A stretch of DNA of 47,309 nucleotides from an uncultured Bacteroidota bacterium (GTDB lineage: Bacteria > Bacteroidota > Bacteroidia > Bacteroidales > WCHB1-69): NCBI GenBank assembly GCA_902786595.1, contig CADADB010000019.1, forward strand, positions 1-47,309, read 5' to 3'. Position 1 is the stretch's first letter. Every line of letters starts with the position of its first letter. A model generated the notes under the pieces. That model had not been told where the DNA came from and searched no databases. It saw only the letters and a program-made list of their open reading frames with translations. The position numbers were made by a program, and so were the translations under genes. Of the stretch, positions 1 to 47,309 are shown in pieces.

Positions 1-301
1 CAACCTCAGCGACTGGACGGCCGCCATCACCCCGCAGACCACCAATGTGGGCATTGCCAACTATCTGGAGAACAGCGTTGTGTTGTTCCCGAACCCGGCG
101 AACGAGTACATCAATGTTCAATGTTCAATGTTCAATGTTCAATCGGTTGATGTGATTGATGTGTATGGTAAGGTAATCAACACCGTGAACGTGGTTGACA
201 ATCCGACCCGCATCAACGTTCATGGTCTCGCCAGCGGCATGTATTTCGTGCGCGTGACCATGGAGGAGGGTACGGTGACGAAGACGTTCATCAAGAAGTA
301 A
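1..301 (+). CDS. C-terminal end of a T9SS type A sorting-domain protein (partial)
   Basis: This is the 3' end of a gene that enters from outside the window; the frame is open from base 2, so the GTG at 47 is not a real start. The visible ~99 residues read NLSDWTAAITPQT, then VVLFPNPANEYINVQ, a valine-rich strand region, GLASGMYFVRV and the ending KTFIKK. FPNPA, the GxY motif and the basic end are the hallmarks of the type A C-terminal sorting domain, which targets proteins through the type IX secretion system to the cell surface or medium. The function of the missing N-terminal part cannot be told. Odd feature: bases 111-143 are a 7-bp tandem repeat inside the domain, encoding an NVQCSMFNVQS stretch. 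Confidence 0.85.
   Translation, partial: NLSDWTAAITPQTTNVGIANYLENSVVLFPNPANEYINVQCSMFNVQSVDVIDVYGKVINTVNVVDNPTRINVHGLASGMYFVRVTMEEGTVTKTFIKK
111..143 (+). repeat. In-gene 7-bp tandem repeat (TCAATGT, 4.7 copies)
   Basis: Four perfect copies of TCAATGT (111-138) plus TCAAT. Because 7 is not a multiple of 3 the unit is read in all three frames, and the sense strand of this unit has no stop codon, so the frame stays open. Gain or loss of one unit would shift the frame of the sorting domain. Confidence 0.95.
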
Positions 302-302
302 G

Positions 303-372
303 ATTTGCGGTTTACGGTTTGCGATTTGCGAATATCGTAAACCATAAATCGAAAATCGAAAACCGCAAAACG
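303..372 (+). repeat. Imperfect 7-bp array, ten units, folding back on itself
   Basis: Ten consecutive 7-mers start one base after the stop codon of the first gene: ATTTGCG, GTTTACG, GTTTGCG, ATTTGCG, AATATCG, TAAACCA, TAAATCG, AAAATCG, AAAACCG, CAAAACG. Units 1-4 are close to the reverse complement of units 6-10, so the array can form a long imperfect stem. Its last bases run into the terminator stem at 367. The same unit family occurs at 45683-45710. Confidence 0.8.
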
Positions 373-402
373 GGTATCGGTAATTTTGCCGGTACCCGTT
401 TT
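367..402. terminator. Bidirectional rho-independent terminator
   Basis: Stem AAAACGGGTATCGG (367-380), loop TAATTTTG, stem CCGGTACCCGTTTT (389-402). All 14 positions pair in RNA (one U-G wobble), with T-rich sequence after it. It ends the T9SS cargo gene. Confidence 0.85.
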
Positions 403-410
403 AATTTTTG

Positions 411-444
411 TTGACAATAGAAAATCAAAAAAAATGTATCTTTG
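411..444 (+). promoter_or_regulatory. Bacteroidota-type promoter for the Sua5/coaD operon
   Basis: The -7 box TATCTTTG lies at 437-444 and a TTG at 411-413 can act as the -33 box (23 bp apart, slightly long). Transcription starting about 7 nt further gives a short leader before the ATG at 463. Confidence 0.7.
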
Positions 445-462
445 CAGGTTAATATTTTGGCT

Positions 463-1026
463 ATGGAAGAGGAAATTGAAAAATGTATTTCCCTCTTAAA
501 AGAAGGAAAAGTGATATTGTATCCTACTGATACAGTGTGGGGTATAGGTTGTGACGCGACCAATGAGGAAGCATTGTCGCGCATTTACCGCATCAAGCAG
601 CGCAATGAGAAAAAAAGCATGATCATCCTGTTGGACGCCATGCAAAGACTGCCGATGTATGTCAAGAAGATTCCGCTCATCGCCTGGGACTTGTTGGCAC
701 ATGTGACCCGTCCGACCACCTTCATCTATCAGACCGCCTACAACCTGCCCGACAAGCTCATCCACGAAGACGGCACCATAGCCATCCGCATTGTGCAGCA
801 CGAATTCTGTCGCCGGGTGATCCGCGGCCTGGGGCACCCGCTGATTTCCACATCCGCCAACATCGCCGGCGAGCCCACTCCCCAAACCTTTGACAAAATC
901 TCCCAAGAGGTGATTTCACAAGTGGACTATGTGGTCTCTCAGGACCATGCCACCTCCACGGACTTTAAACCTTCTCGGCTTATCAAATTCATGGACGATT
1001 ACAATTTCACGATTATCAGAGACTGA
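463..1026 (+). CDS. tsaC: L-threonylcarbamoyladenylate synthase (Sua5/YrdC/TsaC family)
   Basis: Makes threonylcarbamoyl-AMP from threonine, bicarbonate and ATP, the first step of the t6A37 modification of tRNAs that read ANN codons. The 187-residue protein is a single YrdC domain without the extra C-terminal Sua5 domain. It shows KEGKVILYPTDTVWGIGCDA near the N terminus, KQRNEKKSMIILL (the KxR ... K ... S binding residues) and HPLISTSANIAGEPTP. The ATG at 463 was chosen because the TTG at 442 lies on the -7 box. A 3-nt gap to coaD suggests one transcript. Assignment is by family motifs; confidence in family is high. Confidence 0.93.
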   Translation: MEEEIEKCISLLKEGKVILYPTDTVWGIGCDATNEEALSRIYRIKQRNEKKSMIILLDAMQRLPMYVKKIPLIAWDLLAHVTRPTTFIYQTAYNLPDKLIHEDGTIAIRIVQHEFCRRVIRGLGHPLISTSANIAGEPTPQTFDKISQEVISQVDYVVSQDHATSTDFKPSRLIKFMDDYNFTIIRD

Positions 1027-1029
1027 CAA

Positions 1030-1500
1030 ATGGAAAAGATCGCTGTTTTCGCCGGCTCATTCTGTCCTTTCACCAAAGGGCACGAAGACATCGTGTCCAA
1101 GGCCCTGCCTCTTTTCGACCAAGTCATCGTTGCCATCGGGCACAATATTGACAAAAAGGATATCTTCTCTGTGGAAGACCGCCTGCAATGGATCAAAGGT
1201 ATCTACCAAAACACCCCGTCTGTCAAAGTAGTCGCATACACGGGCCTGACTGTGGATTTCTGCCATGAGAATGGGGCCAACTACCTGATTCGCGGCATCC
1301 GCAACCCGCTCGACTTCATGAAAGAGCAAGAGCTGGCACAAGTGAACCGACAGCTGAGTCCTGATGTGGAGACGGTTTTTCTGCTTGCCTCCCCAGGTTG
1401 TGAAATCATCTCCTCGTCACTCGTGCGCGAGCTGTGGTCGCACGGTGCCGATTATACTCCATTCGTTTCCTACAAACTCCCAGAGCGACCAACTAAATGA
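1030..1500 (+). CDS. coaD: Phosphopantetheine adenylyltransferase
   Basis: Transfers AMP from ATP to 4'-phosphopantetheine to give dephospho-CoA, the penultimate step of coenzyme A synthesis in the cytoplasm. The 156-residue length is usual. Visible motifs are FAGSFCPFTKGHEDI with the TxGH nucleotide-binding motif, RGIRNPLDF, and the C-terminal ISSSLVREL. Odd point: the usual Asp in GSFDPFT is Cys here; the catalytic His is kept. It lies 3 nt after tsaC and its stop overlaps the next start by 4 bp (ATGA at 1497), so translation of the next gene is probably coupled. Confidence 0.95.
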   Translation: MEKIAVFAGSFCPFTKGHEDIVSKALPLFDQVIVAIGHNIDKKDIFSVEDRLQWIKGIYQNTPSVKVVAYTGLTVDFCHENGANYLIRGIRNPLDFMKEQELAQVNRQLSPDVETVFLLASPGCEIISSSLVRELWSHGADYTPFVSYKLPERPTK

Positions 1501-2948
1501 GGAATTTTTTTGAGCATATCATCTTGATACTGTGTCTCTTCGTTGGCGGAAGGACGCTAGCACAACCCCCTGTTACCATTACAGGGAATGCGCCCTTTGC
1601 CGCTGGCAAGGAAATCCGGCTGCTTGTGTATGAAGACCTCCTCAACGGGATTCCTACCGTTGCCACCACCGATATCATCGACAAACACGGCCGGTTTTCC
1701 CTGAAATACTCCACCCGCGACATCCTGCTGGCCCAGTTGGCCATCTGCACCTCCAAAGCTGAATTCTTCATCGTTCCCTCCAACGACTACTTCTTCAACA
1801 TCGCCATGGACAGTGTTCTATATCAGCGACTTAACCCAGAGAAGTACGGCGGTTTTCTGCAGATCGAGAGCCAAAAACCGGACACGGCAGACCTCAACTT
1901 CAAAATCAACCGATTCTCCGAATACTTCAACCGCGTTACCGATGACTATTCCTACCCGATGATCTACGGTTCTGAAGTGAATATTTTCGACACCGTTCGC
2001 TCTGAAATCGCGCAATACTTTAATTTCCAATACAATCCGACGAATTTCTATCAATCATACGGTTTTTACACATTAGGGGAAATTGATCTGCTACAATATC
2101 GTAAGAAGCCCGTATTCATCTACGACAAATACTTCAACAACGACTACATCTTGTACAACAATCCAGCGTACATGTCATTGTTCAACCAATTTTACGAAGG
2201 TTATCTCTATTATTCTCCCTACATCAGCAAAGATCTGCTTTCCCGCACTATCAACGAGACACCCGACTACCCTACTCTCTTCAACGAAGCGGGTCGTGAC
2301 CCGAAACTGACAAATGCCCGTCTTCGTGAACTGGTCATCATCAAAAACCTGATATCGTTTTTAGACAACAAGGAGTTTGATTACACGAATGTCATCAAAG
2401 TTCTGGAATACATCCGGTCCACCACCTCCTTTGTAAAGCATAAAGATTTAATTGACAGTAAATTAAATCAACTAAACGCATTAAGAACCCTATCTGAGGA
2501 AATCACCTTTTTGGACGAAAAAGGGCACAAAGTCAATCTTAAACAATACCAAGGGCAACCGGTCTATTTACACATATTCCAGACCGACTGTATTGATTGC
2601 ATCCGAGAAATGACAATTATCAAGGAGTTATATAACAAATACAACCCAAAAGTGCAATTTATCAGCTTGTGCATTGACCCTGACAAGGCCAACTATCAGT
2701 CCTTTGTAAAACAATACGGAAAAATGTTTGACTGGCCTTTGCTCTATTTCAACGAACAGTATGACTGGCTGATAAGTCAAGGGGTGGAGACTTTGCCGGA
2801 CCAGATGTTCTTCAACGCAGACGGCACCATGCGTATGCGTTACGCCCCCGCGCCCGAGCTGGAACTTCCCACTTTCTTGCAATTGAATTTCCCTGAAGAC
2901 ATAGAGGAAGAGCAAAATCCGCTTTTTTACAATCGCAATAAACAATAA
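1497..2948 (+). CDS. Exported TlpA-like thioredoxin-fold protein, large form
   Basis: A 483-residue secreted or periplasmic protein with a signal peptide ending near RTLAQ, a long N-terminal region of unknown fold (about 25-330) and a C-terminal thioredoxin-like domain (about 340-450). The redox motif is C365-I-D-C368 (QTDCIDCIREM). The cis-proline segment is probably ETLPDQMFF. Such Bacteroidota proteins are thought to reduce disulfides or support peroxide handling in the periplasm; the substrate is unknown. It overlaps coaD by 4 bp and lies 12 bp before a classical TlpA, so the two are likely co-expressed. The family is clear from the C-terminal fold; the function is inferred. Confidence 0.75.
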   Translation: MRNFFEHIILILCLFVGGRTLAQPPVTITGNAPFAAGKEIRLLVYEDLLNGIPTVATTDIIDKHGRFSLKYSTRDILLAQLAICTSKAEFFIVPSNDYFFNIAMDSVLYQRLNPEKYGGFLQIESQKPDTADLNFKINRFSEYFNRVTDDYSYPMIYGSEVNIFDTVRSEIAQYFNFQYNPTNFYQSYGFYTLGEIDLLQYRKKPVFIYDKYFNNDYILYNNPAYMSLFNQFYEGYLYYSPYISKDLLSRTINETPDYPTLFNEAGRDPKLTNARLRELVIIKNLISFLDNKEFDYTNVIKVLEYIRSTTSFVKHKDLIDSKLNQLNALRTLSEEITFLDEKGHKVNLKQYQGQPVYLHIFQTDCIDCIREMTIIKELYNKYNPKVQFISLCIDPDKANYQSFVKQYGKMFDWPLLYFNEQYDWLISQGVETLPDQMFFNADGTMRMRYAPAPELELPTFLQLNFPEDIEEEQNPLFYNRNKQ

Positions 2949-2960
2949 AATCATAAAATT

Positions 2961-3473
2961 ATGAAAAAGAATCTCCTTATCATTATCTGCATGATACTCA
3001 GTATCAATCTTTTTGCACAAGAGGCGAAAGACAAACATCTTGCCAAGCTCCCGGCCGTTGAGATCCAAGATTTGAACGGAAACGCTTTCAACACCAAAGA
3101 TATCCAGAACGATGGAAAACCCATCATCATCAGCTTGTGGGCAACATGGTGTAAACCCTGTATCGCAGAGCTGTTGGCCATTGCCGACGAATATGAGGAC
3201 TGGGTGGAAGAGACCGGCGTGAAGTTGTATGCCATCTCCATCGACGACGCGAAAACTTCCGCACGCGTGGCTCCTTTCGTGAAAGGCAAAGGATGGGAAT
3301 ACACGGTACTGTTGGATGTCAACTCCGACTTCAAACGCGCCATGAACGTCAACGATGTGCCTTATATGTGCATCCTGAACGGTGACGGCGAAATCGTGTG
3401 GCAGCACACCTCCTACGCACCCGGCAGTGAAGAGGAAGTGTATGAAGTCATCAAATCTTTGGTCAAACAGTAG
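2961..3473 (+). CDS. TlpA-family thiol:disulfide oxidoreductase
   Basis: A 170-residue periplasmic thioredoxin-fold protein. A signal peptide (MKKNLLIIICMILSINLFAQ) is followed by a TlpA/AhpC-TSA type domain with LWATWCKPCIAEL; the active cysteines are C64 and C67. The DVPYM segment gives the cis-proline loop. It probably reduces or exchanges disulfides of exported proteins. It sits between the larger TlpA-like gene and an outer membrane barrel gene with short gaps (12 and 21 bp), which suggests a redox/outer-membrane operon. Confidence 0.88.
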   Translation: MKKNLLIIICMILSINLFAQEAKDKHLAKLPAVEIQDLNGNAFNTKDIQNDGKPIIISLWATWCKPCIAELLAIADEYEDWVEETGVKLYAISIDDAKTSARVAPFVKGKGWEYTVLLDVNSDFKRAMNVNDVPYMCILNGDGEIVWQHTSYAPGSEEEVYEVIKSLVKQ

Positions 3474-3494
3474 TATTCACATCAATCCGACTAT

Positions 3495-5213
3495 ATGGTT
3501 TTCAATTCTATCAAACGACTTCTTCTCGTTTCCGCACTCTTTTTGTGTGGTTTTGCGGCGAGCGCGCAGCACCAGTTCGGGAATAGTCGCATCAGCGGCG
3601 ATTTCGGCTTTAACGGGATGTACTATATCCCCGACTCCATCATCGGGGCGGATCCGGTAGATTCCAAAGTGCGCGGTAACGCGTTCCTCAACTTATTATA
3701 TAGCAACGGTGGTTTTTCTGCCGGAATGAGATACGAATTCTATCTGTTTCCACTCATCGATTTCGAGAAAATCGATTATAAAGGACAGGGCATCAAGTAT
3801 TTCTTCGCTGACTACACCAACAAATTCATATCGGTCACGGCGGGCAACTTCTATGAGCAGTTCGGCAACGGCTTGACACTCAGAGCCTACGAGGACCGCC
3901 AGTTAGGCATTGACAACAGTCTGCTTGGCGCGCGCATCAAACTCACCCCCTACAAGGGCATCACGCTCAAGGGCGTTTGGGGTATCGAGCGCAATAATTT
4001 CGAGTCTTACATTGACCGTGGGGACTATGTTCGCGGCGCGGATCTGGAACTCTCTTTTAACGAGATATTCCCGAAAATCCAGGAAAAAGGATTTATCGCC
4101 CGTGTGGGCGCCAACATGGTGAGCAAGTTCGAGAAAAGGGATGGGGACATCTACTTCGGTATAGGCGATGACGCCACTGCCGTTATTCCAGATTCCAAAA
4201 TCCCTCAAAACGTGGCTGCTTGGGCCGCCCGCGCCACCTTCGGCTATGAAGGATTCCGGCTTGACGGGGAGTACGCCCGCAAGATGAACGACCCCAACAT
4301 CGGCAACAATTTCATTTACAAGCCCGGTGACGCACTTTTCCTGTCCGCCACATACGCCATGAAGGGCTTTGGCATCGCCGCGTCGTTCATCCGCGCTGAC
4401 AACATGGAGTTCCGCTCGCAACGCTGGGTGAACTACAATTCCGAGTTGCTCATCAACTGCATTCCCGCTATCAATCGGCAGTACTCCTACCAGCTCATCG
4501 GCGACTACAGCTACGCCTCACAGCCCAACAGCCAAATCGGGGCGCAACTGCAAATCAACTACCAGATCCCCAAGAAGTCCAAGCTTGGCGGCAAATACGG
4601 CACCGACCTCACTTTCAACTACTCGCGCTTCCACAACACCGACCAGCAGCCGGTGCAGGAGGCCATCGAAAACGGGACGCCCATGGGCACGATGGGCTAC
4701 ACCTCCAAATTCTTCAAATTCGGCCCGACACTGCTCTACCAAGATATCGGTCTGGAAATCAGCCACCGTTTCAACAACAAGAAATGGAAATGGATTTTGG
4801 CTTACAACTACATCACCTACAATCTGGAGGTTCTGCAAGGTCACGCCGGCATGATGCGCGGTCATCTGGTGGCCTCGGATTTGTCTTACAAGATCACCCC
4901 GAAACACGCTCTCCGTCTTGAGTTGCAGCATCTTTACACGAAAGACGATGACGGCAGCAGCGTATATGGCATGTTGGAATATTCATTCAGTCCGAACTGG
5001 TTTGTTTCCGTTGGCGACGACTGGAACTACGGCAATCCACTGGCCGACCATAAGACGCACTTCTACAACATCTCGTGCGCCTATGTCTGGAATACCACGC
5101 GCATAGCCGTGAACTTCGGCAAGACCAAGGAGGGTATCCTTTGCGTCGGCGGTGTCTGCCGCGCCGTGCCCGCATCCTTCGGAGCTGGTTTGTCGGTGAC
5201 GACGTCATTCTAG
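3495..5213 (+). CDS. Outer membrane beta-barrel protein, DUF6029-like
   Basis: A 572-residue exported protein (signal peptide ending FAASAQ) made of alternating aromatic and polar strands typical of outer membrane barrels (for example FSAGMRYEFYLF, KWKWILAYNYITYNLE). It ends in the strand-like GLSVTTSF with a terminal phenylalanine, as expected for BamA-dependent insertion. The N-terminal region with TAGNFYEQFGNGLTLRAYEDR recalls the Bacteroidota DUF6029 family, whose role is unknown. It follows two TlpA-like genes, so it may be a partner or client of the periplasmic redox proteins. The stop at 5211-5213 is followed at once by a 7-bp repeat array. Confidence 0.7.
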   Translation: MVFNSIKRLLLVSALFLCGFAASAQHQFGNSRISGDFGFNGMYYIPDSIIGADPVDSKVRGNAFLNLLYSNGGFSAGMRYEFYLFPLIDFEKIDYKGQGIKYFFADYTNKFISVTAGNFYEQFGNGLTLRAYEDRQLGIDNSLLGARIKLTPYKGITLKGVWGIERNNFESYIDRGDYVRGADLELSFNEIFPKIQEKGFIARVGANMVSKFEKRDGDIYFGIGDDATAVIPDSKIPQNVAAWAARATFGYEGFRLDGEYARKMNDPNIGNNFIYKPGDALFLSATYAMKGFGIAASFIRADNMEFRSQRWVNYNSELLINCIPAINRQYSYQLIGDYSYASQPNSQIGAQLQINYQIPKKSKLGGKYGTDLTFNYSRFHNTDQQPVQEAIENGTPMGTMGYTSKFFKFGPTLLYQDIGLEISHRFNNKKWKWILAYNYITYNLEVLQGHAGMMRGHLVASDLSYKITPKHALRLELQHLYTKDDDGSSVYGMLEYSFSPNWFVSVGDDWNYGNPLADHKTHFYNISCAYVWNTTRIAVNFGKTKEGILCVGGVCRAVPASFGAGLSVTTSF

Positions 5214-5214
5214 C

Positions 5215-5238
5215 GGCTGTTGGCTGTTGGCTGTTGGC
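5215..5238 (+). repeat. 7-bp array GGCTGTT (3.4 copies)
   Basis: Three perfect GGCTGTT units plus GGC directly after the stop codon of the barrel gene. The same family recurs at 45502-45557. Confidence 0.9.
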
Positions 5239-5256
5239 GAACAGAAGCGGAAGGAT

Positions 5257-5298
5257 GACATAGACATAGACTTAAACTTAAAACTTAGACTTAGACTA
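5257..5298 (+). repeat. Hexamer array GACATA/GACTTA
   Basis: Units GACATA x2, GACTTA, AACTTA, AAACTTA, GACTTA, GACTA in the leader of the M1 peptidase gene. A longer array of the same family is at 45589-45660. Confidence 0.85.
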
Positions 5299-5312
5299 TT
5301 GATTATTTTACA

Positions 5313-7619
5313 ATGGTGAGAAAAATTACAATCATTTTCAGCATAGTGTTTTTTTGGATGACGGGATTCGCGCAGCAGCGTACCGATTCCGTGCATGTGG
5401 CGCATTATGACATCAATCTGTCGGTTCTTGATTTCACGAACAACACGATTGACGGTCACACAGATATCACCGTGGTGTCGAAGGTCAGCAACCTCACACA
5501 GCTGCGCCTCGACTTGATGGTTTTGACCGTGGACTCCGTGACCGTGAACCAAAATCCGGCAACATTCTCGCACGTCGGGGAGGCCCTGTTCGTGAATGTC
5601 CCTGCCATGCAGAGTGGTGACACGGCATTAGTGCGGGTTTACTATCACGGTTCTCCGGCACACGACGGTTATTTCGGCGGATTCTACTTTAACGGTGGTT
5701 ATGCCTATAACGTGGGAGTCGCTCTGAGCGACATCCCGCACTCTTACGGACGCTGTTGGTATCCCTGTTTGGACGAGTTCACTGACAAGTCCTCCTACTC
5801 CTTCCACATCCGCACGCTGGGTAACCACAAGGCCATCTGTAACGGTCTGCTCACTGACTCGCTCACCTTGGCCGACAACACTCGGCTGTGGACATGGCAG
5901 TTGGACGAAATTATTCCCGCTTACTTGGTTTCCATGGCGGTGGGCAATTACCTCTGCTACGCCGACACGTTCCACGGGATGGAGGCGACCATTCCCATCA
6001 ACATCTATGCTTCTCCCCAAGTTTATCCAAACATTGAAGCTTCCTTCGCCCATCTGAAGAACATTTTGCGCAACTACGAGAGTCACTTCGGTCCCTACCG
6101 GTGGCCTCGTGTGGGATACGTGTGTGTAGGCATGACCGGCGGCGCCATGGAGCACGCCACCAACATCGCCCTGCCCAATGCGGCGGTCAACGGATCACTC
6201 TCGTACGAAGGCACCATCATGCACGAGCTTTTCCATCACTGGTTCGGCGACCTGATCACTTGCGAACGTCCTGAAGAGATGTGGATCAACGAAGGTTTTG
6301 CCGACTACTCGGAAGCGTTGGTACAAGAATGGCTCTACAACACCGAGACCACCGACGCCTATGCGGAGCACATCCGTGACGAACACATCACGACCCTGCA
6401 AAACCTTGCCAAACAGGACGATGGACTATATGCCTTGGATAATGTTCCGCAAAATCAAACATACGGGATGCACTCCTACCAGAAAGGCGGCCAGGTCATC
6501 CACACTTTACGGTATTACATGGGCGATTCGTTGTTTTTCAGCGGTCTGAGCCAACTTCTGAATCATTTCGCCTACCAAAACGTCAATTCTGAGCAGTTTT
6601 TCACTTATCTGTCGCAAGTCTCCGGCATGAATCTGATGAATTTCTACGAAGACTGGATTCATCAACCAGGATTTTTGGATTTTGATGTGGAGAAGCTTCA
6701 GAGTCTGAGTTGCGGCATCTATCTGGTTCAAATTCGTCAAAAAGGTTACGGCACCGAACACCTTGGCACTCAAGTTCCCATAGATGTCACATTCGTTTCA
6801 GAAGAGATGGAATTCTACACCTATACTCAACAGATGGTCTCTGGTGACTCCACAGAATTGCTGCTCGTTGTCCCGTTCCGGCCTGCATTTGTCATATTGG
6901 ACAGGAGTGAGAAATTGTCAGACGCGACCATCGGTGTGACGAAGAAAGTGTCTGCCCCTGGCAGCGTGTCGTTCCAAGATGCCTATTGCAATGCGCAAAT
7001 CGACCAACTGTCAGACACGTCTTTAATCCACGTGGAGCATCACTACGTGGCACCCACCGCTCCCAATCCACTGCCCGAGGGCTATTACCAATTTTCCGGA
7101 ACCCACTATTGGACAGTGAATTATGCCGGTGCTGTTCCTCAAGGGAGCTGGAAGTTCCGGCTGGTCAGAGCAAACGGCCAACCGGACGCTGATTTATTCG
7201 CGAACGGCTACACCTTGGAGAATCTGAAACTGATGTACCGTCCAGACGGTCAATCTGCTTGGACACCTGTCGCCTACACCCGCACCGGAAGTCCTTACAA
7301 CTCCACCATCACAACAGATTTGCTGCCAGGACAGTACTGCTATGCGATGGCGGAAGAAGATGTGTCAGTCAACACCTTCGAGGGAACCCCGTTAAAGCTA
7401 TTCCCTAATCCGGCGAAGGACCAGATTACGCTGTGCTCGGATATAACCAAGGTGGACAAAGCGGTTGTTTTCGATTCTCTCGGAAATAAAATCAAATCTT
7501 TCAAACTTCACACAAACACTCATGCAATTGACTTAACCAATTTATCCTCAGGAAATTACATAATAGTATTATATCGAAAGGGCAAGACGGTGGCGCGCAG
7601 CATGTTTGTAAAATCATAA
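5313..7619 (+). CDS. Secreted M1-family metallopeptidase with T9SS sorting domain
   Basis: A 768-residue zinc aminopeptidase of the M1 (gluzincin) type. It has a signal peptide (ending TGFAQ), an N-terminal beta domain and then the catalytic domain, with the GAMEH form of the exopeptidase motif. H304-E305-L-F-H308 and E327 (in WINEGFADY) fit HExxH-x18-E. A region of unknown fold follows (about 540-690). The C terminus is a type A T9SS sorting domain (LKLFPNPAKDQITL ... LSSGNYIIVLYRKGK ... FVKS). It is probably released or attached at the cell surface for peptide feeding. It is preceded by hexamer repeats and followed by the tRNA-His promoter; no terminator is visible. Confidence 0.92.
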   Translation: MVRKITIIFSIVFFWMTGFAQQRTDSVHVAHYDINLSVLDFTNNTIDGHTDITVVSKVSNLTQLRLDLMVLTVDSVTVNQNPATFSHVGEALFVNVPAMQSGDTALVRVYYHGSPAHDGYFGGFYFNGGYAYNVGVALSDIPHSYGRCWYPCLDEFTDKSSYSFHIRTLGNHKAICNGLLTDSLTLADNTRLWTWQLDEIIPAYLVSMAVGNYLCYADTFHGMEATIPINIYASPQVYPNIEASFAHLKNILRNYESHFGPYRWPRVGYVCVGMTGGAMEHATNIALPNAAVNGSLSYEGTIMHELFHHWFGDLITCERPEEMWINEGFADYSEALVQEWLYNTETTDAYAEHIRDEHITTLQNLAKQDDGLYALDNVPQNQTYGMHSYQKGGQVIHTLRYYMGDSLFFSGLSQLLNHFAYQNVNSEQFFTYLSQVSGMNLMNFYEDWIHQPGFLDFDVEKLQSLSCGIYLVQIRQKGYGTEHLGTQVPIDVTFVSEEMEFYTYTQQMVSGDSTELLLVVPFRPAFVILDRSEKLSDATIGVTKKVSAPGSVSFQDAYCNAQIDQLSDTSLIHVEHHYVAPTAPNPLPEGYYQFSGTHYWTVNYAGAVPQGSWKFRLVRANGQPDADLFANGYTLENLKLMYRPDGQSAWTPVAYTRTGSPYNSTITTDLLPGQYCYAMAEEDVSVNTFEGTPLKLFPNPAKDQITLCSDITKVDKAVVFDSLGNKIKSFKLHTNTHAIDLTNLSSGNYIIVLYRKGKTVARSMFVKS

Positions 7620-7637
7620 ACATTTTTTCCAACTCTG

Positions 7638-7667
7638 TTGTGTATATTCAAAAAAAGTGTATTTTTG
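7638..7667 (+). promoter_or_regulatory. Promoter of tRNA-His
   Basis: TTG at 7638-7640, 19 bp spacer, -7 box TATTTTTG at 7660-7667 followed by CCGC. Confidence 0.8.
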
Positions 7668-7693
7668 CCGCGTCTTTTTGAGACACCAAACAT

Positions 7694-7768
7694 GGCGGTT
7701 GTAGCTCAGTTGGTTAGAGTACCGGATTGTGGTTCCGTGGGTCGTCGGTTCGAATCCGACCTGCCGCC
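7694..7768 (+). tRNA. tRNA-His (GTG anticodon)
   Basis: Cloverleaf with the anticodon GTG at 7729-7731 in the loop TTGTGGT, D-arm GCTC/GAGT, T-arm GTCGG-TTCGAAT-CCGAC, an encoded G at -1 (7694) opposite C73 (7768) as expected for histidine tRNA, and no encoded CCA. Two stem mismatches are visible: T6-T67 in the acceptor stem (7700/7762) and C27-T43 in the anticodon stem (7722/7738). Confidence 0.93.
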
Positions 7769-7788
7769 CGAAAGTCTCACAAAACAAT

Positions 7789-7820
7789 AAAAATCAGCGG
7801 AAGTACCGCTGATTTTTTTA
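7789..7820 (+). terminator. Terminator of tRNA-His
   Basis: Perfect 12-bp stem AAAAATCAGCGG (7789-7800), loop AAGTA, CCGCTGATTTTT (7806-7817), then T-rich sequence. Confidence 0.9.
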
Positions 7821-7849
7821 TTATGCCTACCTGTAATCCGAAAAAATAC

Positions 7850-7857
7850 TATTTTCG
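7850..7857 (+). promoter_or_regulatory. Variant -7 box TATTTTCG before the Nudix gene
   Basis: TATTTTCGC at 7850-7858 differs from TAnnTTTGC by one base. The same variant precedes trxB and uvrA. It lies after the ATG at 7823 and so supports the start at 7883. Confidence 0.5.
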
Positions 7858-7882
7858 CCATTCAATTCATTTACGGAGAATA

Positions 7883-8374
7883 ATGAGCGAAAAATATCCA
7901 TTGACCATTTACCACAACAATCATCCTGTGGTCATCAACAGCGAACAGGAGTGGACTCTATTTGTAGAAAAGTTCAAGATCATTCACGCAGCCGGCGGCA
8001 TCGTCAGCAATGAAAATGACGATATCTTGATGATTTTCCGCTACGGCTGCTGGGATTTCCCGAAAGGAAAAGTTGAAGAAGGCGAAGACTGGGAGACGGC
8101 TGCTGTGCGGGAGGTACAGGAAGAGACGGGCTTGCACGACATCCTCCTCCATAACCCGCTTCCGAACACGTATCACACTTACACTCTGCACGACACCCCG
8201 ATTTTGAAAATCACCCACTGGTACGCGATGCAGGCCCCACTGCAGTCGCTTGTCCCGCAGACCGAAGAGGACATCAGCCAGGCGGTGTGGGTGGCGCATG
8301 ATGAGGTAGCGGAAAGGTTGCGCGACTCGTATTTGTCGCTGAAGGGACTGTGGGAGTTAGTAGTTAACAATTAG
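7883..8374 (+). CDS. Nudix hydrolase
   Basis: A 163-residue cytoplasmic Nudix protein. The Nudix box reads GKVEEGEDWETAAV then REVQEETGL, a full match to Gx5Ex7REuxEExGu, so it should hydrolyse a nucleoside diphosphate linked to another group with Mg2+; the substrate cannot be told. The start at 7883 has an upstream GGAG and lies just downstream of a variant promoter box; an ATG at 7823 is less likely. The last residues (LVVNN) and the stop TAG fall inside a 14-bp direct repeat (8357-8384), which suggests that the original C terminus was altered by the repeat. The next gene starts 10 bp downstream. Confidence 0.9.
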   Translation: MSEKYPLTIYHNNHPVVINSEQEWTLFVEKFKIIHAAGGIVSNENDDILMIFRYGCWDFPKGKVEEGEDWETAAVREVQEETGLHDILLHNPLPNTYHTYTLHDTPILKITHWYAMQAPLQSLVPQTEEDISQAVWVAHDEVAERLRDSYLSLKGLWELVVNN

Positions 8375-8384
8375 TAGTTATTCA
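8357..8384 (+). repeat. Direct repeat of 7/14-bp period covering a stop and a start
   Basis: TTAGTAG-TTAACAA-TTAGTAG-TTATTCA. It carries the last codons and stop of the Nudix gene (TAG at 8372-8374) and ends on the A of the next ATG. Confidence 0.75.
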
Positions 8385-9778
8385 TGAGACGGCCTTTTTT
8401 TCTGTTTAGTATCTTTTTCTTGTTCATGGCAGGGAATCTTGCTGCGCAGGACATTTCCGGCTACTGGGAGGGCAAGATCGCTATCTCGAAGAAAGATTCC
8501 CTGACCATCGGCTTGCAACTGGAATACCAGGCCGACACGCTCTATGCCGAATTGGACAGTCCCGATCAGTATTTCTCGGGGCAGCCGGTCTCGAACCTGC
8601 GTTTCGCGGACTCTGTGCTGTCGTTCCGCGTCCCTGACTTCAACCTGAGTTACGAAGGGCGGATTTCCTCTGACGGGCAGCGGTTCACGGGCGTGTGCAC
8701 GCAATACGGGAAAAAGTTCGAGTGCATCCTGTCGCAAGGTGCGGAACGGAAGCTGTTCCCGCGGCCGCAGACGCCTAAGCCACCCTACCCTTACCGTACC
8801 GAGGAGGTCAACTTCCACGACCGCAGCGGCAAACACCCGCTCATCAACGGCACACTGACCCTGCCCGACAGCACCCCGAAAGGGCTCATCATCTTCATCA
8901 GCGGGTCGGGGTGGCAGGACCGCGACGAGTCGCTGTTCGCGCACAAGCCCTTCGCCGTCATTGCCGACACGCTCACCAGGACCGGCTTCGCCACCTACCG
9001 CTACGACGACTTTCCCGTGGCCATCTTCCGCAAATCCACCACTTACGACTTTGCCAACGGCGTACGGCTGATTCTGGACTCTCTATTGCAACGCAAAGAC
9101 TTACAAGGAGTTAAAATCGGATTGTTGGGTCACAGCGAGGGCAGTTTGGTGGCCAGCATGGTGGCGGCCGACGACCATCGGGTGGATTTCACCATCCACC
9201 TCGGCGGGGTCGCGCAGCCGATTGACGAAATCCTGCTCTACCAGAGCGAAGCCATCGCCCGCGCCTCGGGAGAGCTGACGGAAAAGGAAATCGCGAACGG
9301 TAATGCCATCAACAAACGCATCTACAGCATCGTGAAAAAGTGTAAAAACAAAGATGAATGTGCGGAAAAGATCAGCAAAGTGTGGAACGAACTCGCCGCA
9401 AAACTCACCGACGAGGAGAAAGTCAAATACAATATGACACCGGAAAACAAATTCACGGCCATACAGACCTTTAGCTCGCCGTGGTACTACGAGCTTTTCC
9501 GCATCGACCCGAAAAAATACCTCAAGAAAATCAAGACCCCGGTGTTAGCCATTTCGGGGCAGAAAGACTTGCAGATTGATGCGAACACCACGGAGAAGAT
9601 TATGGACAAATACTTGACCGGCAAGACGTTATACTACTTCTACAAGATGCCGGGGTTAAACCACCTGCTCCAGTCTTGCACTACAGGAAACCCCGATGAA
9701 TACCCCCTTATCGAGACCACAATCGCACCTGAGGTATTAGTCATCATCGTGACGTGGTGCCGGGAAATCGCGCTGTAA
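8384..9778 (+). CDS. Exported alpha/beta-fold hydrolase
   Basis: A 464-residue protein with a signal peptide (ending GNLAAQ), an N-terminal beta domain (about 20-125, DISGYWEGKI ... GQRFTGVC) and an alpha/beta hydrolase domain related to dipeptidyl-peptidase-like and acyl esterases. The nucleophile elbow is LLGHSEGSLV. The acid is probably the Asp in ISGQKDLQID and the base the His in GLNHLLQ. Odd point: the oxyanion-side motif, usually RYDDRGVGxS in relatives, reads RYDDFPVAIFRKS, so this loop is changed. The substrate is unknown; an exported esterase or peptidase is likely. It follows the Nudix gene by 9 bp, probably co-transcribed. Confidence 0.82.
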   Translation: MRRPFFLFSIFFLFMAGNLAAQDISGYWEGKIAISKKDSLTIGLQLEYQADTLYAELDSPDQYFSGQPVSNLRFADSVLSFRVPDFNLSYEGRISSDGQRFTGVCTQYGKKFECILSQGAERKLFPRPQTPKPPYPYRTEEVNFHDRSGKHPLINGTLTLPDSTPKGLIIFISGSGWQDRDESLFAHKPFAVIADTLTRTGFATYRYDDFPVAIFRKSTTYDFANGVRLILDSLLQRKDLQGVKIGLLGHSEGSLVASMVAADDHRVDFTIHLGGVAQPIDEILLYQSEAIARASGELTEKEIANGNAINKRIYSIVKKCKNKDECAEKISKVWNELAAKLTDEEKVKYNMTPENKFTAIQTFSSPWYYELFRIDPKKYLKKIKTPVLAISGQKDLQIDANTTEKIMDKYLTGKTLYYFYKMPGLNHLLQSCTTGNPDEYPLIETTIAPEVLVIIVTWCREIAL

Positions 9779-9831
9779 TATCCGGTTCGTTACCATTCTT
9801 TTTTATTGATAAAACAAAAATAATATTTTCT

Positions 9832-9865
9832 ATGTAACAAAATCACTGCATCGTGCGACAAAGCA
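9832..9865 (+). promoter_or_regulatory. Candidate ECF-sigma promoter, copy 1
   Basis: ATGTAACAAAAT (9832-9843) and CGACAAAGCA (9856-9865) with the two blocks 24 nt apart start to start. The identical blocks with identical spacing lie at 16760-16793. The end of the element is 44 nt before the start codon. TGTAACA resembles an AAC-type -35 and CGAC a -10 of extracytoplasmic-function sigma factors. No TAnnTTTG box is present in this spacer. Confidence 0.5.
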
Positions 9866-9909
9866 AATATGGAGATGTTCCATCTTTTCACCTTTAAACC
9901 TTAAACTTT

Positions 9910-11298
9910 ATGAAAAAACATCTGCTTATTGTATTGGCGCCCTTGCTGGCAGCGGCAAACATGTCCGCCCAAACCGTCACCCTCCAATTCACCGGCCGTG
10001 ATGCCACCGATCATTACGTGCAGTTGGACAGCGTGATCATCACTAATTTCACTCGAAATTGGCAGGAGACTGTCTTTTGGCCCGACACCACCCTCACCTT
10101 GCAGATCGGCACGGGAATTGATGATGCAGGCACAGGGGGCGCACCGTCCCTGAAATTGTCGCAAAACAATCCGAACCCTTTCAGCGGCATGACCGAAGTG
10201 GATTTATCGGTGGCCGACAAGGGGAAAGTGACGTTGGAGATATCTGATATAAACGGACGCATCATGGAGACTTTCCAAGAAACGTCTCTACAGCGTGGCA
10301 TCCATCGCTTTCGGGTGGGTCTTGCCACCGCCGGCACCTATATGTTGACCGCGCGGCAGAGAGGCAGGAGCTCTTCCATCAAAATGGTGTGCAACGGTGG
10401 TTCTTCCAACGCTATTGAGTATGTGGGACTGTCGATGGAATCTGCTTTCACGCCGAAATCCCTTACTACCAAACCGTTTGACCTCGGCGACGTGATGGAA
10501 TATGAGGGTTATGCCGTAGTCAACGGTGCAGAAGTGGTGAGTCAATCTGTCATGCAGGCACAGAACGCGTCTGAGACGGTCGTGCTGCGATTTACGGGAG
10601 TGGTTTCCGGCGACGGCATGCCCTGTCCAAATGCTGCCACCGTGACCGACCACGAAGGCAATGTCTATAATACCGTGCAAATCGGCGGCAAGTGTTGGAT
10701 GAAGGAGAACATGCGCTGTACCACTTCGCCAAATGGACACCTCACGGCGGGCGGAAATCTGACCAGCTGCTACGTGGCATACTACTACGATTACTCCTCT
10801 TCTCTTATTCCGTTGGTTGACCGAGGTTTGTTGTACAACTGGTCTGGCGCGATGGACACCACCGCTACCACATACATTTCCGACTCGTTCATCAACCGCA
10901 GGGGCATCTGCCCAGCCGGCTGGCACGTGCCAGATGAAGACGAATGGGCCAATCTATTCAACTATGTGAGCAACATTAGTGCCTACAAGTGCAATGACAA
11001 CATCGCGTACATTGCCAAGTCCTTGGCTTCCAAAGAGCATTGGGGCACTTTCTCGGGTAACTGCGCACCAGGCAACAACCAGAACGACAACAACGCCACG
11101 GGTTTTTCCGCTGTTCCCGCGGGATGCGGTCAAACCACGTCGTTCAGCAGTTCTGGTTTCGAAACCATTTTCTGGACCTCTACATCCTCTACCGGTGCCT
11201 TCGCGAATTCCTACAGCATAGCCGCCATTCTTGCAACCGTTACCAGTTCCAACAGCAACAAAAAATACGGTCGTTCGGTGCGCTGCATCCGCGACTAA
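9910..11298 (+). CDS. FISUMP-domain exported protein with an internal sorting-domain-like module
   Basis: A 462-residue exported protein. After the signal peptide (ending NMSAQ) comes a beta module (VTLQFTGRDATDHYVQLDSV ...). A module that looks like a T9SS type A sorting domain follows at about 80-160 (NNPNPFSGMTEVDL ... ISDINGR ... AGTYMLTARQ), then a linker (PFDLGDVMEYEGYAVVN). The C-terminal FISUMP (Fibrobacter succinogenes major paralogous) domain runs from about 240 to the end (VTDHEGNVYNTVQIGGKCWM, RGICPAGWHVPDEDEW, GRSVRCIRD). The role of FISUMP proteins is not known; they are surface-associated. The gene at 36101-37852 has the same N-terminal layout. It has its own candidate ECF promoter and a strong terminator, so it is a single-gene unit. 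Confidence 0.85.
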   Translation: MKKHLLIVLAPLLAAANMSAQTVTLQFTGRDATDHYVQLDSVIITNFTRNWQETVFWPDTTLTLQIGTGIDDAGTGGAPSLKLSQNNPNPFSGMTEVDLSVADKGKVTLEISDINGRIMETFQETSLQRGIHRFRVGLATAGTYMLTARQRGRSSSIKMVCNGGSSNAIEYVGLSMESAFTPKSLTTKPFDLGDVMEYEGYAVVNGAEVVSQSVMQAQNASETVVLRFTGVVSGDGMPCPNAATVTDHEGNVYNTVQIGGKCWMKENMRCTTSPNGHLTAGGNLTSCYVAYYYDYSSSLIPLVDRGLLYNWSGAMDTTATTYISDSFINRRGICPAGWHVPDEDEWANLFNYVSNISAYKCNDNIAYIAKSLASKEHWGTFSGNCAPGNNQNDNNATGFSAVPAGCGQTTSFSSSGFETIFWTSTSSTGAFANSYSIAAILATVTSSNSNKKYGRSVRCIRD

Positions 11299-11378
11299 TC
11301 TTCAGATATCGGCCTTCGGCAAAACGCCTAATCGCTCTACTCTCCCCATCTTTTTTTCACATTTTTTCAACAATCCAC

Positions 11379-11411
11379 AACGGCAAAGGTATATTTTATA
11401 CCTTTGCCGTT
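11379..11411. terminator. Perfect 15-bp terminator hairpin containing a -7 box
   Basis: AACGGCAAAGGTATA (11379-11393), loop TTT, exact reverse complement (11397-11411), then TTATT. The right arm contains TACCTTTG (11399-11406), a perfect TAnnTTTG box placed for the receptor gene starting at 11443. Confidence 0.9.
11399..11406 (+). promoter_or_regulatory. -7 box TACCTTTG for the TonB-dependent receptor operon
   Basis: Matches TAnnTTTG and lies 36 bp before the ATG at 11443, inside the upstream gene's terminator stem. No clear -33 TTG is visible, so the call is moderate. Confidence 0.5.
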
Positions 11412-11442
11412 TTATTACATAAGGATTATAATTTTATCAAAT

Positions 11443-13986
11443 ATGAAGAAATTCCTACTACTGACGGTTTTGGCCCTTTTCTGTTGCGGCAGTGTTTTCG
11501 CCCAAGAGAACAAGACGGACAAAAAAGGCAAGAAAAAGCAGAAAACAGAGGTGGTGAACGACGGCGAGAGTCCGGCGGAGAGCACCCCCGTGGTAAACGA
11601 GGACTCGGATGACGACGACCTCGACAGTGGCGGCGGGCAGTATGTTCCGAGTTTGCTCCATAGCAGCCAGGATGTCTATACCAACAACACCTCCTACACG
11701 TTCAGCATTGCCTACTTCCGGATGCGCGGCTACGACAACCGTTACCAGGGCGTGTTCGCCAACGGTTTCGAAATGAACAACATGGTAACGGGACGTGCCA
11801 ATTTCTCCCAGTGGGGAGGTCTGAACCACATCTTCCGCTATCCGGAAAACGTCAGCGGGTTGAACATGGCGACCTTCGATTTCGGTGATATCGGCGGGTG
11901 CAGCAACTACAATTTGCGGGCCAGCAACTTCCGCAAGCAGGTGCGCGCCACCTACTCGCTGTCGAACCGCACCTACACCAACCGTTTGATGCTTACCGGA
12001 AGCACTGGCCTCACCGCCAAGGGCTGGGCCATCACCGGTTCCCTGTCGGCGCGTTTCGGCAATGAACTGGCATACGTGGACGGAACCTCATACACTGGTT
12101 TCGCGGGTTTCGTGGCCGCTGAGAAGAAAATCAACGCCCAGCATTGGCTCAACCTCGCGGCATTTGCCTCCTACATCCAGCGTGGCATGCAGTCCAACTC
12201 CGTGCAGGAGGCCTACGACCTGCTTGGCAACAACTACTACAACGCCAACTGGGGTTGGTATCAGGGCAAACAGCGCAATGCCCGCGTGCGCACGCAATGC
12301 GAGCCCACCTTCCTGTTGACCCACAACTTCAACTCCGCGAACAACAAGGTCAACATTCAGACCACCGCAGGACTCTCTTTCGGTTTCAACAACACCACTT
12401 CTCTCAACTGGTACGATGCCCAGGACCCAAGACCTGACTACTACCGCTACCTCCCGAGCTACCAGATTGACGGCACGGACACCACCCAAGCATACTACGA
12501 TGTGCTTGCGCTGTGGCAGAACAACGACCAAAGCTACACCCAGATCAACTGGGACCATCTCTATACCGTCAACCAGACAGCCGCGCTGCAAGGCAAACGT
12601 GCCCAGTACATGGTGGAAAACCGTCGCTACGACCAGCTGACGGGCGGCGTGAGCACCAACATGAACTGGTCCATCAACGAGCATTGGAAACTCTATGCCG
12701 GCGCCTCCGTGAACCATTTCAAACAGCACAACTACAAAACCATCGAAGATCTTTTGGGTGGTGCCTACTGGCTTGACGTCGATAAGTTCTCCGAAGGAGA
12801 CTTCCCGGCCGACCAGAACGTGCAGTACAACGACATGCTCCACATCGGCGACTCGCTCCACGAGGGCGACATTTTCGGCTACGACTACGACTACCACGTC
12901 TTCAAACAGAAAGTTTGGGGCATGGTGAAGGCCACTTATAACCACTGGGATTTCTATTTCGGACTTCAGTTCGGCGCTTCGGAACTGTGGCGTTACGGTC
13001 ACATGCAGAACGGCCGTTTCCCCGACAATTCCCTTGGCCGCTCTGCGACACGCATCTACATGGACAACGGTGCAAGAGCCGGAGTCACTTACAAAATCAA
13101 CGGCCGCAACTACATTGTGCTCAACGGTTTGGGAGAGACAAAGTCGCCGAACATCCTCAACTCGTTCCTCTCTCCGCGTATCAACAACAAATACGTCGAT
13201 AACCTGACTTACGAGACCGTATTTTCCGGTGACCTTTCCTACGTGCTCAACTATCCTGTCATCAGGTTGCGGGCGACGGTCTTCGGCACGAAAATCAACA
13301 ACGCCACCCGGCTGATCAGCTTCTACAATGATGACATGTCAAGTATGGTCAACTACGCCATCTCGGGCATCGATGAGTTGCATGTTGGTGTGGAGGCCGG
13401 CACAGAGATCAAATTAGGCAGCATGTTCTCTTTGATTTTGGCGGGCACCTGGGCCGACTACCGATACACCGACCGCGCCCACGTGACGATGAACGCAGAG
13501 AACGGTGTTGACTTTGACGGACAGATGGAGCGCACCGTCTATTGGAAGAACTTCCATGTGGCCGGCACCCCGCAGGTGGCCGCCACCGGAGGTCTCAAGT
13601 TCAACTACAACTACTGGTGGGTGAACATCAACTGCAACTGGTTCGACAAGATTTACTGCGACCTGAATCCAGAGCGCAGAACCTCCACGGCACGTGGATC
13701 TTTAGACCAAGATTCAGAGCTCTACCATCTAGTGGCTGACCAGACCCGCATGAAAGGTCAGTTCACGATGGACGTCTCTGTGAGCAAGTCGTGGCGTGTC
13801 AAGCACAAATACAATATCGGCTTCAACGCCAGCGTCACCAACCTGCTGAACAACAAGAAGCTGGTGACCACTGCGTGGGAGCAGTACCGCTTCGACTACA
13901 CCAATTACAATGTCAACAAATACGCTAACAAATACTATTACGCATTCGGTACAACGTTCTATTTGGGAATTAATTTCCAGATGTAG
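11443..13986 (+). CDS. TonB-dependent receptor-like outer membrane protein without a CarboxypepD domain
   Basis: An 847-residue outer membrane protein with a signal peptide (ending GSVFAQ). A 50-residue low-complexity linker follows, first lysine-rich (KTDKKGKKKQK) and then acidic (EDSDDDDLDSGGG). A plug-like region follows (YVPSLLHSSQDVYTNNTSY, FRMRGYDNRYQGVFANGFEMN, GRANFSQWGGLNHIFRYPENV, FDFGDIGGCSNYN), then a large barrel ending in FGTTFYLGINFQM. The carboxypeptidase-like domain and a recognisable TonB box of most Bacteroidota receptors are absent; the charged linker stands in their place. The start at 11443 gives a normal signal peptide; the in-frame start at 11404 lies on the promoter. 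It heads a run with two DUF5689 lipoproteins, which may take the place of a SusD-like partner. The ligand is unknown. Confidence 0.85.
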   Translation: MKKFLLLTVLALFCCGSVFAQENKTDKKGKKKQKTEVVNDGESPAESTPVVNEDSDDDDLDSGGGQYVPSLLHSSQDVYTNNTSYTFSIAYFRMRGYDNRYQGVFANGFEMNNMVTGRANFSQWGGLNHIFRYPENVSGLNMATFDFGDIGGCSNYNLRASNFRKQVRATYSLSNRTYTNRLMLTGSTGLTAKGWAITGSLSARFGNELAYVDGTSYTGFAGFVAAEKKINAQHWLNLAAFASYIQRGMQSNSVQEAYDLLGNNYYNANWGWYQGKQRNARVRTQCEPTFLLTHNFNSANNKVNIQTTAGLSFGFNNTTSLNWYDAQDPRPDYYRYLPSYQIDGTDTTQAYYDVLALWQNNDQSYTQINWDHLYTVNQTAALQGKRAQYMVENRRYDQLTGGVSTNMNWSINEHWKLYAGASVNHFKQHNYKTIEDLLGGAYWLDVDKFSEGDFPADQNVQYNDMLHIGDSLHEGDIFGYDYDYHVFKQKVWGMVKATYNHWDFYFGLQFGASELWRYGHMQNGRFPDNSLGRSATRIYMDNGARAGVTYKINGRNYIVLNGLGETKSPNILNSFLSPRINNKYVDNLTYETVFSGDLSYVLNYPVIRLRATVFGTKINNATRLISFYNDDMSSMVNYAISGIDELHVGVEAGTEIKLGSMFSLILAGTWADYRYTDRAHVTMNAENGVDFDGQMERTVYWKNFHVAGTPQVAATGGLKFNYNYWWVNINCNWFDKIYCDLNPERRTSTARGSLDQDSELYHLVADQTRMKGQFTMDVSVSKSWRVKHKYNIGFNASVTNLLNNKKLVTTAWEQYRFDYTNYNVNKYANKYYYAFGTTFYLGINFQM

Positions 13987-13988
13987 GC

Positions 13989-14043
13989 GATGAAGGGACG
14001 ATGAATGAAAGATGAATATACGATGAATAAAAGATGAATTTGT
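13989..14043 (+). repeat. 11-bp tandem array GATGAATnAAA (5 copies)
   Basis: GATGAAGGGAC, GATGAATGAAA, GATGAATATAC, GATGAATAAAA, GATGAATTTGT. It fills the spacer between the receptor and the first DUF5689 gene. Each unit holds a TGA, and 11 bp shifts the frame, so stops occur in all frames. Confidence 0.9.
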
Positions 14044-14048
14044 ATAAT

Positions 14049-15299
14049 ATGAAAAAAATATCGATAATAGTAATTGCAATCGCAGCCATCCTTACCGGCT
14101 GTAATCTGGATCCCGATGTGGCCCCTATGCCGACATTTGTCGGGGAGGCCAACACCACCATCGCCGAGTTGCTCGCCATGCACACTATCGGTTCGGAGGA
14201 CTCCTACGACTCCATCCCCGTTGGATCCAACATCATCATCTGCGGTTACGTCACCACCTCCGATGAGTGGGGCAACAACTACAAGTACCTCAACATCGAA
14301 GATGAAACTGGCGGCATCCAGATCAAAATCGACAACAAAGCCCTGTATCACAAATACAGAGTCGGGCAGAAACTCTATGTGAAATGCGACGGTTTAGTGT
14401 TGGGCGACTACCGCAAGCTGCCGCAACTCGGTCTTTGGGCAAACGGTTCCATGCAGGCCATCCCGTCGTTCAAGACATACCTTTACCTCTTCCCCGACGG
14501 TTCCCCTATGGGGGCGCCCAATCCCATTGTGATGACCTCCATCCCGTCTGCTAACGAAATCCCAAGCACCATGTACAACCGGCGCGTTATCCTGCAGGGA
14601 GCCACGTTCGTGGAAGGCGGTTTGGCCACTTTCTCGGATCCTGGCGCTGCCACCAGCCACGACATCAAGATGGCGGACGGCACCACTGTCACGCTGAGAA
14701 CCAGCAACTACGCCACTTTCGCCAGCGAGATGCTGCCCGTAGGCACTGGCGAGATCACCGGCATTCTCACTCGATACAACAACTACGTACAGCTCGTTAT
14801 CAATAGTCCCGCTGATCTGGTGGGCTTCACCGTTCCCTTGGAGCGGCAGACCGTTTTCAGCGTCAATTACGCCAACGCCTTCAACGAAGGATGGATCCAG
14901 ACTGGCAGCGGCAACCCTTGGCAAACCCTGGTGAACAGCAGCTTCAGCGGCTTCTTCGTCAACCCGTCGGCTGACGAGGACCACTACTTGATCTCCCCGG
15001 CCATCAACCTGAGCAGCACCGAAAGTCCGGAGCTGAGCTTCACGCACCGCGCCCCGCAGGGCTTCGACCCCAACACCATGATGTGCTTCTACACCCCCAA
15101 CTACACGGGTGACGTGAACACCACCCTCTGGATCCCGCTGCCGCTCACCGCTTCCAACGGGGTCACGACTTCCGTGAACGAACTGTTCGCCCTGCCCGAA
15201 GGCGCCCAGACCTCCAACTTCCGCCTGATGTTCCATATCACGAACGCCGCTTCGTCGTGGTACCTTTCGGATATCAAGATCACGGGATTGGTGAGATAG
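14049..15299 (+). CDS. DUF5689 lipoprotein 1 (OB-like domain plus anchor-J-like domain)
   Basis: A 416-residue lipoprotein with signal peptide and lipobox ILTGC (start at 14049; the ATG at 14034 lies in a repeat array). Residues about 35-250 match the DUF5689 type: NTTIAELLAMH, then GYVTTSDEWGNNYKYLNIEDETGGIQIKI split over an OB-like barrel, and LYHKYRVGQKLYVKCDGL. The C-terminal part (about 270-416; DHYLISPAINLSS ... WYLSDIKITG) resembles choice-of-anchor J / MAM-like beta-sandwich domains. It probably sits on the outer membrane next to the receptor and binds ligand; the ligand is unknown. It is followed by a second gene of the same family. Confidence 0.82.
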   Translation: MKKISIIVIAIAAILTGCNLDPDVAPMPTFVGEANTTIAELLAMHTIGSEDSYDSIPVGSNIIICGYVTTSDEWGNNYKYLNIEDETGGIQIKIDNKALYHKYRVGQKLYVKCDGLVLGDYRKLPQLGLWANGSMQAIPSFKTYLYLFPDGSPMGAPNPIVMTSIPSANEIPSTMYNRRVILQGATFVEGGLATFSDPGAATSHDIKMADGTTVTLRTSNYATFASEMLPVGTGEITGILTRYNNYVQLVINSPADLVGFTVPLERQTVFSVNYANAFNEGWIQTGSGNPWQTLVNSSFSGFFVNPSADEDHYLISPAINLSSTESPELSFTHRAPQGFDPNTMMCFYTPNYTGDVNTTLWIPLPLTASNGVTTSVNELFALPEGAQTSNFRLMFHITNAASSWYLSDIKITGLVR

Positions 15300-15330
15300 G
15301 ACTGAGGACTGAAGACTGAGGACTGAGGAC
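15299..15330 (+). repeat. 7-bp array GGACTGA (4.6 copies)
   Basis: GGACTGA x2, AGACTGA, GGACTGA, GGAC. The first base is the last base of the stop codon of DUF5689 lipoprotein 1. Related arrays: 28012, 34661, 43387. Confidence 0.9.
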
Positions 15331-15419
15331 TTTGATATTGAAAATTATCAAGGTGACATATAATAAAGCCAATAGCTAAAAGATAATAGCTGATTATAAA
15401 CAGAGATAAAAGTAAAAAA

Positions 15420-16700
15420 ATGAAAAATAGAACATTATTCGTGATTTTAGTCTGTATGGTGCTGGCGGGTTGCAACCGCTGGGAAGCTCCCGAGTTGACC
15501 GCTCCCGTGTATGACGGGCCTGCCGCCAACAAGACCATCGCTGACATCAAGGCAATGCACCCGTCCTTGGGCAATGGCACCCAAGATTCCATCTGCCGCT
15601 ATGACGAACAGTTCATCGTCAAAGCTGTGGTGGTCAGCTCCGACGAGGGCGGAAACTGCTACAAGTACCTCACCGTCCAAGATGAGACCGGCGGCATCGA
15701 GATCGCCATCGACCGTTCCAGTCTCTACAACGATTATCCCGTGGGGCAGACAGTCTATCTCAACTGCGCCGGGCTTATTGTGGGCGATTACCACAACAAA
15801 TACCAGGTCGGCTGGGTGTATCAGGGCTCCGTGGGCCGCATCGCGCCAGCCGCGCTCGACCGTTACCTGACCAAAGACGGGCTGCCCGATCTGAACAACC
15901 CATTGGTGGCCCATCCCATTGAAATCAACGGTTCCAGCGACCTTACGGCCGAGAACGTGAACTGCCTGGTGAAGATTGACGGATGCAAGTTCGATGCTGC
16001 AGACAACGGATTGCCTTTGTCGAACAACGATTTCACCACCGACCGAAATGTGACTTTCAACGGAGGCAGCATTACCGTACGTACCAGTAACTATGCCTAC
16101 TTCCGCAACACCCTCATTGATGCCAGCAAAGAATACTGCCTATACGGCATCCTGAGTGTTTACAACTCTACCTACCAGCTCACTCTGCGCACCAAGAATG
16201 ACATCCAGTTCTCCAGTGCCTCACAGGTCGAGACCATTGCGGACCTCACCTTCGACGCGAACTGTTTCACTTCTGGCGGCTGGTCGCAGTATCCTGACAA
16301 CCAGTCGTGGAAATTCCAGGCATACGGCGGCAACAACTTCGTCTATCACAACACCGCCACAGAAAGCTGCGACGACTGGCTCATCTCGCCGGAGCTGACT
16401 CTCGGCGACTTGAACGGTGCACAGCTCTTCCTTGATCACCAGAACAACGTGGGCGGCAGTCCCGCGACCTACTATCAGGTCTATTACTCCACCACGTACA
16501 GCGGCGGTGCCTTCAACGAGAGCGAGTGGACGGCCTTCAACCCGAACCTGAACAACTATCCGAGCAGCTTCGCATTGAGCAACGGCCTTGACCTGAGCGT
16601 CATCGGCAACCAAAAGTTCCGCATCGCACTCCGCTACCGCAAGAGCGGCACCGTTGACGGCACCCGCTGGGCCGTGAGAGGCGTGAAGATTACGCGATAA
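15420..16700 (+). CDS. DUF5689 lipoprotein 2 (OB-like domain plus anchor-J-like domain)
   Basis: A 426-residue lipoprotein (lipobox VLAGC) and paralogue of the preceding gene. The DUF5689 part shows NKTIADIKAMH, AVVVSSDEGGNCYKYLTVQD, ETGGIEIAIDRSSLYNDYPV and VGQTVYLNCAGLIVGDYHNK. The C-terminal beta-sandwich contains DDWLISPELTLGDLNGAQLF and ends WAVRGVKITR, typical of anchor-J-like domains. The pair differs enough (lengths, N-terminal sequence) that a recent duplication is unlikely. Together with the receptor it may form an uptake or adhesion complex; no enzyme gene is adjacent that would name the substrate. Confidence 0.82.
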   Translation: MKNRTLFVILVCMVLAGCNRWEAPELTAPVYDGPAANKTIADIKAMHPSLGNGTQDSICRYDEQFIVKAVVVSSDEGGNCYKYLTVQDETGGIEIAIDRSSLYNDYPVGQTVYLNCAGLIVGDYHNKYQVGWVYQGSVGRIAPAALDRYLTKDGLPDLNNPLVAHPIEINGSSDLTAENVNCLVKIDGCKFDAADNGLPLSNNDFTTDRNVTFNGGSITVRTSNYAYFRNTLIDASKEYCLYGILSVYNSTYQLTLRTKNDIQFSSASQVETIADLTFDANCFTSGGWSQYPDNQSWKFQAYGGNNFVYHNTATESCDDWLISPELTLGDLNGAQLFLDHQNNVGGSPATYYQVYYSTTYSGGAFNESEWTAFNPNLNNYPSSFALSNGLDLSVIGNQKFRIALRYRKSGTVDGTRWAVRGVKITR

Positions 16701-16736
16701 GGCAATCATTTACGACAAAACAACTGATATCCATAT

Positions 16737-16768
16737 TGTTACAAAAAAATTAATTTTGAATGTAACAA
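16737..16768. repeat. 8-bp inverted repeat TTGTTACA ... TGTAACAA
   Basis: TTGTTACA (16737-16744) and TGTAACAA (16761-16768) are exact reverse complements. The right arm is the -35-like block of the candidate ECF promoter. A further TACGACAAAACA lies at 16711-16722. It could be an operator or a divergent promoter half. Confidence 0.6.
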
Positions 16769-16793
16769 AATTACCGTTTGGTACGACAAAGCA
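16760..16793 (+). promoter_or_regulatory. Candidate ECF-sigma promoter, copy 2
   Basis: ATGTAACAAAAT (16760-16771) and CGACAAAGCA (16784-16793), the same blocks and spacing as at 9832-9865, ending 45 nt before the start codon. Between the blocks TACC-GTTT-GGTA can pair, while copy 1 has CACT-GCAT-CGTG; the outer pair changes from T-A to C-G, which leaves a structured RNA possible. Confidence 0.5.
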
Positions 16794-16838
16794 TTACGGG
16801 GAGGTAATACCCGAAATAATCAACTGTAAACCAAAAGG

Positions 16839-19244
16839 ATGAATGGAATGACTACAAAACGGTCAAGTGCGATAAGACTACTTTTTGTGCTAATTTATTC
16901 CCTGGTGGCGATCATCCCTGCATCGTCACAAATTGACACCGAGTTCTGGTGTTCTGTGCCGCACGTCGTTGCCGACTCGTGCCAAATTAACGTCTGGCTC
17001 AACACGGCCCGCATGGGCACGACTGACATCCCCGAAATCCGGTTCCCGGCGATGAACAACCAGTTGTTCTTCACCACCGACCCGTGGATGTTCCAATATA
17101 CCGACGGACATACCCATATCGGCTACGGTATCTCCTGCGATGACAGTGTCGGCATGTTTCCCGAGGACATCTCCTATTATCCAAACACCATCACCCCGTT
17201 CGATTCCATCTCCAACAACGGTTTCTTCACGCACACGGACCATGTCATACAGGCCCATTTAGCGGTGACCGCACGCAACAGCGAGACCACATCCCTGAAA
17301 GGACAGAAAGCTCTGGGCAAACGCTTCCTTATACCGTGGCAATGTCTGTTTCCCAACTCGCCGGATTTCCCCGAGGCCCGCAACAGTGCGCAGGTGATTG
17401 CCACGGAAGACGGGACCACGGCAACCATCATCCCCTCGGTTGATTTATATGGCGGACATCCTGCGGGCGTGCCGTTCAACGTGCAGCTTAACCGTGGACA
17501 GGTCTATTGTTTCGCTGCCGCCTCCCAGTCAGCGGAAGGGCATCTCGGCGGAAGCGAAATCCACAGCGACAAACCCGTGGTCGTGGAGGTCGCCGACAAT
17601 GCCGTCACTCCCGACGGCACACAAACCGACATGTTGTTAGAGCAGCTTCTGCCGGAAGAATACGCCGACCGCGAATACATCGTGATTCCCGCGCCGGCAG
17701 CTGCCTTGTTTGCCACCACCGCCCCTTTGGAAGAATATGCTTTCATTTACGCCATTGAGAACAACACCGAAATCGAGATTCTGCACGGGAACCAGACGCA
17801 AACCGTATCTTTGAACCGTGGCGACTGCCACACGTTTGTGTTCCCCAACCGTACGCCCGCCCACATTCGCTCCGACAAGCCCTTTTTTGTCTTCCAAGTC
17901 AGCGGGTTTGGCGGCAACCTGTGCGGCTCGCTGCTTTCACCTTGGCAATGCCGTGGCATTGACGATTTGGAATACAAAGTCATGCACAAAGCATACGGGG
18001 ACAACACCCCGCTCAGAAAACATTTGATATTCACCTTTATCTGTGAGGATAATGCCCGTAACGGTTTTACGACCCACCTCTACCACATCGACAACTGGGA
18101 GAGACCTCGGTGCATCACTTTCACGCTGGATCCTTCCAGCTGGTCCATGATTCCAGGGACAAATCTATGGTATTGTGTCAAGGATATCACGAGTAACAGC
18201 GTTTACAATGACATCTGGAAATGCATCCATGTCACCAATGACGACGGACCGTTCCAAGCCACTGTCATGGAATACGACATGCCCACCTTATACACTGTAA
18301 AAGGAACATCCGCCGTGCACTATGCGGACTTCGACATCGCTTGCAAGCTTCATTTCGACACCATCGCCATGCAAAGCGAATATTGCGAGGGCGAGGATAT
18401 CCTGTTTGCATTCGACACCGCCAAAATCACGGGTCTGCAACTTTTCGCCCCCGACCACACCCCAATAACTGGCTTTTTATTGAACAATGTAACCATTAGC
18501 CAGTCGGGTTATTATTATGCCATGGGCTATGATGCCAGCGGCTGTCGTGCGGAGCCATTCACCGACTCCATCTTCATCAACATCACACCGTCCGTCACTG
18601 TCCACATTGAAGATTCCGTATGTGTCGGGCAATCCTACAATGGATTCGGATTCCACTACTCTGCTGATCTGTTAACAGAATCCGGCGTCCTGATTGACAG
18701 CTTGACCATTACATCCTCCGAAGGGTGCGACAGCATCCTCATCCTGCACCTGAACGTGCAGCAGACCTCTGTGGAGATTGTCTCTTCCGACGGTGACTTC
18801 TGTGATAAGGGCGAGTTGGCGCTGACCGCCGTTTCCCCTGCCGACGACTATTTATGGAATACGGGAGAGACCACCCCTGTCATCATCGCCAACCAAACCG
18901 GTCGTTATAGCGTAACGGTTACCGATGGGGATTGCGAAGCATCCGCATACGTGGACATGCCTGCCTGCGACTTCCAGTTGCTTCTACCCAATGCCATCAC
19001 GCCTTACAACGCAGACGGGCTGAATGATTACTTCAGTATTCCCGAATCCATTCAACGAAATATAATGATCTTCAGCATAGAAATATACAACCGCGGGGGA
19101 ACGCTCGTTTTCAAGTCTGACCGTCCGGATTTCCGCTGGTACGGCGAAGCCGTTTGCATCCCCGGCGTTTATATCTATTTCATCCATTTGAAAACCAAAG
19201 ACTACCGTATTCTCGACTTAAAAGGTCAAATCACGGTGTTGTAG
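16839..19244 (+). CDS. IgGFc-binding-like surface protein with gliding-type T9SS C-terminal domain
   Basis: An 801-residue exported protein (signal peptide ending IPASSQ). Residues about 25-430 resemble the IgGFc-binding N-terminal domain: GKRFLIPWQ, NSAQVIATEDGTTATIIPS, LNRGQVYCFAA, GGSEIHSDKPVVVEV and EEYADREYIVIP. Cysteine-containing beta modules follow (about 500-715; GCDSILILHLNV, a PKD/Ig-like WNTGETTPVI ... TGRYSVTVTDGDC). The C terminus is the gliding motility-associated (type B) sorting domain, with LPNAITPYNADGLNDYFSIP, IEIYNRGGTLVFKS and PGVYIYFIHLK. It is probably a secreted adhesin-like protein of unknown ligand. It stands alone with a candidate ECF promoter and a hairpin behind it. 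Confidence 0.85.
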   Translation: MNGMTTKRSSAIRLLFVLIYSLVAIIPASSQIDTEFWCSVPHVVADSCQINVWLNTARMGTTDIPEIRFPAMNNQLFFTTDPWMFQYTDGHTHIGYGISCDDSVGMFPEDISYYPNTITPFDSISNNGFFTHTDHVIQAHLAVTARNSETTSLKGQKALGKRFLIPWQCLFPNSPDFPEARNSAQVIATEDGTTATIIPSVDLYGGHPAGVPFNVQLNRGQVYCFAAASQSAEGHLGGSEIHSDKPVVVEVADNAVTPDGTQTDMLLEQLLPEEYADREYIVIPAPAAALFATTAPLEEYAFIYAIENNTEIEILHGNQTQTVSLNRGDCHTFVFPNRTPAHIRSDKPFFVFQVSGFGGNLCGSLLSPWQCRGIDDLEYKVMHKAYGDNTPLRKHLIFTFICEDNARNGFTTHLYHIDNWERPRCITFTLDPSSWSMIPGTNLWYCVKDITSNSVYNDIWKCIHVTNDDGPFQATVMEYDMPTLYTVKGTSAVHYADFDIACKLHFDTIAMQSEYCEGEDILFAFDTAKITGLQLFAPDHTPITGFLLNNVTISQSGYYYAMGYDASGCRAEPFTDSIFINITPSVTVHIEDSVCVGQSYNGFGFHYSADLLTESGVLIDSLTITSSEGCDSILILHLNVQQTSVEIVSSDGDFCDKGELALTAVSPADDYLWNTGETTPVIIANQTGRYSVTVTDGDCEASAYVDMPACDFQLLLPNAITPYNADGLNDYFSIPESIQRNIMIFSIEIYNRGGTLVFKSDRPDFRWYGEAVCIPGVYIYFIHLKTKDYRILDLKGQITVL

Positions 19245-19249
19245 AACGT

Positions 19250-19259
19250 GTAGAGACGC
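19250..19259 (+). repeat. REP-like half site GTAGAGACGC
   Basis: GTAGAGACGC right after the stop of the surface protein gene. It looks like half of the palindromic GTAGAGACGC-type intergenic repeats; a complete relative (ending CTCTAC) is at 25212-25233. Only one half is present here. Confidence 0.35.
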
Positions 19260-19260
19260 A

Positions 19261-19298
19261 AAAAAGCAGATCGTCCCATCCGGATCGACCTGCTTAAT
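19261..19298. terminator. Imperfect terminator hairpin
   Basis: AAGCAG-A-TCG (19264-19273) pairs with CGA-C-CTGCTT (19286-19295) with one mismatch; A-rich before and T-rich after, so it can serve both converging genes. Confidence 0.5.
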
Positions 19299-19320
19299 TC
19301 TTAATTCTTAATTCTTAATT
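19293..19320 (+). repeat. 7-bp array CTTAATT (4 perfect copies)
   Basis: Four perfect units between the converging genes, ending 5 bp from the nhaD stop. Reverse complement family GAATTAA-like at 26154-26174. Confidence 0.95.
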
Positions 19321-19325
19321 GAAAA

Positions 19326-20702
19326 TCACCCTGCGACCGCCGTAGCCAAATTGTGGAACACAAGGTTGTTCATCAACACGTATGAGCCCGCGCCGGCGAG
19401 ATAACCTAACAATGCATACGGGGTGATATGTTTCAGATACCAGATGAAATCGATCTTCTCCATGCCCATGACAGCCACACCTGCGGCGGAACCGATGATG
19501 AGGATGCTGCCACCCGTTCCGGCACAGTAAGCCAGGAAAATCCAGAACATGTGGTCCATCGGGAAGCTGTACATGCCCATGGCACCGGCCACCAACGGCA
19601 CATTGTCGATGATGGACGACAACACACCAATCACAGTATCAATCAAATAGTAGTTGCCGTTGAAGAGCGTGTCGAGACTGCCGGCGAGCAATGAGAGATG
19701 CCCCGCGCTCTGCAGACCGGAAACGGCTAACAAAATGCCGAGGAAGAAGAGTATGCTGGGCAAGTCGATGCGAGTGAGCACCCCTGATATCGTGAACTTG
19801 CGGTACTCTTCTTGATTCGTCTTATGCAGGATTTCGGTGGTAATCCAGAGGATGGAAAGGCCGAGCATGATGCCCATATAGGGTTTCAGATGGGTCAGAA
19901 TCTTGAAAATCGGGACGAACACCAGCGCGGCAATACCCATGAAGAAGATGAGGTTGCGCTGCCACGTGGGAACGCCTGCGCTCTTGGTATCTTTCGGGCG
20001 TTTCGAGGCATCGATTTCGCCTTTCTCCACAAAGGAGACCACGATAAGCGGGATGATCATGGAAATCAAGCTCGGAATGAAGCATTCGAGGATGACACTG
20101 CCGGTGGAGACCTTGCCCGCGATCCAGAGCATGATGGTGGTCACGTCGCCGATAGGGCTCCATGCACCGCCCGCATTGGCCGCCAGAATCACCATGCCGC
20201 CGAAGAACCAACGGTCGTGCTGTTCAGGCAACAGTTTCCGCAACAACGCCACCATCACGATAGCGGTGGTCAGGTTGTCGAGAATGGCAGAGAAAAAGAA
20301 CGTGATGAAGCTCAGAATCCAAAGTAGCTTCACCTTGTTGGTTGTCTTGATGTTGTCGGTGATGATGTTGAAACCGCCGTAGGTGTCGATGAGTTCCACC
20401 ACCGTCATGGCGCCCATCAGGTAGAAGAGGATCTCGGCGATGTCGCCCAGATGATGGATAAGCTCGTGAGTGGTGATGAAATCGACAAACGGATGCACGG
20501 AATCAGGATGCGCATCCTTGAATGCCTCGTATCCAGCCCCGAAGTCAGCAAACTCAAAGATTTCCGGCCCCGACAGGATGAAACAGGTCCAAATCAATAC
20601 GCCGATCAAAAGCGCAAATGCCGTTTTGTTGATTTTCAACGGATGTTCAAGGGCTATGCACAAGTAGCCGATGACAAAAATGACAATCATCAAGTAAAAC
20701 AT
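19326..20702 (-). CDS. nhaD: Na+/H+ antiporter, NhaD type
   Basis: A 458-residue inner membrane protein with about 12 hydrophobic segments. It exchanges sodium for protons and helps pH and salt balance. Family features are ALEHPLKINKTAFALLIG near the N terminus, HHLGDIAEILFYLMGAMTVVE, ILDNLTTAIVM, ANAGGAWSPIGDVTT and a second half with SIIDNVPLVAGAMGM and GTGGSILIIGSAAGV. These are the paired Asp-Asn/Thr helix-break motifs of the ion transporter superfamily. It is the second gene after the small barrel gene (22-bp gap) and shares its promoter. Confidence 0.93.
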   Translation of the reverse strand: MFYLMIVIFVIGYLCIALEHPLKINKTAFALLIGVLIWTCFILSGPEIFEFADFGAGYEAFKDAHPDSVHPFVDFITTHELIHHLGDIAEILFYLMGAMTVVELIDTYGGFNIITDNIKTTNKVKLLWILSFITFFFSAILDNLTTAIVMVALLRKLLPEQHDRWFFGGMVILAANAGGAWSPIGDVTTIMLWIAGKVSTGSVILECFIPSLISMIIPLIVVSFVEKGEIDASKRPKDTKSAGVPTWQRNLIFFMGIAALVFVPIFKILTHLKPYMGIMLGLSILWITTEILHKTNQEEYRKFTISGVLTRIDLPSILFFLGILLAVSGLQSAGHLSLLAGSLDTLFNGNYYLIDTVIGVLSSIIDNVPLVAGAMGMYSFPMDHMFWIFLAYCAGTGGSILIIGSAAGVAVMGMEKIDFIWYLKHITPYALLGYLAGAGSYVLMNNLVFHNLATAVAG

Positions 20703-20724
20703 AACGAAACGATTTTATTAATGA

Positions 20725-21441
20725 CTAAAAAAGACTCAGGGAAATACCCACGGACATAGGGTAGATTTTCGGCCCCTTGGACTCGATGAAGAGCGGGGTC
20801 GGCTGGAAGCAGTAATAAACGTTAACGAATTTCCAACCTATGCGTGCATAAACATCCACGTGATATTTCATCCTGTTCATCATCAGGAGATTCTTGTACC
20901 TTGCCGTGTCTGCCGGAACAGCGGGGTCGTCGCCCTTGTATTTCTGGGACACCTCAGCCACCCAACCCACGCGGGCGCCCACGGAAAACTTGAAGCCATT
21001 GGGATGACGATATCTGAACTCCAACGGAACATTAACATTGAAGTAATTCATCTTCAGGACTTTGTAACTAACCCCTTCTGGAAGAAGATAGTATTTCATC
21101 AAATCCGACTCTTTATCATAGCGCAATAAAGCATTGCTATATTGGGTGTAATAGCTCACGCCGACACCCAATCCGACCGCAATGGGTTTGTTCTTGATCT
21201 TGAAATCCCAAATGGCGGACACATTGAAACCAGGGTCGAACTTCATGTGGGAGACCTGTGTCGGCATGTTCATCCAGAATGTATGATAGATGTCCATAAT
21301 CAAGCGGTCACGGAACACCACCGGACGTTCATCTGAGGTCGTGTCTTTCGGGGTTGTATAAGGGGTTTCGGGCGATTGCGCACTCAACATCTGCAAGGCG
21401 CAGACTCCCAACAATACTATGGTTAAAAACTGTCTTTTCAT
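20725..21441 (-). CDS. Small outer membrane beta-barrel protein (porin-like)
   Basis: A 238-residue exported protein (signal peptide ending QMLSAQ) with alternating strands typical of OmpA/porin-type barrels (NKPIAVGLGVGVSYYTQYSN, PLEFRYRHPNGFKFSVGARVGW). It has the terminal strand YPMSVGISLSLF ending in phenylalanine. The start MKRQFL at 21441 was chosen because the longer frame overlaps the -7 box. The function is unknown. It precedes nhaD on the same strand with a 22-bp gap. Confidence 0.75.
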   Translation of the reverse strand: MKRQFLTIVLLGVCALQMLSAQSPETPYTTPKDTTSDERPVVFRDRLIMDIYHTFWMNMPTQVSHMKFDPGFNVSAIWDFKIKNKPIAVGLGVGVSYYTQYSNALLRYDKESDLMKYYLLPEGVSYKVLKMNYFNVNVPLEFRYRHPNGFKFSVGARVGWVAEVSQKYKGDDPAVPADTARYKNLLMMNRMKYHVDVYARIGWKFVNVYYCFQPTPLFIESKGPKIYPMSVGISLSLF

Positions 21442-21460
21442 CGCTGTTAAAATCAAACGG

Positions 21461-21468
21461 CAAAGATA
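21461..21468 (-). promoter_or_regulatory. -7 box TATCTTTG for the barrel-nhaD operon
   Basis: Reads CAAAGATA on the plus strand, 20 bp before the start at 21441. Confidence 0.7.
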
Positions 21469-21479
21469 CAATTTTTTTA

Positions 21480-21503
21480 ACTATGACTATGACTATAACA
21501 ATG
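21480..21503 (+). repeat. Hexamer array ACTATG (4 units)
   Basis: ACTATG x2, ACTATA, ACAATG between the divergent barrel and trxB genes. The same family follows the array at 43387. Confidence 0.8.
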
Positions 21504-21505
21504 AC

Positions 21506-21535
21506 TTTGATAATCGGAAAAATTTCCTATTTTCG
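21506..21535 (+). promoter_or_regulatory. Promoter of trxB
   Basis: TTTG at 21506-21509, 18 bp, variant -7 box TATTTTCG at 21528-21535. Confidence 0.6.
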
Positions 21536-21589
21536 CATCGGATATTATTTCCGTCCAAACAAGTATAAACATTTATAATTCAGAAAGAT

Positions 21590-22531
21590 ATGGCAAGAGA
21601 AGTAAAATGTCTCATCATCGGTTCCGGTCCCGCAGGTTACATGGCCGGCGTATATACGGCACGTGCCGACCTGAAACCCCTTCTCATCGAGGGCATGCAG
21701 CAGGGCGGTCAGCTGACCATCACCAACGAAGTGGAGAATTTCCCGGGATTCCCGGGTGGCGCGGGCGGTCCGGTCATCATGGACAAGCTGCGCGAGCAGG
21801 CGCTGAAACTGGGTGTGGAGATGCAGCCCAAGAGCGTCGCGAAGGTCGATTTCAGCAGCCGTCCGTTCCACTGCCAACTGGATGATGGCGAGGAGATTAT
21901 CGCCGAGACGGTCATCGTGGCCACGGGTGCGAGCGCACGTTGGCTGCATCTGCCCGGCGAGGACGAGTTCCGCGGCTTCGGGGTCTCCACCTGCGCCACC
22001 TGCGACGGCAACTTCTTCCGCAACAAGACCACCGTGGTCATCGGCGGCGGCGACACCGCGTTGGAGGACGCCCTCTACCTGTCGCAGCTCTGCACGAAAG
22101 TCTATATCGTGCACCGCCGCGACCAGTTCCGGGGCACCGCCGCGCTGCAGAAGAACGTGCTGGCGACTCCGAACATCGAGGTCGTGTGGAGCCACGTGCC
22201 CGTGGAGATCACCGGCGAGCAGAAAGGGTTCATCAAGAAGGTGACGGGTCTGAAGGTGAAGCACGCGCAGACCGGCGAGGAGCGCACCTTGGAAGTCGAT
22301 GGCGTGTTCGAGGCCATCGGCGTGGTGCCGACCACCGAACTCTTTGTGGGACAACTGGATATGAACGAACAGGGCTACATCGTCACGAAGCCCGACAGCA
22401 CGAGGACCAACGTCGAGGGCGTGTTTGCCGCCGGCGACGTGCAGGACCCCGTCTTCCGCCAGGCCGTCATCGCCGCCGGCACCGGCAGCATGGCGGGCAT
22501 CGAGGCGTCGCGGTTCCTGATGGAGAATTAG
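21590..22531 (+). CDS. trxB: Thioredoxin-disulfide reductase
   Basis: A 313-residue cytoplasmic flavoenzyme that reduces thioredoxin with NADPH. It has the N-terminal FAD motif IIGSGPAGYMAGVYTARADL and GGQLTITNEVENFPGFP. The redox-active pair is C135-A-T-C138 in TCATCDG, and the NADPH motif is VVIGGGDTALEDALYLS with HRRDQFRG. The C-terminal FAD part is GVFAAGDVQDPVFRQAVIAAGTGSMAGIEA, cited here as its two halves GVFAAGD and GTGSMAG. Length and motifs are those of low-molecular-weight TrxR. It is monocistronic by spacing and supplies electrons that could feed the TlpA-type proteins elsewhere in the window indirectly. Confidence 0.96.
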   Translation: MAREVKCLIIGSGPAGYMAGVYTARADLKPLLIEGMQQGGQLTITNEVENFPGFPGGAGGPVIMDKLREQALKLGVEMQPKSVAKVDFSSRPFHCQLDDGEEIIAETVIVATGASARWLHLPGEDEFRGFGVSTCATCDGNFFRNKTTVVIGGGDTALEDALYLSQLCTKVYIVHRRDQFRGTAALQKNVLATPNIEVVWSHVPVEITGEQKGFIKKVTGLKVKHAQTGEERTLEVDGVFEAIGVVPTTELFVGQLDMNEQGYIVTKPDSTRTNVEGVFAAGDVQDPVFRQAVIAAGTGSMAGIEASRFLMEN

Positions 22532-22556
22532 GGAACCAACGGCGTCTCGCAGTTGA

Positions 22557-22623
22557 AATGCTGAATTATGAATGCTGAATATTTGGGACTTATACGGAAC
22601 AACATTCATCATTCATCATTCAT
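22557..22623 (+). repeat. Two short 7-bp arrays (AATGCTG x3; CATTCAT x3)
   Basis: AATGCTG, AATTATG, AATGCTG at 22557-22577 and three perfect CATTCAT units at 22603-22623, after trxB. The family also occurs at 24253 and 42782. Confidence 0.85.
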
Positions 22624-22644
22624 ATCGGCAATCCCGAAAAATCG

Positions 22645-22652
22645 TATCTTTG
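22645..22652 (+). promoter_or_regulatory. -7 box TATCTTTG of sufB
   Basis: TATCTTTG followed by CCGCC. It lies 144 bp before the sufB ATG, so the transcript should have a long leader that contains two repeat arrays. Confidence 0.75.
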
Positions 22653-22668
22653 CCGCCCGAAATCAGGG

Positions 22669-22727
22669 GACGTAAGACGTAAGACGTTAGACGTTAGACG
22701 TTAGACGTTAGACGTTAGACGTTAGAC
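22669..22727 (+). repeat. 7-bp array GACGTTA (8.4 copies) in the sufB leader
   Basis: GACGTAA x2, GACGTTA x6, GAC. Reverse-complement relatives are at 34709-34736. Confidence 0.97.
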
Positions 22728-22763
22728 AAAAGATGTGGGATTTCTGACGCGACCACAAAACCT

Positions 22764-22791
22764 GATCACTATTCACTGATCACTGATCACA
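22764..22791 (+). repeat. 7-bp array GATCACT (4 units)
   Basis: GATCACT, ATTCACT, GATCACT, GATCACA, ending 5 bp before the sufB ATG; it fills the place where a ribosome binding site would be. Confidence 0.85.
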
Positions 22792-22796
22792 AAAAA

Positions 22797-24252
<1,456 letters not shown>

Positions 24253-24254
<2 letters not shown>

Positions 24255-24280
24255 TGTAGAATGTAGAATGCAGAATGATG
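24253..24280 (+). repeat. 7-bp array AATGTAG/AATGATG bridging sufB stop and the next start
   Basis: AATGTAG x2, AATGCAG, AATGATG. The first unit overlaps the sufB stop (24252-24254) and the last holds the ATG at 24275 of the next gene. Confidence 0.9.
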
Positions 24281-25180
24281 AATATATTCAGGCAGATCGT
24301 ACTATTTGTAGGTATTCTCTTAATGGGCTGCGCGTTGCAGGCGCAGAATGTCGAGTTTATCGCGGATTGGCATCCGGGGGATGTCTTCAAATACAATGTC
24401 TCCAAAATCGTGCAGAAAGACAACGCCATCGACACCCTGAATTACACGATGGTGATGACCGTGGTGGATTCCACCGAGGAAAAATACCACATCAAGATGG
24501 TCTATGACGGTCTGTACAACAACCCCATTCTCGACACCCTGTTGGGCGGCAAACTCAACCAAAAGGACTATGAAATGTTGCAGACCGTTTACTATTCAAC
24601 GACCGATGTGGGTGAAGTGATTGGCATCGACAATGCAGACACATTGATTTCGTACATTCTCAAATTCTCGGATGCGTTGATGTCATCCGTGGGAGACGAG
24701 GATGGCAAAGTTATGAGTTTTCTAAAAAACTTATACACAAAAGATTACATCTTGTCTGGGGTTTACAAGGAAATCCCAATGCTTCATACTGCATTAGGCT
24801 ATGCTTGGCCGTTGAATAAGCCTGTAAAAGGAAAAACCAAAGTGGACAATAACTTATCGGGGGGATATATTGATGCGATGACTTACCAGACAATTGAGGA
24901 ATATGACCCTGAGAGCCAATTTTGCCGATTGAGGATCCATACCGAATTTAACAAAAAACAGCTCAAGAAACTCGTAGCTCAGTTGATGTCATCCGTAGGA
25001 ACAAGCACAAAGGAGTTGAAAGATTTCCGAATGTCCATAGTGGACGAAGGCGTTTACGAATACATCGCCTATCCAGGCATTCCTTTGCGCATTGACAACT
25101 CCAGAGGGAGATTAGTCACCTCAAAAACAGAGACATCCGGCAAAATAGAACGATACATTATCACCTTAAATCAACCTTGA
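24275..25180 (+). CDS. Exported protein of unknown function
   Basis: A 301-residue protein not recognised as a family. It has a signal sequence (MMNIFRQIVLFVGILLMGC, then ALQAQ); either lipid attachment at the Cys or cleavage after AQ is possible. The mature part is beta-rich (DVFKYNVSKIVQ, NYTMVMTVVDSTEEKYHIKM, GKIERYIITLNQP), loosely like periplasmic DUF3108-type barrels. The start codon lies in a 7-bp array shared with the sufB stop. It is 20 bp after sufB and may be co-transcribed, but nothing in its sequence suggests a role in Fe-S assembly. Confidence 0.65.
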   Translation: MMNIFRQIVLFVGILLMGCALQAQNVEFIADWHPGDVFKYNVSKIVQKDNAIDTLNYTMVMTVVDSTEEKYHIKMVYDGLYNNPILDTLLGGKLNQKDYEMLQTVYYSTTDVGEVIGIDNADTLISYILKFSDALMSSVGDEDGKVMSFLKNLYTKDYILSGVYKEIPMLHTALGYAWPLNKPVKGKTKVDNNLSGGYIDAMTYQTIEEYDPESQFCRLRIHTEFNKKQLKKLVAQLMSSVGTSTKELKDFRMSIVDEGVYEYIAYPGIPLRIDNSRGRLVTSKTETSGKIERYIITLNQP

Positions 25181-25189
25181 ACCCGACAA

Positions 25190-25233
25190 GGCGTATGCGA
25201 TATGTTTCTACGGCGTATGCGATACGCCTCTAC
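25190..25233 (+). repeat. REP-like tandem pair with hairpin GGCGTAT-GCG-ATACGCC
   Basis: Two adjacent 22-bp copies. The second (25212-25233) begins with a perfect 7-bp hairpin GGCGTAT-GCG-ATACGCC and ends TCTAC. The first (25190-25211) has the same start but a decayed right arm (ATATGTT) and also ends TCTAC. The layout resembles palindromic REP-type intergenic repeats. Confidence 0.75.
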
Positions 25234-25240
25234 ATTGAAT

Positions 25241-25261
25241 CCTGAAACCTGAAACTTGAAA
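25241..25261 (+). repeat. 7-bp array CCTGAAA (3 units)
   Basis: CCTGAAA x2, CTTGAAA, ending 12 bp before the start of the riboflavin kinase fusion. Confidence 0.85.
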
Positions 25262-25273
25262 CTAAAAACCACC

Positions 25274-26167
25274 ATGTACATAACCGACTACATCACCGGA
25301 ACTGTCATCCAAGGACTCGGAAACGGGCACAAGTTCGGATTCCCTACTGCCAACGTGCAGCCCGACACGCCCGTCACGCTGGAGAAGGGAGCTTACGCCA
25401 CATGGGTGAAATACGACGGGAAACGCCACAAGGGGATGCTCTATGTGGGCACGCGCCCGACGCTGGACCTTCACGAACTTACCTACGAAATCCACGTCAT
25501 CGACGCCAACCCCAGACTTTACAGCAAAAAAATCGCGTTCAAGCCGGTTTACAAGATAGCGGAGGAGAAAAAATTCAGGAACCAGCGAGAGCTCGTCAAT
25601 GCCCTTGTCAAATATAAGCAATCCGCCAAAGTCCTCCTCACCCCCAGTTGGACCCAGCATCTCAACCCGAAACTTGATCACATCGATGACATCATGAAAA
25701 TCATCGGGCAGGCGAAGCGCAGGATGAAGGAACGCGGCCTCGACCAGTGGCAGGACGGCTATCCAAACGAAGAGGCCATACGCAACGACAAGCGGAAACA
25801 CCAAGGGCATTATTTCCGCAAACGTATGGAACCCGCCGCCTACGCCGCCATCGTGTTTGACAAAGACCCCTATTACGAAAAAATTGACGGGAAATGGCTC
25901 AGCGACGGCGAGCCCTACGTTGTCGTGCACCGTCTCGCCGTTGCCGACGAGTTTCTCGGTCTCGACCTCGCCAAGCACATTCTCAAGTTCGCGGAACGGA
26001 AGGCACGAGCCAAGGGCGTGCAATGGTTCCGCATCGACACCCACCACGACAACCTCCCGATGCGCAACCTCATCCGAGACTTCGGGTTCACTTTCTGCGG
26101 GGTCGTGCAGGTGCGAGACGGGAAGAGGATGGCGTATGAGAAGAGGGTGGAAACAATTAAGAATTAA
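25274..26167 (+). CDS. Riboflavin kinase domain fused to a GNAT acetyltransferase
   Basis: A 297-residue cytoplasmic protein with two domains. Residues about 1-125 match the riboflavin kinase half of RibF: GTVIQGLGNGHKFGFPTANV with the PTAN motif at 24-27, KGAYATWVKYDGK, GMLYVGTRPT, the catalytic-type Glu in TYEIHVID and KKFRNQRELVNAL. The FAD synthetase half of RibF is missing. Residues about 140-297 form a GNAT domain: MKIIGQAKRRMKERGLDQWQ, VVHRLAVADEFLGLDLAKHI and HHDNLPMRNLIRDFGFTFCG. It may make FMN and acetylate a small molecule or protein; the link between the two reactions is unknown. Its last residues and stop (IKN, TAA) lie in a 7-bp array. Confidence 0.85.
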   Translation: MYITDYITGTVIQGLGNGHKFGFPTANVQPDTPVTLEKGAYATWVKYDGKRHKGMLYVGTRPTLDLHELTYEIHVIDANPRLYSKKIAFKPVYKIAEEKKFRNQRELVNALVKYKQSAKVLLTPSWTQHLNPKLDHIDDIMKIIGQAKRRMKERGLDQWQDGYPNEEAIRNDKRKHQGHYFRKRMEPAAYAAIVFDKDPYYEKIDGKWLSDGEPYVVVHRLAVADEFLGLDLAKHILKFAERKARAKGVQWFRIDTHHDNLPMRNLIRDFGFTFCGVVQVRDGKRMAYEKRVETIKN

Positions 26168-26174
26168 GAATTAA
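26154..26174 (+). repeat. 7-bp array GAATTAA (3 units) containing a stop codon
   Basis: CAATTAA, GAATTAA, GAATTAA. The TAA at 26165-26167 is the stop of the riboflavin kinase fusion gene. Confidence 0.9.
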
Positions 26175-26188
26175 AAAATAAGGATGCG

Positions 26189-26818
26189 GTGTGCAAGAGA
26201 GGTTTATTCTTCATTTTAATAATATCCGTTTTTACATCTGCCGTTTTTGCGCAGAAGACGACTCTGCTTTACGCGCCTGATGATGACGGGAAGGTCTTCA
26301 CATCGATTGAGGAGGCATTGAAGGCGGAGAGTCCTGTCTATCGGTTGAAAATCACCAAGTTGGCCAATAAGGATTCGTTGCCGGAGGAGGTGTTCCGGCT
26401 CACGGAGTTGCGCGAGCTTACCGTGAAGGGGTGCAAACTCTGCCGGTTGAATCAGAATATCGGCAAACTGACGAAGTTGCAGTACCTCAATGTTGACCAC
26501 AACAAGTTGTTGCGGCTGCCCGAAACAATAGGCGCGCTCAGAGACCTGCGCACGCTCGTCATCTCCCGCAACATCCTCGAAGAACTGCCCGAGAGCATCG
26601 GCAGCCTGCACCAGCTCGTCACCATCGACGCATGGGGGAATCCGCTGTATGTACTCCCCCACTCCATCAGCAACATTAGCAACACGTTGAAAGTTTTGGA
26701 TTTACGGCAAATCCCGCTTACAAAATGGGAGTACGAAGCCATGGAGCAGCTGCTCCCGGAAACCGACATCCAATTCACAAACATCTGCGAATGCGAGAAC
26801 CGAAGGGATCATGATTAA
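26189..26818 (+). CDS. Exported leucine-rich-repeat protein
   Basis: A 209-residue exported protein (signal peptide ending SAVFAQ) with about five leucine-rich repeats of the 23-residue bacterial type between about 70 and 180: LTELRELTVKGCKLCRLNQN, IGKLTKLQYLNVDHNKLLRL, IGALRDLRTLVISRNILEEL, IGSLHQLVTIDAWGNPL and then a degenerate one. Such domains bind other proteins; the partner is unknown. The start is the GTG at 26189, preceded by AAGGA; the nearby ATG at 26184 is out of frame. The last codons and stop form part of the 29-bp inverted repeat that follows. Confidence 0.82.
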   Translation: MCKRGLFFILIISVFTSAVFAQKTTLLYAPDDDGKVFTSIEEALKAESPVYRLKITKLANKDSLPEEVFRLTELRELTVKGCKLCRLNQNIGKLTKLQYLNVDHNKLLRLPETIGALRDLRTLVISRNILEELPESIGSLHQLVTIDAWGNPLYVLPHSISNISNTLKVLDLRQIPLTKWEYEAMEQLLPETDIQFTNICECENRRDHD

Positions 26819-26867
26819 AAAAGAAAACGCGGCCGAATGGCCGCGTTTTCTTTTTTAATCATGATCC
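26806..26867. terminator. 29-bp perfect inverted repeat, bidirectional terminator
   Basis: Arms 26806-26834 and 26839-26867 are exact reverse complements around the loop GAAT. The core AAAAAAGAAAACGCGGCC arm gives A/T tracts on both sides of a GC stem, so it can end both converging genes. The left arm includes the last three codons and stop of the LRR gene. Confidence 0.95.
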
Positions 26868-26873
26868 GATGGA

Positions 26874-27875
26874 TTAGTCGCCGAGGGTGGCTACCATCAC
26901 GGCCTTGATCGTGTGCATACGGTTTTCGGCTTCGTCGAACACGATGGAGTTCTCGGATTCGAAAACGTCCTCGGTGACTTCGATGCCGTCCAAACCGAAT
27001 TGTTTGTGCACGTCGCGGCCCACCTGGGTTTCGAGGTTGTGGTAAGCGGGCAGACAGTGCATGAACTTGCATTTCGGGTTGCCGGTGAGGGCCATCGTCT
27101 CTTTGTTGACCTGGTAAGGTTTGAGCAGTTTGATACGCTCAGCCCACACTTCGACGGGTTCGCCCATGGAGACCCAAACGTCAGTGTAGAGGAAGTCGCA
27201 GCCCTTGACGCCCTTTTTGACGTCGTCGGTGACGGTTACCTTAGCGCCGGTCTTTTTAGCGATTTCCTGGCATTGTTTTACAAGGGCTTTGTCGGGTTGC
27301 AGGGCCTTGGGAGCCACGATGCGTACATCCATGCCCATCTTCGCGCCGCCGACCATCAGGGAGTTACCCATGTTGAAGCGGGCATCACCGAGGTAAGCGT
27401 AGGTCACCTGGTTCAGGGGCTTGTCAACATGCTCGCTCATGGTGAGGAAGTCGGCGAGAACCTGTGTGGGGTGGAATTCGTTGGTCAGGCCGTTCCAGAC
27501 GGGAACACCGGCGTATTCAGCCAGTTTCTCGACGGTTGCCTGAGCGAAACCACGGTATTCGATGCCGTCGAACATGCGTCCAAGCACGCGGGCAGTGTCT
27601 TCCATAGACTCCTTCACGCCAATCTGGGAACCGGTGGGTCCGAGGTAGGTGACGTGTGCGCCTTGGTCGTAAGCGGCCACTTCAAAAGCGCAACGGGTAC
27701 GAGTGGAGGTCTTCTCGAAAATCAGGGCGATGTTCTTGCCTTTCAAACGAGGTTGTTCAGTGCCGGCGTATTTCGCGCGTTTGAGGTCGCGGGCCAGGTC
27801 AAGCATGAATTGGATTTCCGTCGGAGTGAAGTCCAACAGTTTCAGGAAGCTTCTGTTTCTTAAATTGAATGCCAT
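26874..27875 (-). CDS. argF: Ornithine carbamoyltransferase
   Basis: A 333-residue cytoplasmic enzyme that makes citrulline from ornithine and carbamoyl phosphate. Canonical motifs are [16 protein letters not shown] (carbamoyl phosphate), [22 protein letters not shown] (ornithine loop) and FMHCLPAYH. These are the standard OTCase signatures rather than those expected for the N-succinylornithine enzyme known from Bacteroides fragilis. The start [10 protein letters not shown] at 27875 was chosen over an upstream ATG that overlaps the -7 box. It is monocistronic, convergent with the LRR gene across the 29-bp hairpin. It could be biosynthetic or part of arginine/citrulline breakdown. Confidence 0.93.
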
Positions 27876-27915
27876 AAACTTTTTGTATTTAATAATGATG
27901 AAAATTTTCCGGCGG

Positions 27916-27923
27916 CAAAGATA
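27916..27923 (-). promoter_or_regulatory. -7 box TATCTTTG of argF
   Basis: CAAAGATA on the plus strand, followed on the minus strand by GCCGCC, 41 bp before the argF start. The 7-bp array 27934-27961 lies where the -33 box would be. Confidence 0.75.
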
Positions 27924-27933
27924 CATTTTTTTT

Positions 27934-27961
27934 GGTTTAAGGTTTAAGGTTTAATGGTTAA
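27934..27961 (+). repeat. 7-bp array GGTTTAA (3 units plus TGGTTAA)
   Basis: Three perfect units then TGGTTAA, directly upstream of the argF -7 box. Confidence 0.9.
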
Positions 27962-28011
27962 GAAATTATAGAAAAAGAGAGATAAATCGTAAGACTTTGT
28001 AATCATCCCGA

Positions 28012-28039
28012 AAGTCTCAAGTCTTAAGTCTCAAGTCTC
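28012..28039 (+). repeat. 7-bp array AAGTCTC (4 units)
   Basis: AAGTCTC, AAGTCTT, AAGTCTC, AAGTCTC, ending 13 bp before the -7 box of the HAD gene. Reverse complement of the GAGACTT family at 34661. Confidence 0.92.
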
Positions 28040-28052
28040 TGAAAAAAAAGTG

Positions 28053-28060
28053 TACTTTTG
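28053..28060 (+). promoter_or_regulatory. -7 box TACTTTTG of the HAD gene
   Basis: Matches TAnnTTTG and is 21 bp before the ATG at 28082. Confidence 0.7.
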
Positions 28061-28081
28061 CCACCCGAAATTTGAAAGATA

Positions 28082-28699
28082 ATGAACAAAGACATCACAC
28101 ACATCGCATTGGACATGGGGGGCGTGGTGCTCCACATCGACCATGAACAGGCCGTTTCGCGATTCGAGGAAATCGGGGTCGCCAACGCCCGCGACTACCT
28201 CAATCCTTACCACCAGCAGGGTCTTTTCGGACAATTGGAGGGCGGACAAGTCACAGCCGAGGAGTTCGTCACCGAGCTGAGCCGCCTCATCGGGAAGCCG
28301 CTCACCCACGAGCAGTGCCTCTACGCCTGGCTCGGCTACCTCAAGGAGATTCCGCAACGCAATCTCGATACCATCCAACGACTCCGCGGAATGGGCTATC
28401 GCGTCTGCCTGCTCTCCAACACCAACCCCTTCTTCTTCGAATGGGCCGAAAGCGGGGCATTTGACGGTAACGGCCACCCCATCGGCGACTACTTCGACGC
28501 ACTCTACGTCAGCTTCCAGTGCAAACTGCTGAAACCGTCACAGGAAATATACGAACACGTGCTGCGCAGCGAAGGCATACGTCCCGAGCAGCTGCTCTTC
28601 ATCGACGACAGTGAGCGCAACACTGACGCTGCTGCCGCATTAGGTATCCGAACAATACGTGTGGAGACGAACAACGACTGGACACAACGGATAATTTAG
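28082..28699 (+). CDS. HAD-family hydrolase (YihX-like phosphatase)
   Basis: A 205-residue cytoplasmic haloacid dehalogenase-superfamily enzyme. Motif I is ALDMGGVVLHID (nucleophile D11, with Gly instead of the usual second Asp, as in DxG members). Motif II is LLSNTNPFF, motif III the Lys in KLLKPSQEIYEHVL, and motif IV FIDDSERN. The alpha-helical cap lies between about 18 and 95. It resembles sugar-phosphate or epoxide-hydrolase-like members (HAD-IA); the substrate is unknown. Monocistronic. Confidence 0.88.
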   Translation: MNKDITHIALDMGGVVLHIDHEQAVSRFEEIGVANARDYLNPYHQQGLFGQLEGGQVTAEEFVTELSRLIGKPLTHEQCLYAWLGYLKEIPQRNLDTIQRLRGMGYRVCLLSNTNPFFFEWAESGAFDGNGHPIGDYFDALYVSFQCKLLKPSQEIYEHVLRSEGIRPEQLLFIDDSERNTDAAAALGIRTIRVETNNDWTQRII

Positions 28700-28759
28700 A
28701 AATATACGGCTGTATTTATCGAGCGAATCCCTTGGAATCGAATCCTTCGTTTGATTCGT

Positions 28760-29479
28760 CTATTTCGTGATTTTCAGGCAAGCACGGTCACACTCCGAGG
28801 TGTTTTCCTCCGCATCAATGACAATATGCTGAGAAATTCTCCCTATACCGACTCCTGAAGCAATAAAGAAATCCGTGACGGCCTGACTTCGTTTTTCAAT
28901 CAAATCAATACTGTAATTGTTTTTGCACCAATGGGTTTCAATTTGAAGACCGAGATTCTTGTTTTCTTCCAGAATCCTGAGTATTTTCCATACATTTTCA
29001 AAGGAAGGGGTTTCCTTGCCTGCTTCAAAGGAAATTTTCAAAGAGATGGATTGATCTTCAACTGCAGGCACAGGGTTTGGATGTGCGGCAGATTTGGATG
29101 TTTTTTTTCCGGCTGCTTCCTGTCGGACCGTTACAAAACCGGTACGTGTCCCTTTTCCTCCAACAATGGTAATAGAACTGGTTCTCGCCATCGGGTTGGG
29201 ATTTGGGCGGCAGTACACGACCAAATGATCGCCATTTTCTGATACTTCCAACCAGTCGTCATTGTTGGTCGAAAACCACCCGTCCTTGCAAGTCACCTGT
29301 ATATGGGAATCGGTGCCGCCATTTGCATCGAACAGCACTTGCGTATCACTGATCAGACTCGGTTCCACTTGGATTACAGGGAGGTTTCCTTCGGAATTAT
29401 TCACGGTGGGATTGTCTTGCGCATACAACGAGACAAAACTACATCCAACGAAAAACGCTAAAAACAATTTCTTCTTCAT
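28760..29479 (-). CDS. Exported BACON-like protein with degenerate OmpA-like C terminus
   Basis: A 239-residue exported protein (signal peptide ending VSLYAQ). Residues about 45-125 resemble a BACON domain (VLFDANGGTDSHIQVTCKDG, DDWLEVSENGD, TSSITIVGGKGTRTGFVTVR plus QEA). Residues about 145-239 follow the OmpA/MotB peptidoglycan-binding pattern (ISFEAGKETPSFENVWKILR, LGLQIETHWCKNNYSIDLIE, KRSQAVTDFFIASGVGIGRI). The usual GHTDxxG is THWCKNN and NRRVEI is CDRACLKI, so the Asp and Arg that hold diaminopimelate are lost or moved. It lies 32 bp after uvrA on the same strand. A role in the cell envelope is likely; peptidoglycan binding is doubtful. Confidence 0.7.
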   Translation of the reverse strand: MKKKLFLAFFVGCSFVSLYAQDNPTVNNSEGNLPVIQVEPSLISDTQVLFDANGGTDSHIQVTCKDGWFSTNNDDWLEVSENGDHLVVYCRPNPNPMARTSSITIVGGKGTRTGFVTVRQEAAGKKTSKSAAHPNPVPAVEDQSISLKISFEAGKETPSFENVWKILRILEENKNLGLQIETHWCKNNYSIDLIEKRSQAVTDFFIASGVGIGRISQHIVIDAEENTSECDRACLKITK

Positions 29480-29511
29480 AATGCAACTTATTTTAATGAA
29501 AAGGCGGTGAA

Positions 29512-32340
29512 TCACACCACTTTCTCCCGTAGCCACTCCGCCGTGTAACTTCCCTCGCACTTCACTAACTCTTCCGGTGTGCCCTCAAACACGATGTTGC
29601 CGCCGGCGTCGCCGCCCTCGGGACCAAGGTCGATGATCCAGTCGGCGCACTTGATGAGTTCGGTGTTGTGCTCGATGACCAAAACCGTGTTGCCATGCTC
29701 GATCAGCCGGTTGAAGGCGTCGTAGAGTTTGTGGATGTCGTGGAAATGAAGACCTGTGGTCGGTTCATCGAAGATGAAGAGCTTGCGCTGCTTATCGTCG
29801 TCCTGCGCCAGGAAGTTGGCCAATTTCACGCGCTGCGCCTCACCGCCCGACAAGGTCGAGGACGGCTGTCCCAGCACCAAGTACTCTAACCCCACGTCTT
29901 TTAGCGGCTGCAAGCGGCGTAAAATGTTCGCCGTGATGTCATTGGGTGTCAGACTGTTGAAGAAGTCCAACGCCTCGTTCACCGTCATATTTAGGATGTC
30001 ATTGATGTCTTTGCCAGAAACTTTGATATCCAAGGCGTCGTCGCGGAAGCGCTTGCCCTGACACGACGGACAGACCATTTCCACATCGGCCATGAACTGC
30101 ATGTTGATATGGATGATGCCCTCGCCCTCACATTCCTCGCAGCGACCGCCCGCCACGTTGAAGGAGAAGAAGCCCGCCTTGTAGTTGCGCTGCTTGGACA
30201 AGGGCTGAGCCGCGTAAAGCTCACGAATATAGTCGAAAATCTTAAGATATGTGGCGGGGTTGGAGCGAGAGGAACGCCCGATGGCATCCTGATCGACCAT
30301 CACCACGCCGTTGACCTTGGTCATGTCGCCCGACACGCCGCCGCAACGGCCAGGCCTCGGCACATTGGCATCGCCCAAGAGCCGTGCCACAGACGGATAG
30401 ACAACGTCCGTCACCAGCGAACTCTTGCCCGATCCACTCACGCCCGTCACCACCGTGAAACACTCCAACGGAATCTTCACGCTGATGTTCTTGAGGTTAT
30501 GCTCGCGGGCATTCTGCACCTCGATATAGTTGCGCCACTTCCGGCGGTATTTCGGCAACGGAATGCGCATCACGTCTTTACCTTCGGCGCCCGGCACCAT
30601 GCCCCGCAAATAGCTGGCTGTCAGATTCTTTTTCTGCGACAATAACTTGTCGAACGTGCCGGAGAAGACCACCTCGCCACCAAACTGCCCGGCCATGGGA
30701 CCGATATCGACAATGTAGTCAGCGGCTTTGATGATGGCTTCGTCGTGCTCGACCACAACCACCGTGTTTCCTATGTCGCGCAACCGTTTCAGCACGTTGA
30801 TAAGGTTCTGGGTGTCACGTGGATGCAATCCTATACTCGGCTCATCAAGGATATAGAGGGACCCCACGAGACTACTGCCCAGCGAGGTCGCCAGGTTAAT
30901 ACGCTGAGACTCACCGCCCGACAATGTGGAACAGTTACGATCCAAAGTCAGGTAGCCGAGTCCCACCTCGTCCAACAGTCCGATGCGGGTGGTCAGCTCG
31001 CGCATCAGAATCTTGGCGATTTCTTTTTCATTATCGTTTTGATATTCAAAGTTTTCGAAGAATTTCTTCAGTTCCGAAACCGGCATGTTCTGCAATTCGG
31101 CGATGGACTTGCCGTTGACCTTCACGTACTGCGCATCCTTGCGCAAGCGCGTGCCGTGGCATTCGGGACAGAGTTCGCGCCCGCGATAGCGCGCCTGCAT
31201 CACCCGGAACTGGATCTTGTAAGTGTTGGCGGCCACGAAATCGAAAAACTGTGTGATACCATGCACATCGTGCTTCACATCGCCGTACCAAAGCAGGTTG
31301 TACTCCTCTTCGGTGAGGTCATCGATGGCGCGATACACGGGGAAATCGAGTTTGGAGGCATAACGGATGAAATGGCGTTTCCACTCGCTCATGACCTCGC
31401 CGTGCCAGCAGGCCACCGCATCCTCCGCCACCGACAACGAGCGGTCGGGGAAGACCAAGTCGGGATTCACGCCCTCCACCATTCCCGTGCCGGAACAGGT
31501 CTTGCACGCCCCGTAAGGGTTGTTGAAGCTGAACATGTTCACCGTCAGCTCCTCAAACGTCATGCCGTCGGCCTCGAAAAAGTTGCTGAAGGACTTCAAC
31601 ACGCTCTTTTCCCCTTCGCGGAGCACCGCACACACGCCCTTTCCTTCCGAAAAAGCAACATTCACGGCATCGGTCACGCGAGTCTGCTGCGTCGCCAAAT
31701 TGTCGGACTTGAAACGGTCCACCATCACATACAGTTTCTTCGGATCGGGTTCCTTTTCGAACTTGATAACATCGTCAATCTCAAAAAGTTGCGAATTGTA
31801 CACCATTCTGTTGAAACCCTGTTGCCGGAGAATCAGCAGCTGGTCGCCGACGGAACGCCCTTCAGGGATCACCATGGGGGCAAGCACATAAACGCGCTCA
31901 CCTTCAGGAGTTTGCATGATGAAACGCAACACGTCTTTCACATCGTGGCGTTTCACCTCCTGTCCGCTCACCGGCGAAAAGGTGTGGCCGATGCGGGCGA
32001 AGAGCAGCTTCAGGTACTCGTAAATCTCCGTCACGGTGCCCACGGTCGAGCGCGGGTTCCTCGACAGGATCTGCTGCTCAATGGCGATGGCCGGCGGGAT
32101 GCCGGTAATGGATTTCACATCGGGCTTCTTCATGCGTCCCATGAACTGCCGGGCGTACGAGCTGAGACTCTCCACATAGCGCCGCTGCCCCTCCGCGTAG
32201 AGCGTGTCGAAGGCCAGCGAAGATTTTCCGGAGCCGGACAACCCTGTGATTACCACGAACTTATTGCGCGGAATATCCAAATCGATATTCTTCAGGTTGT
32301 TGACCTTCGCGCCACGTATGGAAATTTTTTTCTCTTTCAT
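29512..32340 (-). CDS. uvrA: Excinuclease ABC subunit A
   Basis: A 942-residue ATPase that finds bulky DNA lesions for nucleotide excision repair with UvrB and UvrC. It has Walker [21 protein letters not shown] and the UvrB-binding and insertion region (about 115-290). The zinc motifs are CKTCSGTG ... CPECHGTR and CEECEGEG ... CPSCQGKR, the second Walker A is [18 protein letters not shown], and the signatures are [11 protein letters not shown] and [11 protein letters not shown]. Start at 32340 ([10 protein letters not shown]); the frame is open 48 codons further up, but that stretch covers the promoter. Full-length family member. A second UvrA-like gene lies at 39049. Confidence 0.97.
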
Positions 32341-32352
32341 AATTTGAGGGCG

Positions 32353-32360
32353 CGAAAATA
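32353..32360 (-). promoter_or_regulatory. Variant -7 box TATTTTCG of uvrA
   Basis: CGAAAATA on the plus strand, continued as TATTTTCGC on the minus strand, 12 bp before the start. Confidence 0.5.
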
Positions 32361-32577
32361 CGATTTTTTTTGTGACTAGTGCACGGTAATCAAGGAACAA
32401 AACGACATCTCCTTCATCCAACACTTTCCCGTTCACGAATAAAAAACAAAATTCATGAACTTTCTTCGATTTTCCGCGAAACAACCATTTTATTTTAACT
32501 ATTAATTATCAAATAATTTTCATTAATATTTGATAACAGATTGATTAACAGCCGAATATAAAAATTTTCAAAACCTC

Positions 32578-32608
32578 TTGACAAAGGAACTTTCTTGTTG
32601 TATCTTTG
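32578..32608 (+). promoter_or_regulatory. Strong Bacteroidota promoter of the Rpn-type gene
   Basis: TTG (32578-32580, within TTGACA), 20 bp, TATCTTTG (32601-32608); the best match in the window. The ATG follows at 32629. Confidence 0.85.
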
Positions 32609-32628
32609 CAACAGAAAATTATTCAAAC

Positions 32629-33558
32629 ATGATGACATATTGTAAATATTACAGCCCGGTGACCGATGTCACCTTCCGGAAAGTCTTCGGGGAACACCCC
32701 GACCTGACCGCCAGTCTGCTCAATGCCTTCCTGCCGTTGGAGGAGGGCCGCACCATCTCCGAACTGCGCTACCTCCCGCCAGAGCTCATGCCCGAGACAC
32801 CCGCGCGCAAACACAGCATCGTCGATGTGCACTGCACCGACTCTGCCGGCACGACGTTCCTCGTCGAGATGCAGCTCAACTACGACTCGGACTTCTTCCA
32901 GCGCGTCTTCTTCAACGCTTCCAAGGCATACGTCAGGCAACTCAAGGCCGGGGAACAGTTCAAGCTGCTGCAACCCGTCTATTCCCTCAACTTCGTCAGC
33001 GGCGACCTACACAAGGGACTCAGCGAATGGTACCACCCTTATCAATTTGTCCATATCTACCACAGCGACCGTGTCTTCGACGGGCTCAAAATCGTTTTCG
33101 CCGAGATGGACAAATATAAGAAACTGCCAGAAAAGGGTAACACTAAGAAAGACTTGTGGATGCGCTATTTCACGGAGATGACCGAGGAGACGAGGAAGCC
33201 TGCGCCCGAGCTGCTCGCCGACCCCGACATCGCCAAAGCTATTGAACTGTTGGAAATCATCAACTACAACGAGGCGGAGGAGTACCTCTATGACAAATAC
33301 TGGGACGCCGTCAGCATTGAGGCCACCTGGAAGGGCATCGGTCGCCGCGAAGGGGAAAAGGAAGGACTGGAGAAAGGATTGCAGCAGGGTTTGCAACAGG
33401 GTTTACAGCAGGGTCGCAAAGAGGGACGTGAGGAAGGTCGAGAGGATGAGAAGCGCCTGCTTGCCCTAAACATGCTCGCCAAAGGTTTCGCCCCAAACCT
33501 CGTGGCGGAAATCACGGGGATGACAGAAGCGAAAGTCATCGCCCTTGTCACTCACTGA
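32629..33558 (+). CDS. Rpn-family PD-(D/E)xK nuclease / putative transposase
   Basis: A 309-residue protein of the Rpn (recombination-promoting nuclease) / PDDEXK transposase-like family common in Bacteroidota. Family features are YYSPVTDVTFRKVFGEHPDL at the N terminus and the catalytic region IVDVHCTDSAGTTFLVEMQL (Asp and ExQ), followed by YVRQLKAGEQFKLLQPVYSL. The C-terminal part holds nine GxxE/GxxQ tetrapeptides (33340-33447; GRRE, GEKE, GLEK, GLQQ x3, GRKE, GREE, GRED), a charged helical repeat usual in this family. No terminal inverted repeats or target duplications were seen, so it is a fixed gene rather than an intact insertion sequence. The in-frame TTG at 32578 is the -33 box and not the start. 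Confidence 0.85.
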   Translation: MMTYCKYYSPVTDVTFRKVFGEHPDLTASLLNAFLPLEEGRTISELRYLPPELMPETPARKHSIVDVHCTDSAGTTFLVEMQLNYDSDFFQRVFFNASKAYVRQLKAGEQFKLLQPVYSLNFVSGDLHKGLSEWYHPYQFVHIYHSDRVFDGLKIVFAEMDKYKKLPEKGNTKKDLWMRYFTEMTEETRKPAPELLADPDIAKAIELLEIINYNEAEEYLYDKYWDAVSIEATWKGIGRREGEKEGLEKGLQQGLQQGLQQGRKEGREEGREDEKRLLALNMLAKGFAPNLVAEITGMTEAKVIALVTH

Positions 33559-33629
33559 TTGACAAGACACCACCCTACCGTTACTCTTCTCAACGAGCAA
33601 CAAATGGATCCTTCCCTCCTGAATTCTTC

Positions 33630-34634
33630 TTACCCGCCTACCACATCATACACTGGCACGTCAAACACCCCCTCCATCGCTTTGACGAGGATTTCGGACG
33701 GGAGTGTAAACCCGCTCGGGGCTACGGGATTAACCGTAACAGCTAATAAATTCGGACGTTTCAGCACGCGGAGTTGGCCGCCTTTGCTCAGGAAAAGCTT
33801 CAGATTCATCGGAGTGACGAACACTTTGGTGAAATCCTTGACGATAACCACACAATTCTTCACTTCGGGTTGCATACGCAAGAAATTCAGCATCATGTCG
33901 GTGAGGATGCCGCTGAGGAAAAGGTGATTGCCGTGCGAGAAAAGTTCGGCCTTGTATTTATCTGACAACAAGGAAGATGGGATATTCAGGGAAACGGGAT
34001 TCTCGTCTTCCAACGCGAAGATGCCGTTTTCGATCTGCAAAAGCTCGTCGGCTTTGGAAATCTCATATTCAGGGAGTTGCATTAGATCATGCAACTCGGA
34101 GGTCTTCTTCACGATGGTGTTGAGGTCGGGGGCAATCGCCGCGCCTGTGGAGAGAATCAACCCGTCAGCGATGGTCGGCGAGGCGTGGCTCTTGCGCGAC
34201 AACGCCCCATCTACAATGGTAAGGTCAACGCCGTACTCCCCCATTCTATCCAGCACCCTGCGGACTCCGCCTGTGGTCGCCGGCCCCGACAAGATCACCT
34301 TGCCCGCCTGCAGCACTCGCGCCGTCACCAAGCGTCCCAACGAAGTACTCTCCTCTGAAAGATCCAATATTTCCGAAAGCAACAACCGTTGCCTGTAATG
34401 GTATTCAGAAGTCACGAAAATGGTCCCTTCATAGAGCTCGATTTCCGGCTTCTCCGTCTGCGTCACCTGATCCGTCTTCTCCCCGTCAATGCCGATGGAC
34501 GTCACCGCAATCACTTTATGCAACGCTTTAAGCTGCTCAAGCAAATAATTGAGCGTCACAGTCTTGCCGGTATTTTTTGCCATACCGGTAATGGAGAGGG
34601 TGCGACAGCGGAGGATGTTATCTATTAGATCCAT
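33630..34634 (-). CDS. P-loop protein resembling the KamB reactivase subunit
   Basis: A 334-residue cytoplasmic protein with an N-terminal P-loop at 17-25 (TGMAKNTGKTVTLNYLL), no signal peptide and no other recognised domain. From memory the N-terminal segment MDLIDNILR ... KNTGKT resembles the KamB-type subunit of lysine 5,6-aminomutase or ornithine aminomutase reactivases, a group that works with a MutS-like partner to restore B12 enzymes. No aminomutase or MutS-like gene is in the window, so the assignment is tentative; an uncharacterised NTPase is the safe call. It lies downstream of pepP on the same strand, 92 bp apart, with two 7-bp arrays between. Confidence 0.4.
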   Translation of the reverse strand: MDLIDNILRCRTLSITGMAKNTGKTVTLNYLLEQLKALHKVIAVTSIGIDGEKTDQVTQTEKPEIELYEGTIFVTSEYHYRQRLLLSEILDLSEESTSLGRLVTARVLQAGKVILSGPATTGGVRRVLDRMGEYGVDLTIVDGALSRKSHASPTIADGLILSTGAAIAPDLNTIVKKTSELHDLMQLPEYEISKADELLQIENGIFALEDENPVSLNIPSSLLSDKYKAELFSHGNHLFLSGILTDMMLNFLRMQPEVKNCVVIVKDFTKVFVTPMNLKLFLSKGGQLRVLKRPNLLAVTVNPVAPSGFTLPSEILVKAMEGVFDVPVYDVVGG

Positions 34635-34660
34635 TCGGTTATATTTTGAATATGGGACAT

Positions 34661-34681
34661 AAGACTTGAGACTTAAGACTT
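34661..34681 (+). repeat. 7-bp array AAGACTT (3 units)
   Basis: AAGACTT, GAGACTT, AAGACTT between pepP and the P-loop gene. Confidence 0.88.
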
Positions 34682-34708
34682 TGGGGGGATTCGTTTCGTA
34701 TTACCCCA

Positions 34709-34736
34709 ACGTCCTACGTCTAACGTCTAACGTCTT
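34709..34736 (+). repeat. 7-bp array ACGTCTA (4 units) encoding the end of pepP
   Basis: ACGTCCT, ACGTCTA x2, ACGTCTT. On the minus strand the right end reads AGACGTTAG, which gives the last two residues (RR) and the stop of pepP. Same family as the sufB leader array. Confidence 0.92.
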
Positions 34737-36022
34737 GTTTCTTGCATCAGCATCTCAATTTCATCCACTTCCACGGGTACATCCGCCATGAGGTCAATAG
34801 GGTTGTCGGCGACGACCACGTCGGTTTCGATGCGGACACCGATGCCTTCCTCGGCGATATAGATGCCGGGTTCGCAACTCAGCACGTTGCCTGGTTGGAA
34901 CACCCAGTCGCGCTGGCCCACATCGTGAACATCCAACCCGATGAAGTGGCTGGTGTTGTGCATGTAGTACTTCTTGAAGCAAGGCATTGCAGGATTCTGA
35001 TTATCAACATCTTCCCGCGTATATAAACCCAACTTGATCAACTCCTCGTCCATCCGTTTGAAAACGTAATCGTTGATCTTATGGATGGTCATGCCGGGCT
35101 TGAAGAGCGGGATGGTCTCCTTGTAAATAGAAAGCACCGCCTCATACACCGCTTTTTGTCGCGGGGTGAACTTGCCGTTCACGGGCACGGTGCGGGAGCA
35201 GTCGCCGGCGTAGTTGGCGTACTCCGCACCAAAGTCCATCAGCAGCAGGTCGCCGTCGCGCATCTGCTTGTCGTTTTTGATGTAATGAAGGATGCAGGTG
35301 TCAGGGCCGGCGGCGATGATGGGCGCGAACGAATGCGTGGTGGCGCCGTTGCGAATCACCTCGTAGGTCATTTCCGCCTCAATCTCGTATTCGTATTTCC
35401 CTGGTGCAATGGCAGATAACGCTCTTCTGAACATCTTGCCCGTAATCTCGCACGCCTTCTTCATCGCGGCCAATTCCTCGGGCTGCTTGACGTTGCGCAG
35501 CGGGTAAAGTATCGGGGCGAGGCGGCGGTAGTCGTGCAGCGGGTAGTTATCCTTCAACTGCTTGGCAAAGCGGATCTCGCGGGTCGGGAGTTCCTGCCGG
35601 AAACGCGGGTCTTCGGGGATGTGGAGATACACATGTTCCGACTGCACCATCACGGCGTTGAGGACGCTCTCGAACTCCTCGTTGAACATCACGTTCCGCA
35701 CACCGGAGAGTTTCTTGGCATCCTCTTTGGATAGCCGATGCCCGAACCAGACAATCTTCTCAGGTGAGGGATTCTTGATGAAGAGTACCTCGCGAAAGTC
35801 TGGGTTCGGATGCCACGGAGCGAGCATCAAGGTCGTCTCCTCCTGGTCGATACCGCACAAATAAAGCAGTTCGGAATTCTGCCGGAAAGGATGCGTGGTG
35901 TCGCCGCAGCGCGGATATTCGTCGTGGGAAACGAGCAGTGCCACAGAGTTTTCCGCCATCTCGCCGACCACATTGCGGCGGTTGCGGGTGTAAAAATCAG
36001 CTGACAAAGGTTGATAACGCAT
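34727..36022 (-). CDS. pepP: Xaa-Pro aminopeptidase (M24B)
   Basis: A 431-residue cytoplasmic metallopeptidase that removes N-terminal residues before proline. The N-terminal domain (about 1-170) is of the AMP_N type (SELLYLCGIDQEETTLML). The pita-bread catalytic domain shows the metal ligands in LLMDFGAEYANYAGDCSRTV (Asp, Asp), HFIGLDVHDVG (His), SCEPGIYI (Glu) and VRIETDVVV (Glu). The start MRYQPL at 36022 was chosen because the upstream ATG at 36043 lies within the -7 box. The last two codons and the stop are supplied by a 7-bp array (34709-34736), which suggests a replaced C terminus. Confidence 0.93.
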   Translation of the reverse strand: MRYQPLSADFYTRNRRNVVGEMAENSVALLVSHDEYPRCGDTTHPFRQNSELLYLCGIDQEETTLMLAPWHPNPDFREVLFIKNPSPEKIVWFGHRLSKEDAKKLSGVRNVMFNEEFESVLNAVMVQSEHVYLHIPEDPRFRQELPTREIRFAKQLKDNYPLHDYRRLAPILYPLRNVKQPEELAAMKKACEITGKMFRRALSAIAPGKYEYEIEAEMTYEVIRNGATTHSFAPIIAAGPDTCILHYIKNDKQMRDGDLLLMDFGAEYANYAGDCSRTVPVNGKFTPRQKAVYEAVLSIYKETIPLFKPGMTIHKINDYVFKRMDEELIKLGLYTREDVDNQNPAMPCFKKYYMHNTSHFIGLDVHDVGQRDWVFQPGNVLSCEPGIYIAEEGIGVRIETDVVVADNPIDLMADVPVEVDEIEMLMQETRR

Positions 36023-36040
36023 AATCGGAAATTTATGCGG

Positions 36041-36048
36041 CAAAGATA
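36041..36048 (-). promoter_or_regulatory. -7 box TATCTTTG of pepP
   Basis: CAAAGATA on the plus strand; fixes the pepP start at 36022. Confidence 0.75.
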
Positions 36049-36056
36049 CTATTTTT

Positions 36057-36087
36057 AGTGATTTGTGATTAGTGATTTGTGATTAGT
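36057..36087 (+). repeat. 7-bp array AGTGATT/TGTGATT (4.4 units)
   Basis: AGTGATT, TGTGATT, AGTGATT, TGTGATT, AGT between the FISUMP stop and the pepP promoter. Same family as 42684-42718. Confidence 0.93.
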
Positions 36088-36100
36088 ACACCGTAAACCG

Positions 36101-37852
36101 TCAGTCCTTCACACACCGCACAGACTGAGCGTCGCCATATTCATCGTAAAATGCACTGTAATTGATGGCGGCATCGTTTGCATGAATTCTCCAATAATGG
36201 ATATAATTACTACCACCAAAATTTGAAGTATATGAACCAGTGGAAGTCCAGTAGAAGGTAACGTAACCCAATCCACCATAATTGGGCCCTGTATTGTCCC
36301 CTGTATAAAATCCTGCAGGAATCGCACTGAAACCGGTGTTGTTGTTACCGGACATATTGGCATTGCCCACCACACAAGTGTCCGAGAAGCCACTCCAGTC
36401 CCAGCCCACCGTGGCGGCCAACGACTTAGCAATCTGATCTATGAGTCCGTCACACAGATTCTGTCCCTGTGACTCAACAACCTGGAAAAGCTGCATGCAT
36501 TCAGCACTGTTTGGCACATGCCAGCCATCGGGACAGATACCCTGCACACCTATCGGAGTCGCCGTACTACCGGACATTCCCCGCATCACCGCCGCCCAGT
36601 TGTACAACAGCCCATAGTTGGACACGAGGGAGGAATCGTTCATCGGGCAATATCGGTAACCCACCGTGGTGGAAAAGTCCTCCCCTTGTGGAATGAGAGT
36701 TCCATCGGCATACCTGGTTGTACGCAAGTTCTCACGCATCCAGCATTGCTGGCCAATTTGCACGGTATTATACACGTTCCCGTCTATGTCAGTAAGCATT
36801 GGTGCGTCTGGACATGACCATACGTCGCCGTTGGAATTGATGGGGATGGTGAAAATCCTATCCTCGCCGTATGCAATACCCAGATCGTTTTTTACGTATG
36901 CCCGCACATAATAAGTGAGATTGGATGAGAGTCCTGTCAGTTGGCTTGTGAAGGCACCCATTCCATGGCCGTCAACTGTATGTCGTCCGAAAACCGTTGG
37001 GGAAGGCATCAATCCGACACAAACGCCACGGACTGCCATCGTGTCGCCACCGTCGTCGGTCACCTGGCCGCCGCAAACGGCTGAATTGTCGGTGATGTTG
37101 GTGATATTTGCCGTAATAACAGTTGGAAACCCCAGCTGCGTGGATGAAAACGGCAACACGAAAATCTGCGAATCCGTGAGTGGCTGCTCAACACACTGGC
37201 TTTCTTCCTCCTCATAGTTGATGATGGCATACCCCACATATTGCATCTGGTCACCGATATCGAACGGTCTGGTAACCAGGCCACGGGTGTGGGACTTGGA
37301 AGTCATTGTTTCACGAATGTCCGCCGCTACGGCGCCCACATATTCAACCGTGTTGACATTCTCACCTTTGTTACACACCATTTTGATGGATGCAATTTTC
37401 CCGTTCTGATGGGCGGTCATCACGTAGAGACCAGCGTGGGCAAGGGCAACACGAAATTGGTGGACACCCGGCAGGGGTTTATAATCATCCGCCCAGACAA
37501 GACGTCCGTTCATATCGGCGATTTCCATATTCACCGTTCCCTCTTCCGGAGCCGTCAAGGTCACGTCGGCAGTGCCGTTAAACGGATTAGGGCTGTGGGG
37601 CGACAACTGTAGCGAAAGTTCAGGCACTGTCTTCATGTCCTGGATGCCGGTTCCGTTCTGTATGGTCAGCACCGTATCGGGCCTGAAGAGATATTCCTGC
37701 CAGCCTTTGGTGACATTGGTAACCGTCACGTATTCCAATTCTACATGGTGGTTACCGGCATCCCGACCCGTGAAGGTGAGCGTGACAGACTGTGCGAAGC
37801 AAGTGGATGCGAACAACATGGCAACGCAGAACAAGAGGATTGTTTTTTTCAT
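36101..37852 (-). CDS. FISUMP-domain exported protein with internal sorting-like and Fn3-like modules
   Basis: A 583-residue exported protein, paralogue of the gene at 9910. After the signal peptide (ending STCFAQ) comes the shared module VTLTFTGRDAGNHHVELEYV. The internal sorting-domain-like module (about 85-165) shows SPNPFNGTADVTL, IADMNGR, HAGLYVMTAHQNGKIASIKM and VCNKGEN. The linker is RPFDIGDQMQYVGYAIIN. An Fn3-like module absent from the paralogue follows (about 240-335; ITANITNITDNSAVCGGQVT, LTYYVRAYVKNDLGIAYG). The C-terminal FISUMP domain has DIDGNVYNTVQIGQQCWMRE, GICPDGWHVPNSAECMQL and AQSVRCVKD. Exported and probably at the surface; function unknown. Confidence 0.85.
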   Translation of the reverse strand: MKKTILLFCVAMLFASTCFAQSVTLTFTGRDAGNHHVELEYVTVTNVTKGWQEYLFRPDTVLTIQNGTGIQDMKTVPELSLQLSPHSPNPFNGTADVTLTAPEEGTVNMEIADMNGRLVWADDYKPLPGVHQFRVALAHAGLYVMTAHQNGKIASIKMVCNKGENVNTVEYVGAVAADIRETMTSKSHTRGLVTRPFDIGDQMQYVGYAIINYEEEESQCVEQPLTDSQIFVLPFSSTQLGFPTVITANITNITDNSAVCGGQVTDDGGDTMAVRGVCVGLMPSPTVFGRHTVDGHGMGAFTSQLTGLSSNLTYYVRAYVKNDLGIAYGEDRIFTIPINSNGDVWSCPDAPMLTDIDGNVYNTVQIGQQCWMRENLRTTRYADGTLIPQGEDFSTTVGYRYCPMNDSSLVSNYGLLYNWAAVMRGMSGSTATPIGVQGICPDGWHVPNSAECMQLFQVVESQGQNLCDGLIDQIAKSLAATVGWDWSGFSDTCVVGNANMSGNNNTGFSAIPAGFYTGDNTGPNYGGLGYVTFYWTSTGSYTSNFGGSNYIHYWRIHANDAAINYSAFYDEYGDAQSVRCVKD

Positions 37853-37908
37853 GACGGTTTGATTATTTATCTTTCTGTTAGAAATTAGTTATCCCAAAAA
37901 AGAGGTTG

Positions 37909-37916
37909 CAAAAATA
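37909..37916 (-). promoter_or_regulatory. -7 box TATTTTTG of the second FISUMP gene
   Basis: CAAAAATA on the plus strand, 57 bp before the start at 37852, continued by GCAACC on the minus strand. Confidence 0.65.
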
Positions 37917-37986
37917 GAAAAAAAAGCTATAGGCGTCAACTGATTAAAAAAATACAATATTCATAGCACCCAAAAAAAATGTAGGC

Positions 37987-38004
37987 CAAAAATACGTATT
38001 TTTG
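37987..38004. promoter_or_regulatory. 18-bp perfect palindrome formed by two divergent -7 boxes
   Basis: CAAAAATACGTATTTTTG. The right half is TATTTTTG (37997-38004) followed by CCGCC, a good box for the kinase gene at 38022; the left half is the same box on the minus strand. It may be an operator or a divergent promoter. Confidence 0.6.
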
Positions 38005-38021
38005 CCGCCTAAAACCTAAAC

Positions 38022-38990
38022 ATGGAACATCTTCAAGTGAACGACCACTGTTGGCACATCCTGCTCAACATCAATGCCAACGAAAAGAAATGCGAGGCGA
38101 AATGGCAACCGATTGCCGAGAAACTTCAACGGTTGGGAATCCGTTACGAACTCCACCGTCTGACCAAACCAAACGACGGAATCGTCACTGCCAAGTCGCT
38201 GTGTGAAAACGGGATACGTCATCTGGTGGCCGCCGGCGGCGATGGTACCCTCAACGAAGTGGTGAACGGCATCTTCACCTCCGGGGTCAACACCCGCGAA
38301 GTCTTTCTCGCCGTCCTGCCCATGGGCCGCGGCAACGACTGGATCCGCACCCACCATTACCCCAAAACCCCTGACGAAACGATAGATATTTGGCTAAAAG
38401 GCCAGTTCATGCAGCACGACATTGGGCTGGTGACCAGCACGACACCCGATCAGGGAACCGACAGCCGCTATTTCATCAACATCGCCGGCTTCGGCTTCGA
38501 TGCGGACGTGATTTACGATGTGACCTATCACCCTCCCCATTTCTTCGGTTTCAACGTCTATACTCTTTCGCTCTTAAAGACGCTGCTTTCCCACAAGCCC
38601 AAAGACATACAAGTATCTGACAATAATGGATTTACATTCAGCGGCAAAGTCTTCATGGTGATCGCGGCCATCTGCCAGTACAACGGCGGCGGCATCCGCG
38701 AAGCCAAATACGCGGTACCCGACGACGGTCTTCTTGACTTGATCGTCGTCCCGAAAATGAGCATCCCGCAAGTGCTGTTCCAACTGAAAAACATGCATAC
38801 TGGCAACCACATTGACAAAATCAAGGCGATACAGAAGATACAAACCACGGATGTCCAGATTTCTTCCGACCAAATATTCCGCGCCGAGACCGAAGGTGAA
38901 CTCCTCAAAGTTGGCGACTACCACATCAAACTGATTCCAAACGCTTTGAATGTGCTGACGGCCGTAAATGTTCCTCCGAAAACGGCATAG
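38022..38990 (+). CDS. Diacylglycerol/lipid kinase family protein (YegS/DagK-like)
   Basis: A 322-residue cytoplasmic or membrane-associated kinase. The N-terminal catalytic domain has HILLNINANEKKCEAKW, the nucleotide-binding GGDGTLNEVVNGI and PMGRGNDWIRTH. The C-terminal beta-sandwich contains YFINIAGFGFDADV and KYAVPDDGLLDLIVVPKM. It should phosphorylate diacylglycerol, sphingolipid or a related lipid with ATP; the substrate is not determined by these motifs. Start at 38022 fits a promoter ending 17 bp before. Its stop TAG begins an 8-bp repeat. Confidence 0.9.
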   Translation: MEHLQVNDHCWHILLNINANEKKCEAKWQPIAEKLQRLGIRYELHRLTKPNDGIVTAKSLCENGIRHLVAAGGDGTLNEVVNGIFTSGVNTREVFLAVLPMGRGNDWIRTHHYPKTPDETIDIWLKGQFMQHDIGLVTSTTPDQGTDSRYFINIAGFGFDADVIYDVTYHPPHFFGFNVYTLSLLKTLLSHKPKDIQVSDNNGFTFSGKVFMVIAAICQYNGGGIREAKYAVPDDGLLDLIVVPKMSIPQVLFQLKNMHTGNHIDKIKAIQKIQTTDVQISSDQIFRAETEGELLKVGDYHIKLIPNALNVLTAVNVPPKTA

Positions 38991-39006
38991 ATAAATAGAT
39001 AAATAG
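38988..39006 (+). repeat. 8-bp repeat TAGATAAA (2.4 copies) starting at a stop codon
   Basis: TAGATAAA x2 then TAG; the first TAG is the stop of the lipid kinase gene. Confidence 0.75.
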
Positions 39007-39048
39007 TAGAATTGTTCGATCATTGTATTTTATAGGCATTTGTTTTAT

Positions 39049-41595
39049 ATGGAATTGAACAACAAGGATTTTCAGAATTCATTCGGGGAAAAGCCATCTC
39101 ATATCAAAATCCGTGGGGCACGGGTTCACAATCTTAAAAACATCGATGTGGACGTGCCGTTGCACAAGATTGTGGCCGTGGCAGGCGTCTCCGGCTCCGG
39201 CAAGTCCTCGCTCGCGCTGGGCGTGCTCTATGCCGAAGGGTCGCGACGCTATCTCGAATCACTTTCGACTTATACGCGCCGCCGCATGACCCAGGCCGCG
39301 AAGGCCGATGTGAATGAGATCCTCTACGTGCCCGCCTCCCTCGCCCTGCACCAACGCCCCGGCGTGCCCGGCATCCGCTCCACCTTCGGCACCGGCACCG
39401 AACTTCTTAATAGCCTGCGTCTTATGTACTCCCGTCTGGCGAACCACCGCTGTCCCAACGGGCACTATATCCCACCCTCCCTCGCCGTGGCCGCCGGACA
39501 GGAATGCATCTGTCCCGAATGCGGCGAAAATTTCTACGCCCCCGGTGCCGAAGAGTTGGCCTTCAACAGCCAGGGAGCGTGCCGCTGCTGCGGAGGCACC
39601 GGCATGGTGCGCACCGTCGATAAGAGCACCCTCGTGCCCGACGAGTCGCTGACCATCGACCAAGGGGCCGTCGCGCCGTGGAACAGCCTCATGTGGTCGC
39701 TCATGACCGACGTGTGCCGCGCCATGGGTGTGCGCACCGATGTGCCGTTCCGCGAACTCACTGACGAAGAGAAAGATATCGTCTATAACGGGCCCGCCGT
39801 GAAAAAACGCATCTTCTACAAAGCCAAAAGCACAAACGTGGCGGGTGAAATGGATTTCACCTATTTCAACGCCACCTACACCGTGGAAAACGCGCTGGCC
39901 AAAGTGACGGACGAAAAGGGGATGAAGCGAGTGGAAAAATTCCTGAAGGAGGAAGTGTGTCCCGATTGCCACGGCACTCGTCTGTCAGAAGCAGCCCGCG
40001 CCCCGAAACTGCGCGGCATCGGGCTTGACGAAGCCTGCCAAATGACCTTGGCTCGGCTCACCGAGTGGGTCGATGGCGTGCCCGCCTCGCTGCCCGAGGA
40101 GATGCGCCCCATGGCCGAGAGCATCTGCGAATCGTTCCGCACGGCCGCCAAACGACTGATGGACTTGGGGTTGGGCTACCTCACCCTCGACCGTGCCGCC
40201 TCTACCCTATCCACCGGCGAACGACAGCGTATGCAGCTCGCCCGCGCCGTCCGCAACCGAACCACCGGCGTGCTCTACGTCCTCGACGAGCCCTCCATCG
40301 GACTGCACCCCTCCAACATCGTGGGACTCAACGGCGTGATGCACGACCTCGTGGCCGACGGCAACACCGTGCTGCTCGTCGATCACGACACGCAAATCCT
40401 GCAGGAGGCCGACTGGCTCATCGAACTCGGTCCCGATGCCGGCGCGAAAGGCGGAGAAATCATCGCCGAGGGCACTATTCAGGACATCGTCCGCAACAGT
40501 GCGTCCCGCATCGGGCCATTCCTCGCCCCGGAAAGGACGCACGGCTGGAGCGAACCCGACAAAGACCGGCTGTTCGAGTTCGGCAATATCCATCTGTCAA
40601 CCAAAGAGATACACACCGTAAAGCCGTTGGAGGTCGATATTCCCAAAGGGCAGCTCACCGTAGTGACGGGCGTCTCCGGATCCGGCAAGACAACGCTGAT
40701 TCTGGAAAGCCTCGTGCCCGCGTTGGAGGCGCTGACCCGAGGGAAACGGATGCCTGACCACGTCACCGACATTCTCGCGGAAGGCATCGAGCACGTGAAA
40801 CTCATCGACGCCACGCCCATCGGCATCAACATCCGCTCCACGGTGGCCACCTACGCTAACGTCCACGACGAGCTGCGCAAACTCTACGCCCGCACGCCCG
40901 ACGCGAAACACCACGGCTACAAGGCCGGCGACTTCTCCTACAACACCGGCGACCTGCGATGCCCCGTCTGCGACGGCACCGGCGCCATCAGCCTCGACGT
41001 GCAGTTTCTTCCCGATGTGGATATTCCCTGCCCCGAATGCCGCGGCTCGCGCTACGCGAAGGCAGCCTACGCCGTGCGCCATACCAACAAACGCAACGAG
41101 ACCCTCTCGCTGCCCGAGCTGATGGACATGGACGTAAACTCCACGTTGGAGTTCTGCCAGGACATGAAGACGGTGTTCCCCAAATTAGAAGTTCTGCAAA
41201 GTCTTGGCTTGGGCTATCTTACGCTCGGCGAAGAGACCCCGAGTCTGTCGGGTGGCGAAGCGCAGCGACTGAAGCTGGCCACCGAGATGGGACGGCTGCA
41301 GCACGACTCGGTGTTCGTGTTCGATGAGCCCACCATCGGGCTGCACCCGTTGGATGTACGCACGCTTTTGCAAGTTTTCGACACACTCATCAAAAACGGC
41401 GCGACGGTCATCGTCATCGAGCACGACCTCGACGTGATCCGCGCCGCCGACTACATCATCGACATGGGTCCCGGCGGAGGCGAGGACGGCGGACGCATCG
41501 TGGCCACCGGCACCCCGCAGGATATTGCCAACAACAACGAAAGCGTGACAGGAAAGTTTTTGGGAAAAACGGCCAAAGGTGAAAGGTCCCAATAA
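39049..41595 (+). CDS. UvrA2-type ABC ATPase (UvrA paralogue lacking the UvrB-binding region)
   Basis: An 848-residue paralogue of UvrA. It keeps both ATPase modules (Walker [21 protein letters not shown] and GVSGSGKTTLILESLVP; second signature [11 protein letters not shown]), zinc motifs (CRCCGGTG ... CPDCHGTR, CPVCDGTG ... CPECRGSR) and [18 protein letters not shown]. The first signature is LSTGERQR, with Thr for Gly. About 115 residues that form the UvrB-binding region in the uvrA at 29512 are missing between the first ATPase segment and the first zinc motif. This is the pattern of class II UvrA (UvrA2/DrrC-like), linked in other bacteria to tolerance of DNA-binding drugs. The start at 39049 (MELNN) is preferred to the TTG at 39040. 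It ends 2 bp from the converging neighbour. Confidence 0.93.
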   Translation: MELNNKDFQNSFGEKPSHIKIRGARVHNLKNIDVDVPLHKIVAVAGVSGSGKSSLALGVLYAEGSRRYLESLSTYTRRRMTQAAKADVNEILYVPASLALHQRPGVPGIRSTFGTGTELLNSLRLMYSRLANHRCPNGHYIPPSLAVAAGQECICPECGENFYAPGAEELAFNSQGACRCCGGTGMVRTVDKSTLVPDESLTIDQGAVAPWNSLMWSLMTDVCRAMGVRTDVPFRELTDEEKDIVYNGPAVKKRIFYKAKSTNVAGEMDFTYFNATYTVENALAKVTDEKGMKRVEKFLKEEVCPDCHGTRLSEAARAPKLRGIGLDEACQMTLARLTEWVDGVPASLPEEMRPMAESICESFRTAAKRLMDLGLGYLTLDRAASTLSTGERQRMQLARAVRNRTTGVLYVLDEPSIGLHPSNIVGLNGVMHDLVADGNTVLLVDHDTQILQEADWLIELGPDAGAKGGEIIAEGTIQDIVRNSASRIGPFLAPERTHGWSEPDKDRLFEFGNIHLSTKEIHTVKPLEVDIPKGQLTVVTGVSGSGKTTLILESLVPALEALTRGKRMPDHVTDILAEGIEHVKLIDATPIGINIRSTVATYANVHDELRKLYARTPDAKHHGYKAGDFSYNTGDLRCPVCDGTGAISLDVQFLPDVDIPCPECRGSRYAKAAYAVRHTNKRNETLSLPELMDMDVNSTLEFCQDMKTVFPKLEVLQSLGLGYLTLGEETPSLSGGEAQRLKLATEMGRLQHDSVFVFDEPTIGLHPLDVRTLLQVFDTLIKNGATVIVIEHDLDVIRAADYIIDMGPGGGEDGGRIVATGTPQDIANNNESVTGKFLGKTAKGERSQ

Positions 41596-41597
41596 GC

Positions 41598-42233
41598 CTA
41601 TCGCTTGAATGTGAAAATCTCTGTCAATTGCTTGTTTTCAAAGATATCCGAGCAAAAGATCAGTTCGGGGAAAAGCGGGAGATGATGCCGGCGACCCTCC
41701 GACAAATCTATGTGCAGTGCCTGTTGGTAAAGGAACCAAACTAATTCCGTGCAATAAAAGGCAGTCGTGTCTTCAAGGTCGAACTGGCCATCGAAAAGAA
41801 GATGACGACCATAGATATCCCGTCCTTTTTGAAGAAGCCGAAGTGTATCCTCCGGCGTAACAGGATATCGGTAAACCCCGCCCTTCACGGCGCGGTCACT
41901 GCGGAAGAATGTACCAACAGATTCCAGTTTCACGCTATCCTGCTCCTGTTTTGTGGCACGTTCGTTGGGTACGGCATGAAGCACCATCCAACGTCCTTTC
42001 ACATTCATCACCATCCCTACATGGGTGTAATCACTGCGGTGGTCAACAGTGGTGACGGCGCGGCTCTCCCTACTCTCCCCCCGACGGAAAACGAGATCGC
42101 CGGTCTGCAGCTGAACCGTGTCGGGCAGGACAAATTCCTCTACCCGACCGCCACGATGACAACCTGTTGTCAACAGGAGCAGTAGAAAAAACAAAGGTAG
42201 AAACAGCCCGTAAGCCATCTCTACCTTTTTCAT
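41598..42233 (-). CDS. Lipoprotein, YiiX/YebB-like NlpC/P60-type cysteine hydrolase
   Basis: A 211-residue lipoprotein (lipobox LLTTGC, then a polar start HRGGRVEEF). The mature part resembles the circularly permuted NlpC/P60 (papain-fold) proteins: LQTGDLVFRRGESRES, SDYTHVGMVMNVKGRWMVLH with the probable catalytic His, and FYCTELVWFLYQ with the probable Cys. It may cleave peptide or acyl bonds in the cell envelope; the substrate is unknown. The start MKKVEMAYG at 42233 leaves 14 bp after the upstream lipoprotein gene and avoids an overlap; the two are likely co-transcribed. Confidence 0.78.
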   Translation of the reverse strand: MKKVEMAYGLFLPLFFLLLLLTTGCHRGGRVEEFVLPDTVQLQTGDLVFRRGESRESRAVTTVDHRSDYTHVGMVMNVKGRWMVLHAVPNERATKQEQDSVKLESVGTFFRSDRAVKGGVYRYPVTPEDTLRLLQKGRDIYGRHLLFDGQFDLEDTTAFYCTELVWFLYQQALHIDLSEGRRHHLPLFPELIFCSDIFENKQLTEIFTFKR

Positions 42234-42247
42234 CTTTAAATGAGAGT

Positions 42248-42622
42248 TTAGATCTTGATTCTCCACTTGCCGTCAACTTTCGACAATTTGACCTTGTCGG
42301 TTGTTTCCTTAGGATCCTTGCTCAGAGTGCTCGTGGCAGTTTTTTTCACCTCAACCACAGCACTCTCGCCATCCTCGGAAGTCGTTTCGGAAACGACCTC
42401 ATAGCTCAAAACCTTGTATTCAACGTCTTTCAGCTTTTTGGCATAGCCGTCAATATCCTCCTGGTCGGTCAGTTCCGTATAAGAGACTGCTTTTTCATAA
42501 TTTCCTGAAGACAAAGCGTCGTAATAGGCCTTCACGACACTTGTCGGTGTGGAAGCGGAATTGCAGGATGCCAAGCAAAAAACGGCAACCAGCGCACATA
42601 AAATAACGGTCAATTTTTTCAT
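42248..42622 (-). CDS. Small DUF4878-like lipoprotein
   Basis: A 124-residue lipoprotein (lipobox CLASC). The mature domain (about 25-124) has the NTF2/SnoaL-like pattern of DUF4878: PTSVVKAYYDALSSGNYEKA, VVEVKKTATSTLSKDPKETT and the terminal VKLSKVDGKWRIKI. The role is unknown. It is the first gene before the YiiX-like lipoprotein (14 bp). Upstream lies a 190-bp block of 7-bp arrays and no clear TAnnTTTG box. Confidence 0.8.
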   Translation of the reverse strand: MKKLTVILCALVAVFCLASCNSASTPTSVVKAYYDALSSGNYEKAVSYTELTDQEDIDGYAKKLKDVEYKVLSYEVVSETTSEDGESAVVEVKKTATSTLSKDPKETTDKVKLSKVDGKWRIKI

Positions 42623-42648
42623 AACATTTTTATTTAGTGATTAATAAA

Positions 42649-42676
42649 GGTTATTGGTTATGGGTTATGGGTTATT
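42649..42676 (+). repeat. 7-bp array GGTTATG (4 units)
   Basis: GGTTATT, GGTTATG x2, GGTTATT. First of three unrelated 7-bp arrays in this spacer. Confidence 0.93.
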
Positions 42677-42683
42677 GAAGCTT

Positions 42684-42718
42684 GTGATTAGTGATTAGTG
42701 AATTGTGATTAGTGAATT
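42684..42718 (+). repeat. 7-bp array GTGATTA/GTGAATT (5 units)
   Basis: GTGATTA x2, GTGAATT, GTGATTA, GTGAATT. Same family as 36057-36087. Confidence 0.93.
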
Positions 42719-42753
42719 GTGTATCAAGTTTTTTGTATCTAACACCCACTTAT

Positions 42754-42835
<82 letters not shown>

Positions 42836-42837
<2 letters not shown>

Positions 42838-43324
42838 ATTTAGGGAGGAAGCCGGCGTGAAAGGTGTAGGGCAGCAGGGTGGCGACGCTTTGGAAGTGGT
42901 AGATCGGGCCCTCTTGGCCGGCCAGGATGACCTCCATGGGATGACCGAACTTCTGTTCGTATTCGAAGAGGACCTGACGGCAGCTGCCGCACGGGGAAAC
43001 GGGTTCTTTGAGCGGTTCATCCGGGTTGATGGCGGTGATGACAATCTTGTTGAACGGCACTTCGGGATACATCGCCGAAGCAGAAAAGGCCGCGACACGT
43101 TCCGCGCACAAGCCGCAGGGATAGACTGCATTCTCCTGGTTCGCTCCTGTAACAATCTTGCCGTTGTTCATCAAGATGGCCGCTCCAACCTGAAAATGGG
43201 AATACTTCGCATACGCGCGGGCGGCAGCTTCCTCGGCTTGCCGCAACAACTCTCGCAAATCCTCAGGCAACTCTTCACGATTGTCGTAAACCCGCATTTC
43301 CGTTTCTAATGTTATTTTCCTCAT
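42836..43324 (-). CDS. cdd: Cytidine deaminase
   Basis: A 162-residue zinc enzyme that deaminates cytidine and deoxycytidine for pyrimidine salvage. Motifs are YSHFQVGAAILM, the zinc site with the catalytic Glu in CGLCAERVA, and PCGSCRQVL with the other two zinc cysteines. It is a homotetrameric-type family member with a short N-terminal extension; an internal Met at residue 10 is an alternative start. A -7 box lies 24 bp upstream. The stop codon overlaps a 12-unit 7-bp array. Confidence 0.95.
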
Positions 43325-43347
43325 AAATCCTGTTAAAATTGCAGGTG

Positions 43348-43355
43348 CAAATATA
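43348..43355 (-). promoter_or_regulatory. -7 box TATATTTG of cdd
   Basis: CAAATATA on the plus strand, followed on the minus strand by CACC, 24 bp before the start at 43324. Confidence 0.7.
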
Positions 43356-43386
43356 CAAAATTTTTTTGATTGAGATAAAAAACTAT

Positions 43387-43440
43387 GACTTAAGACTGAG
43401 GACTTGGGACTTATGATTTATGACTATAACTATGACTATC
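43387..43440 (+). repeat. 7-bp array GACTTAA-like (6 units) passing into ACTATG hexamers
   Basis: GACTTAA, GACTGAG, GACTTGG, GACTTAT, GATTTAT, GACTATA, then ACTATG and ACTATC. It joins two families seen separately at 34661 and 21480. Confidence 0.85.
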
Positions 43441-43458
43441 GGTTATCGAAAAAAAAAG

Positions 43459-43466
43459 TATTTTTG
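43459..43466 (+). promoter_or_regulatory. -7 box TATTTTTG of the beta-helix gene
   Basis: TATTTTTG followed by C, 35 bp before the ATG at 43501. Confidence 0.7.
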
Positions 43467-43500
43467 CATTCTTTAACATTTTGAAGCGGACTTCACCCTT

Positions 43501-45498
43501 ATGGCATACAACAAAAGAACAGAAACAATTAATATACTGAAAGTTACAATTCTTGTTTTAGGTATTTTCACCATCACGTGGAATATGGCGTTTGCCCAGC
43601 GGCACGACAAGGGGGACACCACCCTACTGCTCTCCCCGTTCGATTTCGGGCTGGCGGAGGCGGAAACCGACAGTGCCAGATACGAAGTTCTTTACGCCAC
43701 GCACACCAAAGCCGTTGAAATGGGCGCTGATGTCTCCTATCAAGGCGTCGGAACCTTGGTCATAGAGGTGACAGAAAGTTCACGCCCCATTCCACTTACA
43801 CGCCACAATGATTTCGCAGGACTACATCTGATTGTGAAAAACAACTACAAACCACAGTATCTTTTTTCTATGGCAGACACAGTGTGGCAGAGCATCGAAT
43901 TGTCTCCTGCGGCTGTCGATTCCGGGAATTTCTCCTCCAACCCGTATTTGGCGGAAGGCATCTGTATGTTACTGTTGGAAGACCTGAAACCATGGGTGGA
44001 CAACCGCGAAGGCCATAGCTACGGAGCCATGAGAAAGGACATCCTTCTTCTTCATCACGGCAAGGCGCAGAACAGACCCATTTCCACATACAATTCAGAC
44101 TCAACCATTCTGAAAGCCAGCGCACATTTCACTGACGATGTCCTGAAAACCATCACTGACTTGACCATCACCCGCGACACCTCCTCCACAGCCAAGACAT
44201 ACTGCTTCTCCATCCACGGCATCAACAATCTGGAGATCAGCAAATTGAGGATAAACACGCCAGACACCAAGAACTTGTATGCCGATGCCGCCATCAACCT
44301 TGAGAACAGCACAAACATCGTATTCGAAGACGTCACCATCAACGGAACTTACTCCCGCACGAACAAATATGGATACGGAATCCAAATGAACAACGTGTGG
44401 AACAGCCGTTTTCTCCGACTCACCGCAGACGCCAACTGGGGAATCTTCGGCACAAACAATCTCAGCAACACGACTTTAAAGGATTGCAACATTAACCGTT
44501 TTGACATTCACTGCTATGGTCGCGACGTTTTTGTGTACAACTGCCAATTCAACAATCTGTACAACCAGTTCTCCTCCGTTTTCGGAACAGTCCTGTTCGA
44601 GAAATGCCGTTTCACCGAATTCATCCCGGTCCTGTTCGAGCCATCTTACAATGCCTACACCCCATTCAATCTCACCCTCAAAGACTGCATTTACGATGCC
44701 TCCCCTTCTCGCAATTATCTGATTTCCACTGGACAACTGGACAACAAAATCAACTCCCGGCCCGAACTCAAAGAAAAGTGCTGGCCCAACATCTCCATCC
44801 AGAATCTCATCGTGAATATCCCCGAAAACGTATCGAAGTTTATTTTGTTCAACACCAAAAAAGCAACTTCGGGGCTCCCCGTAAACTACATTTCCGACAT
44901 CAAAATTGACGGTCTGAATTTCCATTACATGGACACAACCCGTCTGGCCGACCTTGTCATATCAAACACTCCTGTAAACAGTGTCAAATCCATCAACTAC
45001 GACATTCAAAAGGTCTATTTGATACCTTCTGAGGAGAGGATGAAGGTGCAATCCACCACAAAATCTTCCTATCCAGGAAGCATTGCATTCAAGCTGCGCC
45101 GCGACAAAAACGATGTCGTGAACATGCGGCAGTCGCGCATCAACTTTAACGTCAACGAAAACAGCCAGTACAACATCAAGTACACCAACTGCAGCGTCGG
45201 CATGATCCGCTATAACACCACGAACAACGGAACTATACGCAACTACGACCGATGCAACCTGTATCTGAACAACGGCGACGATGCAAGGTACTACATCGAC
45301 AATCATGCCACCTATTATAAATGCACATTCATCCCTTGTAATGAGAAAATGTACATCAGTTTCTACGGCGTCAGCAACGATGTGGTTATCAAAAACTGCA
45401 AGACAACCCGCAAAGGCCGCCTTTTCTACCAAGGTCACAACGACAACATCGAGCTGAAGGGCTATGTGGTGAAGGGGAATGAGAAGTACTGGCGATAG
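43501..45498 (+). CDS. Exported right-handed beta-helix repeat protein
   Basis: A 665-residue exported protein with a long signal sequence (MAYNKRTETINILKVTILVL, then GIFTITWNMAFAQ). The central part (about 200-400) is made of short strand repeats with N-x-x-F/L-x-D/N-C turns (NLEISKLRINTP, NIVFEDVTINGTYSR, NTTLKDCNINRF, DVFVYNCQFNNL, TVLFEKCRFTEF), as in right-handed beta-helix or pectate-lyase-like folds. A second series follows near the C terminus (YYKCTFIPC, VVIKNCKTTRK). No catalytic site or sorting domain was recognised. It may bind or cut polysaccharide outside the cell or in the periplasm. Monocistronic with its own promoter. Confidence 0.78.
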   Translation: MAYNKRTETINILKVTILVLGIFTITWNMAFAQRHDKGDTTLLLSPFDFGLAEAETDSARYEVLYATHTKAVEMGADVSYQGVGTLVIEVTESSRPIPLTRHNDFAGLHLIVKNNYKPQYLFSMADTVWQSIELSPAAVDSGNFSSNPYLAEGICMLLLEDLKPWVDNREGHSYGAMRKDILLLHHGKAQNRPISTYNSDSTILKASAHFTDDVLKTITDLTITRDTSSTAKTYCFSIHGINNLEISKLRINTPDTKNLYADAAINLENSTNIVFEDVTINGTYSRTNKYGYGIQMNNVWNSRFLRLTADANWGIFGTNNLSNTTLKDCNINRFDIHCYGRDVFVYNCQFNNLYNQFSSVFGTVLFEKCRFTEFIPVLFEPSYNAYTPFNLTLKDCIYDASPSRNYLISTGQLDNKINSRPELKEKCWPNISIQNLIVNIPENVSKFILFNTKKATSGLPVNYISDIKIDGLNFHYMDTTRLADLVISNTPVNSVKSINYDIQKVYLIPSEERMKVQSTTKSSYPGSIAFKLRRDKNDVVNMRQSRINFNVNENSQYNIKYTNCSVGMIRYNTTNNGTIRNYDRCNLYLNNGDDARYYIDNHATYYKCTFIPCNEKMYISFYGVSNDVVIKNCKTTRKGRLFYQGHNDNIELKGYVVKGNEKYWR

Positions 45499-45501
45499 GA
45501 C

Positions 45502-45557
45502 GGCTATTGGCTATTGGCTGTTGGCTATTGGCTATTGGCTGTTGGCTTTTAGCTATT
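45502..45557 (+). repeat. 7-bp array GGCTATT/GGCTGTT (8 units)
   Basis: GGCTATT x2, GGCTGTT, GGCTATT x2, GGCTGTT, GGCTTTT, AGCTATT after the beta-helix stop. A 3-unit higher-order pattern (two ATT then one GTT) is repeated. Same family as 5215-5238. Confidence 0.96.
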
Positions 45558-45588
45558 GCACTGGCGAGAAGCCATTACACGACACCTT

Positions 45589-45660
45589 AGATATAGACTT
45601 AGATATAGACATAGACATAGACTTAGACTTAGACTTAAACTTAAACTTAAACTTAAACTT
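45589..45660 (+). repeat. Hexamer array AGACTT/AAACTT (12 units)
   Basis: AGATAT, AGACTT, AGATAT, AGACAT x2, AGACTT x3, AAACTT x4. Same family as 5257-5298, where it also follows a GGCTGTT array. Confidence 0.96.
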
Positions 45661-45682
45661 AAGCTATGCCGATTTCTTTATT

Positions 45683-45710
45683 GTAAATCGTAAATCGCAA
45701 ATCATAAACC
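45683..45710 (+). repeat. 7-bp array GTAAATC (4 units)
   Basis: GTAAATC x2, GCAAATC, ATAAACC; same family as 303-372. With the two arrays before it and the promoter at 45740 it accounts for the whole 308-bp spacer 45499-45806; no small gene was seen there. Confidence 0.88.
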
Positions 45711-45739
45711 GCGCAAAACCGACCGTATCAGAATTTTTA

Positions 45740-45768
45740 TATCTTTGCCATCCCTTTGAGCAAGGGAT
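45740..45768 (+). promoter_or_regulatory. -7 box and leader hairpin of the M13 peptidase gene
   Basis: -7 box TATCTTTG at 45740-45747. Directly after it ATCCCTT (45750-45756), loop TGAGC, AAGGGAT (45762-45768), then ATTTTTGTTTT. The hairpin with T tract at the very start of the transcript looks like a small terminator or attenuator; alternatively it only shapes the 5' end. Confidence 0.6.
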
Positions 45769-45806
45769 ATTTTTGTTTTAGAACATTGATTTTTAATATT
45801 TTACAA

Positions 45807-47309
45807 ATGAAAAGTAACATCATGATGGCGAGTGTTATGGCACTTGGCTTTGTTTTTTTAGCTTCTACAACGAGTATGGCAACACCTGCGAAACCCAAAA
45901 AACCGAAAAAGCAGACTTCCGGCGTGACAGCCAGCAACCTTGACAAAACGGTGAAGCCCACCGCCGATTTCTACCAGTACGCCTGCGGCGGCTGGATGGC
46001 AAACAACCCGCTGGGCGACGAATACGCCCGTTTTGGCAGCTTCGATGTGCTGGGCGAAAACAACCAGGCGCAGCTCAAAGATCTGGTGACCAAGATCGCC
46101 GCGCAGAAGAACACCCCCGGCACCGTTGAGCAGAAAATCGGTGACTTCTACAACACGGCCATGAATACCGAGACCATCAACAAGCAAGGTGCGCAACCTC
46201 TGCAACCGGAACTCCAGAATATTGCCAAGATGCAGCGCAACGAGCTGTCTGTCAAGATGGCCCGTATGTTGATGGAAGGTTCCACCCCGTTCTTCGCCCT
46301 GTTCGGCTCCGCCGACCCCGACAACAGCAGCATGACCATCGCGCACATCTGGCAGACGGGACTTGGCATCGGTGACCGCGACTACTACCTCGACAAAGAC
46401 CAGCAGAACATCCGCGACGAATACGTGAAGCTGATGACCAAGATGTTCGGCATGTCAAATTACAGTTCCATTGCCGGCTTCAAAGGAAAGGAGAACGAGA
46501 TGGCCAATCGCGTGATGGCTTTGGAAACTCTGCTGGCACAATACGCTATCGACAAGACCGTGTTGCGTGACCCCTACCAGACCATCCACAAATGCACGCC
46601 TGCGGAATTCCAGCAGATGATTCCCGCCATCAACGTGCAACAATACCTCAAAACCCTGAATCTGAAGGTTGACACACTCAACGTGAGCCAGCCCACCTAT
46701 ATCCAAGGTGTCAACAACATCCTCGAAGTCACGGACTTTGACGTGATCAAAGCATACCTCGCCTGGAACGTCATCCGCGGCGCCGCCTCCTACTTGAGCG
46801 ACGAATTTGTGGATGCCAGCTTCGATTTCTACGGCAAGACCCTCTCTGGCCGCAAGGAGAACCGCCCGCGCTGGAAACGTGTCATTGACAACATTGACGA
46901 CTGTTTGGGCGAAGCTGTTGGTCAGATGTACGTCAAGAAATATTTCCCTGCAGAAGCGAAAGCGCGCATGGAGCAGCTGGTCAAGAACCTGCAGTGGGCT
47001 TTGGGCGAACGCATTAAAAGCTCAACTTGGATGACCGACCAGACCAAGAAAAACGCACTCGACAAATTGGCTGCCTTCACCGTGAAGATCGGCTACCCCG
47101 ACAAATGGCGTGACTACAGCGGCCTGACCATCGGCACGGAAAGCTACTACGCCAACGTGATGAACTCCCGCCGTTTCGACATGGCCTACAGTCTCGGCAA
47201 GATTGGCAAGCCCGTTGACCCGACAGAGTGGCAGATGACCCCACAGACGGTGAACGCCTACTACGATCCCACCACCAACGAGATCTGCTTCCCCGCCGGC
47301 ATCCTGCAA
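45807..47309 (+). CDS. M13-family metallopeptidase (PepO/neprilysin type), N-terminal part
   Basis: The first 501 codons are visible; the gene runs off the window. It has a signal sequence (MKSNIMMASVMALGFVFLAS, then TTSMA), a lysine-rich linker (PAKPKKPKKQ) and the M13 N-terminal domain: PTADFYQYACGGWMANNPLG, IWQTGLGIGDRDYYLDKDQQ, NRPRWKRVIDNID and VGQMYVKKYFPAEAK. The visible part stops just after NAYYDPTTNEICFPAGILQ, so the HExxH zinc site lies beyond the end. The family cleaves small extracellular or periplasmic peptides and is common in Bacteroidota. Preceded by a promoter and leader hairpin. Confidence 0.93.
   Translation, partial: MKSNIMMASVMALGFVFLASTTSMATPAKPKKPKKQTSGVTASNLDKTVKPTADFYQYACGGWMANNPLGDEYARFGSFDVLGENNQAQLKDLVTKIAAQKNTPGTVEQKIGDFYNTAMNTETINKQGAQPLQPELQNIAKMQRNELSVKMARMLMEGSTPFFALFGSADPDNSSMTIAHIWQTGLGIGDRDYYLDKDQQNIRDEYVKLMTKMFGMSNYSSIAGFKGKENEMANRVMALETLLAQYAIDKTVLRDPYQTIHKCTPAEFQQMIPAINVQQYLKTLNLKVDTLNVSQPTYIQGVNNILEVTDFDVIKAYLAWNVIRGAASYLSDEFVDASFDFYGKTLSGRKENRPRWKRVIDNIDDCLGEAVGQMYVKKYFPAEAKARMEQLVKNLQWALGERIKSSTWMTDQTKKNALDKLAAFTVKIGYPDKWRDYSGLTIGTESYYANVMNSRRFDMAYSLGKIGKPVDPTEWQMTPQTVNAYYDPTTNEICFPAGILQ

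What the first reader, a model, noticed from the sequence alone, without database searches (positions are those of the whole stretch)
303..45710. Spacers filled with tandem arrays sharing a 7-bp period but not a sequence
About twenty-five short arrays lie between or at the edges of genes. Most have a unit of exactly 7 bp (for example GGCTGTT, GGACTGA, CTTAATT, GACGTTA, GATCACT, GGTTTAA, AAGTCTC, AGTGATT, GGTTATG, CTACATT, GTAAATC); a few have 6, 8 or 11 bp. Unit sequences differ completely between loci, so this is not one dispersed repeat; the constant is the period. Heptanucleotide tandem repeats (STRR) are known in filamentous cyanobacteria; I know of no such description for Bacteroidales. 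It suggests a copying or slippage mechanism with a fixed step, or selection on spacing.
Basis: seen in the sequence. Interest (0 to 1): 0.78.

Follow-up and report, generated by a model that had tools for sequence, protein, structure and literature searches.

The report
Outward-facing heptad repeats at gene edges
In a rumen bacterium, many gaps between genes hold short runs of seven-base repeats that start at the gene ends and point away from the genes, in a pattern that ordinary copying slippage does not explain.

Summary
In 1.247 Mb of the window's 2.84-Mb genome, 273 of 385 intergenic tandem arrays have period 7. But "unit sequences differ completely" is wrong: the 273 arrays use only 63 unit types (about 223 expected), and 264 fall into 11 degenerate families defined afterwards. 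One is a dispersed element with fixed ends, 62 copies in the genome.

The architecture is the real finding. The G-rich strand reads away from the nearest gene (211 versus 62), often from the stop codon itself. Neighbouring arrays in one spacer face each other (42 versus 1 back to back).

Slippage does not fit as the usual origin: adjacent units are hardly more alike than distant ones and arrays at swapped edges are already heterogeneous. Later change does go in 7-bp steps.

Heptad excess is known, and similar geometry is published for single families in Xanthomonas/Nostoc (PMC4692102) and Beggiatoaceae (PMC4679880). G-quadruplexes, suggested there, need motifs that only 5 of 273 arrays have. 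I favour repeated DNA-end or template-switch synthesis; the enzyme is unknown.

The parts
302..331 (+). [AG]CG[AG]TTT array, G-rich strand +, begins at the edge of the ORF ending at 301
5215..5238 (+). GGCTGTT array, 1 bp after the stop of the DUF6029 gene (3495-5213)
15298..15331 (+). GGACTGA array, starts inside the stop codon of 14034-15299; spacer 14 bp (2 units) shorter in G010
19293..19320 (-). GAATTAA array, outward from the stop of the minus-strand gene 19326-20702
22603..22623 (-). GAATGAT array overlapping the start-side edge of 21545-22612; an inward exception to the rule; 7 bp shorter in G010
22669..22727 (+). GACGTTA/GACGTAA array, 8.4 units; 14 bp shorter in G010
22762..22790 (-). 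GTGATCA/GTGAATA array facing the previous one (convergent pair, different family)
24253..24277 (+). GAATGTA array filling a whole 20-bp spacer, from the stop codon to the next start; 7 bp longer in G010
25236..25262 (-). GTTTCAG/GTTTCAA array at the start edge of 25256-26167; spacer 7 bp shorter in G010
26155..26182 (+). GAATTAA array overlapping the end of 25256-26167; a different unit in G010
27934..27962 (+). GGTTTAA array 7 bp from the carbamoyltransferase gene (26874-27926)
28012..28039 (-). GACTTGA array facing the previous one (convergent pair, different family)
34656..34681 (+). GACTTGA/GACTTAA array, left member of a pair
34708..34735 (-). GACGTTA array, right member; in G010 and G006 the pair is AGTTAGN on both sides, in G020 GATAATG and GAATGTA
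36058..36084 (+). GTGATTA/GTGATTT array next to a sequence like the Bacteroides promoter (motif recalled)
42649..42681 (+). copy of the dispersed element (GGTTATN)n-GGTTATTGAAGC
42684..42715 (+). GTGATTA array
42753..42837 (-). GAATGTA then GAATGAT/GAATGCT arrays, outward from the stop of the cytidine deaminase-like gene 42836-43324
45502..45558 (+). GGCTATT/GGCTGTT array just after the stop of 43501-45498
45586..45661 (.). period-6 CTTAGA array; period-6 arrays do not follow the outward rule (5 out, 11 in)
45683..45708 (.). GTAAATC period-7 array inside a 100-aa ORF that may be spurious
111..143 (.). TCAATGT period-7 array inside an open-ended ORF at the contig edge

Best explanation
Shown: spacers of this genome and its sister G010 carry arrays of about four heptads (2 to 13 in G000), most from 11 degenerate families, that tend to start at gene edges and run with their G-rich strand 5'->3' away from the gene whatever its transcription direction, so that two in one spacer nearly always face each other or run the same way, almost never back to back; they turn over fast between sister species. 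Inferred: each array is laid down in one go by DNA synthesis that extends the 3' strand away from the gene, either de novo on a small set of degenerate templates or by copying other arrays with a template switch at almost every heptad. Selection on genes stops each overwrite at the last sense codon or the promoter, so repeated rounds leave arrays flush with gene edges. Afterwards arrays gain and lose whole units in 7-bp steps. The enzyme is not identified.
For: Orientation: outward 211, inward 62 (p=4e-20), at stop edges (116:32) and start edges (95:30) alike; neighbours in a spacer convergent 42, divergent 1, same direction 16 (p-values). Replicated in G010: 94:35; convergent 19, divergent 1, same direction 7. 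With ORFs of at least 600 nt only: 133:35 and 24:1. Non-array spacer DNA has little such skew (-0.02 to 0.09). Anchoring: of 147 outward arrays at stop edges (G000 and G010), 104 start within 5 bp of the end of the stop codon. Some swapped orthologous edges change right at the stop codon. Against slippage: adjacent units identical 249 of 863, non-adjacent 357 of 1323; of 28 arrays at 14 swapped edges 5 are homogeneous. Against plain block copying: four-unit strings shared between loci, 50 pairs against 50.2 expected in total. Turnover: of 73 orthologous edges with an array, 33 same family, 14 swapped, 26 in one genome only. Exchange between arrays: degenerate positions differ at 40 of 362 sites, cores at 22 of 692, both outside the range of 40 neutral simulations.
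Against: No enzyme: Ku in 0 of 40 genus genomes, so classical end joining is unlikely; an RVT_1 domain in only 9 of 40, none in array-rich near-complete G020. 62 of 273 oriented arrays read inward, and the GATAATN family is only 19:14 outward. GAATNNN arrays show an excess of identical neighbours (0.37 against 0.20); three-unit strings of GGTTATN, GAATNNN and GACTNNN, and four-unit strings of GGTTATN, are shared between loci more than expected. Families are post hoc. Facing arrays share a family in 17 of 41 pairs against 4.4 expected, so the two sides are not independent and hairpins may matter. At a swapped edge at least one allele is new but which one is unknown, and two or three swaps are between neighbouring families. 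No birth event was seen directly.
Confidence: 0.4

Rival explanations
1. Functional boundary elements: the arrays are binding sites of a protein that reads heptads (or loads on the C-rich strand, as Rho might) and guards gene edges against incoming transcription; selection keeps cores and frees degenerate positions.
For: Core positions change half as often as other spacer DNA (3.2% against 6.4%) and less than in any of 40 neutral simulations; the rule is the same at starts and stops; GGTTATN is 71:8 outward.
Against: Eleven unrelated families would need many readers; 40 of 73 orthologous edges with an array differ between sister species, 14 by a family swap; arrays also fill co-directional spacers of 20 and 21 bp, where a transcription block could be costly (inference).
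Confidence: 0.27
2. Replication slippage with a 7-nt step, as proposed for heptanucleotide repeats by Mrazek et al. (cited in PMC4679880 and PMC4692102).
For: Period 7 dominates even two-copy exact duplications (200 against 7 simulated), though many of these may be remnants of arrays; 7n gaps between species; GAATNNN neighbours alike.
Against: Little or no neighbour effect in the other families, swapped arrays already heterogeneous, restricted vocabulary, orientation rule.
Confidence: 0.12
3. Telomerase-like reverse transcription (a DRT10-type enzyme copying a short RNA template).
For: Position-specific variants nearly independent between neighbours, as in telomeres of Paramecium or Plasmodium (recalled); G strand outward; nearly fixed 3' end TTGAAG of one family; DRT10 makes 9-nt repeats in the system shown in the passages I saw (PMC12632851, abstract and passages).
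Against: RVT_1 in 9 of 40 genus genomes only; none in G020, G181, G182, G013, G012; the own RT lies beside a putative transcription regulator and looks retron-like (by inspection).
Confidence: 0.09
4. Hairpin or terminator elements, or G-quadruplexes.
For: 17 of 41 facing pairs share a family; palindromic repeats sit in array slots in sister species; a looser two-tetrad G4 motif is present in 66 of 273 arrays.
Against: 24 of 41 pairs are not of one family; three-tetrad G4 motifs in 5 of 273 arrays; arrays are about as frequent in divergent spacers, 31 of 133, as in convergent ones, 32 of 119.
Confidence: 0.1

Closest known systems
GGGANTN / GGGGA(C/T)T heptad repeats of Xanthomonas and Nostoc (Rehm et al. 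2015, PMC4692102; abstract, section 10 and passages seen)
   Different: G4-forming units of one kind per genome there, few pairs in Nostoc; here 11 families, 5 of 273 arrays with a three-tetrad G4 motif
TAACTGA repeats of Beggiatoaceae, Cyanobacteria and some Bacteroidota (MacGregor 2015, PMC4679880; abstract, sections 7 and 12, passages)
   Same: Mostly forward before start codons (147 of 170 sets towards a start; largest single class ending 1 nt before it), one Flexibacter set reversed just after a stop: the same outward rule (my reading)
   Different: One unit; TAACTGA is absent among the 273 arrays
Heptanucleotide long simple sequence repeats (Mrazek et al. 2007, not held; as cited)
   Same: Period 7, over-represented in many genomes
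   Different: Families, orientation and turnover are not mentioned in the passages I saw
Cyanobacterial STRR (recalled; one search gave listings only)
   Same: Heptanucleotide tandem arrays
   Different: Not compared in detail
REP/REPIN palindromes with RAYT transposases (recalled; PMC3733652 in listing only)
   Same: Dispersed, extragenic, 20-40 bp
   Different: The heptad families do not look palindromic (by inspection); the one own RAYT-like gene inspected is flanked by another repeat

Membership tests
Heptanucleotide simple sequence repeats | tandem 7-bp units in excess of chance, mainly intergenic | tested here: met
Heptanucleotide simple sequence repeats | origin by slippage (identical neighbouring units) | tested here: not met
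   GAATNNN is an exception
Xanthomonas-type gene-edge heptads | mode of four units | tested here: met
   107 of 277 have 4, 67 have 3, 42 have 5
Xanthomonas-type gene-edge heptads | convergent pairs, G-rich strand outward from the nearest ORF | tested here: met
Xanthomonas-type gene-edge heptads | G-tracts able to form G4 | tested here: not met
   three-tetrad motif in 5 of 273; two-tetrad motif in 66
TAACTGA repeats | unit TAACTGA | tested here: not met
   0 of 273
REP/RAYT elements | palindromic unit with a RAYT next to copies of the family | tested here: inconclusive
   another hairpin repeat flanks the one gene inspected; the two other own Y1_Tnp genes were not inspected
Telomerase-like repeat addition | a reverse transcriptase in array-rich genomes | tested here: not met
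   9 of 40; divergent RTs could be missed
Telomerase-like repeat addition | template RNA and repeat synthesis in vitro | not testable with these tools
   needs biochemistry

The most novel reading that the evidence does not exclude
Bacteria of several phyla share an unrecognised process that caps or rebuilds the DNA beside genes with freshly synthesised, degenerate heptad repeats, G-rich strand running outward from the gene, as telomerase does at chromosome ends, but by an unknown enzyme; the Xanthomonas, Nostoc, Beggiatoaceae and rumen Bacteroidales repeats are its footprints.
Probability: 0.17. Interest if true: 0.95.

Novelty: new variant of a known kind. Interest (0 to 1): 0.74.

Why it matters
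Heptad excess in bacterial spacers was reported in 2007 (as cited in PMC4692102), and in the papers I saw there is no tested mechanism for it. A genome with 11 families separates the cause from any one sequence: G4 and slippage stop being general explanations, and an orientation rule that holds at starts and stops alike points to DNA-end polarity or to a directional gene boundary. Both can be tested with sister genomes, and the rule can be checked in other heptad-rich genomes.

Tried and rejected
Slippage as the origin: rejected for most families; kept for later unit gain and loss. Block copying between loci: no general excess of shared unit strings (k=3 326 pairs against 295.6, k=4 50 against 50.2; at k=3 GGTTATN, GAATNNN and GACTNNN above expectation, GATAATN and NGCTNTT below). 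RT/telomerase: RVT_1 in 9 of 40 genus genomes. Ku-based end joining: 0 of 40. RAYT: Y1_Tnp in 36 of 40 genomes, with and without the GGTTAT element; the one own copy inspected is flanked by other repeats. G4: three-tetrad motif in 5 of 273. Composition skew of spacers: small outside arrays. Class-wide spread of one family: RGCTDTT x3 in 29 of 296 genomes, but the reversed control pattern also hits in 12, so sharing outside the genus is only suggestive. Test of the geometry in distant families: only 4 period-7 arrays in 195 kb of G200 and G423, too few to judge. Operon and terminator logic was not tested systematically. Viral contigs: 2 hold the GGTTAT element, not analysed further beyond an ORF list of one.

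Limits: 1.247 of 2.840 Mb of G000 and 0.720 Mb of G010 were read, chosen by contig number; gene edges are a greedy longest-ORF call, so starts are approximate; spacers under 15 bp and period-1 rows were left out; overlapping rows went to the smallest period; families were defined after seeing the arrays; orientation rests on G minus C counts (4 of 277 arrays without skew dropped from the orientation counts). Smaller samples, outward:inward: G020 11:3, G006 9:4, five other genus genomes together 16:4 (convergent 2, divergent 1), named relatives 78-92% 21:10, 60-77% 14:3, below 50% 6:3.
Full report
OBSERVATION. The window is contig C19 of a 2.84-Mb, 40-contig draft genome (G000, 93% complete). 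Its nearest named relatives are Bacteroidales assemblies, many from ruminants and some from horses; G010 is very probably isolate RGIG2805, since contig lengths agree (39,347 bp). In 1.247 Mb of this genome, 273 of 385 intergenic arrays have period 7, against 35 of 216 arrays in ORFs; 210 of 694 spacers of at least 20 bp hold one. The density falls with distance from the clade.

VOCABULARY. The 273 arrays use 63 distinct units (rotation and strand ignored), against 204 to 238 in 200 random draws from spacer DNA. 264 of 273 lie within one mismatch of 11 families that I defined afterwards: GGTTATN, GGTTNA, NGCTNTT, AGTTAGN, GTTTCAN, GTGANNN, GACTNNN, GACGTNN, GAATNNN, GATAATN and NCGNTTT. GGTTATN arrays have a nearly constant head (AATGG) and tail (GGTTATTGAAG); of 46 copies with this tail and at least three heptads in the G000 and G010 samples, 37 have exactly four. 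G000 has 62 copies of the pattern GGTTATNGGTTATNGGTTATTGAAG, and 19 of 40 genus genomes have some (63 in G006, 53 in G020, 47 in G010), the reversed control pattern 0. The stricter pattern, with a fixed head and exactly three heptads, was found in G000 only of 149 order genomes, three of which were of the genus. The NGCTNTT family occurs in 29 of 296 class genomes, with 219 overlapping matches in G000 and at most 23 elsewhere; the reversed control hits in 12 genomes, 1 to 4 times each, so spread beyond the genus is only suggestive.

GEOMETRY. Taking the strand with more G than C as direction, 211 arrays read away from the nearest gene edge and 62 towards it; consecutive arrays in a spacer are convergent 42 times, divergent once, same direction 16 times. 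Start and stop edges behave alike (95:30 and 116:32). G010 repeats this (94:35; 19:1), period-8 arrays follow (27:6), period-6 arrays do not (5:11). Stricter gene calls keep it (133:35; 24:1). Family-based orientation gives 289:91 over both genomes, from 71:8 for GGTTATN down to 19:14 for GATAATN. Of 147 outward arrays at stop edges 104 begin within 5 bp of the end of the stop codon, and the array often supplies the stop codon itself (list); at start edges the distances are wider.

EVOLUTION. Of 153 orthologous spacers between G000 and G010, 121 align well; 29 of their 77 gaps of at least 4 bp are multiples of 7. Of 250 edges, 33 have the same family, 14 are swapped, 26 have an array in one genome only, 177 have none. 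In window spacer 34635-34726 three lineages have three different convergent pairs. In C8 around 6332 the same gene end is followed by GACTTTG units in one species and AATGTAG units in the other; in two spacers a palindromic repeat takes the array's place.

HOW ARRAYS ARISE. Within arrays, variants sit at fixed positions (G000 and G010 together: GATAATT 92, GATAATG 60; GGTTATN: G 70, T 41, A 23, C 2), and in G000 neighbours are hardly more alike than distant units (0.289 against 0.270; GAATNNN, 0.37 against 0.20, is the exception). Loci of one family mostly do not share unit strings beyond expectation; GGTTATN, GAATNNN and GACTNNN do to some degree. Arrays at swapped edges are as heterogeneous as shared ones (mismatch 0.132 against 0.115; 5 of 28 against 4 of 66 homogeneous). 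Substitutions avoid cores (22 of 692) and favour degenerate positions (40 of 362), outside 40 neutral simulations, with 12 of the 40 being G/T changes. So most arrays look heterogeneous at birth, then trade or change units. That leaves unit-by-unit synthesis on degenerate templates, copying with very frequent template switching, or selection on cores. The outward polarity fits 3'-end extension, but Ku was not found and RTs are rare, so the machinery is open.

LITERATURE. PMC4692102 (abstract, section 10 and passages) reports for one G-rich family in Xanthomonas four-unit mode, convergent pairs and closeness to the 5' ORF irrespective of its orientation, and studies it as G4. PMC4679880 (abstract, sections 7 and 12, passages) reports TAACTGA heptads mostly directed at start codons, the largest class ending 1 nt before, and one set in reverse just after a stop; in outward terms this is the same rule (my reading). 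Mrazek 2007 was not held. Searches for a report on Bacteroidales heptads with such orientation listed, by title and start of abstract, none beyond these two papers; one search also lists a minisatellite in a Porphyromonas MITE (PMC4596501, not read). The library lacks most subscription journals.

Noticed in passing
own genome sample; compare window 13988-14039: A period-8 dispersed family CGATGANN (74 matches of CGATGANNCGATGA in the own sample, 29 in G010); the window has a GATGAA-rich 11/22-bp array at 13988-14039. Period-8 arrays also follow the outward rule, 27:6.
   Followed up: partly
own genome sample, e.g. C2 218991-219063, C8 4164-4277 (G010 allele): Dispersed palindromes GTAGAGACG..CGTCTCTAC (46 matches) and TAGGGGCGAA..TTCGCCCCTA (13) sit in spacers and take the place of heptad arrays in a sister species; the first carries GTAG, the tag of known REPs (PMC3733652, seen in listing only).
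   Followed up: partly
G000:C1:270036-270509: RAYT-like Y1 transposase gene flanked by many copies of a hairpin repeat (CTACCGAGCTTT..GGGAC); looks like an ordinary REP/RAYT locus.
   Followed up: partly
L247 (G000:C3 around 118162): 467-aa reverse transcriptase next to a 348-aa putative transcription regulator, retron-like by inspection; the only RVT_1 match in the own genome.
   Followed up: no
L248, L249 (IMG/VR contigs): Two viral-collection contigs hold the GGTTAT element; whether they are phage or misplaced host DNA was not checked.
   Followed up: no
window 29512-32484: UvrA-like protein; each of 8 relatives has 7 to 15 matches to it, many of them weak hits that are probably other ABC ATPases.
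   Followed up: no
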